Source: Daphnia pulex
Taxonomy: Eukaryota > Arthropoda > Branchiopoda > Diplostraca > Daphniidae
Assembly (NCBI RefSeq): GCF_021134715.1
Contig: NC_060027.1
Span: 2,852,001 to 2,916,000, forward strand
Reading direction: 5' to 3'
DNA length: 64,000 bases
In this document: piece by piece, positions 1 to 64,000 of the stretch
Layout: every line of letters begins with the position of its first letter
Position numbering within the stretch: the stretch's first letter is position 1
Program-made: the position numbers and the translations under genes
Notes under the pieces: generated by a model
What the model saw: only the letters and a program-made list of their open reading frames with translations
What the model was told of the DNA's origin: nothing
Databases searched by the model: none

Positions 1-1128
1 ACTTCAACATTTTCAATTCGACTCGATAAGAAAGCAAAAGTCTCTTTAGTATTTTCTGGCAAGATTGGGTCATCATATTGCTCTTGACTGAAGTATCCAG
101 CTCTTCTTTGGTCAGAGGCAGGTAGCTATCGAAAGGAGATGATAAATAGTGGACTTTCCATTCGAGTGACGTTGGGTCTAGAAGTGTTGGATTAATGCAT
201 ACGCCAGATTCCTGATTGATTCTGCAATTTCCAGATTGAAAATAAGAGTGGGCTTCACCTCTGACCACTCTTTCTGTAGAAGCTTCACTGTCGACACCAA
301 AATGTTTTTCGACGTGACATCAGCCAACCAATCGATGACTGTAGAAACGAAATGCACAGGATTCTTAGATCTCTCCCGGAACTCTCCTTCCGACATGCTA
401 TCCATGCCTTTTAAAATAAAGTGAATCCTATAGAGTATAAAGCACAATATGTAGCAAACATACTATTTTCAATATTTGTTAGCTTGTGACTATCATACCT
501 CTCTTTATGTATTTTTTTCATCAGTAGTTCTGATTCCGATCGATTTTGTGAGGCAGTAGCATGCCAAGAACTCCAAACTTTCTTCAACTTTTGCAAATGA
601 TTGCTGTCAGGAATATGAACATTTTCTGGGAGCTTCTCATTCAACAGGTCATTCAGAACTGATAGAAATCTTTTCTGTGTGATTTCCGACCAATCTGTGT
701 TATACCACACATCCCAGATAAATGAAAAATCATCAGCTTCATCCGGATTGAAATAATTGGCTGAAACGATTTTCAACACCATAATGTTGCGAGCCAAAAT
801 TGATGGAAGAGCATCATTAAGATGAATATGTTGTGGGTGTTTAGTAGTTATTACGTGAAAAGTTTTTCTTAGGTCTCCACATCCCAAAAAGAGAATCTGT
901 GATGAAAACAACCAAATTCATGTAAAACATTTCAAACGAAGAAACAGAAGGCACCTATAAACACAAGGATTTAGTAATATATCTCACCTTAGTTATACCA
1001 GTGTTGTCATCACTTTCATGAAAGTTGTAATCTTTCAATAGATTCCTGCCTCGAGTATTGCCAAAAGGATAATAAAGACGGGGAGATTTGCCTAGGACAG
1101 GAGAACCACGTGATGGTGTTCTTAACAT
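1..1128 (-). CDS. DUF4470-domain protein, partial and frameshifted
   Basis: Minus-strand gene running off the left edge. Exons read as 1128-988, 896-499 and 427-1, with GT-AG introns. The N-terminus has the YPFGNTRGRN segment, then LFLGCGDLRK, IHLNDALPS and ARNIMVLKI, which is the pattern of the DUF4470 domain found in MYND-finger proteins and in dynein assembly factor DNAAF3. It is a paralog of the next gene, with the same exon borders and phases. Near 220-245 the reading frame breaks: the frame from the exon start ends at a TAG at 178-180, while a shifted frame continues as CINPTLLDP, LPLTKEEL and SCQKIL, each matching the paralog. This is either a real one-base indel (pseudogene) or an assembly error. 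The MYND finger expected at the C-terminus is outside the window. Cellular role unknown. Confidence 0.7.
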
Positions 1129-1683
1129 TTTTGCTGCAAAAAAATCCAGTGGTAATATTTTTCAGCTTTCATAAACCTTATATGGTTAGTTCGTTACCTT
1201 CTATGTACTTAGCACGTGATGAATAGCGAAAAACTTAATTTAACGATTACGATATCAGTGGGGCGTGTGCAAAACGATCGAATTAAGACATAAAAGTTCA
1301 GACGACGTGGCTCCCACACACACAGCTGATCAGTCCGGAAGTAGTGGTGGGGGTGGATTCTGGATTGGCGCTCTTTTTGAAATTTACTAGGACGAAACGA
1401 TAAGAACCCGTGTTAGTTGTTATGCCAATTTAAGTCAGTGAACCGCTTTTGCTTTTCCCTATTTAAGAACAAGAAAAAATTTACCATTCAAATTATTTTA
1501 TTTGCTTCAGTCTAAGTATTCGAAAACACAAAAACAGATTATCTTGATTCAACTTGAAAGGAAAATGCAACAACTTAAGCGAATCCACTATGGGGTTTTC
1601 TAAATAAAGAAAGAAAAAACTCGAAAAAGCCAGTGGCTCGAAATTCCGTCTAATAAGGCCATTAATTTGATGTTTTTATCCCA

Positions 1684-4600
1684 TTAAACTTTCTTACACG
1701 CTTTTTTATGCTGAGCCCAGTGTTGACGTTGGCATTCTACGCTGCAATAAACAGCAGTTCGGCAACGGCTGCATCGTTTCAAATTCTCTGGCACTTTACT
1801 ACAAGCATTGCAGCAACTATTATCATTTCCTCTTGCAGTCGATCTGGTTGAAGTGAGGGCATCGGAAGATTCTACTTCGTGAAACGGACAATCGATGTAA
1901 AGAGGTGAAATGAATGTGGCCATCCACGGACTATCATCTCCAAGAGTGACATTCTTTTTCTGCCAAATGCTGGGTACGATCTTGGTGGAATTGAGTCGCA
2001 AGACAAATCGTAAGAACTGCGACTGTTCCACATTTTCAATTTCAATTGTCATCATCTTCTCGGGGTCGTAATCAGGAAACACTCGCGAAAAATTTTCCGC
2101 ATATTTCTTCTTGTTCCATTTACCATCCGTAGTCAGTTTTTCTGCTAATCGGAAGTCAAAAGCGGAAACCAAGAGAGCTGGAGAGCCATTTGGAGTTGTA
2201 AGAGCAGGATGATGGACTCGAAGATACCAGTCAGGTATTGAAGCATTTATCCGCTGAATGCGAACACAATGAGAGGGGTTAAAAAACAGAGCTCTTACAA
2301 CATCACGAGCAATGTTCAAAGGGGATTTATCAAGCAAAAGGGAAGGATTCTCCAAATGACGGAAGTTGTACTGGCTCCTCAGGTGAATATCCAAGGTATG
2401 AAAACTAGGGCTGGACAAAGTGGTTTGGAAGTTTTCTTCTTTCCAAGGTTTCAGTCTTTCTGGATCGAAGACGTTGTCCAAAACACACGAGTTGGCAGGT
2501 CGGCATTCACATGGCCAGGGCTCCCACAATGCTTTCTTCAGCACTAAATTCACATAATGATCTTTGCGATGAAGAGTGGCGTGGATGTCGTCGACAAGGA
2601 TCGGGTATGGAAATGACAGCGACAATGGCTCAATGTTATCCGGTTGGGCCAGTGACAAAGTAACTTCGTGGCAAGATTCACAGGGAGCCCTATGATTTGT
2701 TGACACTTGTAAGCCTTCAATTAGAAAAGAGAATTAACAGGATTAAAACAAAATCAAACTTGAATAAATTTACCTGAGACATTTTTAGCTGCGACATTTA
2801 TTTTCAATTGATACTGATCCTCGGACTCGAAACAGCTATCGACCTTCATGTGCATTTCTTCCGAACGAGGAGGTTCAAGCTGGGAATTCTTAGGAACAAA
2901 TGGGTAGGGAAGACTCCATTCCTCCACTTGCATTGATTCAAGCGACTCCAACACGAAAACATCTGCTCCGTTAACAATATCCATAACGAATGCAAGGTGT
3001 GTTTTTTCAAGGCCGTGATCGGGAATCAAGAGAAAGGAAACAGAAATATCTTCAAATCCGGTCAAGGTCTTCTTCATTACAAGTTGAAAATTGTCGATGT
3101 AATGGACATCTGGTCCGAATAAATCACAGCGGTTTCTATACGCAGATTTCGGCATAAGGATCACTCGAAGTAATGCGGTACCATTCAAAGAAGCCAATTT
3201 TTTGGAGGACACAGCAGGAATACTAGCTGATAACTTGAGGATCTTCTGGCCATTCTTCCAGGCATCCATTGTTGTTTTAGCTAACTGGAAGAAAGGAAAT
3301 AGCTCCATCTTGGTGTCCTTCAGAAAATGGTTTCCTCCAAGCCGTTGAATCATCGAGTTCACTACGTAGTTGAATGTTTGTGGGGTATACAATACCATGC
3401 CACATCGTGATCCAGGAGGGACAACGCCCATGATACAAAAAGGGAACTTGACGTTAAAACAAACGTTCGCTAGCCGATCGAGGCATTCGCCCAACGCCGG
3501 GGAGGGTAGCATTACGATGTTGCGAAATGGAGGTGGTTTTTGCCAGCACAAAGAAACAGGTGGCGCCATTGGACTTCGCAAGTCGAAAATTGCAGGTGAT
3601 CCTAGTTCGACACGGCTAATCAGTCGCAATCCATACATGGTGGGAATCATGCTCAAAGGACAGCAGAGAGCTTTCTCGACGTAAAGTTTCACAGACCATG
3701 ACAATGTGGCCCAATTCATGGTCTCGGTGAACAACACTGCTTCCGGGTGATCCGACAATTTTTCGGTACAAGCGAGAATCAAATTCGCTAATCCAAGGTG
3801 ATCCGCAAGGTTCGAACAGTCAATTACTTCAAATTTGTTGGCATTTTCAGCATAGCAAAACTCTAGGGCATCTTCTAAATAGAAGAAGACTTCAAAGTTT
3901 TTGTCCTTGATAACTCGCTGTCGAAAGGAAGACAAAAGGTTCTTGAGTATTTTCTGGCAGGAACGAATCATCATCTTGTTCTTGATCGAAATGTCTAGTT
4001 CTTCTTTAGTAAACGGCAAGTAACCACCAAAAGGACTCAATGAATGATGGTTTTCCCAGCAGAGCGTTACGGGATCTAGCATCGTTGGGTTAACACACAC
4101 GACGGTGACATCACTTTCAAGTCGACAACTGCCTCTTTTATAATAGCGCTTGGCCTCATCGCGAATATTTTGCCTTACAGACTCCTTCAACCCTTCGATC
4201 CCAACATTTCTTTCCAAGTGAGCAGCTATTCCATCTATCGCTATCGAAAAAAAATCGGTATTTGTCACCTTAGCTTCTTCAGCTAATTCTCCTGGATACA
4301 TTTTGTCCCATCCATGGCAAACAAACGCTTTCCTAGAAATTTCCCAAATACATTTTACAGATGGGTTAATAGGTAATTTTGAACTATAGTAAGAATATGT
4401 CACCTTTCATCATCAATTTTCTTCATAAATAAACTTGCTTTAGATCCAGATTCTGATGAAATTAAGAGCCAAGTACTCCACACTTCCTTAAGCATCTCAA
4501 ATTGACTCGTTTTTGGAATTGAGACATTTAAAGGCAGCAAGCCATTCAGCAGGTCCTTCAAAATTTGTTGAAATTTTTTGCGAGTGATTTCTGGCCACTC

Positions 4601-5004
4601 AAGATTGTACCAGATGTCCCAGAGGAAAGCAAAGTCTTCTTTATCTTCAGGATTGAAGTCAAATGCTGATATTATTTTCAATATAACAATGTTGCGAGCT
4701 ACTACTGTTGGACTGAAATCGTTTAAATGAATTTCCCATTTGTTGGAACTTTTATTGGTTGCCATCTGGAGAACATTTCTCAGGTCCCCACTGCCCAAAA
4801 AGAGGACCTAAATTCAAAAATGTAAGTAAAACCAATATGAGAAGTAACCTTTTATTCGCTAGGTGTTACCTTCATTGTTGAACTGAGGTAGGATCCACCT
4901 ATTTCACAACTGAAATCTTGGAAAACATTTCGACTTCTAGTATTACCAATAGGGTAGTTCATAGGGGAAATTTCAAGTAAGGCACGCCGAGCAGTAGTCA
5001 ACAT
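1684..5004 (-). CDS. DUF4470 and MYND-type zinc finger protein
   Basis: Four exons: 5004-4870, 4807-4404, 4332-2774 and 2714-1684. They join in frame to 1,042 residues. The N-terminus has MNYPIGNTRSRN followed by LFLGSGDLRN, IHLNDFSPT and ARNIVILKII, a DUF4470-like domain. The middle, about 650 residues, shows no domain I can name. The last 40 residues are a MYND finger: C-x2-C, then C-x2-C, AVYCS-x-ECQ, HW and HK-x2-C, with all zinc ligands present. MYND fingers usually bind proline-containing peptides of partner proteins; the role of the DUF4470 part in arthropod expansions is not known to me. The start is chosen because the paralog to the left starts at the equivalent codon. It diverges from the kinase gene at 5689, leaving about 685 bases between them. 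Confidence 0.85.
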
Positions 5005-5688
5005 TTTAGCTATGATTGGTTACGTTCGTTCAATTAGACGACCTATGTGTCTGCATACAAAAATTCTTATTACAGAGGTCTGATGCACACTGATGTCGCA
5101 GTTTTTTTACTTTAACTCTAGTTAATGGTTAATTTGTTTAGCAAAAAAATGAACACGATCTTTGAAACCAACCTTTAATCTTTAACGAAGAGCATGGACA
5201 AGGACAAGCAGACGATGGCTGGGTGTTGCCATGACAACTTGCCATGACGCATTATCGTTATTCGTTACGCCCGCCCACTACCCCTTTTCACTTTCCTATT
5301 TATGTGAGCCTTGTGAGGTAGGGTGTTCTATCCTTACGTTGATTAAATTTTTTAAATATGGAGTGGATTATATCACACTACAATGATCTACTAAAAATTA
5401 TATTAAAAACAGAAGGATTGCCTAATAAATGATATGACAGATAAGATTATCTCTAAAAAAGGTGGAGTCTCTTGTCTTCCAAATAAGTTTCAGTGCCTTT
5501 TCCCCACAGTTTATGCCCAGTTCATTCTCCTGCGCATAAACGGCGTAATTGAATCACTTTGCCTCACTATTCAAGCTAAAAGATATTGAAGCAAATATAT
5601 TCTTAGGTAAGTGTATATGGTTCGAAATATGGGTCTGTTTTGGCAAGATTATAATGCATTTGTCTTACCTGTAGGAAAATAAATATCA
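5005..5688. other. Intergenic region between divergent genes
   Basis: Shared upstream region of the minus-strand MYND gene and the plus-strand kinase gene. AT-rich, with no ORF, repeat or clear TATA box that I could support. Confidence 0.5.
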
Positions 5689-6607
5689 ATGGACCCACCA
5701 ACAATCGTAAGTTATGACAGGAATAAAGTATTGGGCGTGGGTATTTCCGCACAAGTATTCGCTGGCCAATTTAATGGAGAGCAAGTTGCTGTCAAAAGGA
5801 TTCTCAAAAGAGCAGATTCCGATTTGGACCAAGAATTTCAAAACCGAGAAGAACAGACCATGAAGAATCTAAAACACGAGAACGTTCTCAAACTGATAGA
5901 TGTCCAACAAGACATGGACTTTAAGTAAATAATATAATTTAAGAGCTTTGAATAAATTAAGTCTGCTTCAAATTTTATGAACTATCTGTTAAAGGTATCT
6001 GATACTGGAATTATGTATTGCAACAGTCAACGATTACATCAAAGGAAACTATAAAAGGGAGATGCCCACCGAGATCGATGCGTTGATTCAAATGGCAAGC
6101 GGATTGGCTTACATCCACTCCCAATGTTTGGTCCATCGAGACATCAAGCCGGCCAACGTGTTGATTTCTCAATCGATTGTTCTAAAAATTTCCGATTTCG
6201 GAGTCTGTCGGCCCGTGACAAGTTCCGGCAGTTTCTCGATGACTAGTGGCCCAAAAGGCACCCGCATCTATTACTCGCCTGAATTCATCGAATCCGAGGG
6301 GAAAAGCAAAGAAGATAAAGAAAAAATCAGAGCTAACGTGACGATCGACATCTTCTCGCTGGGCTGCCTCTATTTCAGTTACCTCACAGAAGGCTGCCAT
6401 CCGTTTGCCAAAAATGGAGGATCGCCCGACGAGTTTGGAACTATCTCCAACATCCAATCAGATATAAAGGTTCTCGACAATGGAAAGTTGTCACCGAATC
6501 ATTACGCATTCGCCGTGATTGATGGAATGACGAAAAAAAATCCCAACGAGCGCTGGAAATTGGATGAAGTCCTAAAGATTCTAAATAACGAGAAAGAAAA
6601 GAATTAA
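5689..6607 (+). CDS. IRE1-like protein kinase, kinase domain only (copy 1)
   Basis: Two exons, 5689-5924 and 5995-6607, giving 282 residues. The whole protein is one kinase fold. It has a Gly-rich loop (LGVGISAQV, about residues 15-23), VAVK lysine at 36, HRDIKPAN with catalytic Asp at about 128, DFG at about 146, SMTSGPKGT in the activation segment, and DIFSLGC. The DFGVC and SG-x-x-GT features and the ELC-x-AT motif resemble the kinase domain of IRE1 (ERN). It ends about 20 residues after the final kinase helix, with no KEN RNase domain, no signal peptide and no membrane segment, so it should be a soluble serine/threonine kinase. The paralogs have a second intron before the DHYAY segment; here that intron is missing (SPNHYAF is continuous), suggesting intron loss. 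Confidence 0.85.
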
Positions 6608-6984
6608 TAAATTTTATCATTTTCGGGATGTCCAGTGACAAGATTTCAAAAAAAAAAATAAATGTTTAATTCAATAAACAGTTGAAATAATTCACAACAA
6701 ATTAAACTAAGTTTTTAGATGCAACAGATTCCTTATAAGTTACAAATTTACAAAGCATAAAGTTGCCAGGCTTTGAAGACAAATAAACGATGCAACAATA
6801 ATCGTCAAATAAAAAGATTGCAACACGCTTCGACACGATAAAGTGATAACGTCATTTGAGTTGGTCGCACGAGATAAAATTCTGTCTAATCTTAAATTTG
6901 TTACCGAGTTCAGTAATCGTCGCTTCAGCTCGACTCTATAGTTTGTTTAAAACTACTTGAACGGTTTTGCTTAAGGTTGTTCGA
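6608..6984. other. Intergenic region between kinase copies 1 and 2
   Basis: Contains an A-rich 3' end for copy 1, with AATAAA-like motifs near 6655 and 6674, and the upstream region of copy 2. No other feature seen. Confidence 0.5.
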
Positions 6985-7990
6985 ATGTTGTCAGCAACAA
7001 CAGAGAATGAACCATCCACCCCAAAACTACTTGGTAAAGGGGCTTTCGGTATTGTTTACGAAGGAAAATGGAATGGAGTGAAAGTTGCCATCAAACGGAT
7101 AGACAAGACGGAATTTCTAGCGTCTGATGGATCCATCACCAACGCTACAACTGCTGGACAACGAAGTGAGGAAGAGGTCATGAAAAAACTGGACCACCCT
7201 AACGTGCTCAAACTACTTCACGTCGAAATCGATAAGAATTTCAAGTAAGTGAGTTATTCTTTTTTACAAGGTCTTATTTGATAAAACTCATTTTGGATTA
7301 TAGATATTTCTATCTTGAATTGTGTCTGGCCACCATTGGAGATTATTGCAAAGGAAAGTACGCTGGGCCCATGCCACCGGAAGCAAATTCTTTACATCAA
7401 ATGGCCAGTGGATTGGCTTACATTCATTCAATCGGGTTAGTGCATCGAGATATAAAAGAGGACAATGTTCTTATATACAAATCGGCCGAAGATCGCATCT
7501 GGCTCAAGATTTCAGATTTCGGCTTGTGTAAGCTAACATCGGCTAGTGGTAGCTACTCGATGAGAAGTGGCGTCAAGGGAAATCAAAAGTTCTTTTCGCC
7601 CGAACTCCTTCAACTAGCCGACCAGCAAGCTAGGAGTTTCGATAGCGTAGTTCATCAGAGAAGTAACGTGTCGTCCGACGTCTTCGCGCTGGGCTGTCTC
7701 TTTCACAGTTACTTGACTAAAGGGAAACATCCTTTCTCCGATTCACGAGGATCATTCTTTATCCCGATTAATATTCTCGAAGGAAAATTCCACCTCGACG
7801 GTAAACGTTATCGACATTTTTCTTTTACATCAGTTTTAGATTATTATTCAACGGATATTTTGTTTGGGCAGATCAAATCAACACGACTTTCCGGCTCGTA
7901 ATCACCGGAATGATTATTCTTAATCCTGAAACACGCTGGAGTTTGGATGCCGTCGAAGTACAATTAAAACCTCATTTAATAACAAATTGA
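6985..7990 (+). CDS. IRE1-like protein kinase, kinase domain only (copy 2)
   Basis: Three exons: 6985-7244, 7304-7800 and 7872-7990, giving 291 residues. The kinase has a canonical LGKGAFGIV loop, VAIK lysine, HRDIKEDN catalytic loop, DFGLCK and DVFALGC. The first intron is phase 2, after the DKNFK-type motif, and the second is phase 1, before the last helix region (ITGMIILNPETRW), as in the sister genes. It has a longer loop before the first helix (about residues 43-60) and an insert after SPELLQL not seen in the other copies. There is no RNase or membrane part. The last exon and 3' region were partly copied to 9713-9957. ATG 6985 is the first in-frame ATG near the kinase fold. Confidence 0.85.
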
Positions 7991-8650
7991 TCAATTTAAC
8001 CAATTAGCACCGATTAGGAATATCGTGCACAGATAAAAATACAAACTTTCCCTATTACAAAATGGCAAAATAATTTCGATTCGTTTTTTTTTTTTTTCAA
8101 ATCTTTTACTACGCTTAATTAAGAAAGAGTGAGAAAACGTTCTCTCAGAGCAGAGAACCGACCTAGAAGTAATTTAAAATTTGGTTTTATTTCTACATTC
8201 CCAAAGACTCAATTTTTGACGATTTCATTTGGGCATGGTCTATTAACTAAATTAAGTAAGTAGAACATGATTTAAGGGTATTTACTATTGGGTAAAGGTT
8301 TAAGGTAAATTAGAACATGGGATCATTGAATGTAGATTTGGCAAATGCTACAACAGATGTTGCAATGTCCGATTAATTAAATTATGTTTCAAACAAATTA
8401 TAGCAAAATGCATTTGACATGCAGAACAAAACGCTAAAGTAATTTTTTAAAAACTTAGAGTGAAAACTAAATGATATCTTCACAATTACTAAATAACGAA
8501 AATTGGCTACCATAGGCTAATATTGGAAATTGGATATATATAATAATATTAACAAGACGGTAATGTGTGAAATATAATTTATATACCGGAATGTCCTAAA
8601 TGTTTAATGTTGGAATATTTTTGTAAAATGCAAATTTAAACCATTGAATA

Positions 8651-8940
8651 AGGGAATGGGTAGGTGAGTTGGATAAGTCGTCGCTTGATGGTCAATGACA
8701 TCTTGAGACCCGAGTTCGATTCCCCATGTGAGTAAAAAATACCTATACCCGTTATCGCCAGATGGCGATCCTGATGTAGGCGATCGAAGTGTCTAGCCAA
8801 CAAGGAACTAGTTCCTTCGTGCTTAAGGTGAAAGATTCGCTCTTTCAATAACCGGATTGATTTAACCGTAAAATCCCATCGCTAGAGTTGGGTTGTAGGC
8901 CTCATCAATGTTTCACGGAGTCATGAACCGTTTGACATTG
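8651..8940 (+). mobile_element. tRNA-derived SINE
   Basis: The head looks like a tRNA gene promoter. There is an A box at 8661-8672 (TAGGTGAGTTGG) and a B box at 8714-8723 (GTTCGATTCC), spaced about 40 bases apart as in tRNAs. The acceptor stem does not pair well and an unrelated body follows, so this is a tRNA-derived SINE rather than a working tRNA. The 3' limit is a guess and no target-site duplication was identified. Confidence 0.65.
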
Positions 8941-9035
8941 AAAAGAAGGTTGTTCAATTTACGCTAGAAATATCTGCTTCGTTCGCTGAGCTGAATTCGG
9001 CTTTCAAGTAGCGACTGTAACTACAGTCTCTAATA

Positions 9036-9119
9036 TCTATAGCCAGAAGGTACCGGTGTTTCGGCATACGGCTACTTGTTCGACTCACACTCGACTGCAC
9101 TATGGACTTATTGACATGT
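9036..9119 (+). repeat. Direct repeat unit A (about 80 bases)
   Basis: Starts with AGCCAGAAGGTACCGGTG and ends with GACTTATTGACATG. A second, slightly diverged copy lies at 9279-9355. The intervening stretch has an AATAAA near 9166. The pair could be part of a degraded transposon or LTR; no coding content was seen. Confidence 0.7.
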
Positions 9120-9278
9120 AGCACAGAAAGTATGTTTACTAGTTTCGGTGTTCTGCACTTGAACTTAATAAACCTGCTTGCTCTCTGCTTGGAAGGAAGT
9201 TTTCGGATTCAGGAAATCAGGAAAAATAACATTCACTTTATAACAACAGATTGTTGATGATTATAAAATCATCAACAG

Positions 9279-9355
9279 CCAGAAGGTACCGGTGTAATGG
9301 AACATACGGCTTCTTGCTCGACTCACACGACTGCACTATAGACTTATTGACATGT
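9279..9355 (+). repeat. Direct repeat unit B (about 80 bases)
   Basis: Diverged second copy of the 9036-9119 unit, with the same ends and several substitutions and small indels between them. Confidence 0.7.
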
Positions 9356-9394
9356 TCCCTTTTTGGTTTTTATCATAAATATTTTAAGAATAAA

Positions 9395-9957
9395 TACTAA
9401 CAAAATGTTTTCGACTACTTAAAAAAATTTTGTTTTTTAAGCAGTTAAAATTTTTAAGATAAGTCCAAGGAGAATCGAAGGGGAAAGAAGACGACAAATC
9501 CGACCTCGACGTATTATTATTAAGATTTTCGGCGGAAAATGAATGTATAACGAGAAAAACAAACCGCAGTTCAAAAATGTAAGAAACCTCCATTTTCCGT
9601 GCTTCACAACTCACAATTCCGGCTGTGCCGAAATTTCCATGCAATTTCTCGAGTTCATGATAAGGAATTCATCCAAACATGGCGAAGACGTCAAACAATC
9701 AAACGAAAATAAGACCACTTTCCGGCTCGTAATCACCGGAATGATTATTCATAATCCACACACGCTGAGGTCTAGATGCTGTTGAAGTACAATTAAGACC
9801 TCATCTAACAACAAATTGATCAATTAAAAAAAAAAACGTAAAATAATTTCGATTCGTTTTTTAAATCTTCAATTAAGCTTCGTCAATATTAAAGGAACAA
9901 TATAATACGTGGACTATTAAGAAAGAGTGAGAAAACGTTCTCTCAGAGCAGAGCGTG
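9395..9957 (+). pseudogene. Chimeric duplication: SDR upstream region joined to a kinase tail
   Basis: The left part (about 9395-9712) matches the region just upstream of the dehydrogenase gene (about 17160-17480). Shared landmarks are TTTTCGGCGGAAAATG, CAAACTCACAATT-like and GGCGAAGACGTCAAACAATC. The right part (about 9713-9957) matches the last exon and 3' flank of kinase copy 2 (about 7885-8157), with TTTCCGGCTCGTAATCACCG and AGAAAGAGTGAGAAAACGTT in common. The kinase piece keeps the ITGMII segment, but the conserved Trp codon region is changed. It is a fragment with no promoter or start and is not expected to be functional. Confidence 0.75.
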
Positions 9958-10030
9958 CATTAAATCTAAACTGTAAAATAAGAAGATAACCTTTTATCTG
10001 CTCACATTTCACCGTTGAACAAACCCGCCT

Positions 10031-10038
10031 TATAAAAA
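10031..10038 (+). promoter_or_regulatory. TATA box of kinase copy 3
   Basis: TATAAAAA lies 171 bases before the ATG at 10202, with no competing ORF. Placement fits a TATA promoter with a 5' UTR of roughly 140 bases. Inferred from motif and position only. Confidence 0.45.
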
Positions 10039-10201
10039 CCAGATTGTTATCAAAATAGGGGAGGAGATAAGTATATATTCCTATTAAGATGAAAATGTAA
10101 AATGACTAAGTTAGTTCTTTCTCCTGTGTTGTGGCACTTGTGGGAACGACGGTGAAAATAAAGACGCAACTACCTGCAGCACTGGATAGGCGGAAACAAG
10201 A

Positions 10202-11403
10202 ATGGAAGCATCCGCATATCAAGGTACGAAAGAAAATGTTTACAGTTCTGTCAAGCCTTAGCAATGACGTCTGAAAGTCCACTGAGTTTTGTAAATTGTT
10301 ACGTCAATAATGATTACACGGCGAGCTGTTTGAAAAGAAAAAAGTTTGTAACCACTTCGATTCCATAGACGGACAAGTCCCAGCGGCTGCAGTACTGCCC
10401 GATCTAGAAGAAACCGTCAAAATTGACATCAAGAAAAACAAGCTGCTTGGTAAAGGCAAATACGGGTCGGTTTTCGAGTGCACTTTTAAAGGAACGACTG
10501 TGGCCGTCAAGAGATTGCAACTACTCGATTGTGATGATGCTGCCAAAACAGAGAGAATGCGGGAAGGGAACGCCATGACAAATTTAATACACCCTAACGT
10601 TCTGAGACTCATTGCAGAGCAAGAAGACGACAATTTCAAGTAAACATAGATATCGCAGACTTTCCATTTGATATTAACCCATTAACTAAGAGTTTCTTGG
10701 AATAATTTAGATACCTTATTTTGGAGCTTTGCGTTGCGACGGTCGACGATTACATTCGAGGAGATTATTCAGGCCAGATGCCTGCCGAGGTCGATGGGTT
10801 ATTTCAAATGACCAGTGGATTGGCTTACATTCACTCCAAACGCTTCGTTCATCGAGACATCAAGCCGGCCAACGTGTTGATTTCTCCGAGATTTGTCCTC
10901 AAAATCTCCGATTTCGGGTTCTGCAAGACCGTGACCAATTCCGGAAGTTTTTCGACCAGCAGCGGCCTAAAAGGCACTCCAGCCTACATGGCCCCGGAAT
11001 ACCTGGAAATGAAAGGCAAAAGCGAAGATGAAATTAAAGCAATCAGAGCTCGTTTGTCGCTCGACATTTTTTCGTTGGGCTGCGTTTTCTTCAGTTACAT
11101 CAAAAAAGACAGACGTTGTCATTTGTTTCAAAACCCGAAAACCAAAGATTTTTTCTCGATCATTTCCAACATCGTTAAAGGCAAAAAGTTTTTAGAGGGG
11201 GGTGAGTGAATCTGTAATTGTTCAAAGAGTATTAATTGGTTAACGTTCTCTTGGTATTTGTTTTTCTTTCAGAAATTGCTGGAGATCACTACGCATACAA
11301 ACTTATTGACGGGATGACCCACAACAACCCCGAAATGCGTATGGGCTTGGATAAAGTGATCAGTGCACTGCAGCAACTGCTACCCTCACAAGAACAAGAA
11401 TAA
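10202..11403 (+). CDS. IRE1-like protein kinase, kinase domain only (copy 3)
   Basis: Four exons: 10202-10223, 10345-10639, 10711-11201 and 11273-11403, giving 312 residues. The first exon is only 22 bases (MEASAYQ plus one base), exactly like that of the pseudogene copy at 29885, which supports the start. Kinase signatures are LLGKGKYGSV, VAVKR, HRDIKPAN, DFGFCK, a SGLKGT activation segment, MAPEY and DIFSLGC. The C-terminus is a short Gln/Glu-rich tail right after the last kinase helix, so there is no KEN RNase domain. All catalytic residues are present. The acceptor of exon 2 (after AAAAAAG at 10344) is weak but gives the correct phase. Confidence 0.85.
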
Positions 11404-12908
11404 AATCATATAAGCTGCTGCTGTAATCAAATCTAACGTTTTAAAAAATCTGTTTTTGTTAATCTACGAGCAGTTCTATTATTAACCATATACGTACTTG
11501 GTGCTGAGTCAAAGAATAACGCCTTCAGTTCATCGACCATTAAGTACTACAGGTAGGCCTACAGGGCCGTTTCCACTCAATACATGCACAACAGAGGCAG
11601 TATTGACATGACTGTTGGCATGCATCTGATCTAACGATTTTGGTAATACCGGAACCATTTGCGAAGATTATGGCATTGCTTATTGCTAGCCTATAAGCAA
11701 TTATGTATTAAATACTCCTAAAATTGCAAATACATTTGCAGGACTTCAAAGGGCACTCATGTTTTTCTCCAGATTTTATCTTAGGACTAGATAAACTGTA
11801 TGGGGATACTTACAAAATTTTAGTAACAGTTGTCAAGCTTGTTTGAATGGATGAGAGAAGATTGTGAAAGCAGAGACTGAATTTGAGAATCAGAAATGTA
11901 TGTGGTGAAAGGTAAGTTTTTAATTTAATCTTTGGACACTACCTGAATAAAACCTGCTTATCACAGAATGAGAGACCAGAAAACAAGAACACAAGAAAAA
12001 TACTTGTGCAGCTGTGACGTGGGATTGTAAAATGCCTTTAACAATATATCTTCATCTGATTTGAGAGCAGAACAAGATTTTACCTTTCAGCCCAATAAAA
12101 TTACATTTCTGACAAGGATACCAAATTGTCTATGCAAGGGGAAACTACTTTGAACTTACTTCAATCAAGGGAAGAAAACTAGGCCTAGACGCTAGATCAT
12201 AATAATCCCAACAAAGACATAATCGACAGTGGCACATTTTCAAATGTTAAGGAAATGTGTGGAACTTGTCAAAGAGGAATACAAATGATGTCAAATAGTG
12301 TTTAAAATTATACCAACAGCCATAAATCATTGACACTTTCCTGTTCCCAAGCTTTAACAAATCTTCTACACAGTACGTCCTACATCAATTGGAAGTTGGT
12401 AAATTGGTTGGAAATTACCTTTTTCAGTTCAAAGCACAAAGCTTGAATAGATGCAATATACTATTTGGATAACTACGCCCACAGAATAACAGATTGAATA
12501 ACACAATAAAATGTTATTTCAGTACTTTTTCAGGGTCAGGGTTGTACAGTCAAAGTGTCTAGCCATATTCTACTGCTACTTGCTACGTCATGAAAAAGCT
12601 CATGATGGCGCGGACGAAGACAACGTTTGCCAAAACCCAAAGCGTTTTGGCTAATTATAGGCTATGGTCCGACACAGCACACAGCCATTCACAGGATGTG
12701 TGACGTTCAGTCCAGTCCCAGGCCGCCAGGGGACTTTCAGGCCAGTAAAAAAAAAATTATTTTGAATGTGATGTATGAAAGAATGAATGAATACATAGAG
12801 TCTGAATAAAAAAATGCATAATTTTTTGCTCGTGCGAGATGTTCGGGCTCGTGCGAGATGTTCAAATCAAGGGTCGTGCCAGAGCCAGAGCCATTAGCCC
12901 GTTACTTA
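11404..12908. other. Intergenic region, no gene seen
   Basis: About 1.5 kb of AT-rich sequence. A 60-codon ORF at 12627-12809 has no recognisable features. No repeat or RNA gene could be supported. Confidence 0.5.
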
Positions 12909-13032
12909 GGTTCATAAAAATGCCGCCGCATACAGATGGCGTTTGGTTGTTTGTTTTCCATGTTGTTTTCTTTGTTTTCTTAACTTTTCAACAACCAAAC
13001 GCCACCTGTATGCGGCGGCTTTTTTATGAACC
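12909..13032 (+). repeat. Long near-perfect hairpin (foldback, 43-base arms)
   Basis: Left arm 12909-12951 and right arm 12990-13032 are reverse complements at 41 of 43 positions, separated by a 38-base loop. The arms begin with GGTTCATAAAAA and contain GCCGCCGCATACAG. Arm length and identity suit a small foldback MITE or a hairpin small-RNA precursor. No clear target-site duplication flanks it. Confidence 0.85.
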
Positions 13033-13740
13033 AGAGTGGAAAAAAATTGTTTTCAGCGAACTTAAACAATGAATAACTTAAGAGCTATTAAATATTTTTC
13101 AAAACGACTTTTAAATTAAATTTAGGAAAATTGATATCTTAACTAATTTTGTACAAAAGATCAACATTTTAGAAGAAATACATGACTAGATATAATGAGT
13201 TTACGGAGGGACTATCCGCCATTAAGGTCCCTTGTAAACACCTTTTGATGATTTCATAAAATTTGAGGCATAGTCCCTCACAGTATATTTAATTACTGAA
13301 ACATCGTTAAAGCTATAACATTAAAATTGGATCTCTGATCAATAAAAAGACGGGGAACATTTATTAGCTGTAAAAAAATTATTTTTATTTCTTATCACAA
13401 TTCTAATACATTTTCTAATTTTTACATTTTTTTTCTATTTTTTTTATAGTAAAAATTATTATTTCTGAGGAGGGTTTTTACAACAAATATAAAATTATAG
13501 TAATAACAAAGCTCATGAAAAACATTTCGTGTTGCAATTTGTTCCCGGTAAACCCCCTTTTTTCATATCTTGACTCCACTATTGACTATACGCTCCAACA
13601 AAACTGACAGTTTCTGTTTCACCCATCGATCTCCCGCAGTCCATCGGCGTTTCAGTTAGCGTATCCTTCAACATCGTCATCACCCCTTCGGATCATGAAC
13701 AACTTGCTGAATGGAGTTCTAGGTATGATATATCTCGGTG

Positions 13741-13932
13741 CCTATCCGGGAAGATACAGTGGAACTCCGTCAACGGGCTGTTATCCCAGTTGCCCAAACT
13801 GTTCCGTTAGTTCCATACTCATCCGATGATGATCGTGAAGACGTGGAAGATAACGAACAGTACAACTGGCATTTTTGGGATTCAGCATTGAGGAAGTATG
13901 GAAATTATGAAAAAATGAATGCAGCAACTTAA
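13741..13932 (+). other. ORF of unknown function, perhaps an exon of a decayed gene
   Basis: An open frame of about 64 codons ending in TAA at 13930-13932. It has an acidic stretch (SSDDDREDVEDNE) followed by a W-x-F-W segment. Its last residues, MNAAT, are also the last residues of the HP1-like remnant ending at 16684, so it may belong to the same decayed family. No start codon or splice acceptor could be assigned with confidence. Confidence 0.3.
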
Positions 13933-14617
13933 CAATTTAAAATGCTAGGCTACTTATTACAAATCCAATCAATTTTCTGATGCATTTCACTCTCTGTAAA
14001 TAACCAAAATTTATTAACTTTATAAATCCAATGTCCTGACATTTTTTGTTTGAAGAAGAAGAACAGCACTTATTTATGTAACTATATTACTGGCGTTACC
14101 CCCAAAGTTCATTTTATAATTTTACCTATTCCGGGTTATTATGGATTATTATTCCATTAAACCATTATAATTAGTGAATAGACGGATGTGCAAAGGGTAG
14201 AGCGAGCTTGGAGGGGGGGGGGGTGAAACCCAGAGTAAGCATTTTGCATCTTGCTTGACGATAATGTTGGAAAGTTCTTCTCCTCGGTGTACCTCTGCGA
14301 TCGATGTTAATTTATCGTGTAAAATTAGGAGGCGGACTAAATTAATTGTTGTACAAAAAGTCAAATGAAACAAATAGCAGCTTTGCTTTCCAAATGCATG
14401 AGCACTTTGAGCAGGTGGCCTTTGCGTACTTATAGGTTTACTTGGGTGGGGCAAAACAAATAGAGGAAGGGAAGCCAAACGTTTCGGCTAAATACAGTAG
14501 GGCAGCAGCCCAGAGCCCGACAGCCATTCACAGATTTAACCCCGTGATAGTAGTTCGCTTTCTACCAACTTTGCCGTTAGATAGCGTTTGCAATCAAAGC
14601 AGAAAGCACGTTATTAG
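13933..14617. other. Non-coding stretch before the BEL/Pao remnant
   Basis: Includes a G-run at 14212-14223. No gene, repeat or RNA supported. Confidence 0.4.
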
Positions 14618-14985
14618 TTCTGCGACGCCAGCGAGATAGGGTACGGAGCTGTAGCCTATGAAAAGCAAGGGACAACTATCGCCCTCACAGCAGCAAAATC
14701 AAAAGTGGCGCCATTGCCCAAAAAAGCATTGCTGACCATCCCTCGGATCCAACTGCTGAGCAACCTGATGGCGTCAATACTTATCAAGTATATCCGAGAC
14801 CAACATCGGATAGATCATAAAGCGCACATCTGGTCTGATTCACAGATCGCCACATGTTGGATAACAGCCGCCAACAAAACCCCTCGAAGATCAGAGATTT
14901 CGGCGCAGTGATCCATTTCTGCGAAGGGACACAGAACCTGGCTGACCTTCTCTCACGAGGCGGAGAATGGAAAAATGTTGACTGA
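14618..14985 (+). mobile_element. BEL/Pao LTR retrotransposon pol remnant
   Basis: The frame opening with FCDASEIGYGAVAY and continuing through TAAKSKVAPL, IPRIQLLSNL and WSDSQIATCWI is the end of a BEL/Pao reverse transcriptase and the start of its RNase H. After a gap in frame, FCEGTQNLADLLSRGG follows, the conserved BEL/Pao N-x-AD-x-LSRG motif. The copy is truncated at both ends, lacks the stretch between the two motifs, and is frame-broken. No LTR is visible nearby. It abuts an HP1-like remnant at 14996. Confidence 0.8.
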
Positions 14986-14995
14986 TAGACTTGTC

Positions 14996-15365
14996 AATCA
15001 CCTTCTTCTTTGGATTGCCCTGACCTGATTCAAGCATTTGATGCTTTACTTGTTCAAATCGATTCTGAAACTGAAAGACTCATGAAACATGAAGCCAAGA
15101 AGACGGAAAGAATGAAGATTATTGAGAAATGTATTTCCCCATTGAAATAATTGAATTGAAAAATTATATTAACACTTCAATATTTCTTACAATTATATAG
15201 CATTAATGGAACCAAGTTCTTGGTAGCATGGAGTGGGTTTACGCAGGGTTTACGTGGAAAGAAAGATATGACATTCCAACGAAAATTATAGAAAGCTGGG
15301 AAGAGGAGAAACTCTTGAAAACTCCGAGTCCCAAAAAATGAATGCAGCAACATTCTTCTAAATCC
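14996..15365 (+). pseudogene. HP1-like chromodomain/chromoshadow remnant (copy 2)
   Basis: Contains LDCPDLIQAFDALL, the C-terminal helix of an HP1 chromodomain, then an acidic linker and ERMKIIEK, then after an intron-like stretch NGTKFLVAWSGF, which resembles the first strands of a chromoshadow domain. The chromodomain start is missing, the shadow frame soon breaks, and the left end abuts a BEL/Pao fragment. It shares long identity with 16385-16690. Decayed duplicate, unlikely to be expressed as a working protein. Confidence 0.65.
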
Positions 15366-16195
15366 TTTCAAAATTCAGACTACATTTTTCTTATCATCTT
15401 ATGCATTTCACTCTCTGCGCAGTCAATAACCAGATTGTTTCTCTTTTTATAAATCCCAACGTCCTAAAATTGTTTGGTCCTCCAGAAGAACTGGTTAGAG
15501 TGGGAGCGAGTGGAGAGGGAAATTCTGCAAGGGAAAATAAACATGCGCCAAGGGGAGGAGAAGCTGATGAGGAAAATGCGCAACAACGTAAACCAGGAAG
15601 TATTTATGTTTTCTTAATGTTTTAAACGCAAACTTACTGATTTACGTCGGCGTGCATTTTCCTCAACATATTGTCATTGTATTTGATTTCATTTTGTGTT
15701 AATTTTTCTAAATGTTTCTTTATTATTCTTTTAATGCTAGGGCCACCTTATCCCGCTTTTTAGCGGATGAGTTGACTCAATGAGTCAACATAGGCGGTCG
15801 CTTAAGGAAAGTTGGCGCAGGTGAAGGGGCGGTTGTCAAAGATGGGGGGAAAGGAAAAGGAGTTATGCTGCATTGAATTTTAAAATGTTTTGTTTTTGTT
15901 TTACGTTTGTAACCCAGTTAGTCTTCGTTCCATTTCTGACTTGTAATATATTTTTTTCAGGATGACATGCCAGAATTGGAAACCATCCCTCAATAATGGA
16001 ACAAGAAGACCAACTGGGTTCCAAAGTTGGATTGCGAACAAAATGAAGAACGCGACTGGAGATATTGGAGCTGGGACTGCGAGGAAGAAGAAGAAGAAAG
16101 CACGTTAGACTTGAAATTGTCACTACTAAAGCACGATTTTTAAAAGATCTAAGTTTTGGCGATTATTCTTCCGTGAATCGTCTCGAATTACAAAA
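15366..16195. other. Region between HP1-like remnants
   Basis: Contains a frame near 15960-16120 with an acidic E-rich run and a D-W-R-Y-W segment weakly like the 13741 ORF, but with internal stops. No complete gene supported. Confidence 0.35.
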
Positions 16196-16684
16196 ATGGC
16201 GTCCAGTTCAACACATTGTGTCGATATTAAGACTACTGAGGTCCAACGAATTTTGAAACGCAGGTAAGGTCTCGCGTTCATCATAAGTGGTACTCTTTGA
16301 GTCTTTAAAAAATAATTATATCTGAAAACAAGGGAAAGGAATGGTGCTTTCGAGTACAAGGTTGAGTGGAAAAATCGATTTCGCATACCATGTTGGCGAT
16401 CACCTTCTACTTTGGATTGCCCTGACCTGATTCAAGCTTATGATGCTTTACTCCTACGAAAAGAAACTAAAACTGAAGGAATCAGCAACATGAAGGCAAG
16501 ATGATTAGAAAGATGAAGATTATTGGAGAAAGGTAATTTCTCATTAATTGTAATCAATACATTAATACTTCAATTTGTATTTCAATCATATAGCATTGAT
16601 GGCAAGTTCTTTGTAGCATGGGAATTTGCCAAATGGGAAGAAAAAGAAGACTCCGAGTCCAAACAAATGAATGCAGCAACTTAA
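16196..16684 (+). pseudogene. HP1-like chromodomain mini-gene with broken shadow domain
   Basis: Exons 16196-16263 and 16339-16504 join in frame to a 77-residue protein: TTEVQRILKRR, then FEYKVEWKNRF, CWRSPSTLDCPDLIQAYD and a Lys/Glu tail. This is the chromodomain pattern of HP1/CBX proteins, readers of methylated H3K9. The first cage aromatic of the EYVVEK strand is missing and the WEPEEN segment is altered, so methyl-lysine binding is doubtful. A TGA at 16502-16504 ends this frame. After a one-base shift, KMKIIGE and, past another intron, DGKFFVAWEF resemble a chromoshadow domain, ending at TAA 16682-16684. It may be a shortened gene or a pseudogene. Confidence 0.6.
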
Positions 16685-17542
16685 CATTCCGCTCATTACA
16701 AATCCAATCAAAAATCCAGACTATTTGTTGTGATACATTTCACTCGTCTATTATAAATTTTTTCGGCATTGGCAGCACGAAAAACGAGCAAATTTTAATT
16801 AACTACGAACGACGAGGCTGACCATACGAAAGGACTGCTGCGGCCAGACTGGCGAAAACGAGGCGAAATTCCTTAGGCCTCGAATTAGGGGTAGGGTGAC
16901 ATAAAAACAATAGAAAAGGGCGCGGTGGAAGGGGCGAGAAAAGCGCCACCTAGAACATGTAAATGGGAGAGGGATGGGACAAAACAAGTTTTGACTTGTC
17001 TTGACTTCCGGCGAGACAAAACAGAAAAATAAATAAATGACGATCGGGCGCCAAATTTCAAATCACGACTCCGTCGTGAACAGAACCAAAAAGCATTGAC
17101 ATTGTCCATAAGAAATGAGCGGTGACATGAAAAAAATATGTCTTTTTAATTTTTATACAAAAACAAAATGTTTTCGCGTGACTTTAAAACATTGGTTTTC
17201 AAGCAGTTGTTGAAAGATTATATGAGATTATGTGATAAGAAATTAAGGGAAAGAAGACCTGCTGCCTCAGTAAGTATTTCACATTTTTGAGTCAGTAAAA
17301 ATTTCGGCGGAAAATGTATGTGAAACAACAAACCCCCACCTTTTCCTTTTTCACAAACTCACAATTTTGGCTGTGCTAAGCAATTTCTAAAATGTTGTTC
17401 CACTTTTATCGAGTTCATGATAAGGACTCCAACGATATGGCGAAGACGTCAAACAATCAGACAAAAACAAAGCCAGTTGAACGCTTTTTTCTTTAATCAC
17501 TCTGCTTCTGCTGCAATCACTGTTTACAGCAAACAAAATAAG
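16685..17542. other. Upstream region of the SDR gene; source of a duplicated segment
   Basis: About 17160-17480 is the source, or sister, of the left half of the chimeric copy at 9395-9712. No other gene seen. No clear TATA box before 17543. Confidence 0.5.
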
Positions 17543-18566
17543 ATGACCGAACGTTTGGAAAAAAATGTACGCAAAGTTGTCCTCATCACAGGTAGGCCTA
17601 AATCATCCATAACCGTAAATTGTCACAATTAATTCGAAAGTAAAATTTTCATCCTGCAGGATCGAGTTCGGGGATTGGTGCGGCAGCGGCAATCCAGTTT
17701 GCAACTTTAGGCTACCGGATGTCTTTGTTCGCCATGAATGTACCGGTGGACGAAGCTGGACTGGCCGACACAAAAGATCGATGCCTGAAAGCCAATCCTG
17801 AACTCACCTCAGATGACGTAAGTGGCGATCCCATTTGCATATTAGTAAACGTGTATTGAAAATTGAAACTTATACATTTTGCAATCAGATCCTAACGATG
17901 ACTGGCGATTTGACTGTAGAGAAAGATTGCCACCTGTACATCGAGAAAACGTTCGAAACTTTCAAGAGAATTGACGTCCTGGTGGCCAACGCGGGAATCG
18001 TCAGCGGCAGTCGACTGGAAAACCTGAAAATGGAAGACTTTGACAAAGTGATGAATATCAACTGTCGAGTGGTTGTCCTAATGAATAAATTGGTCATCCC
18101 TTATCTGGCCGAAACCAAAGGAAATATTGTCAACGTATCTAGCGTGGCCGGATTGCGTGCGGTACGTGCAATATCCTGATAACAAATTCCGACAAATTCT
18201 GAATAATTGATTTGAACTTTGATTGTTAAAATATAGTGTAACGATATGATTGCGTACTGTATGAGTAAAGCTGCCGTTGCCCAATTAACTCGTTGCGCCG
18301 CTTCCGAATTGGCTTCCAAAGGAATTCGGGTCAACGCCGTTTGTCCGGGCCTTATCGACTCCACCAGGATCTTTCAAAACGCCGGATTCTCGACCGAGTT
18401 CCACGACTTGATGATAGAACGCGTGAAATCCTCCCACCCTCTCGGTCGAGCCGGAACCCCGGAAGAAGTTGCCAAATCCATCGCTTTTCTGGCCTCCGAA
18501 GAACAGGCTTCATTCATGACTGGAGTCACTTTGCCAATTGATGGGGGACGTTGTGTCTCGTCATAA
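17543..18566 (+). CDS. Short-chain dehydrogenase/reductase (classical SDR)
   Basis: Four exons: 17543-17591, 17660-17817, 17889-18161 and 18237-18566, giving 269 residues, the usual classical SDR length. The N-terminal TGSSSGIG is the Rossmann cofactor loop. NAG (VLVANAG) stabilises the sheet, VSSVAG carries the catalytic Ser, and YCMSK is the Y-x3-K pair. The PG motif (VNAVCPG) and C-terminal GVTLPIDGG are typical of FabG-like oxidoreductases. No signal peptide or membrane segment, so probably cytosolic. The loop after the first strand (SLFAMNV) lacks an obvious Arg for NADP, so NAD is possible. The substrate cannot be told from sequence. Confidence 0.92.
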
Positions 18567-19264
18567 TGTTAGCAACATTTTTGTTAAAATAACAATGCGA
18601 ATGGACACGCTAAAAATTTTTAAAGATTCCGCTTTAATTATAGCCTCGTTGATTATAAGAATGTTTAGTCGGATGCTGGCATCAAATTCTTTTCAAAAGA
18701 TTTTGATTCTAAAACTCGGGTTCGTAGTTCGTTACTCTATTACTAGCCAATTAACAACGGAAGCTGTTTCTTCATTTTAAAACTTCTAATATACCAGGAC
18801 AACATATCGTGGACATTTGTACCTTGACTATCTTTTCTTTTAACCGTCAGAATTCTCATAACGGAAATCAGTCAGGGTCCTCTGGGCCGATCAAGAGCAT
18901 TACTTCAAAATGAATGATGCATACCGGTATTCCTAGGAAAAATGTATATTTCACATTTGAAAATTTCAATGGAAGCTTTCATCATTCTTTTCAATTCCTG
19001 CCCAGCCATAGCTCCAAGTTTATAACTTTGCCTTTATCAGTAAAGTTCAGCTAACAGATTAAAACGGACATAGATAAGAAATATTTAACTGATGATAACG
19101 TTACTGATGCACCAACTGAAGCGTCCCCTGCTACACTGTTCAGTTACCGTGGCCAGAGTGTGTAAGGTTTATTTTTTTATATTAACGGAAAAAAAATAAG
19201 AATAATGGAAGAATCTTTAGAACAAGGCAAGTTTTATACGAATATTCTCTGAGCTCTCGAGTAA
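18567..19264. other. Intergenic region before kinase copy 4
   Basis: AT-rich, with scattered short ORFs and no recognisable feature. Confidence 0.5.
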
Positions 19265-20267
19265 ATGACCAAATTGTATCCAAACACAGTTCAAACAGCG
19301 CCGATCATGACTTTTGAGAGGAATAAAATCCTGGGGCGAGGCACCTTTGCATGCGTCTTTTATGGAACGCTCAACGGATTACCAGTGGCCGTCAAAAGAA
19401 TTCAACTCCACGATCTGGAAGAATCAATTCACAGGGAAGAGACGGCGATGAGACAATTAGACCACCCGAACGTTCTCAAACTCCTTCACGTCCAAGAGAA
19501 CGAAGATTTCAAGTAAGTTGCAAACTGATAACGAAGTCTAACTCGTGACCAAACGTACCCATCACCTCTTAAATGAATAACAGATTTCTCGTGCTGGAGC
19601 TGTGCGAGGCCACTATCGACGATTACATCCGGAGGAGATACATGGCAGACAACATGCCATCCGATTGCGACGCCCTACATCAAATGGCCAGCGGCGTCCA
19701 GTACATTCACTCCAAAGGATTCGTCCACCGGAACGTGAAGCCGGAGAACGTGCTCATTTCAACGTCTGGCGTCCTGAAAATCGCCGATTTCGGTTTCTGC
19801 AAACCCTTCCGGCCGTCCGGAAGCTTCTCGATGACGAGCAGCGGTCCCAGGGGCACCCGGATATACTGCGCCCCGGAATTCCTGCAGCTGGAAGGCAAAA
19901 GCAAAGAGGAGAGGGACACCATTCGATGTGACGTCTCCATCGACGTCTTTTCACTGGGCTGCATGTTCTTCTGTTACATCAAAAAAGGTGATCACCCGTT
20001 CGCCAAACCGGGATCGCCAATCACCTACGCCATCGCCAGCAATATCGTTTACGGAAAGAAATACTTGCACCTCGGTGAGCAGTCTATTAATAAATTTAAT
20101 GCGAATGATTTGAGAATAATTGATTTGTGACTGGTTTTGGTTTAGCATTAATGCCGGATCACTACGCCTACGAAATGATTGACGGAATGACGCAAACTGT
20201 CCCGCAGGATCGCTGGACGTTAGAACGAGTAATTGAAACTTTGACAACACACTTGACCAATACTTAG
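19265..20267 (+). CDS. IRE1-like kinase with HRN catalytic loop, likely pseudokinase (copy 4)
   Basis: Three exons: 19265-19512, 19584-20074 and 20146-20267, giving 286 residues. Intron phases match the sister genes. The fold is complete: LGRGTFACV loop, VAVKR lysine, DFGFCK, SGPRGT, APEF and DVFSLGC. The catalytic loop reads HRNVKPEN: the Asp codon is AAC at 19732-19734. Asn here normally abolishes phosphotransfer while ATP binding remains possible, so a scaffold or regulatory role by dimerisation, as known for IRE1 kinase domains, is plausible. The frame is open and splice sites are good, so it looks maintained rather than decayed. No RNase domain. Confidence 0.85.
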
Positions 20268-20964
20268 ACAAAACACGAGCCAAAAATACAGAGAAAATAA
20301 AAATCTAGTGTTTTTTGTTCATTTCAATCTGAATTGCATGTCGTAATTTAACTGCAATAAATACCGGAGAGACTCTGCACTTTTTTTTCAAGGTTTTCCA
20401 CCATGTTGAAATGTTAATAGCGGCCAAGCGGAATTTTTCAAAACCGTTCAAAACAATTGGAAGCCATTAAAACAAGGCACACCCACATCTTACTGACAAT
20501 CAAATAATATAATATGGGGTGATATAAGGATAACTCCTCGTCATTTTATATTTTCCTTCATTATATTGAACTTAAAGAATTTGTACTGTAGCTATAAATC
20601 CCAGCAGTGTTATTAAGATCTTATAGCCTAATAAATCACATATTATAAAAGAATAATGATAAAAGGATAAAATTATAGATTCGAAACTATGATAACTGGT
20701 CGTGCAGCTTAGTTGATAAGGGCTGATATTATAATATTCAACATCAAATCATACGTATACTGTTCAAATGTTCATTTACTTGGACGGGAATAGGGAAACA
20801 GATATGCCCCCCTTCTATCGTTACAAAGTCAAACTCCAAAATTTATTTTCCCCAGTCTTTTTTTTGATCGGTGATATGTGACACTGCGCCAGCAACTTTC
20901 CTCGTATGCTGAGGCCTATATAACTGTTCAATAGACACTCTGCATCCTTGCAGTGCACTCGAAA
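20268..20964. other. Intergenic region upstream of adenylate cyclase
   Basis: Contains AATAAA-like 3' signals for copy 4 near 20297 and 20358. A TATA box for the next gene lies at 20917-20923. Nothing else recognised. Confidence 0.5.
20917..20923 (+). promoter_or_regulatory. TATA box of the adenylate cyclase gene
   Basis: TATATAA lies 48 bases before the ATG at 20965, supporting the short first coding exon and implying a very short 5' UTR. Confidence 0.45.
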
Positions 20965-23900
20965 ATGGACTCGTTTAATGGTAATCATCCTTTTTCTATT
21001 AATTTGATTCAACAAAAATATTTATTTCCTCATCAAACTTATTCAAAACTCGTTTTTCTTCATTGTTAAAATATGATATCAAATAATGTCATCTTACATT
21101 CATTATTATTTGATTCATTATATCGTGATTTTAAAGCCGAGTCACGTGTTTCGATCGCTTCGGTAACGGCTCGATTCCAACCAACCGGCGGCGGTGTCCA
21201 AGTGTACAACGTCCTCTACTTGCCGTCGTTGCAAAACGTGTTGAGCACCAGTTTCAAAGACGCCTCACTCGAGTCGACTTATCAACGATATTCACACTGG
21301 CAGCGCCAGAAATCGCTGATTGTCGTCAACGCCATTGACGTTGTTCTCAAAATCATCACCGCCGTGCTTGTTGTAACGCACCAACTCGGGAATTCCCCCG
21401 GGACCCATGTCAAATGTCCTACGTCGTCCGAGTGCTACTACAACAATTCGTCGGGTTCTAATCAATCACAAGGAGAAGAAGAATTCCCAACTAAAACTGT
21501 GATTTGTGCGTCTGGTTTGATTCTATTGAACCTCGTGATTTTTTCGCTTACCGTTTGTTGGAAAAGTTTCGCTCGTAATTACCTTCACCTGGCCGCCCTG
21601 GCCACTTGGCTCCTCATGAACTTTCAAGGTAAAAAAGTTGAGAATTAAATTCAAAATTTGTTTTTTTCGCGCCAGTTTATCACATAAACAAAAGTATCTG
21701 GGTGTTAATCCATTCCATTGTTTTTATGTGTGTTGATTAGTTTTTGTAGGTCTGGCCTTTGAAGAAATTGGTGGCACCGGTGTGCAACTTACCTCGCACA
21801 TGGTGTGGTACATCTTATTCATCATATTCGCCACTTACGTCATGTTGCCCTTGCCACTTTTATGGGCCGTGTTAGCGTCTGGAGCTTCAGTTGTTATCCA
21901 TCTTATCACTTTCCTTGTGTTGGTCATTATTAATCCGTCGTCTCCTTGGGAGGTAATGTATAAAGATATCCTTGTTCAAACAATAACAAAACACAAATCC
22001 TGTCGACTGCTGTCAATCAAATCCAATTATTTCATCCATACTCGACAGAACGAACACTGCATTGCGGTCAGCAGCTGCGCCGATTTGGTCCTCTACATCG
22101 CCATGAATTTCGCCGGATTGTACGCCAAATACCTGACGGATCGGGCCGGAAGGAAAGCCTTTGCCGAGACGTGGCGATCCTACGAAATTCGTTTAAAAGC
22201 AGAAAGGGAAAATGAGAAACAAGAAAAGTTGCTATTATCAGGTCTGTGCTGGATGTTGAAGATTGAAAATTTCGTATCTGAACTGCTGTTTTTTACAGTG
22301 TTGCCACCATTTTTGGTTGCCGAGATGAAACGATATTTCGAGCAAGAGGACAAAGTTGATGTCAATCGCAACGGGAGCGTCGTCGTTCCCAAAGTGGTGG
22401 AAGCTTCGATAGCGGCGGCCGTGGCCGTCGTCGCCTCCGATCCCGTCCCGCAAACCTTCCACAACATTTTCCCTCACCATTTCGACAATGTCTCCATTCT
22501 TTTCGCCGACATCAAAGGATTTACAGGTGAGTCTTTCACAAAATTAAAAAAAATGGATATAACTCAATTTTCATTTCATTTTTAATTCTATCAAATAGAA
22601 TTGGCTAGCAAATGCACTGCCCAGGAACTGGTTCGAGTGTTGAACGATCTCTTTGCCGAATTCGACCGAATCGCCCAAGTATAAATTTTTTGTTGTTTAT
22701 TTTTTATTACGTCATTATTTTTAACCCAATAAGTTTTTATACTGAAAGGAAAATCACTGTTTGAGAATCAAATTGCTGGGCGATTGCTATTACTGCGTTT
22801 CTGGGCTACTAGAAGCTCGATCCAATCACGCCGATTGCTGCGTCAAAACGGGACTGGAGATGATTAAAGCCATCCAATTCGTCCGCCAGAGAACTCAGGT
22901 GTGTTATTGTATTCAATCATTATAGACACACCCATTTGAATCATTTAAATATGTAGGTGGAATTGGACATGAGGATCGGCATTCATTCTGGCTCCGTTCT
23001 ATCCTGCGTCCTTGGCCTCCACAAGTGGCAGTTCGACGTTTGGTCGAATGACGTCACCCTGGCCAATAAAATGGAATCGGGCGGCCTTCCCGGGTAGGTT
23101 AAATAATTCAACAGTTATTGATCACCTATACACACGTGTGTTCATGTTTCATCCAGGCGGGTTCACATATCAAAGGCCACGCTGGATTGTCTCGTTGATA
23201 CTTACGACGTCGAGCCAGGCTACGGCGCCACTAGGGACACTTATTTAAAGGTTAAAAATAGCCAATAAGGAATTATTAATTGCGAATCATGACATGCGGT
23301 GCTACCGCTCATTGTGGACATGTAGGAACACAAGGTGGAGACTTACTTGATCGTCGATAAGCAACACGTGAAGCAACGGCTCAAACCTAAACGACAGAGT
23401 CTTCGTCAACTTGTGCTGGAACGTCGGTCCAATACTTCTTATTCGAAATTTGACATTCAAAGGGACAAAGAAGAGGAACTCAACACAATCATAAGGAATC
23501 AAACAGCTGAGAATAGCCTCGTTCCAGTTGCTTCTATTAAAAGACTGTCCGTAGAAGAAGACTCGATCATCTTGGACTCTAACCGACCACTGCCCAGCTT
23601 CAGGATCACTATTGACGACGTTAAGACTACTAAATCTGACAAAGTATGCATCCTTTCGCTTGATTTATTATTGAAATTAAATTATTTAAAAATTTTTTGA
23701 ACAGAATGAAGACCAGATTTCGATTGGCGACATCTCCGATGACGATGAGTCTCCACATCACCTGCAACTTTGCGGTGCGCCATCGTTGACCTCATTGTCT
23801 TCCGCCAGTGAGTTTATTCCGTATCCGATGAGTTCCTCATTCCGGAAGGATCGCCTTTCCGTCGACAGTGGCAGCTCTCAAAGAGTCTCGATTGAGATCC

Positions 23901-26504
23901 CTGTACAAATGTTGAGCCTTCAAGAGGAAGTGGATCAAATCATCGATGATTCAATCGAAATGGATTCCATCAAGCAGATTCGTGACCAACATGTCCATCC
24001 TTTGACTCTACAATTTTTGCTGCCCGACATGGAATCCACCGTAGTTTTAATTAGTACTCTTATATAATTATTACTATTTTAATTGTAATTATTTCATGCT
24101 GTTTTTAGTTCAGCAATAAGCGGGAGAACATTTACAAATCTAACGCCTTCAGCGTCTTTATTATTTGGATTCTGCTAGCCGCTTCATTACTCATTGCAAT
24201 CCCGATGTAATTAATACCATTTAAATTAAGTATAATAAAAAAAGAAGACGATTTCTAATTTATTTGGGGGATTGAATTAAGGACGGTGGGTTTATGGGTC
24301 ACCGCAGCTTCGGCTACCATCATTTTGACAGCGGCAGTCATTTTGGCGGTGGCAGAAGAACTACCTTGGTTACCTGCCATTTGGATGAAACGAGTTTCCA
24401 ATAAATTGACAGAAAACCGGACCCTGCGCAACTTGTACATCTGTTTCATCGTTGGCATCATCTTCTTAGCCACTATTATTAATATGGTAAAACTAAAACC
24501 AAATTCCACATAGCATTCTGCGCTTATCCTCTTTTGTTAATTTTTTCCAGGTTTTATTTGCGGACTACATGGCACATCTACAAGTGCCGGTCTACCACCT
24601 GGAGAGTCAAAACAATTTATCAGAGGCATCTCGATCGAATTTTACTATTACTTCCGCTTTGAATGATACCATTGTAAAAGCGACGTGTCTGCTACCTCAG
24701 TATCAGATGTACACCTGGGTATTGGCTATGGTGTGTCTGGGTACATTTCTCAAATTGAGTTACATCATCAAATCAACCGTTCTACTTGTGATGGCCATCG
24801 TTTACACGATTCTGATGACGGTAGTTTACCCGGAAGTCTTTGGTGAGATTCAGGTAGACGTTTTCAATTATTTTCTATTTTTTATTGAATTAAAAAAAGG
24901 AGGTTTTATGTATTTCCAGGGAGACTTTGAGATGTACGCGACGGAACGATGGTCTATGCTGGTCCTGATCCTCCTCTTCTTTTACGTTGTGGGTTACCAG
25001 TCGCGTTTGGTGGAAGTCAATTCTCGGCTGCACTTTCTCGGCAAGCAGCAAGTCGATCAAGAGTTGAATGACATTTCCGAAACGCGGAAATACAATACCC
25101 AATTATTGAAAAACATTCTACCCGACCATGTGGCGAATTATTTTTTGGCAACCGAATCCAACCAACGGAAAAACGATGCAAGTATTTCTATTTGATTGAT
25201 CTTCTTTTTGTCATTTGAATAACGCGCCCTTTTTTATACAGGATCTGTTCTCGCAAGCTAAAGACGGTGTAGGTTGCATGTTTGCCAGGTATTGATTATT
25301 CATTACTCAGCCTAATTAATTATCGATTATTTATTACCTTGATTTTATAGCATCCCCAATTTCAGCGATTTCTACTCGGAGGATTTAGGAGAGGAATGCA
25401 TCCGCTATCTCAACGAAATCATAAGTGGGGTCATTTTATTACTGTCAGATTTCCATTTCACGCGGACTATAATTAATATTGAAAATTCCAATAATTAGTT
25501 GATTTTGACGAACTGCTAGACGACAGCCGGTTTTCCTCTGTTGAAAAAATCAAGACCATTGGCTCTACTTACATGGCCGTCTCCGGACTCGTCAATCAAA
25601 CCGAGTTGGACCCATCAGCTAATAAAGTAAGCCATAATAACCAGCTTACAGATATTAAATAAATAATTAAAGCTAAATCCTGATTTTACCAGGGAAACCA
25701 GCACGATGAATACTGGCATCTTACAGCTCTGACTGATTTCGCAATGGCTATGAAGGACCGTCTGGACGAATTTAATCGCAATTATTCCAAAAATTTCCAA
25801 CTGAGAGTTGGTGAGCTTATTAATGTGTAATACGCCTAAAAATTACTAACGGTTTATTTTACTCACTTCAAAATAAAAGGTCTAGCTGTTGGTCCGTTAG
25901 TGGGCGGAGTGATTGGCGCTGGTAAACCCGTGTTCGACGTTTGGGGCAACACGGTGAACGAAGCCTCGCGTATGGATTCAACCGGTCAAATGGGCAAGAT
26001 TCAAGTCACCCGTGACGTCTACCAGGTAATAAAGATCATTAGAATAAAATGAATCCTTTTATTAAAAAATAATCCTGTGATATTGTTTCGAAACAGATTC
26101 TGTCTGAACGAGGATACAAGCTGCAGTCGCGTGGTTTCGTTCAAGTCAAAGGCAAAGGTCAAATGGAAACTTACTTTGTATTGGGCAAAGAAACGAGTTC
26201 GACAACGGGAATCGTCCGACAGCAGCCGTCCGTCCGAAGTTCATGGGCCGCTTTCGTCTACAGAATGGCCTCCCGAAATCACTCGACAACTGCGAGGGCG
26301 ACAACTCGACGAGAAGTCGGCCCAACTGCTGCTGCCCAAAAAACCGCATTCTCCCGATTGAGAACTTTCCCGACTAGACCACCCCGCCCACACACGACAA
26401 AGCCTCATTCAGGCGGGTTCATTAAGGCTGGCCTTCATCCAAAGGGTAGGGAGAACACTAGCCATGTTGTCTCGCCTTTAACCAGACCATTTTCTGCACG
26501 ATAA
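20965..26504 (+). CDS. Transmembrane (class III) adenylate cyclase
   Basis: Twenty-one exons closing in frame to 1,343 residues, a normal length for this family. The protein makes cAMP from ATP at the plasma membrane and is usually controlled by G proteins. Order: a short N-terminus, a first membrane bundle (about 21300-22160), C1 catalytic domain with both metal-binding Asp (FADIKGFT and LGDCYYC) and WSNDVTLAN, a Ser/Asp-rich linker, a second membrane bundle (24109-25030), and C2 domain with [19 protein letters not shown], and the catalytic Asn and Arg in [13 protein letters not shown]. Both halves look active. The C-terminal tail is basic and Ser/Thr-rich. The first coding exon is 16 bases (MDSFN). 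The intron after 25177 is GC-AG. The subtype (AC1/5/8 versus AC2 groups) is not resolved. Confidence 0.92.
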
Positions 26505-27660
26505 CATTCTTAGAACTTGGAAAGCTTCTGCCACCAATCGCATCTTCCAAATAGTCGACTTGACCGAGATCCAGTTAAACCGGAGTTGAGAGCAGGCCCT
26601 GGACATTCTTCGCCATCGAATAACGTTGGGGTGAAATCAAACAGACGACTTTATTCCAGGATCGCACGTTGAAATGCTTAATATTTATGTGTAAATGAAT
26701 AATTGGGTTGATAAAATCAAGCATGTATAGTGTAGCGCCTATTTTTATTTACACTTGGTTATTTTCCAGTTCGTTTGAAATCTCGAATGTGTTATGTGAT
26801 AATGTGAGATCTTATTGTGGCGGTCTTAAAGTAATTATCTACGTGGTAGGCAGGCTCAGTGTAATTTGATAAACAATAGATACTAAAATAATCCCGATCC
26901 GATCAGCGGATGTCGAGTGCGGGTGAGAAAACCGCTTTGATCGTTTTTTAAACGGTTTAGATTTACGCGGGAAGTTGAGTCGATTTTTAAGCATTTCAAT
27001 CGATATCTTAAATTTTGATTTAGCGTCGTCTGCTAAATTTTAATAGTGTGTCATTCAAAAATGTGCTCGTCTCGAATCGTCGTCTCCAACTTGGCTCGTG
27101 GCTCGTTGCTCGTTGCTCATCTTTACAGAATCACTGTAAGACACAATCCATGCTGTTGAGCAGGTAAATAAAACCAAGAATATAAATAGAATGATTGTTG
27201 GAGCTTAAATAAAAGTGAAACCTGTTCCGAAGTTGTGAAATGTTAGTTCCAGGCTACCATTTATCATGTTAGCCCCCATTTTGATGCATGGCAGTTTGCT
27301 TGCAATAGAACCTTTTTCTTTGTGCAGATTGAGGCCTGAAATGGGCCTGATCTGAGCCAGCCATCATAACAACATGATAAACCCATGGTATTACCCTGTC
27401 ATGAGCAACAATCTAACTATCATCGCTATAGGGTGTGATGTTTTGTGTTACTTTTGTTCTTGCGGCATGCTAGATACTTTTACTGATGCATGGCTTTCAT
27501 TAATGCAGTATTACATGAAATTACCCGCTGTCTCAATTTTAACTTTCCTAATAACTATTGTTTCTGTCAATATTGTTTTGTAACCCATTTTTTTATCATT
27601 TATTTAGATAAACAGCATCCAATTGGATTGGAAAAATTCCCCTTTCTTTAAATCAACTCT

Positions 27661-27704
27661 GTCCTCGTGTACACCCATGTGAGTGTGGGTGTATTCACGA
27701 GGAC
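27661..27704 (+). repeat. Short strong hairpin
   Basis: Left arm 27661-27677 (GTCCTCGTGTACACCCA) pairs completely with 27686-27704 except for a two-base bulge. The loop is 8 bases. Too short for a usual animal pre-miRNA, but strikingly stable. Confidence 0.7.
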
Positions 27705-28241
27705 CCCTTTTTTCCTATCCTGGCTTATTCATTTTTACTGCGGATGGATGGAATGGAGCACTTGTGGATTCCTGGTCGTATTTTCCAGGCTTAAAGGTAG
27801 GGCAAATGCATCACTATTCTTCCTCTTTGACTGTTTCTATGACGTATAGTACGGAATACGATTATTATCTGATTCGTGCTGGTTGGAACTCTTTTCAGTG
27901 TATTTGTTGACTCAGTTAGGGTTCATTCAAAAACTCAATTGTGAAACGACTGCAGATCAGGCCCTGTTTTGTGCTCCACAACTTTGTTTGTGGGTCTAAA
28001 CAATCAGATTCGCAAAATATGTTAACCTTTAATCAATTAAAACAAGCTTAAGTATGGCCAAGAGGAACCTTCCGCCACACCGACATATCTTATCATCGTG
28101 TAAGTTAAATTAAGCTGACGACAACGGTTATAATGTATAACTGGCAACAGATTACACAACCACTGATTCGTATTCAAGATATCGGGAAGGAGGGAGGGCG
28201 GAGAGGCGGTTTACAAAGACCAAGAAGGTAACCTGATAAGC

Positions 28242-28248
28242 TATAAAA
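28242..28248 (+). promoter_or_regulatory. TATA box of kinase copy 5
   Basis: TATAAAA lies about 30 bases before a possible start site. A UTR exon would end at CTTCCAG/GTAAAT (28378) and splice to the acceptor at 28565. This leaves ATG 28589 as the first ATG of the second exon. Confidence 0.4.
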
Positions 28249-28588
28249 GTGTTCATTGCGCCAATACGGTTTAATTTAAACAGAGATCGATGTGGCGAGA
28301 ATACTTTGGCACATCGTAACAATTGTCTCCCGTGTTTGGTTCAGTCCCGAAAGCTTCTACACTTCCAGGTAAATTGTTTAAGACAACAATCAATTTATCC
28401 CCGTTTAGTTTTAGCTTTTAGTAGCGAATGTGTGTAAAAGTCATAGTAAAAGAATATGGAACTGTATCATTTTTTTTTATCAGACTGATAAAAATCAAAT
28501 GCTGTTGCTTTAAGCAGCTTGTACTGGTTGTTCACTCGCTTTCTGTTTGTCTTTGCAAAATATAGACGGACGTACCAACGGAGCTGTA

Positions 28589-29621
28589 ATGCTGCAATAT
28601 GACAGGAGCAAAATTCTAGGGAACGGCACATTTGCTACCGTCTTTTGGGGCACTTGGAATGGAGAGGCCGTGGCCGTCAAACGAATCGAAATGCACAAAT
28701 TGAATAAAAGATTCAAAGACAGGGAAGAGGTAGCCATGCGACAAATGAACCATCAAAACGTCCTAAAACTCAAGGAAGTACAGGAAAATGAGGATTTTAA
28801 GTATACAATTATTTACATTATGTCTCGAATGATTTATAATCATTTCTCTAAATAATCTAGATTACTAATTCTAGAACTCTGCATTGGAACGGTGCGTGAT
28901 TACGTCAACGACGTTAACGACGAGAAAAAGTTCAATCAAAAGATGCCGATCGAGGTTGAAGCGCTGATACAAATGACCAATGGGCTGGCTTACATCCATT
29001 CCCAGCATTTTGTCCATCGTGATATCAAACCGGAGAACGTCTTGATATCCTCCTCGTATGTGTTGAAAATCTCTGACTTTGGAGTCAGCAAGCCCACACA
29101 GCCGACCGGAAGTTTCTCAGTGACTAGTGGCCCTCAAGGAACGAAAACTTACTTTGCTCCGGAATATCTGCGACTAGAGCATCAAGAATCGCAGGAAAGA
29201 AAAAACATCAGAGCGGACAAATCGATCGACATCTTTTCTTTGGGCTGCCTCTTTTTCACTTACATAATGAGAAAGGGGCCGTACGCTCACCTGTTCGCAA
29301 CACCAGGAATGCAGTTCAATTCCAAAGAAAACTACGACATTGACGTCACTAATAATATTCTCATGGACAAAAAGTTTCTAGAAAAGAACGGTAAAATTTA
29401 ATTAGCCAACGTTTTAGCGGTAGTTTCAATTATTTGTTTTGGTTTAAGGACTATCAAAGGGACACTACGCGTTTAAAATGATTGACGGAATGACCAAAGC
29501 CAAGTCTGAGGATCGCTGGGGCTTGGACGAAAAGAAATTTGGTTCCAACTCTCAGACAGTTATTGAAACTCTGAAACTAGAACAACGACGTCAAAATGGA
29601 CCGAAGCAGACCGTAGTGTAG
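28589..29621 (+). CDS. IRE1-like protein kinase, kinase domain only (copy 5)
   Basis: Three coding exons: 28589-28800, 28861-29390 and 29449-29621, giving 304 residues. Kinase motifs are LGNGTFATV, VAVKR, HRDIKPEN, DFGVSK, a SGPQGT activation segment, APEY, and SIDIFSLGC. All catalytic residues are present. It shares with copy 6 a longer segment after the GTV-x-DY motif (NDVNDEKKFN), the DFGVSK variant and a Gln-rich basic tail, so these two form a subgroup. The start is the first ATG in the exon; the frame stays open upstream to the acceptor at 28565, and a coding first exon like that of copies 3 and 6 cannot be excluded. No RNase domain. Confidence 0.8.
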
Positions 29622-29884
29622 AGACCCAACATAATTTTTTTTAAATAACAATTCAACTCGCATAATCTGAAAATATAATAATTCAGTGGCCTCACAGTGT
29701 GCTATCTTAATCTAACGTTTTATCACCTATCATGCTTAAAGGTCAAATTTAGATGTACAATTGTAAAGCCATCCCTATTAGATAAGATTGATATCTAGTC
29801 GTAATGCTTTCTAATCAGATGACATCGGAAAGGAGAAAACGGAGGAATAAACGGTGCAACGTTGTGCGGCTCTGAAACAAGAAC

Positions 29885-31004
29885 ATGGAAACATCTGAAT
29901 CTGCAGGTAACTTTTACCCAATGTAAAAACAAATAATTCATCCTAATGCGAGTGATTTGTTTACTGGACTAGGGATTCAAGGAAAAGTCTTACAGTATGA
30001 CAGACAAAACATGTTGGGGAAAGGCACGTTTGCAGCCGTCTTTTCGGGCACTCTGGATGGACAGCCAGTCGCCGTCGAACGAATTCTCCTGTACAATTTG
30101 AATAAAAATTTCAAAACCAGGGAAGAAGCTGCCATGAGAATAATGGATCACCCCGAACGTTCTGAAACTGCTGGACGTTAGAGAAGATGCCGATTTCAAG
30201 TGATATTTATCAATTCTACTCTGAATAATTTTCTATTATGACGTTATTCTATATTTGTAGGTATTTGATACTGGAAATTTGCATTGGGACTGTCCGCAAT
30301 TACATTGACGGTGATGAAAAGTTTAGCGGTAAAATGCCGTCCGAGATTGAAGCTTTGTGGCAAATGGCCAACGGGCTTGCTTACATCCATTCCAAAGATA
30401 TTGTCCATTGAGATATCAAGCCAGACAACGTGCTCATTTCTTCCTCGTTCGCTCTTAAAATCTCCGACTTTGGTGTCAGCAAACCCACCCAACCAACCGG
30501 AAGTTTCTCTTCAAACAGCGGCGCCAAAGGAACCAGGATTTACTACGCTCCGGAGCTATCTGCGACTGGAAGACAAGACCCTCTCCCCGGAAGAGAAGAA
30601 AACCATCAGAGCGGACAAATCGATCGACATCTTTTCTTTGGGTTGCCTCTTTTTCAATTACATAACCAGAAAAAGCCCTTACAATTATGTGTTCGCCACG
30701 CCCAAAAAGCAATACTACTCCATTGACGATTTCACCAGTGACGTCACCACCAACATCCGCAATGGGAAAAAATTTCTAAAAGACAATGGTATAAGTTGAT
30801 GCCTTCATTAAAAATGGTAAACTGTTTAACAATTTCTTTGCTTTTAACTTTCAGGACTACCCAGTGGGCACTACGCTTTTAAAATGATTGACGGAATGAC
30901 CAAAGCCGATTCCAAAGATCGTTTGGGATCGAATGAAAAGAAAACTAGGGTCTAACCCTGAAACAGTAATTGAAATTCTCAAGAAAGAAAAGAAAGAAAT
31001 GTGA
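29885..31004 (+). pseudogene. IRE1-like kinase pseudogene (copy 6)
   Basis: Tandem duplicate of copy 5 with the usual exon plan (29885-29906, then three more exons), but broken several times. The ATP-binding lysine is Glu (VAVE, codon 30077-30079). A four-C run at 30151-30154 shifts the frame at HPNVLK. The HRD Arg codon is TGA at 30409-30411. One extra base near 30556 breaks the PEY segment. The last exon shifts again at the DRW motif near 30920. The splice sites are still recognisable, so inactivation is recent on the scale of this family. Confidence 0.9.
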
Positions 31005-31466
31005 CACCAATTGAAATAAAGCAAAAATAAGAAGAGAAATGCACTCAAAACAAGTACCGTAACCTTTTGACCTTTGTTTTAAAATTTTTAAAAAGTAAAT
31101 TTTACAATGAGCGACCTCACGAATGCATTATGTTTGGATATATAGAACAATCGTAACCCGGGAAACGTTGCGTGCCATCCGTGCGGCGGACTCGACGGAC
31201 CCGGCTTCCACATATGTGTGCGTCACACTGTATACCTGTCTCCTGTCCCTTAATAAAATACTCTCATTTATGAGATGGGCTTTCAAATGCCCTGAGAGAT
31301 CATGAAAAAATTACCATTCAGCCATACCCATAAGGGTATTTCTGAATTCAAGTAATCGATAGGCAGCCATGTACAGGGAACGCAGGCCCTCGAATAGAAT
31401 TCCCTGGAAATAGTGGACAGCGGAAAATCAAACGGATAACTTGATCGACAAATTCGTGGTGGTCAG
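31005..31466. other. Intergenic region before the ionotropic receptor
   Basis: A GC-richer island at 31155-31250 followed by AATAAA near 31252 looks like the end of a degraded element, but it could not be classified. Confidence 0.35.
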
Positions 31467-33440
31467 ATGCTTGACGGAAACCAGCACGTGAAAATGAAAG
31501 CGACAAGGGTGTTCCCAGTGTTTTACGTGCTGCTACATTCCCTCGTGATTGCGAGTTGTGATTGGAAAGTTGGAGGTGTCCCCGAAGGTACTGCCAGTCA
31601 ACTGTCAAAGCCGCGCAATCATTTACAAGGAAAGGAATTGCAAATCGTTGCAGGCCATGTAAGTTCATTTGAAAATCTGTGACAATTATTCTACTGCTAA
31701 ATCAATCGATTATAAGATACTAAATAATTCGATAGTTTCCACCACCGATTGTAATTTCAAGAAATTCTTCCGGACAAGTAATTGGATATTCTGGCGTGTT
31801 GGTTCACCAACTCCTCTACCTCTCCCAGAGTTTAAAATTCACGTAAGTAAAATCATTATCAGATTGCGATTAAATTTGTTAAGTGATTGGTGAAAATGTT
31901 TAGGTACAAAATATTTCCAGCGGCGGTTAACACAAATGGAGTCAAAATCAACGGAACTTGGAATGGCATAATAGGAACTCTTCTAAGAGAAGTAAATATC
32001 AAAATGTATTTTCGATTGCGTGCATATTAAAATACCTGATTTCTTTTCCAGGAAGCCGACTTGGGTCTAGTGCCGGTAGCTATTTCTCTAGAACGGTACC
32101 AAGCTATTGACTTTTGCGGATTGGTTGGTGGGGACTTCACCGGCCTTTTAGTCAAATATCCTACCTCTGCCGTTTCCTATACTGCCACCATCGACGTGTT
32201 CACTATTGGAGTAAAACACCCAATTAATTAACTAATTGAATTTCTCTTTCACTTATACAGTTATACTAACAATTTTTTTAAACAAATTAAAATGGCTGTA
32301 GACCTGGTTCGGATTCATAATATGTGCAACCGTTATTGCCGGATTTTATCTCATACTGACCTTCATGGCCAAAAAATTACTCGAGTCTCTGGCACTTGTC
32401 GAACGTATCGCAGCAAACGCCAGAGTAGTTGCAAACGGTAACTTTTGTTAGCGCTAAAATTGTAATTTTAAAAAGTTTTCTGTGTGTTGTGTATGTATCG
32501 AAGGAGGAGGCTCTCGATTCGGCCAGTGGTCGCAACACCTTCTACTCTTCACCTGGAGTCTGGTAGCTTTCGTCTTCGTCAAAACCTACACTTCCACTTT
32601 AACGTCCCATTACTTGTCGACGATCTACAAAAGTCCGGAAATCAATACCTTTGCAGACCTGGCAGCTTCCACAACCTACAAGGCAACCGTCGGAGTCGGA
32701 TCAATCCAAGAAATTGATTTATTGGTTATTTTCATACCTCCTAAAGTGGAACGAGATTTAGTGCTTATCGTTTTAATTTTTGTTGTGGGATTAATCCTAT
32801 TTTTAAGATGGCGAAGACGGGGGATCTGAAACGCGTTGCTGACAATCTGAGCAAGTGTCCAGATTGCAGGAAATTCAGCTTGGACGAACTGGCCTTACCC
32901 GTTTTAGAGAAGGATCACTATGTTGCGATAACGGTATAAAATTCTTTAAAAGATATATTGCTGCTCAGAATTTACTTACGATTTGTTTGCCATTAGCCAA
33001 CGAAAGTTGGAAGAGCTTTAATGCAAAAGTATTCGTCCGAGAGAGGCCACTGTCGCCTCACAATGGCGAAAGAATTATTTTCGTGGAAGCCCATGTATTT
33101 TGCTGTTCCAAAATCCAGTCCTTATCAGGAGGAAATTAATCGAGAGTAATTTTATTATAATTAAGTCATAGTTCTTTATTTGAATAATTTCAGAAACGAC
33201 ATCTGGTTTAGGTCCTTATGGTTTCATGCTGCTGGACTACACGATTATTGGTATTTTAAGCTTGAAAAGTTTCCACGGAACTGCCAGCTGAATTACAACA
33301 ACAAAGGAGTCGTGACGAAAAGATCCAGTAGAAGCCGACTTAAACTTCAGCAATTTTACTTGCCATTTTTAATTCTTTTCAGTGGTTTCATGCTGGCCAT
33401 CGTCCAGTTTTGTCGCGAAAGATTTATTCATTCGCGATAA
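31467..33440 (+). CDS. Ionotropic receptor (variant glutamate receptor family)
   Basis: Nine exons: 31467-31658, 31736-31842, 31904-31991, 32052-32210, 32302-32437, 32504-32724, 32808-32933, 32997-33145 and 33194-33440, giving 474 residues. After a signal peptide the protein goes straight to the ligand-binding half: LQIVAGH, GYSGVLVHQLL, DLGLVPVAIS, and an Arg in the SLERYQAIDF segment where iGluRs bind the ligand carboxylate. First membrane helix WFGFIICATVIAG, pore and second helix (FTWSLVAFVFVKTYTSTLTS), second lobe with YFAVPKSSPY, and last helix LPFLILFSGFMLAIVQF. There is no long amino-terminal domain, as in divergent IRs. Such receptors act as ligand-gated cation channels in chemosensory neurons. 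The ligand is unknown. The donor after 32724 (TTG/GTTATT) is weak. Confidence 0.85.
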
Positions 33441-35204
33441 GGACTTATTTTCCTTTACAAGATACTTAGATAGTATGTATATCGCAACACTCCGTTATTT
33501 TTAAATACTATAAAGTAAAAAGGACTACATAAAACTTTAATAGTTGTTCTTTGATCATTGTGTAAAATTCAAAATATGTTAATTATTATTTCTGTATACA
33601 TCATCAGTTTAAGCCTTATATTGTATATACGCTGGTACAGGTTGTTTACTGGGCTTAAGTTGGAGTCAAATAAAGACAAAAGGAAGGATGAAGTTGTATT
33701 CTTCTTTCGATTTTTGAAAATTTACCACCCTGACAGCCCCCTCCCCAAGTCCACCGTTCAAAGTATAGAGGGTACTGGTGTAGCAGAAATCGCCGAAACA
33801 AACAGACGACGACACCACCATTCCAAGGCCATTCTTTTAAACGTGGTCTGGCTCACTGGCTGGGCTGTTTTGATGTAATCAGTAAAACCGTAAAACCTAG
33901 CAATCGCTTTGAAGTGAATGGATAAATTAGATATGTACCAATACATAAGGTATTTTAGCTTTAGTTGTTGATTATTAGTTTAGAGTTCTTTTTGCCTTAT
34001 TTAGATTTGTTTTCCATATTAAAATATTCTGATTCCGATGTTATTCATGCATATCTCATCACCAGCACGTCCAGTTGTTCCTGAGACTGCACCTCCTTGT
34101 GTACATATACCTACTTTCTCTACTTACGGAAAAACAAGACCTAGAATGTGCTTAAACATGATGAATCTAGGCTGGCAGCTACGAATGTCAAGGTATGAGG
34201 ATTACATTGGTGTATTTTTACGCAGTCATGTTTCATGATTCTGGAACAGGTGTCATTCTTGTGAGGATCTTCAAAAAGCTATTCAAACAACTGCATCTCA
34301 GTCATGAATATTTCAAAGGAATGGTGTCCATCCATCAATTCAAAGAAACAAGATTATGATGTTGAAACTAACCTAAGCTTCTATAAGGGAAAGTATTATT
34401 TTTCTAGATAACATTCAGTTTTTGAGATCTCAATTTATGCTTTTTGCTTGCAGGACTGCAACAGATATGGTATGCTCATCGCTCAAGTTTCCCGAAAGAA
34501 TTAAGAGAAGATGAGAAAAATTTCAAGCTTATCCAAAATATTGTGGACCAGTCGTGAGTCAGTCAGTCATGGAAACTCTTGAAAGGTAAAGTTGTTCGAT
34601 CTTACCATGTTGGAACCTAAATCGTAACGCTGGAATTGTGCATCATACCGTCTTTCCTAGTAACAGGTTCCTTCCGCTTCCCTTGAACAATGTACTGGAT
34701 CTTCTTCCGGCGAGTCACATTTAAATGTATTAGTCACCAAAAACATTTTCAAACACTTTAACGTCGCCATAATCGGAAACTCACACAAGGCGAGTTCCGG
34801 TGCATCTGGCTTTCGTTTCCAACGCAACATGTTTGCGTTTCGTTGAAGAAAGTCCCACCTTTTTCAGAATAAGTCACTGGAAACTTTTCTGATGAGAAGT
34901 GAGCGATAGCGAGTGACGCACAGCGCGCAGATCCCACATCTGTCGACGCAAGTGTCCATTCAAAGAAAATAATTTCTAAACCTGCAAGACGCACGAGACA
35001 TAACGCGCGTATTTTTCTAGCAAGTTTGAAAGCTCCGAAATCGCTCAACCGTTAATTAAAACAGACTTCCACAAAATTCAGAGCTGGCGCTGTACAACTT
35101 TGCGTTTACGTTATGTATCGAGAAAAACTGAAGCAGCTGCTGCATCCTCTCTGCGGTGTGAAATTTAGAACACTTGCTTCAGCACTTGAAGGTGGAACTT
35201 CAGC
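33441..35204. other. Intergenic region
   Basis: About 1.8 kb with no gene that I can support. Several 60-100 codon ORFs lack recognisable motifs or splice context. Confidence 0.5.
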
Positions 35205-35212
35205 TATATAAA
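35205..35212 (+). promoter_or_regulatory. TATA box of CUB-like gene A
   Basis: TATATAAA, 66 bases before ATG 35271. The paralog at 39234 has a TATA-like motif at nearly the same distance. Confidence 0.5.
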
Positions 35213-35270
35213 TGACCATTTAATTGACGTTGGCAACTCATAGCGCGACCTGGCACTTACTGACGAGGAC

Positions 35271-37543
35271 ATGAAACTAAACGCAATTTTTGTCGCAGTG
35301 GCCGTTTGCTTCGCCATTATCGGGGTAAGTTTACTTGTGATTTAATAAATGTTTTAAGGTGAATTATGCTATATCTTGTGCTTTGGTATTATTTTATTTG
35401 ATGGCGCAGTTGTAATATTCTATGTGTAATGTTAAATAGGAAGCGGCCGTAACAACAACGAAAAAAATGACAACGAAAAAAACAACGACAACGATAAAAA
35501 CATCTACACCTCCGCCAGCAAACCAATCGTATAAAGTTTGTAGTGACACTAATTCAACTTCGGCCAGTGGGTCCGTTCAACCTCTAGCTGGACTAACACC
35601 GAATACAACAGCACCAAGAACCTGCAACTTTAACATTAACGCACCGGTCGGCCAGCAAGTTCAGTTGATCTGCTGGGCCGTCAGTCTTTCTACATTGAAG
35701 TTGAGCCAAGCTGGATTTTCACCAGTAGTAATAAATTCACTGACAGTAAGCGAATCATTTTACATTAGTAGATATCTGTAAGAATTATGATTTTAAGTGA
35801 CAGTAATTTTAGTAATTTCTGAATTTTCTAATTTAGTTTAACGATGTCATCGATATTTTCCAAACCGGTGACTACATCGTACCAAACAGGGTTTACACCT
35901 CTAAACAAAATACGTTTTCTATGACATATCGGGTCGTCAATGCAAAGGACTTCTTTAATTGTACTTGGACAGCAATGACAGCGCCAGCGTCAACAGGAAC
36001 GAACTTCAGATGTAACAATAATTCTAAATTTATTTTGTTTTGTTCCCATAGGAACCATATAGTTGATGTCCTTGTATTTCATCACATTTCAGGGTGTCGT
36101 GATGAGCAGACATCAGCGTCCAATGGGGCCATTTCAACCGTTCAAGAGACAAATACTAATGACGATTGGTATAGAGTGTGTCCTTTCTTCATCAATTCTA
36201 CGCCTGGTCGTCTAACGCAGATGTCTTGCTCGGCAGTCAGCGCTAAATCACTTTTACCTTTTACAACTGTAAGACAATTTATCTCAATAATAGATTTGTT
36301 TATAAATCATATATAAATAATATATCTTAAACAAACTTTAAGTTCGAAGGAGCTTTCGTTAGGAGCTTTATGACGTGGCTACCGTACGGTTCAGTGAACA
36401 GGTTGACTGCAAGTGGAAGTCGAGCAGATTTGCTCGTTCGTTATTATAAAACTGACCAACTTAATTGTCAATGGAAATCGATAACCCCATCCTCTACGAC
36501 TACATCAGACGCCAACCGTAATAATGAATTGCAAGACATTTTGGCCAAAATGTTCATTGATTAACGACAGTTGTTGTACTTTAATTCAGTTTGCCTTCGT
36601 GGACCGTCGAGAGACTCAAACGGAACTATCCAGCAGCTAGGTAATCTACCGTTATCAGCTGGACAATCGAAGTGGTGTCTTTTCTCTATCATCGTACCTG
36701 CCGATAAGAAAGTTCAGGTGTCATGCTCCGTCGTCAACTTGGTTTCACAATACAGTTATTTGATGGTGAGTAATGAATTAATGATCGATAAAAGACCACT
36801 ACCGTCTAGAACATTCACGAAAAAGATTTTGGCTTTAAATTAAAGTTTGACGGAGTTACCGAAGTACCTACTCCCTCTACTGGCTTGTTGCCTACTTTGA
36901 ACAGGATTTATACTTCGATCAAGAATCGAATAGACGTAGCGACTTCTTATATGAATGGAGACGAGTTTACTTGTAAATGGAACACAGTAACAATCTCAGC
37001 GACGACGCCATTTACTCGTGATTACAATTTTCAATACGGTTTTGTTCATCAAGATTTGCCTATAAAAAGTTTGTTTATATTTCAATTTCAGTTTGCGTTC
37101 AGGGAGAGACAACGGTGGCAGGGTCAATTAAATCAAATGCGGTAGAAACGGCTTCTTCTAGAGCGTGCCGCTTCAACATCAAGGCACCTTCGAGCAAGCG
37201 CGTCAAGATTAACTGTCCGACCGTCAACAGCCCCGATAACGTAAAGCATTTTCTTTTAAAAAAAATGGGATTAAAAATGTTGAACTATGTGTGCTGGCTT
37301 CTGCCGTAATAGTTGAAACATTACTACATTTGGAATTAAGACAAAAGTAGAAAAGGAAAATCTAATTCTTATATGTTTTAACTTGATTTACAGATGTTAT
37401 TGCAATATGATGCGTTCGGTAACAACAATACCCTGGCATCGCCGATGGTCGCCCAAACCAGTTATACATCGAATAGCAATGAAATCGTGCTATTCGCAAT
37501 TATGAACTCAGTCATGTTGAATTGTACGTGGACATTCGTTTAA
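35271..37543 (+). CDS. Secreted protein with four CUB-like repeats (gene A)
   Basis: Nine exons: 35271-35324, 35440-35745, 35837-36011, 36093-36268, 36343-36517, 36590-36765, 36846-37017, 37092-37240 and 37394-37543, giving 510 residues. Exon 1 is exactly an 18-residue signal peptide. A Thr/Lys-rich linker follows, then four repeats of about 110 residues. Each begins with a Cys (SYKVCSD, CRDEQ, CLRG, CVQG), has GS/TI, a C-x-F/I-x-I-x-A/VP strand, V-Q/K-x-x-C, an N-R-x-T/Y turn, and ends with C-x-W. That layout resembles CUB domains with four cysteines. Each repeat is two exons with phase 1 outer borders. Probably secreted and glycosylated; function unknown. Tandem paralog of the gene at 39234. 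Confidence 0.85.
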
Positions 37544-39233
37544 ATTGCGATGAAGACTGGACGTGCGTTATCATCTATGAATTGCGCAGTTTTGTGTTGA
37601 CCTTTCTCAATTTCTTCGTTGGCAAGACTTTGTTAAAAAAGAAAAATAACAAAAAATTTTAAAACACTATAATCAATAAGACGACCGTAAAGATGAAGGG
37701 AAAACTATTCAAATTGATGTATTTGATTTGTTACTCCCTGATGAGAAATTCTTTTCGACAGGACGTACTGATTGATATAACCAATTTACCAAATCAATTT
37801 TCGTCAATTTAATTTTCATAATCATGGTACAAGGCATTGAGTTCAATATATACTTGTTTATCAAACAGCTATAGGTTCTTTTTCTCGAAAAATGGACGTA
37901 CGCTCCTATACCAAATAAGAATGCCTAATATTATAATTTTTTACAATCAGTCAAAATTAGTTAAACAGTTGAGTCATAATTTTATAGGGTTGCTGTGAGT
38001 GTTTCTACAATGTTGTGCTGACTAAAGAGATGTCGCAGTTATTCTGACGGTCTGACCTCAATAAACGAAAAAGGTGCAACGCACATGCGTAATACTAGCA
38101 TATAGTCGTCGTGGAATTGAGCGCATGTGTATTGAGTTTATGTGACTCATTTTTCAAATTTTCGTTGCACATGCTTTAGAACGACTATGAACTAGTGCAG
38201 CACTAACCACATTTTGTACAAGCTGTGCGTCTGGTTCGAAACGAGAGTTCCACTCATCTCGTTGGAAAACTCATGTCATACAGATTTACAGGCAAATGGA
38301 TTTTTATAACAAGATTTCATTGGCTTGTATGTGGCAGTGCCACGTATGAATATAGTTAACTATCCCACTTGTCGCTATAAAAATTTATTATCTGAGCATT
38401 TCTAGTCGTCCTTCGTGGCAAAGGAGGAAAACGACTAAATCGAACCAATTTTTTCTCCCCCCTCCCCAAATTTAAGTTCTCTTTTGAAAACCCGCGCGAT
38501 GAAAATCCATGATGGCGGCTAAATTGGCGGGAATGGGTGAGGAATGAAGCAAGATGGTCGTCGCGCGAATTTGATATAACAAAGACGTTTGACCTTCAGT
38601 CAGGAATGTTTTTGATACTTCCGAATTTATGATTGCATAGTTCACCCAACATATACTTTTACTGTGTGTGTAGCTTAATATTAAGTGTTTCACGATCAGT
38701 CGTAATTAAAAGTGAGTTATAATTTATAAACTCGTAATTGGTCATTTTTAAAAGCTTTAAATGTTTCTAGTGCTGAAAATGGAGCTGTCACTATGCTATC
38801 ACTGGTCGCGACTATTTCGACCTCAAACGGGAAAGTGGCAGCGCAAATGCGATATACCTACATTTGTCATCGTGAAATCCTTCTCATGGATTGGATTTGT
38901 ATCTGTTTCATATTCAAATTTGCTTTAGTGCATGTATTAGAAGCCCCACCAAAGCATTATTCTACTGTGAATTAGTGTAGCACTGCAGTGTGATTACAGC
39001 CAGACCTGCTGTAAGTCAACCCAAGCTCTGCGTCTGTTTCAAAACTACAGCTCCACCCAGGTCTGTCGAAAACTATGACATATCATCGAAACTGATCTGG
39101 GAATGCAGTTTTCCTCCAGCTGATTCTACTAGGTTCCATTTTCAATGCAATATGTGAATTTAGCTATATACCTTGCTGTTTCACAGACAATACTTCAGAG
39201 CATTTCTTGCCACTCTTTCGATAAGGTTCCAGA
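37544..39233. other. Spacer between the two CUB-like genes
   Basis: Stretches near 38210-38285 and 39020-39085 resemble one another (GCGTCTG-TTC-AAAC core), suggesting duplicated upstream DNA. A TATA-like motif, TATATA, at 39165-39170 lies 69 bases before the ATG of gene B. No other gene seen. Confidence 0.4.
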
Positions 39234-41422
39234 ATGAAGTTGTCCCTGATGTTCTTCTTCATCGTTTGCTTAGCAGTCATTGCTGTGGTAAGAATTTGTT
39301 CCACAAAGAGAATGTATAAGACTATGTATTATTATCACGACTCGTAATGCTTTTGTCTTTTTCTAAAAAATAACGTAACGTTTGACCTGAATCTGTAGAA
39401 AGCTCAGACAAAAACAATTCTGAAGTTAACGACGACTAAGGCAGGCGTGAAACCTGTTACCACAACAGCTTCCCCGGCTATAAAATCCTATAAAGTTTGC
39501 CGTGACACAACTTCAACAGCGGCTAGTGGATCCATTCAGCCCTTAGACGGGCTAACACCGGTGGCAACCGGACCACCGAAGACCTGCAATTTCACCATCA
39601 CCGCACCTACAAACCATTCAGTTCAGATGTCTTGCTCGCTTGCAAATCTGACTGTTACATCTATTTTCTTCAATGCTTCATCCTCATCCACATTTTCAAG
39701 TTCATTGATCGTAAGAAATCTAAAATTTAGAAACGTAACTACTTAAGCGACATATGTCGATTAACGTCCGTGTGGTTTTTTTAGTTGGACGGAATCCTCG
39801 ACATTTACTACAATAATATAATCGTACCAAATAGGGTATATACTTCGTACAAAAACCAAATGACTGTAAATTATCGAGTGCTCAACGCAACAGACAAATT
39901 TGATTGCAAATGGACAACAATTAAGGCGCCCACGACAACGAGAGATTTCAAATGTGATTTATAATTTGTATCCCTTGGCAGTTCTCAATAATGGCCGAAA
40001 TATTTGTTTTAAATTTTTAGGGTGTCGAGATAGTGAGACGGATGCAACCAATGGATCCATTCAAGCTATACGTGAAACTTTGAATGGAACAACTTACAAG
40101 AACGTAGCTAGACTTTGTCCTTTCTTCATCAATTTACCATCCAATGGTCAAATCCAGATGTCTTGCCCGTTCAATTCCTCATCTCAGAATTTTCTTCTAC
40201 TGACAGTAAGAAATAATTATATAACTACGTTTCTGTAATAGTGTGTTAAAATTATTCAGATTTGACACTAATTATAATTATAATGATCATTACTAGGCCT
40301 TTATTTTTTTTTATGTTTGGTTCGTTAAAATAGTTCAGATCTGCCAGTGATTTTTATTTCTTTCAATCTAAATTCAACAAGACCGCTACAAATAGAAATC
40401 AAGTAGATTTACTGTCGTTGCGTAAAATTACCGATACTGATACTCCAATTAGTTGTAACTGGACCACGACAGCATCCACCACAGCAACTACAAATTTCAA
40501 GTGTAATCTCTATCCTACTTATTTAAAACCCAAAACAATGCATGGCACTTTTTTTAAATTCAATATTTAGACTGCGTTCACGTACAATCAACGGCCAAAA
40601 ACGGGACCATTTCATCAATAGCTAAAACGACTGACTCAAACATTACTTGTTTATTCTCCGTCTTCGCTTCCCTTGGTCAGCGCATTCAGATCTCTTGCAC
40701 AAATGTCAACTTATTACGTCGTGACAGTAGTCTGATAGTAAGTATATTAAAGTTAAATTTACAAATTAACAGGTTAGCAACACTCACACATTTTTAGTTA
40801 TCTGAAAACGGTGAAATCGTTGCAAGGCCATCCTTGAACGATGTTTACATGACAATTACCAATCGATTAGATGTTATATCTATGTTAAGCAAAGGTGATT
40901 CGTTTCGATGTAACTGGACGACGGTAAAAATCCCGCCAACGTCTAATTTCAAATGTAATATTTCAGCTGCAGCACTTTAGAAATGCTTTGTCTGTTCTAA
41001 TTAAAAAGTGTTTTGAATATTTCGTGTCTTCTATGTTTAGTATGCCGAGATGGAGAGGCAAAGGTAGCCCCTGGATCAATTACACCTTTTATTAATACAA
41101 TAGTAGGAGGAGAACCTAGGATATGTCGCTTTACCATCGTCGCACCTTTGAATAAACGGGTTCGATTGTCTTGCCCGGTCTCCAGCATTGATATAACAGT
41201 GAGTAAATCTATTCTTTTCTATTCAGAGCACTTTTCCTGTTCTTTTGCAATTTCAATATGTAAATTTTATCTTCATTATAGCTGTTTGAATTCAACCCCT
41301 TCACCTCAATTATCGATATATCTGTCGTCAACAAGGTTTATACATCAACGAGAAATGAAATGAACCTGTTATCGGTAATAAGGAACTCATTTGAGTTGAA
41401 TTGCACTTGGAAGTTCGTGTAA
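39234..41422 (+). CDS. Secreted protein with four CUB-like repeats (gene B)
   Basis: Nine exons: 39234-39287, 39399-39710, 39785-39953, 40021-40205, 40334-40502, 40571-40737, 40798-40954, 41041-41198 and 41282-41422, giving 503 residues. Same architecture as gene A: a 54-base signal-peptide exon, a Thr-rich linker, and four CUB-like repeats each split over two exons with the same phases. Repeat starts are VCRD, CRDSE, CVHVQ and CRDGE; repeat ends have C-x-W. The two proteins end alike (LNCTWTFV in A, LNCTWKFV in B). Several N-x-S/T sites support an extracellular location. Identity to gene A is moderate, so the duplication is not recent. Possible roles include surface binding or defence, but nothing in the sequence decides this. 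Confidence 0.85.
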
Positions 41423-42815
41423 GCATATTTGTATAACGGTCCTGGAATGTGTGTTTCCCTCAATAATTGTCGGAAATGAATGACGGGAAAAAGAGAAGAA
41501 AGCGCAGAAAAGATTTATTGTCAAAGTAAACGACTATATCCCAACCCCGAAATTTAATACCTTGCAGGCCGTAAAGATTGATTCACCCAATATTCCTTCA
41601 ATTAAATTTTCTTCAATTTAATTTTCTTCAATTTAATTTTCTTATTCATGGTACAAGGTTTTCCCTATTTCAATAGTGTAGCTACCCTCTATGTGAGTTC
41701 AATACGCTTATTGTTTGTTATGAGCAACAATTACTGTTTTTCCTTTAGATTTTCTTTCTCTCCAGTAGCTACATAGTACATACGCAAAATATTATGCTGT
41801 GACACAAGTAAGGAAATATTTAATAATCACTTGGGAATAAAATAAGCCATATGCCTAAGCAAAGTCTTATTTTGCTTCTTAACAACCTGTAACTTTTGAA
41901 AATTTCAATATTCCTCAAATTATGTATGCTATGAAGCATGGGCATACTCAACATAGATTTGACATGGCTTAATCACAGAGTGTCATAATTCGTCTTTTCC
42001 CTAGCTTATTAGGCTGCTGTTGTTACTCTTTCAACATGACGTCGTTTTCTCCTGGACTATGAAGCGCCAAGTTGTGCGATGAGCAGATCGAGTGCGAAGG
42101 ATTTTCTGAAGACGTCGTCATTTTATTCCATTCGTTTCTAGAAACATTTTAAATTTTTAACTGCTTTTTTATAAAATTTTCTTTAAAAATAATTTTTACA
42201 GGCGCGGAAACCTTTCTTTAGTTTCAATATCAAAATAATTTCTCCGTATTTCTCCGTCGGTCGTTTTACCAATGTTTGTTCTTCTTCTTGGAAAGACTCG
42301 CTCAGACTCGTCAGTTTACCACCTAGCTGCTCCGCGCGCGCCAGTAAACGACGTTTTAGGACATTTACGGTAAGCTAAAATTCATTCTCAAACAATTCAT
42401 TCTCAACTAACTTGCATCTCACCGTAGTTTGACTAGAAAGTGCGAGACAAACAAGAACACAATTTTGGCTTTTCTTCAAGGAATTAAATATCATTGTTGA
42501 ACTCAAGATAACGGGGACGACAGGGACGAAAGGAAGGCAGGCTTTTGGTGTGTGGAAAATTTTGTACAACAACAAAGAATGAGGTTAAAAGGACGAGGGA
42601 GTATTTTTCTTGCACTGATACGAAAATATCTGATCGAATATCAAGTTGAAGGACTTCACTTGTAGAATTCACAAATGTGAGGACACACCTCTTTGCAGTT
42701 CACTCCTGTAAGCAAATTTTCATTTTTTAAATAACTCGATTGAAACTAAAAGAAAAATGTTGACACGGCGAAGGCTAAGAAAACAAAATTGGTGTCGAGG
42801 AAGAAAAATTGATTG
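41423..42815. other. Intergenic region upstream of the SLC34-like gene
   Basis: No gene supported. Includes short tandem copies of an AATTTTCTTCAATTT unit at about 41606-41640. Confidence 0.5.
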
Positions 42816-45016
42816 ATGGAGACGATTAGAGGCAAAACGTCTTACGGCACAATCAGCAGCAGCAGTGGTGCCGGCCCAAAAGTGGAGTCATGTGACGTCG
42901 ATCCATGGGCGATCGTTGATCTTGTGGACGATTCCGAGAAATGGACAGGTATGGATAAATTTCAGTCTTTCTTAAATATGAAAATTTAAATGGTTCTGTG
43001 TTTTTATAGACATGACCACCAAAGAAAAAGTCTTGCATCTTTTGGGCATTGGACTCAAGATACTTGGTGCTATCGCCTTATTGTATTTCTTCATATGCTC
43101 ACTTGACTTACTGGCCAATGCATTCCGTCTGAGTTCCGGTAAAACTGCTGGTAAGTGTTTTTCTTTTATAGTTAGTACTAAATCGAAAATGCTAAATATG
43201 CTTTTGTTTTACAGGTAAAATTTTTCAGCAAAGTGAACTGATGCAGAATCCAGCCGTTGGATTAATGATCGGAATTTTAGTTACAGTTCTCGTCTTGAGT
43301 TCTTCAACTTCAACTTCCATCATAGTAAGCATGGTTGGCGCTAATGGTAATTAAAAAATTATAGTTAAACCGCATAATCTTATGCAAACAAAATTTATCT
43401 CATTTTGAGCTTAGTTTTGACGGTAGGCATGGCGATTCCAATCATTATGGGCGCCAACATAGGAACTTCAGTAACCAATCTGATAGTCTCTTTCGCTGAA
43501 ATCGCCAATAAGAACGAATTCCGACGAGCTTTTGCCGGGGCTGCTGTCGACGACATTTTTAATTGGATAACAGTGTTCGTCCTGTTTACTGTCGAAATCG
43601 TTTGTCGTAAGTCCTCTGATCCGTACATAATCTAATTTATTATTTATTTTGCTTCTTACTTTTAAGAACCTATATTCGGCATCGGTTATTTGGAATGCAT
43701 CAGCGGGATTGTAGTTCGGAATATTTACAATTCGTCGTCCATAGGGAACGGAATTAACATTTTGAAAGCAATAACAGATCCTGCTGTGGACCTTATCGTA
43801 CAGGTAAAATTCAAAAACGAAATTTGAATCAATATAAGTGAGGAGTTACTTTTTATTACAAATCCGAACTCAATTAATTGCAAATGTTCTTTTTACAGCT
43901 GGATCCAAACGTTTTAAAAGGCTGGGCTAGCGATGACCCAATGTATGAAAATTCTTCACTGATACAGCAGTGTGGTGGAAATATCACCGATCCTGTCCCG
44001 TGCAGTAATTTTCACGCGGCAAATATTAACCCTTTTATTGTTACATAACACGAATACTAATTTGATTCAGGCGGGATATTTGTATTCGAAAACACGGGAA
44101 TGAAAGACTGGACAAGCGGATTGATTATCTTGGCCATTTCGCTTACCATTCTTTGCGGTAGCCTGGTATTTCTAGTGAAGATCCTTCATTCCGTGATGAA
44201 AGGTAAACATTTTCTATGCAAATTAAGTCAAGCCAGTAATTCATATGTTAAAAAATCGCAGGACACATAGCCAACGTCGTCAAACACGTTATCAATGGAG
44301 AGATTCCTTACGTTCCATGGCTCGCAGGTTACATAGCGATGCTTGTCGGAGCGGGGATGACTTTTGTAGTCCGGTCAAGCTTGGTGTTCACTTCGGCGCT
44401 GGATCCGCTCATCGGAGTTGGATTCATTTCCATTGAACGAGTCTATGCGCTGACGTTGGGCTCCAACATTGGTGCGACTACAACTGCTCTCCTTGCGGCC
44501 TTTGCGGCTTCACCTGACGCCCTGCACGACACCCTGCAAATAGCTCTTGTTCATTTGTTATTCAACGTCACAGGCATTTTGCTTTTCTATCCCATCCCTT
44601 TTATGCGGATACCCATTCCGATGGCCAAATTCATGGGTGACGTCACTGCCAAATATCGATGGTTTTCCGTTCTGTGTCTTGTCGGTTTGTTTCTCCTTTT
44701 GCCCGCCACCGTTTTGGGTCTATCTATCGCTGGCACTGCCACACTTAAGTGCGCTGGTATACCGCTCTTAATCGTCCTCATCGTGATCGTTGTCATCAAT
44801 ATTTTCCAAAGATATTGCCCGTCTTGCTTGCCAACCATCATGCGAAACTGGAGCTGGCTACCGGAATTTTGCCGATCGTTGGAGCCGTATGACCGTCAGT
44901 TCGCCAAATGTGCTTGCTGTAAACGATTCATAGACGAAGATGTTAAGACAAATAACATCGATTTCGTGGATTTAAAAGCTTCAGTTGCATTATTATCCGA
45001 GGTTAAGTCTGAATAA
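42816..45016 (+). CDS. SLC34-like sodium-phosphate cotransporter with altered QSSS motifs
   Basis: Eight exons: 42816-42948, 43010-43150, 43215-43346, 43415-43606, 43667-43803, 43899-44004, 44071-44202 and 44262-45016, giving 575 residues, close to the usual SLC34 size. Hallmarks are two inverted repeats: [13 protein letters not shown] and EFRRAFAGA in the first, [17 protein letters not shown] in the second, separated by an extracellular loop with NSS, NIT and paired Cys. The C-tail is Cys-rich (CACCK). Normal SLC34 proteins carry QSSS in both repeats, lining the substrate site. Here they read LSSS ([12 protein letters not shown]) and RSSL ([12 protein letters not shown]), so both Gln and one Ser are lost. 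It may carry another anion, be uncoupled, or have changed sodium dependence. Plasma-membrane location inferred. Confidence 0.9.
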
Positions 45017-46498
45017 AAAAAAAACTAAGAAAAACTTCCGATAGTCGAAAATTGTCGTTGAAATAAAGTTGAACGTCACGTGCTATTGTGATTTTTGTAA
45101 TGAAAGTAAAAATCACAGATATCCTTTCTGGATTCTGATACCTTGCTAACGCATATAAGCTGGCAATTTCTTTTTCCCATAAAAAAAAATGGGCAATACG
45201 GTAACTTTGATTGTTGGTCCAGATAATAATACAGGTAAAAACGAATAATAATGGAAGAATAATAGAATTATAATGTCTTGTCACAATTTTGTGATTACCT
45301 CTTCAAGTATTTAATTAATATCATCATAATTATGTTTCTACTGATCTTGCTAGATCATTAACCCTAATGTTTACTAATACTTATTAATTTGTTAATAAGT
45401 GTGTATACAATATTCGTGTGATCGTGTGACGCCGAAAACAACAGTTTATTTTTCCGTCCGACTCCCGACTAGTCGTCGTCCGTGGATTCTAAGGGCTGTC
45501 ACTAGGTGGCTAAATATTTCAGTGTGTTTAGGTATTGAACTATTCAGCCTGTGTTGGTAGAGGGATGTAGGAGGGGGGGGGGGGTCACCATAGTTTCGAC
45601 TTTCGAGACGAAAAATCCATTATCATTCTTTTTGTTCCGAGACGCTGGCCGAGAAGGTACTCTAGTCATCATTACTGTTGTACTTGTTTCTGAAATTGTT
45701 CTTCCCAAAAAAGGTAATTCCTGCTTTAATTTGAGGTTATCAAATGTAAATATTTTGTATGGGGGTTTAAGGGTTGATGGCTTTCAATTATTACTTGGTC
45801 ACGTTTCCATGTGATATGATGTACATTTTCAAAATGGCGTCTCTTGCTGCATGATGCACGTTCTGTCACATGTAGAATTATTCAAGAACAGTACAAATAG
45901 TGTTGATTAGCTCTTGAATTCTAAGACTGAATTTTCTGAATTGAAATCCTATGATTTTGTTTCTGGTAGTAATTGAGTTTTTGTTTTTCTATGCACATCC
46001 TTATGGATTCAGCCTCTTTCATGTTTATGGCGCGTTGTCGCAGAGTTGTCATGAAGATGCATCTTAAGAGGGTCTCTACTATATTGGAAGACAAATGAGA
46101 TAAAAAGTGGAAATCTGAAAAGGTAAAAAGTTCTCTTAATTTAAATCAGGTAGCATTCTTATTGTTTAAGATAAGTGACATTGTTTCATGCTACCATGAC
46201 AGCTCTTGCGAAAAGTTGTTAGTTTGAATTAATCAGCGAGTTAGCCTGTTGCCTAAATTTTAGTCTTGATAAAGATAACTTCCAATAACTAGTTTTAATG
46301 AAGACAGCTTTTGTGAGAAAATCTGAATTAGCTTAAAATAGAAGGATGCAACTTTTTTAAGTGAACACAATTTTTTTTTGTATTTGAAAATGTTATTGGT
46401 TAATCAATGATGTTCTTTTCTTTTGTAGCATGCCTTTGTCACTTTGGTGTTGAAGCTGTTAGTGGTGGTGTCTGGTGTGCAGTGGTGTGAAAATTAAA
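45017..46498. other. Intergenic region
   Basis: About 1.5 kb with a G-run at 45571-45585 and no gene supported. Confidence 0.5.
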
Positions 46499-47350
46499 GG
46501 CGATAGTAGGACGAGTGAGCATCTCCGACCCGGTAACAACTGCAGTATACTATTTGTCAACAACAGCATTTTTCCAATTTATAACCATAGGCAAATATTC
46601 ATTTGTGTTACATGGAGTAATGAATAATTTTTTTTTCTATTTGTTAATATGCCACTAAGTGAATGGTAATGTTCAAATTATTTTTTTTTCCAGTCAACTA
46701 TAGCGTCGTTCTGCTGTTGGTAATCGTTGATGGATGGGTCGACCACTGGTGTACCTGTGTTTCCTGAGGATGGCGGGTACCAAACCGTAACGCCGTTGTC
46801 TTCCTACTGAACAAAACTGAGAAGGTCGAATGTTACACAGCCACGTATGCTGCCCCAGTTTACTACACCGATGGGCACATGCTTACTCTACTTCAAGCTA
46901 TTACCAAACAGAGGCTTCTAACTATAGGCGATGGAGATGAGTCGAGTGAGCATCTCTGACCCGGCAACAACTGCAGAACATTATTTGTCATCAACTACAT
47001 TCTTTCAATTCTCGATCATGGGTAAATTCTATGTTTTTAGATTGAGTTTATATCAATTCTACTTTTTCTATATTAACATGCCCACTTATAACTGAATATT
47101 AATGTTAAGTATTTATTGTTTAGTTGGCTATGGCGTCGTTCTACCGTTGGTTATTGATAATTGCTGGGTCGACCACTGTTGTACCGATGTCTTGTGGGTA
47201 TGGAGGATACCAAACCGCAACGTCGCCGCCTAACTACTCAACATACGCAACAACCAGTTACTACACCGAGGCCCACAAGTACTACTCCTATCCCAGCTAC
47301 TATATCGAGGCAACAAAGTACTACACCATCAAGGCACCCCGAGTATTACA
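46499..47350 (+). repeat. Tandem duplication, unit about 428 bases
   Basis: The sequence around 46499-46925 recurs at about 46928-47350. Anchors are GAGTGAGCATCTC with CAACAACTGCAG (46512 and 46941 regions), and GGGTCGACCACT with ACCAAACCG (46737 and 47165 regions). Offsets of 428-429 bases hold across the unit. Copies have diverged by substitutions and small indels. Confidence 0.75.
46696..46920 (+). pseudogene. Tyr-rich cuticle-like protein remnant (copy 1)
   Basis: Fragments such as YTATYAAPVYYTDG remain in one frame, typical of Tyr/Thr/Pro-Ala repeat proteins of arthropod cuticle or egg covering, but the frame is broken and most of the repeat is gone. Sister of the 47124 copy. Confidence 0.55.
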
Positions 47351-47493
47351 CCACTACTTAGGTTTCTCCGACCTACTGTACCGAAGCTGCGAAGTATTCC
47401 ACTGCCCCGAGCTACTATACCGTTAAGGGACTCGAATGTTACATCACAACCTTCGCTACTCCAGTTTTCTACAGGGAGGCTTTTACATACTAG
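47124..47493 (+). pseudogene. Tyr-rich cuticle-like protein remnant (copy 2)
   Basis: Encodes YYTEAHKYYSYPSYYIEATKY, then shifts frame at KAPR/EYYTTT and meets a TAG within the TTT-x-VSP segment. The second frame continues with CTEAAKYSTAPSYYT, ITTFATPVFYREAF and a TAG at 47491-47493. The YYTEA-x-KYY and APVFY repeats mark a Tyr-rich structural protein. One frameshift and one stop make it a pseudogene. Confidence 0.65.
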
Positions 47494-47906
47494 ATCCGAA
47501 ATTTCTGATTGATTTATTTATGTTAAGTTTTTTCGTTCACATCTTGATAGTTAGCCTACTAGTAACTGGTAATCGTTGTTGATCTCAATGAGGAAATATA
47601 TTTTTAAATGGAAAATTATCTTCTACGACTTATCTTAACACAATTGGCTTAGCAAATTGGCTTAACAAAAAACTTGCAAATAATTGTTGGTTGTTCATAA
47701 CAGTTGAGCCTTGAGTATGTGGAAATGATAGGCAATTGCCTAACTTTTGAGTTGAAAATATATACATCTCCTTGACATTATTTTATTACAAGTTATATAC
47801 AGCAATTACAAAACTAAGGAATTGTTTGTTGTCCCACCTCCACCCACAATTCCACCACGTTTTACAGTCACATACATACATACACATATACACACATACA
47901 CTTAAG

Positions 47907-48178
47907 TTAACCCGTTAGCTGCCACGCCATACAACCCGTAGGTTGTTTTTCTACTACTCAACTACGCGCCACGTCAGAAGGATCCATGACCAAGGTGGGA
48001 CTTGCCATTGCTGACAAGTCCGGGCTGACAAGAGGGGTGCATGGTGCATTGCCTGAAACAGGCGCCTCGCGGCAAGTTTTGGGCTTGGCGACTTTCCGAC
48101 CCCGCGGCTTGTAAACCACGAGACCGAACAGCGCGGCCCGTGCAGGGGAGAACAAAGGCGTGGCAGCCAACGGGTTAA
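47907..48178. mobile_element. piggyBac-type MITE with TTAA target duplication
   Basis: Terminal inverted repeats start CCCGTTAGCTGCCACGCC (47911) and end with GGCGTGGCAGCCAACGGG (48174), directly flanked by TTAA at 47907-47910 and 48175-48178. TTAA target sites and CCC termini are diagnostic of the piggyBac superfamily. The 264-base interior has no transposase, so it is non-autonomous. Confidence 0.85.
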
Positions 48179-48436
48179 CTAACACATAACGAATTAATAC
48201 CAACAAGACGATGATCCACGTTGATGACGAGTCTCGGAATTCCATCTTCTCGACGTCTCCTCTGCATTACCTGAATAAAAACAAAACAATTCTTATTAAG
48301 TGACATGCCAATAAAAGTTACATAATAGTCACATAATACATATAAGTTCATTGATATGGTTTTTTTGCTCAAAACTTCAAAGGCGCACTTTAAATTGCTT
48401 AAAATCTACCTAACAATGTTGAGAACTGTACACATA

Positions 48437-48823
48437 ACAAAGCTCACTTGCTAGTCTAAAAAAAAAAATTCCGGAAGTAGACCGGAAGTAACAACAGCGC
48501 CTCAACCATTGAGCTGTCATCAAATTAAACCACATATTCGTGATCTCCATGAAATTTGGGGTCGATTAGGTGTGATTTAAAAGAAATCCAAAATTTGGCC
48601 AAAATCGAGAATTTTCCTGAACTATAGTTCAGGAAAATTTTCAAAACCGGAAGTACGAAAACGTAGAAATAAAAACATGAACTTTACCACAAATTTAACG
48701 AGGATCACGAATATGTGGTTTGTTTGTGCGTCGAATGAATATTTACTGAACTACTGACTGAAATGAGAAAACCGGAAGTAGAAAAAAAAAGCAAAAATCG
48801 ATAATTTAACAAGTGAGCTTTGT
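48437..48823. repeat. Concentric foldback element
   Basis: Three inverted-repeat pairs share one centre near 48624. They are 48437-48450 with 48810-48823 (14 of 14), 48527-48545 with 48703-48721 (19 of 19), and a 28-base perfect palindrome at 48611-48638. The element also holds four CCGGAAGTA motifs (48471, 48482, 48647, 48772) in direct orientation. Probably an old foldback MITE; no coding content. Confidence 0.75.
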
Positions 48824-50504
48824 TGGCGGAATAGTTATCGTCAGTTACCACTAAAAAATTTCCACACAATAACTGCCGATAAATGTTTAAAGAGATGTGC
48901 AAAGTAACTAAAACTGACTGTTTTGACGGCTGAAAATTCGAAAAGCCCTCTAGCGTTAGAAAAAAAAACAACGTCTAAGTAACACTTCGTTAGCGCGCAA
49001 TATAGCTAAAGCCTGATTTTGGAATTATTACACAGACACAGAGTTTAACGCAAGTAGATTATTACTACTACTAATTACTAGTAGATAATCTAAGAAAATA
49101 AGTAAATTGTCGGGTACCTGGGCATAATTCCGTGGAGAGTGACAGGCGGACGGAAGCGACTGGTCGTCAGTGAAGTACGACAAATTGTTAAGCAGCATAA
49201 TAAGCAGAGCAGCTAGATGAGTGTGAGTAGCGAAGATAAGGATGGAGTAGAAAGTTGGTAGAAGTCACTCTTCTGTAATGGACAAAGGCCAGCATCAAGG
49301 ATCTCTGTGCCAGGCCACACAATTCCAATAAAGAAACTGCGTTGTAGATTGACATCGGCGGCTGACTCGCGAAATCCAATGGCATACCACACAGCCTATG
49401 AATTCCTAAAGCAAAGAACAGAAAAAGGTTTTAACATTGCAGTGAGGCCCATAAATACCCACCACCAAGGTGGAATCCAAAGTGAATTACATGATAAAGC
49501 GAGAACATAGAAGCACACCTTTACCTCAATCTGTTGTAGGCTTCCTATTACTCGTTTCTTGAAGCTATGGAGTGGGAGATGCAGGGAATGTCAGCAATAC
49601 AATTTCATGACGCAACAACCCCATCAAAAGTGTTCAAAGGTGTAAACATCTTTCAGGCAAGAATGAACCTGTTAAACAAAAGAGGCGTGAATTTTGAGAT
49701 TATTTTATTGCATTGATGGATGATGAGGTAGTAAAATCAGAAGGTTATGCTTACCTGTAACCATATATCCAATTCCACAACTTTTGGGAAAAACAGCTAG
49801 AAGTTTTGTCTTAAATGTTAGAGGATGATGTAGATGAAGCTGAGAGTGTGAGTTGCAGAAAGTGTTGAGCAATTTGTTCTTAAAAAAGGGTCCAAATTTA
49901 ATCTGATGACCAGACAGCAGGTACATTTTTTCTAGAATTCCAAGTAGTACACAATTAGTCAAGTACACAGTGAGTGATAGATAATTTGCTACTATGTAGT
50001 TAGAATAATCACAATAAGCTTACATGTAAATAATTGGTTGATTTTGGCAGTAAAACATGAAAATTCTAATACAGAAGATGACATAACTCGTTCACACATT
50101 TCGCCATTTTAAAAACAATACAACACCATCTAGCGGCACACTGGAAAATCCTTTGAATCGTAAAAACAACCGCTAGATGATGCCAGTGCTTCACACTGTT
50201 TCTGACTTTCTGTTTTCGTAGGTGATACTTGATAGTTTGTGGTAGACTAACCAAAATTTTAGATATTTTTCTTTGAATCCCAACCTAATTTCCGTTACAT
50301 CATATATCCCTTTCCCTTGAAATTGTTCCCGAACATGATTAACTTTCTGAGAAGTTTCGGCCAGCGAGCATTTCGAACGATAAACCTACCCACAGTGCAA
50401 TCTAAGTAAAGTACCTGTATATTTTTAGTTAATGTTTTACTGTTATTACAAACACTTGTTTTGTTTGAAACTACAAAATGAGAATTTAATTCCTACTTGA
50501 GTAA
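48824..50504. other. Intergenic region
   Basis: No gene supported. A small inverted repeat (CATCTAGCGG at 50128 and its complement near 50170) is present. Confidence 0.45.
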
Positions 50505-51325
50505 ATGGTCTTCTACAGCCTCTACAGTACAGGATTACCAAATGACAGAAAACTTCCTGTTCTGAAGCTTGATGGCTATACACTTCGCAAAGTTGTGAAA
50601 CAGGATTGTGAAGCGATTCACCATCTAGTTCAAGTAAGTATGTGAAACAAGTAACCTTGATGCATTCTTTTTGTACAGAATTGGTTTAAATTTCTGTTCT
50701 AGGAGTTGGCTAATTGTTTGAACATGCCTGATGCCCCCCAGATTAGTGCCAAAGGCATGCTAGTTTCTTACCACAAGCCAAAACTACTGAAAAGTAGACT
50801 TAAATTTTACGATTATTTAATTACAACCGATTTCTCAGCTCTAGAAGCCGATGGATTTGGAAGCCGTAGGTTTTACGAGGGATTCGTAGCCGAATCCCAC
50901 AAACTGAAGCAAGTGGTGGGATACGCCATTTATTATTTCAGTTACTCAACGTGGCAGGGTAAGTCATTGTACATGGAAGACATGTACATCTGTCCGGAAG
51001 ACCGGAAAAATCGAATTGCCATTTCCTTTTTCCACCTTATTTCTCAAGTAAGTTGACGACTTGGTCAAGGAAGCTAAACCTATTATATGGGTGTAATTAG
51101 TAAATTATAAAAATTTTGCATCAAATTGTACAGGCGGCATTAGCTGAAAACTGCATGCGGATGAACTTTTGCGGCCTGAAAGACAACAAACCAGCCGTCG
51201 AACTCTTCCAGTCGTTGGGTGCTGATAACTTAACCCTGAAGGAAGGTTGGCACTATTATCGCATTCCCCGTCATGGCATTGAAGAACTCGCACAACCATC
51301 AATCATCACCAAATTTAATCCTTGA
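50505..51325 (+). CDS. GNAT acetyltransferase, diamine/thialysine (SAT) family
   Basis: Three exons: 50505-50633, 50703-51047 and 51134-51325, giving 221 residues. The pattern is that of spermidine/spermine or thialysine acetyltransferases: an N-terminal YTLRKVVKQDCEAIHHLVQELA helix region, DGFG, VAES, VGYAIYYFSYSTWQG, LYMEDMYI, DNKPAVELFQSLGA and EGWHYYRI. These enzymes transfer acetyl from acetyl-CoA to polyamines or related amines in the cytosol. Two key positions differ. The acetyl-CoA loop, normally R-x-x-G-x-G, is RKNRIA, and the Tyr that normally acts as the general acid (FY-K) is Phe (LFQ). Activity may be low or changed. It has about 50 more residues than human SAT1, mostly N-terminal and in the region before DGFG. 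Confidence 0.85.
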
Positions 51326-52085
51326 CTTAAAATCAAACATTTCCGTACATATTATAGCAGGGATATTATTTTTATGTGATTAGATGTAGTATATTCTCGC
51401 TAGTGGTTGTCTGGGAAGCATTTCTATCCCCAGTCAACTTGCAATAAAGTGAAATGAGCCAAATGTTTATTGATCCTTTGAAACCAAACATCATTCATTC
51501 ACTCCACGCCAAACACAAATCATGTCAACACCATTAAGGCGACGTCGGAATTCTCGCAATCGAGTGTGTGGTTTCTCAACAACATCAAACAAAGAAATAA
51601 CACGAGTGTGAAGCGCCCAATCTGCTATACACTACTGGAGGAGTGGCAAGAAGCGATGAAATGAATAACGCAATAACATTTGAAATACACACACACACAC
51701 AAAAAAAACATTAAAACAACAGCCCCAGCTATATTTATATAAAGATGAAGGGAGAAATTTGAAAATTTCAAAAAAACAGGATTGGCATTTGAAAACATTT
51801 AGCTGCTGAAAAAAAAACTAGAAAAGACAAAATAACTCTTTCAACTGTTGCGATTGAAAAAATTCATTTCATCGCATCAACTTTTGGAATTGTTGAACTT
51901 TTTCGTTTTTTTGCGACCGTTGTTTGGTTCGTTTGATGAGTAGAAAATCACTGGAAAGTCGCTCACATTTCTCGTTTTTTCTTTTAATGTATACAAAATA
52001 AAACAACTGACCATATTACGCCACGCAATTCAAAGGTGGTTCACATCTTCCGGGGGAGCCTTCCGGTCATCACATCAACCCATCA
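51326..52085. other. Convergent spacer
   Basis: Lies between the 3' ends of the acetyltransferase and the peroxidasin genes. AATAAA near 51443 fits the acetyltransferase. A short CA repeat is at 51689-51703. Nothing else seen. Confidence 0.5.
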
Positions 52086-55000
52086 TCACTCAACGTCACA
52101 CAGCGGGCAACATTCGCCTTCAACTTGGCGGGGGTTCTCGCAGACTGGGCATTGCAAGGTCGTGCAACGAATGAATCCCCCCTACAAACAAAAAAAAAAG
52201 AAAAACATTGCGTAAGTGATGAGAAAAAGATGTTAACAAAGGTAAACTCAACGGACCTGGCAGCTGCACTCGGTGCACTTGTCTTTCTCCCACGATTCTC
52301 CAGTTTTCCACGAGATGCCATCGCTGTCCTGGCAATTCGTTTGAGAATTCTTCGACCCGTGTTTCCTCCTGCTTGCCGCAGGCTTGTCAAGGCACAAATT
52401 CTCCACATGCTTCAGCTTCCTGGCCATTTTCTGTTTTGAAATGAATATAAGAGATGATGTTAAATAATACACGTGGAATTCTGATGATTCGGTGGTTTAT
52501 ACTTTAAGAGCTCGTTGCATTTTGGCCATCATGGCTTCGAGTCCTTCGATCCGTTCGTCCTGCTGTTCCGTTTGCTCAGAGTGGAAGACTTGGGGTTCCA
52601 CTCGTCTGCGGGACGAAACGGGCTCCTCATCGCCCGGGATGGAATTGTTGTAAAAAGTATCGGAAGTCGATGACGTCAGCGACAGGATGGAAGCTTCTCC
52701 GTACGAAGGTTTATCTTCCGGGTACGAGTGATCGAGAGAGCGCTTCGTCCGGCGCGTAATAGAGTTGAATTGCCCAGCACTACTGCATTCTGAAATGAAA
52801 TAATTTGAAATTCATTTTTAATGTAACCCGTTTTTTTAATTTTTAATTTGTTGATTTTATTAGTTACCATGGCAACACTCGGCCCAGAACCTCAAATCGA
52901 CTTTAGGAATGTGACTGCATGCGACGAAATTTGGCGACTGAAGATTGGGCATCTTGAAGACGTTCTTCGTCACTTCGAGTATGTCGTCGCTGCTGTCGCA
53001 AATGACTCGACCCAGCGAGGATTGTTTGATCTGAGTCAGCTGTTCCGGTTTGAAAACGCCAGGATTTTCGTACCAAAATCTGGAAGCCGAATTGAACTTT
53101 CGATCAAGAATTTGATGGCGAAATATTTCGATTAGAAAACTAACCTGTCGCCGTCCCTCAGGCGACGGAATTGTTCGGCCAGCAAACACTGGAAAGTTGG
53201 GCCAACTTTAGCGCCATTGATCGGATTCTCTGCCATTCCTCCCACCCAAATATCCACGTTACCTGGAGCGGAATTTAAAATTGCAATTAAAGTTTAAATC
53301 CTCGAATTTAATTCGTTCAATCTAATTACTCGGATGGCCGTAGAGTTGTTGGAGTTTTTCCCTCAACACTTGACTGCCGATGTCGGCCTGAAGATCGTCA
53401 AACGTTTCGGCAACAGACAGTTTGCAGTGGCGACGCCAGTCGTTGTAGCCGGGCAGGGCGTGGTCTCGACCTCTTTGGATGTTGAGAGCCGCCAGATCTT
53501 GAGCCACCAGATGGGCAGGACGGAAGAGGCTCTCCGTCAAATTGGAATTGAGTAATTGATCAGACAATCGAACCTGTTCAAACAATATCCAGCCACATCA
53601 ATTCAACTTGAACGCCAAACCGAGTGATTTCAAGTTTTAACAAATTACTTTGGCTGGCCCGGCGAAAAGACCTCGAAGGATAGGATCGACTCCGCCTTGT
53701 TCCACCAGTCTCCAGGGAGCGAAAAAAGCGTCCTGGAGTAGCAAGTGGCCCTGAGGGATGGGCAAGAAACTGGCGTTGAGCCGCTGAAGCACCGGCTGGA
53801 TGAGACCGTGACCCATGCGGAGTGCGGCCGTTGCAAAGACGTTGGAAATGCTGGCGTCCGTTTGCGGATTGTATCCCTTGTAGTGGCCCATCAGGGCCAT
53901 CCCTTCACGGCCGATGATGAGCGGCAGCCAATGCTCGTACGTGATGTGCTGCATGACGGCCCCGAGAATTTTCCGGCCTTCGTGGTAGAGCATGTCTCCA
54001 TCCCAGTGCGGATTGATGACCCGCAATTCGTCGACGACCCGGTTGTGCTCCCGGAACCATAACGTGTGCATGACCAGCAACCCAGTCTAATTATTTAAAA
54101 AAACATTTAATTATTATTTTTTGTTGTTTTATCAAATTAAAAGTTACCTGTTCATTAGCACGAACGTCTCCGGCCAGGAAACACCCGATTTCACTTTCTT
54201 CCCTGTCGCGTTTGCAATCGACCGGAGTGTTGGGCGTGGCGAAAGGCAACAAGGGCCCACCCGTTTCGGTCAATAAGCCCCGTCTCAGATGGCCGCTGTT
54301 CCCGTGCAGTTCTCTCAATTCACGGGCCTCCCTGTCGGTGGACCCGTAGACCTTGACAGAACCGGAAGGTTAATAATAAAAGAGAAAGTTGAAGAGGGGA
54401 GGGGGGGGGGGAATAAAAAAATAAAAATAAATACTTGAGATGCATCGATGTAAGATGTCAGTTGATTGATCTGCTCCCTGGGCAGCATGTTGTTCAAAAG
54501 AACCGAAGTGGCGCCTGAGCCGCAGACGGCGCTGTTGCGGACGAATTCCATGCAGCGGTGATGGCGGATCCTCGGGTCGTTGGGCGGCACTTCGATGGGG
54601 AAACACGGGGCCGAATAGTCGCAAGACCTGGGCGGAAATGAAAAATCGATTGGCTATTTTTAAATCAAAATTCAGTCACGGGATTATAAACGGGGAATTT
54701 ACGATCGGCAGTCGACGAATTCGCCAAAGCTTTCGGCGGACATTCCGGGCACGGCCAAATCGAGATCGTGATCCAGAAATTGACCCCACTGCATCAGCAT
54801 GTGGGTGAAAACCTCGTCCGAAGTCGTTTGGGTCGTCGTGATGACCCGGGTCGAAACTAATCGGGCGCTGGGCTTGGTGAATCCGTGGTAGTTGGTGTTG
54901 CGGCTCCAGCCGACGGGCAGGTTGAACCCGTTTTCGTAGATGGGTTTGAGGATCCGCCGGAATCCGGAGTAGGAAGAGCCCCAGAGCGGCTGCTGGAAAT

Positions 55001-58000
55001 TGTTGCAAGTGCCGTCAAACGTTCGGTACTTGGAATGGAAGCACATGTCGTTGCAATCCGGCTTCCGGCGGTGAGTCAGACAGCCGGAAGCGTTGGCTAT
55101 GAGTTCCAGCTGCTGCGGACTCAGCGCATCCTCATAGGAGAATTCCCCTATCAAGAAATAATGGAATAAAATTAACTCTTGTTAAAAAATCCGGCCGGAA
55201 TGTGTTTTTACGAGTGACGTTGAATTGGTGTCCGCTTTCAATGTGGCGGCGGACAACGGCCAGGGCTCGCTCGTAGACTTCAGCGGCCCGGGCTATTTCA
55301 CGGGCCGTCGCCGTGGGGAATCGATTGAGACGGATGAGCTCGCTGTGAGTCAGCCGAGATGAGCGGTCGCGATTGAACAAAGCGGCGATCGTTTCATTGA
55401 CGGCCCTATCGACAGCCCGGCGAGCCTCTTCGACGGCCGACAGGACCAATCGATTACTCACATGACGACGTTCTTCGAGTCCCAAAAAGAAAAAAAATTA
55501 TTCAATCAAATTAATTCAGAAAATTCTGATGATGATATGCAAATGGGTTGTGAGACCCGATACCTCTGACCCTCATCCGGGCGCGGGCCACGACCACGCC
55601 CATCTCGTTCAAGGCCGTGCACTCGTAAGTGCCTTCGTCGCTGAGCTCGACGTGACGGAAGATGAGACTGCCGTTGCCCATCGGAGTGACGTGAGGTGAT
55701 TGGCGCATGTTCTGGCCGTCCTTGCGCCAGACGATGGTCGGCGCCGGATTGCCATCCGCCAGGCAGATCATCTCCACAGAGTTGCCGGAAAGAACTTCGA
55801 CAGAGTCGGGCACTCGGACGAAGAACGGAGCTCGACGACTGCCCGACTGGCTGGACTGCGAAGAACCACCGGATCTGGACGGACTAGGAGTGGGTCTGGC
55901 GGATGGAGTGACTGTCAACAGAGCTTCCGCTTCCAGCGTGGCCACTTGATTGGAAACTGTGCACCGGTATCGTCCCTGGTCGCTCAGCTGGACCCGCTCG
56001 ATGCGGATGCGAGTCAATCCGATGGCCGTCCTGGCGTCCGGCACCAAAGGCGCTCCGTCTTTAGTCCAAACGAGTCCTGGCGCTGGATAACCGTCGGCCG
56101 AGCATCCCATCTCGACTGTTGCCTCCTCGAAGGTCGTCTGGTCACGTGGCCAGTCACTAAACACCGGTCCACCTAAACAAACAGGAAAAAATAAATGCCA
56201 TCCACAAAACAAATCGATTAGTCAGTTCCGTCCGGCAACTTTTTTTTTATCTTTCGGGTTGTCTCTTGGGCCTTTGACAGAGAATAAGTGGCCGACCACA
56301 AGTTCTTGTTGGCTCTTTTCTTCTTCTCAACAGTCTTATTTTGTTTGACTAGCGCTTCTCCTTTTTTCCTTTAAGTGCTGGACTTTGCTCAGACTCTTTC
56401 CACCTCTCGGAAACGGACCTTTTGTGTTGAATAAACCGGCCCAGCGACCACTTTCACCACGAGTGTAAAAAGCTGCTAATAAAATGTTTTTCATTCTTCC
56501 TGTCCCGTCCCATCAAAGATTTGACAAATCTGATGGATGGATCGCATGGAGGAATGTATTCCGTCCACCATACCCATTTCAATAAATGAAATTTTCATCC
56601 AAAAAAAGAAAAAAAGGGAAAATGAAATTATTCACAGGTGTCCAACAGCCGCTGGATAATGGGGCAAAGGTGACCCGACGGCCTTCACTTGTTTTTAAAA
56701 ACTTTGACACTCGTCTTCCTCCACACACACACAGCACGTAACACATAAGAAACAAAAAGTGAGAGTGGATAATCAAATACCTTCCCCCCCCCCAAGAGCG
56801 TTTTTTTCCCCTAAGGATTTTTCTTTCTTTCTTTTTTTAAAAACAAAAAAATTTATTCCGTCGCGTCCAGCGGCTCAGGTTCGTTGACTCATAACTGGAC
56901 GGTGATGAATTTCTCGTTAGTATGCAGCAGCAAACCGTGAGCCTCATTTCGTTTGGTTGGATAAATATTAAAAAAAGAAAAGAAAGAAAAAAGGTTACTA
57001 GAACTTTAGACGTGTAAACATGCTAATGGAACGCCTTTGTAATAGGATGACGCATCCTTCTCTAGAGACCCGGCTGGCCGTCGTGAAAAATAAAAATTCG
57101 GATGGTATTTATACATTCATAACTCGTTTCTCGTTTTTTCTTCACCATATTTTTATTTTGGAGGTGTGTGTCACTTACTGAGGACCCTTAACTGGGCAGG
57201 TGCTGATATCTTGCCGAGGGAGTTGCCGCCGGTGCATCGATACGTTCCAGCGTCACGTTGCCTCACCTGCCTGATGACCAGTCCACCGCTGGCCAGCAAT
57301 TCTGTCATGCGAAAGACACGAAAGAACAATTTAAAAAAATAAAAATTTCAACATTTGATAAGATCCGAAATGGATAGATGGAAAACATGTGAATGCCAAA
57401 ACGCCCAGCACCGACTAGAAATAGTGTTATGGACACCACCGATAGATTTGTATATAGAGAAGAGAGCAAACAGGGTTAGAAATGTAATACCTGTTCTTTG
57501 GCGATCAACCGGCCCGTCGTTGAACGTCCAGGTGATAACCGGTCTGGGAAGACCGGTGACTTCGCAATCCAGCCGGGCCGACGAGCCGTCCTGCACGTCG
57601 ACATCTTCAGGTGTCACGACAAATTTGGGTTTCACTGTTCAATCAAAAATCAAAGAGCCTTCGTGTTACACAAAAGAAAAATAAAAGCTCAAAATGGAAA
57701 TGTCTAACTGACAAAAGGCAATTAGTCTAACCATTTCAAAGAGCTCGAGATATTTATCGGTTATACATCTCACCTTTAGCGGGATTGTGGACGCTAGAGC
57801 TGCTGGTACTGGCGGCCGTGATGGGTTTCATGTGGACGGAACGGGATTTGACTTCGCCGGCCGGACTCTTGGCCATGCACTCGTAAGAGCCCATATCGCT
57901 GTCTGTGGCATTTTCGATCATTAGAGTCCCGTCTTGAAGGACTTGGTATTTGGGATCCTGATCGGGACTGATTTCATTACTGTCGGGGAAATTAAAATTA

Positions 58001-60326
58001 CAAAAAGTGGGGAAATTAAAATTTGTCGGATTGGAATTGTTTGGAGATAATCACTCACTTGTTGTAGAGCCACGAGATTTCCGGCTCGGGATCACCTTCC
58101 GCTTTGCAGGTGAAATAGACGGTCCCGCCGAAGGTGATTTCCACGTCGGTGGGCTCCTCGGTAAGGACTGGCTTTTCTGAGCAACACACAAAATAGGAAC
58201 GAGCCAACGTCATCATAAATAAATCAAGCAATAAAAGAAACGCCCGTCCGTCTAACTATCAAATCCCGCCCAAAAACAGGATTTAAAATCAAAACAAAAA
58301 TATTTTACATCTTTGTTTCTTTTTTGGTTAGAATTAAGCAAAAGAAATTCGATTTTTTTTTTAAAAAAAAGGGAAATTTTATTACTGCAATTGAATTCCT
58401 CGATGAGGGAAGTCACGGACCGGCCGACGAGCTGATCGGGCGACTGACAGATGGCCGCAGCCAGGGTCGTCCCTTGTTTCTCGTTGAGCATTTTGGCCAG
58501 CCACAAAATCTGGCAGTCACAAATGAGCGCGTTGCTATCCAATCGCCTGTTATTTAGGGGGGGGGGGGGAAACAAAAAGTTACTTTCCATATCCCTTTTG
58601 TAAAGTTGAATAGATGCGAAATAATAATAATAAGAGTTTCAAAGATGGAGTTGTATAAGAGGGAAATTTTAGATTTACGATCGAGATAATAAAGAAATGA
58701 TTTTTTGTTTTTGTTTTTACAGTCTCTTGAGCGACTCCATGTTGTGGAAGGCACCGCTGGGTATGCGCTGTAGTTTGTTGTTATGCAGAAATCTAAAAAA
58801 ATAAAAATAAAAATGATAACGAAGCGATAAACAATAAAGAAATCAATAAGGAAACCAAAACAAAAGATGGGACTCACAGTCGTTCCAGAGACGGGACGTT
58901 TGAGAAGGTCTCCGGGTCGAGGTGGTCGATCTGATTGAAATGGAGATACCTGCCAGAGATAAAAAACGAAAAAATAAAATTAAAAAATCCATTTTTCAAC
59001 CAGACGCCAAATGTCATCGACTTTGTTTCTATCATTTCTTATCTTATCCAAACATCCATCAGTTCAGAATCCTGCGCATAGGAAATGATCCGAATCGCTT
59101 TATTTTTTCACGGCCGATTGTGTTGTGTACATAATAGTGTCCAAAAGAATTCTTTCAATTCTTCCTCACAGTGTACATTTATTTTGATTATCTTTCCGGT
59201 GATGAAGAGAAAAAAGGGTCCCCCTCTGCCCATCTATGGTCAGAAGCCTCTCGAAATTGTCTTTCTTTTTTGGAGAAAATAAAACCGATAACTAAGCCTT
59301 CGATAATCTTTTAAGACTCGACCGACCGACCATCAGGATGTGTACAGCCCCGGTTCCCCCCCTGGCCTTATACATGGGCATTTCTATCTAAACTCTTGTA
59401 AGTCTTGCTAGGATGAACCGAATTATTCAACCCCCATCAGCCTCCCCCCCGTGAAGGGGCCCCCAAAACCGAACCTGTGGGAGAGATTTCCGCTTGTTCA
59501 CGCTCTTCTCTCCCTACCAGAAACAACACGCCACACACTGACGTCATTTCCAGCCAGAAGCTCAAAGTTCTTTCTCTACTACACATCAGAAATTCAAATG
59601 GCAGACGAGGTGGAACGGGAAAAAAGATGATGGAAGGTTATAAGACTTTTTTGGGTGGTGGTGGTGGTGGGGGTTCTAATCAAAACGGACGAATAACTTA
59701 CAGCTGTTCCAACTTTGGCAAATCGTGAAATGTATGCTTGTCGATCTCCTTGATGCGGTTCTTGTAGAGGTACCTTTAAAGGAAGGAAGAAGAAGAAGAA
59801 AAATAGAAATTGTTACGGTCTGTTAAACATAACAGATAAGGCGCTGGCGGCCTTGTAAATGCAAATAAATCACGGCCAATAATAAAAAGGCTGGTACACA
59901 CACTGCTGGTAGATGTATAAATTGTGTCTGGATACTTACAGGTATCTGAGCTCTTTGAGGCCGTTGAAGACGCCCTTCTGCAGTTGATTGATGTGATTAT
60001 TGTTCAACAGCCTGTCGTATTGTTTTGTTGTTTTTCCAAAATAAAATTCCCCGGGAAAATACAAAAAGAAAAGAAAACACAAATGAGATTATCACTACAT
60101 GCGTGAATAAATCGACGTGTGCTGTGTCCCAAGATAAATTATTGATTTCAATCAACATTCTTATGGGGGGTACACGCACAATCAAGCGACACAAGGGTCT
60201 AAAAGTTTTATTTCATTTTCTAAATTAAAGAAAAGAAACAACGAAAATTCTTACAGCGTGTTTAGTTGCTTCATGTCACGGAACGTGTCGGGTCCGATGT
60301 CCCTGATTCGGTTGAAACGTAAATCC
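52086..60326 (-). CDS. Pxdn: Peroxidasin, 5' end outside exon set
   Basis: Twenty-two exons on the minus strand encode 1,463 residues. Five 72-base exons (60326-60255, 60011-59940, 59773-59702, 58949-58878, 58792-58721) each give one leucine-rich repeat; 58546-58386 is the LRR cap. Four Ig domains follow (58176-57179 and the single exon 56172-55564), then the haem peroxidase (55472-52868): distal His in [10 protein letters not shown], catalytic Arg in WFREHNR, proximal His in RMGHGLI. Exon 52789-52503 has [15 protein letters not shown], the proprotein convertase site known from peroxidasin, and a short coiled coil. The last exons form a VWC domain. Peroxidasin is secreted and uses hypobromous acid to form sulfilimine bonds in collagen IV. 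Signal peptide and LRR N-cap are not found up to 64000. Confidence 0.95.
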
Positions 60327-63300
60327 CTGCGACACAAGAAGAGAAAAGGATCATTATATACCTGTGACTGGCAGAGTATAACTATGTACACATCCACGAT
60401 AGAATCTCTTTTCATTCATTTTTATTACAGTTGTGTCGTCACTTGGTTTTTAAAAGAAAATCCCGGGCCAGATGGGGAGGGACGCCGTGATTGTTTGGTA
60501 CAAAACAACACCACGCCCTGCCCCGTTGAGATCAAATCCCCTGGCCGTCGACTATATGTACGTAAGATTGAATGAAAGTTGATTGGACCCACCAAAAAAA
60601 AAACATCTTCACCACACACAGAGAGAGAGACATGTTGCGCAACATCCATGACAAGAGAAAATACATGGAGGAACAAAAACAGATTTTTTGGTTGTTTCTC
60701 CCCCTCGCCGACCGGCCAAAAAAGGGGTGGAGGGAACAGACAAATCGTCGGGAGGAAAGAAAAAAGAAAAAGAAAATAAAGTTTCATTAGCATAGGACTG
60801 CCCGTGTCCCCACCACTGGTCCCGCATTAGCATAATCCCGTATAATATTTAGTGGCGTGAGAATGATACGACACATACGAGCTGGGCTGGGAGAAGAACC
60901 CCAGCAGGTGATTGTAAAAAAAGGTAACCCCATAGAAAAAAAGAAAACGCAATCAAGTTAAGTTTAATCCACCTCTGAAAAAGACAAAAAAAAAATCACG
61001 CCGAGGGCCTTATAAACACTTTCCCTGTCACGAAAAACTCACGACGACGACAGGTTTTCGGTCAACGATTTTTGTTGTTTCCATCGGACGAAGAAATGCG
61101 TCAACGGCTCAGATCCTCTTTGTCGTCGTGTGTCAACAAACGCTGACCGCAGCTGCACGCAACCAGAGTCTATATTCCGTCATTTTGACGTTTTAAAAAA
61201 GATCGTCCGTGACTTTTCGGTCGGCCGACACGACTCGGACATTTTATTTTTTTTTTTTATTTTTTTTTACTTTTCCAAGGCGAAATGTCGCCGTGTTATT
61301 TGAACGGCTCGCCAAAGGAATTTTTCGTTGTACACCTTTTTGCGTTCACGCGGGTTTATCAAATTTTTTTCTTTCTTCGGGATTTAAAAGAAAACAAAAT
61401 GAAAAATTTCTGGACGATTTTGGGACCCCAAAGAATTTTTTTTTCGCGTCAAGAGTTTTGATGATGAAATCACGCCGAAAAAAGAAAGAAAGAAAGAACT
61501 CGGCGTGAGACTGATGGCTATACAAGGCGCTGGCGGAGAATTTTATCTCGCCAGCGACTCCCTTTTTTCTTTTCTTTGGCGTTTTGGTGTTGATACTCGT
61601 CGGGGACCGGGGAGAAATTTTTGAGAAGTTGAAGTATCCCGCCGGTTTTGTTTTCTTCTTCCCGGATGATTCACAACTTTAAAAATAATAATAATAAAAC
61701 AATTGTTATGGTGATGTCTTTGAAATGATTTCGACAAAGATGGACGCGTGAATAATAATTAAATAAACGATGAAACAATTCCTTCCTCAAATTTTTAAAT
61801 TCAACCCAAAAGTGTGAACTCAAAAAATAATGCCTAGGGCTGTATGTCAGCGGCGCAGATTTGTCAAAATCAATTTTTTTCTTTTGGTATTCAAAATTTT
61901 CGACTTTTTCGTCGAACCAACCCCGTGGGGTTGCCATCAACTCGTAGTGCGGTAATAATCTTTTATTTCCCCATTTTAAAAATCTTCTACCCATTTTTCT
62001 TTTTAACGGTTAACAAACGAGCGAGCGAGAGTCGCTCGTTCGAGACTGTTGGTGTGTAGTAATGTAATTTTAAAGAGCGGCCGGGAGAATAAGGAACCCC
62101 TCGGTTCTTGATGCTTTTTCTCCCGAGTGTTAACGAGCTTGTTCTACCCAATCACCGGCCAGTTAAAGAAAAAGCAAAATAGAGAAAACCGTCTGCGTGT
62201 GTACGGTCTACGGTATGGGGAAAGAGAGAAAGAATAACACACACACACTCTTTTTAAAATGAAAGATGAAATATAAATTCCAAATGTTTGTTGTTCCACC
62301 ACGTACATCGTCGACACGCCAACCAACCGGGGGAATGTGCTGTGGAAACAGTTCGTGGACAAACAACAACAACAACTAACCGAGAGATGGGCGGGTCGCG
62401 GAGAAATCAACAAGAAAAAAAAATGAAAACTCGGTGGTGTGCCCCTGTTGGCTGCTGCTGCTGCCTGACAGATATACTTGGGGTGTTATTCAAATATGGA
62501 TACGCGAGTTGTTTTTGACGTTATTATACGTATATGGCCGTGTAGTCTGGCGCTATGAAGCTAACAAATCTATACGTGTGTGTATGTATATCTAACTGTA
62601 GATGTTGTATATGCCCTATCGTCTCCAAATGAACGGCAAGTGCTATATAAGGGGCTCGACTGGGACCGTCTGGGGCTTGTGACACGCAGACGAACCCTCG
62701 GGGGTTGTGCAGTAAGTCAAAAAATAAAATGTTTTCGTGTCACTGTGTGCTGTAACAGAAGGAATCACAGAGTTTGGGGAGCTTTTAAAAAGAAGGAAAA
62801 GATAAAAGAAAAATTCTGGCCATCAAGTTTATGAATGTAAAAGATAAAAGGCCGCCAAAAAGATTTTTCTTTTCAAATGGGGAGAGAAAATGGGCGTCAC
62901 TACCTTTTTTTTCTTCATTTTTTACCCGCAATCGCCACCCCGGTCAACACGGAAACATTCTTCACGGACATAATTCATATTTTCTTTTTTTAAAAAAAGG
63001 TAAAATTGTCCCCGCCCCTCTCCCCCACCCTCCTTTTTAAACATTTCAAAAAATGTTGAATTGAAATTTCTTCAACAAGAAAATTTAACGAAACCATTTC
63101 GAGAAGAATAAATCACGAGTGAATTCACCTGTGGGATAACAATTTCTTACAACATAGTATCAAATAGAGACGGGAGAGAATCCGAACGTTAATGGCATTT
63201 CTCGGCAGTGGTTGGTGACCAGCTGGGCGCTTGAATCACCCCCAAAAGAAACGAATATCAAATACACACGATATAATACCTTATTTGTCAGCAATTGTAC

Positions 63301-64000
63301 AAATAGAGAGAAAGAACAACAACAGCCAGTCAGTTGATGTTTGTCGAAGAATAAATCTGTGAGGGAAAAAATAAAAGAAAATAAAAAAGAAGAGGATATA
63401 ACTCATCATCCATCCGATTTTGAAACGTGAGCGGCCACGGGGGAGCTGAGAGCGGCCGTGCTGTGATATGCTCCCCCGATAGGCCTCATAGACTTTTATA
63501 GACATGTATATAGAGACGTTTTCGTCTACCGAAAAACAACCTTAAACTACTACTGGGCTACAGGCTGCTGTGTGAGTGCACAGTGAGCCGTCATGAATCA
63601 TCAGGGCAAACCCAAACTTGCTTGTAACACAACTCGGGGATCAAACAACATTCTTTGGAAAGTTATTTTATTTGATGAGCGTCACATTTTTGTTGTCTTA
63701 TTATCTAGGCTTAGCTTGTTTAAGTATTTTACTACTGCCATCACTTCACATCATCAAAAGTTCTTTTCTTTTAAAGATATTATTTCATTTCCAGTGGAGA
63801 GAGCCCGTTGGTTTCAAGTTACAGTTACTTTTTTTTTTATTTAATATTTGTTTTGTAGAATTCAATTTTCTTTTGGACAGAAAATGTCGAGCCGAATTCA
63901 TTTCGTCAAGTCAAACGTCGACATTTTCTTTGAAACAAAGGGGTAATAAAAAGTTTACTGCACCCAACCAATTTACTTTACTTTTTACTGAAATGCTTAA
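60327..64000. other. 5' intron of peroxidasin, no exon recognised
   Basis: Low-complexity, A/T- and purine-rich DNA. No LRR N-cap or signal-peptide exon was recognised on the minus strand, so the first exon of peroxidasin probably lies beyond the window. A small hairpin (CGCTGGCG / CGCCAGCG) is at 61529-61557, and another at about 62014-62038. Confidence 0.5.

Follow-up and report, generated by a model that had tools for sequence, protein, structure and literature searches.

A large clustered family of IRE1-type kinase loci without a detected KEN RNase domain in the Daphnia pulex genome

The kinase genes described here belong to a family of about 130 loci in the Daphnia pulex genome, 104 of them clustered, in arrays that are mostly same-strand. 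Their kinase domains appear to be of IRE1 type, and the other parts of IRE1 were not detected with them. IRE1 is a widely conserved, usually single-copy sensor of protein folding in which the kinase serves the attached RNase. The explanation that we favour, and consider reasonably probable, is a lineage-specific radiation of IRE1-class soluble kinases that would be activated in an IRE1-like manner and signal by phosphorylation only. The locus count omits weak fragments and matches judged to be conventional kinases or members of PK2, an IRE1-like pseudokinase group. The six loci in the window, the whole stretch of 64,000 nucleotides that was analysed, are a small fraction of this family, and the preliminary description, which reported these six, underestimated its scale. 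The local cluster is also bigger than first noted, with 14 loci on the + strand at C11:2769691-2882579.

All six window loci (K1 to K6) lie on the + strand between positions 5689 and 31004 (Table 1). Spliced models running from ATG to stop were obtained for K1, K2, K3 and K5, and the frame of K4 is open across the aligned kinase domain. K6 is a pseudogene, with two frameshifts, a TGA within the HRD motif, and a glutamate in place of the VAVK lysine. The intact-looking genes are thus five, K1 to K5, rather than six. Six IRE1-like loci are thus present as first described, but one is a pseudogene and another, K4, lacks the catalytic aspartate. The intron plan that they were said to share also holds in part: the first intron position is common to all six, but K1 lacks the second.

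Table 1. Exons and remnants of the kinase loci in the window (positions counted from its first letter)
Feature	Positions	Strand	Remark
K1 exon 1 (N-lobe)	5689..5924	+	ATG at 5689; spliced model
K1 exon 2, C-lobe through to stop (loss of second intron)	5995..6607	+	282-aa protein
K2 exon 1	6985..7244	+	spliced model
K2 exon 2 (HRD and DFG retained; activation segment SGVKGN)	7304..7806	+	
K2 exon 3 to stop	7872..7990	+	293-aa protein
K3 possible short first coding exon	10202..10224	+	inferred by eye from splice signals, then translated
K3 N-lobe exon (exon start inferred)	10367..10639	+	
K3 C-lobe exon	10711..11201	+	
K3 last exon to stop	11273..11403	+	305-aa protein
K4 N-lobe exon (ATG at 19307, by eye; additional upstream exon possible)	19307..19512	+	
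K4 C-lobe exon (HRD changed to HRN)	19584..20074	+	
K4 last exon to stop	20146..20267	+	aligned to 20243; stop by eye
K5 N-lobe exon	28589..28800	+	
K5 C-lobe exon	28861..29390	+	
K5 last exon to stop	29449..29621	+	304-aa protein
K6 pseudogene, remnant of three-exon plan	30002..31004	+	end from preliminary description; alignment to 30928

The IRE1-type motifs claimed for all copies are found in most of them. As read from the models, ELCxAT/GT occurs in K1 to K5 but is EICIGT in K6, SGxxGT occurs in K1, K3, K4, K5 and K6 but is replaced in K2, and DIFSLGC occurs in K1, K3, K5 and K6 but is DVFALGC in K2 and DVFSLGC in K4. The K/D/D catalytic residues are retained by four of the five intact-looking window genes and by 59 of the 80 aligned family rows; the other 21 are without the full triad in the alignment, some because of gaps. 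A serine or threonine stands at the position of IRE1 S724 in 72 of the 80 rows and at that of S729 in 67. Most sampled copies carry the residues that an active, trans-autophosphorylating kinase would need. The positions of D620 and R627 of human IRE1, which we take to be dimer interface positions, are loosely conserved (D in 39 of 80 rows at the former; K in 67 and R in 2 at the latter), so IRE1-style dimers may not form in this family.

In agreement with the preliminary description, neither a lumenal domain nor a membrane helix nor a KEN domain could be detected in the window copies. A whole-genome search with PF06479 gave KEN matches at C1 (IRE1) and C4 only, and the genome's own KEN exon as query again returned these two only. 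The C4 KEN is divergent (31% identity) yet was detected, and a comparably diverged KEN beside the window genes should therefore have shown, although one much more diverged or fragmented could escape such a search. In the four models scored for a membrane helix (K1, K2, K3 and K5) the maximum 19-residue Kyte-Doolittle mean was 1.25. For the lumenal side of IRE1 the search used one exon of 105 aa, not the larger one, and found a single copy in the genome. It seems likely that the KEN domain was lost in the history of the family rather than being primitively absent.

Several comparisons suggest that the window kinase domains group with IRE1. With the genome's IRE1 kinase as query, the top matches after IRE1 itself were K3 (86.1 bits), K1 (84.7) and K2 (81.9), whereas recognisable conventional kinases scored about 38 bits or below. 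When a family profile was run against the PDB, the top 16 sequences were all IRE1 (205.9 to 175 bits), followed by scores of 151.8 and then 130. The first kinase intron lies at an identical residue (FK|Y) and in phase 2 in IRE1, in the C4 KEN gene and in the family; it is found at this position in 80 of 83 spliced models, two pairs of which use the same first exon, and in phase 2 in 75 of those 80. For the trees, four poor or chimeric models were omitted, one SRC-like model was shifted to the comparison set and two extra family rows were added. Rooting was on four bacterial kinases, with six further rows omitted (that of C4, three comparison rows that were short, a near-duplicate and a degenerate family row). 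In this tree, which contained IRE1 and other kinases but no RNase L, the family falls with IRE1 and PK2 in 999 of 1000 bootstraps. In a 37-row subset the branch uniting the family with the IRE1 group reached only 91/90. The tree tool warned that TK/TKL rows include long branches and that three bacterial rows are unusual in composition. The comparison kinases carry presumptive family labels, assigned from their sequences.

One caveat concerns tyrosine kinases (TK). AU tests did not reject a union of the family with TK (p 0.11 with 37 rows, 0.161 with 100 rows), and the rooted tree has TK/TKL rows beside the IRE1 group, as might be expected if the family were a TK/TKL-type branch that had become IRE1-like through convergence rather than descent. 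We consider such an origin most improbable: no bootstrap out of 1000 unites the family with the TK+TKL set, the phase-2 intron is common to the family and IRE1, IRE1 tops the PDB ranking, and 79 of the 80 family rows have E-x-C at the hinge, compared with 2 of 12 comparison kinases in which both positions are covered. In the 37-row AU tests, unions with NEK-like kinases (p 0.00036), CAMK (p 0.00016) and CDK (p 0.0031) were rejected, and one with TKL, sampled by a single kinase, was weakly rejected (p 0.033). The assignment to the IRE1 type in the preliminary description thus gains from the ranking, the profile, the trees and the shared intron, while the AU tests still permit a TK affiliation; a tree placing the copies clearly in another kinase family, named there as the refuting outcome, did not appear. 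A horizontal origin found no candidate source. Viral contigs gave 20 related loci at 25-37% identity, and among the matches listed for the genome collection, 80 kept loci of 576 relatives had 27-34% identity, with no close relative in either; these scans rely on short patterns, so the absence of a close relative elsewhere is unproven.

Tandem duplication that yields mostly decaying copies, in an array of no special function, would account for the strong clustering of the loci, for the K6 pseudogene and the stops or frameshifts of several other copies, and for the rows without a full triad. We find such neutral birth and death very unlikely, in view of the triad retained in most rows and of the substitution rates. 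In 24 hand-picked sister pairs, the 20 that could be scored all had dN/dS of 0.19-0.50, and these pairs are under purifying selection. In four of the five pairs containing a window copy dS was saturated, and in the fifth it was 1.68; the window copies are old, and five are nonetheless open.

The window members are kinase-only, as first described, but this does not extend to the wider family, because many C3 members and all five sampled C12 members adjoin ankyrin frames. No adjacent ankyrin was found for the sampled C11 members or within the window. One of the ankyrin frames gave an Ank_4 match of 2.8e-34, and the tails vary in length. From the adjacent open frames, the kinase is presumably spliced to the ankyrin exon. 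The C3:159742 member has a long C-terminal region with no Pfam match above cut-off; one piece of this region gave nothing below E 1 against the PDB.

The history and function that we infer for the family from sequence would be as follows. Most probably, a copied IRE1-type kinase that had no lumenal, membrane or KEN part multiplied by tandem duplication until it occupied about 130 loci, and part of this radiation would have become linked with C-terminal ankyrin repeats. The products would be soluble Ser/Thr kinases that are activated, like IRE1, by associating with one another and trans-autophosphorylating their activation segments. Because a nuclease is not attached, their output would be phosphorylation alone. 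Kinase-only members such as K1, K2, K3 and K5 could serve as signalling subunits, ankyrin-tailed members could bind a ligand or target through the tail, and members without catalytic residues such as K4 could act as allosteric partners.

Alternatively, the family could serve chiefly to modulate the one canonical IRE1. The soluble kinase-only proteins would then enter its oligomers and affect them by phosphorylation or dilution, in a dominant-negative or priming role. The window members are the genome's closest matches to the IRE1 kinase and retain the activation segment, and among the KEN domains found only that of IRE1 shows the expected active-site residues; the active-site positions of the C4 KEN look altered by eye. 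There is also a precedent in IRE1beta, a paralogue which passages of PMC8528705 describe as proposed to hetero-oligomerise with IRE1alpha as a dominant-negative suppressor, although IRE1beta is an ER stress sensor bearing an RNase and is not kinase-only. It is difficult to see some 130 copies, many of them beside ankyrin tails that differ in length, as regulators of a single protein, and the interface positions are loosely conserved; we regard this alternative as unlikely.

If the family is a radiation of soluble kinases that signal by phosphorylation, its pattern of birth and death may point to a repertoire for stress or immunity; a role in modulating stress signalling was likewise put forward tentatively in the preliminary description. 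A more speculative and rather doubtful extension is that a crustacean lineage converted the IRE1 kinase into an extensive repertoire for reception and signalling inside the cell. Variable ligands would be sensed by ankyrin-tailed members, the signal would be passed on by kinase-only members such as those of the window, and catalytically altered members would regulate both; the output would be phosphorylation, with or without feedback on the single canonical IRE1. A full-text literature search found no paper on an RNase-less IRE1-type kinase family, and a search for Daphnia together with endoribonuclease IRE1 found nothing. The words 'kinase', 'ankyrin' and 'IRE1' are all absent from the main texts of PMC12102780 and PMC13322756, and passages of PMC4833078 hold nothing on such a family. 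About 130 RNase-less IRE1-class loci, with purifying selection in the scored pairs, would set the signalling role of the kinase itself apart from the nuclease and provide a natural experiment on the purpose of IRE1 kinase activity. Should the ankyrin-tailed branch prove to be a repertoire for immunity or stress, arthropod biology would gain a further kind of receptor.

Comparison with known systems begins with canonical IRE1/ERN1, whose gene lies at about C1:1.954-1.958 Mb; an intact KEN is present in one copy only. The family resembles it in the kinase domain, the hinge ELC, an SFSxxSGxxGT-like activation segment, DIFSLG and the residue and phase of the first kinase intron, but has no detected lumenal domain, membrane helix or KEN RNase and counts about 130 loci against one. 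Plant IRE1C and the Dictyostelium Irl kinases are IRE1 relatives that also lack the usual sensor but, unlike the family, retain the KEN RNase. RIPK4/ANKK1-type proteins have a kinase followed by C-terminal ankyrin; this order is suggested for many C3 and C12 members only, and the family kinase groups with IRE1, in a comparison without any RIPK sequence. Passages of PMC3710099 describe a lineage-specific expansion of only one partner of the kinase-KEN pair, in Oikopleura and monocots; there KEN expanded without the kinase, whereas in Daphnia it is the kinase without KEN. The same source reports a Daphnia HEPN expansion. A PF18731 search for a link to HEPN gave no match in the genome or in the controls, and with silent controls this result does not bear on the link.

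The pseudokinase-KEN gene at about C4:1.983 Mb groups with IRE1 in the tree that includes it and has the intron position and phase of the family; its HRD is changed to HGN, and unlike the family it retains a KEN, although a divergent one. RNase L consists of ankyrin, pseudokinase and KEN. Its N-terminal ankyrin, pseudokinase and KEN layout does not occur in the window, where neither ankyrin nor KEN was found. Like RNase L, the family has an IRE1-class kinase domain, and many C3 and C12 members adjoin ankyrin, but this follows the kinase instead of preceding it, the catalytic residues are mostly retained and KEN is absent. If the proposed repertoire exists, it would amount to the sensor and kinase portion of an RNase L-like system, free of the nuclease and multiplied about 130-fold.

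The preliminary description had placed here a cluster of six IRE1-like kinases with a kinase domain alone. Six kinase loci (K1 to K6) lie on the plus strand between window positions 5689 and 31004, of which K6 is a pseudogene: its frame is shifted twice, a stop falls within HRD and glutamate replaces the VAVK lysine. K4 carries HRN where HRD is expected, and the second intron is absent from K1. The top 19-residue hydropathy mean is 1.25 in the four models scored (K1, K2, K3 and K5), so a membrane helix is not indicated.

Kinase models and other features of the window
Feature	Window position	Strand	Length	Basis
K1		+	282 aa	ATG-to-stop spliced model
K2		+	293 aa	ATG-to-stop spliced model
K3		+	305 aa	ATG-to-stop spliced model
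K4		+		aligned kinase region open; start and stop placed by eye
K5		+	304 aa	ATG-to-stop spliced model
Frame similar to the DUF4470 frame	411-917	-		by eye
Frame with presumed MYND zinc finger at its end	1684-2733	-		appearance
DUF4470 (PF14737)	4400-4804	-		1e-22
Short-chain dehydrogenase frame	17817-18179	+		2.7e-21
Open frames, presumably resembling a membrane nucleotide cyclase	21070-26504	+		motif; Pfam match absent in the one piece scanned
Ligand-gated channel match	32458-32829	+		weak, under cut-off
G+C 0.511	52001-56000			0.362-0.430 in the remaining 4-kb steps

The genome searched comprises 133,188,837 bases in 13 contigs, and the window was placed at C11:2852001-2916000. K1 to K6 belong to a family of IRE1-type kinases in which KEN, the RNase domain of IRE1 (PF06479), was not found and whose loci, about 130 in number, are spread over eight contigs (C3 55, C11 41, C10 17, C12 7, C8 4, C5 3, C7 2, C6 1). 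This count, the sum of 117 matches from one search and 13 more from a second, includes some broken or partial loci and is approximate because weak matches were assigned to the family by judgement and both searches scored 150 candidates. The expansion is clustered: 104 of the 130 loci fall into 22 clusters (gaps below 50 kb), 19 of them confined to a single strand, and the cluster containing the window has 14 loci (C11:2769691-2882579), every one on the plus strand.

Four results, namely the ranking within the genome, the PDB profile, the trees and an intron, agree in supporting kinship of the family with IRE1. With the genome's own IRE1 kinase as query, the next-best matches after IRE1 were K3 (86.1 bits), K1 (84.7) and K2 (81.9), and kinases of recognisably conventional type reached at most about 38 bits; 150 of 245 candidates were scored, and a few matches with intermediate scores were assigned to neither class. 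A profile of 11 family members placed IRE1 at ranks 1-16 among the best 60 of 1903 PDB sequences matched, 13 of them (which we take to be human) at 202-206 bits and three (presumably yeast) at 175-180, followed by a sequence at 151.8 and then by 130. The IRE1 intron is in phase 2, within the lysine codon of FK|Y, and an intron occurs at this offset in 77 of 83 models (phase 2 in 75) and at most eight residues upstream of the hinge motif in 80, one model being SRC-like. Of the 80 family rows, 79 have E-x-C at the hinge, but so do two of the 12 comparison kinases covering that site. The comparison set as a whole is small and biased against introns because it was drawn from long open frames and the nearest non-family matches.

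A tree of 102 rows (80 family members, two IRE1, a second KEN-bearing gene on contig C4, five members of a separate IRE1-like group, PK2, and 14 further kinases from this genome) separates the first four from the last with a split support of 97/93. After removal of six rows and rooting on four bacterial kinases, the bootstraps were 999/1000 for family, IRE1 and PK2 together and 971/1000 for the family alone. Among the tyrosine kinase (TK) and TKL rows the tree tool flagged a meeting of long branches, and it flagged three bacterial rows for their unusual composition. A topology joining the family to TK was rejected by the AU test neither in a 37-row subset (p 0.11) nor with 100 rows (p 0.161), and in the subset the branch joining the family to the IRE1 group had 91/90, under the value starred by the tool. 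Grouping with TKL was rejected in that subset (p 0.033), and grouping with NEK-like, CAMK or CDK kinases was rejected more strongly still.

The nuclease part of IRE1 was not found in the family. In the whole genome the Pfam KEN model matches three exons, two in the canonical IRE1 on C1, where kinase and KEN are both present, and one in the C4 gene; the IRE1 KEN exon as query returned the same two genes only, the C4 gene at 31% identity (E 0.0185). One lumenal-side IRE1 exon is single-copy. The C4 gene (C4:1978000-1987999, minus strand) combines a kinase-like domain, with HGN replacing HRD, and a divergent KEN, and shares the site and phase of the IRE1 intron. Judged by eye, the active-site positions of its KEN seem to be altered. 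The gene somewhat resembles an RNase L without ankyrin; neither ankyrin nor a membrane part was seen within the interval given. PK2 (five loci at C12:5.06 and 6.92 Mb, C1:1.68 Mb and C5:2.78 Mb) clusters with IRE1; all five have HRN for HRD, with DFG replaced by DFR or DFS, and they are probably pseudokinases.

One branch of the family lies beside ankyrin frames. Many kinases on C3 and C12 are followed by ankyrin repeats of 37 residues in an open frame, one such frame giving an Ank_4 match at 2.8e-34, and 111-base tandem arrays occurred in all three loci tested. By a regular expression and reading of the resulting table, the frame begins 2-655 bases past the modelled C-lobe exon in all five rows from C12 and in at least 18 of the 52 from C3. 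Outside the window, none of the 19 family rows from C11 showed it (464-3426 bases downstream scanned); five of six window loci gave no match to the same expression and the sixth a single one that looks like chance. We infer that the kinase exon is spliced to the ankyrin exon. The member at C3:159742 (in C3:153000-162000, minus strand, here L007) seemingly continues into open frames of 234, 202 and 333 aa, for which Pfam gave nothing above cut-off, and is perhaps a third architecture. On the plus strand at L007:8395-8793 there is a 133-aa open frame, also with nothing above the Pfam cut-off, whose RNVFTH we take to resemble the Rx4H motif of HEPN RNases.

The scored pairs are constrained, with dN/dS of 0.19-0.50 in the 20 of 24 hand-picked pairs that gave a value. 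The other four are synonymously saturated; three of these join two window copies each, and the fourth joins a window copy to a neighbour. The sole scored window pair, K3-K4, has a dS of 1.68; the window copies therefore look old. Their constraint is suggested by this pair and by the open frames. The K, D, D triad is intact in 59 of 80 rows, and Ser/Thr occupies the position of human S724 in 72 and of S729 in 67 of 80.

A possible mechanism is that the kinases would be activated by self-association followed by trans-autophosphorylation of the activation segment, with phosphorylation signalling as output. Ankyrin tails would be binding surfaces, copies with altered catalytic residues could act as partners, and the role may be in stress or immunity. 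The main alternative is that the family would act on IRE1 itself, with IRE1beta as a proposed precedent (PMC8528705).

Full-text searches, with most subscription journals outside their coverage, found no paper on this kinase family, whose genes may well be annotated already. According to PMC3710099, KEN is expanded without kinase in Oikopleura and monocots, and the domain reported as expanded in Daphnia is a different HEPN domain, not this family of IRE1-type kinases. The IRE1-class kinase is known as a kind, and the variant is its RNase-less, multiplied and partly ankyrin-associated form.
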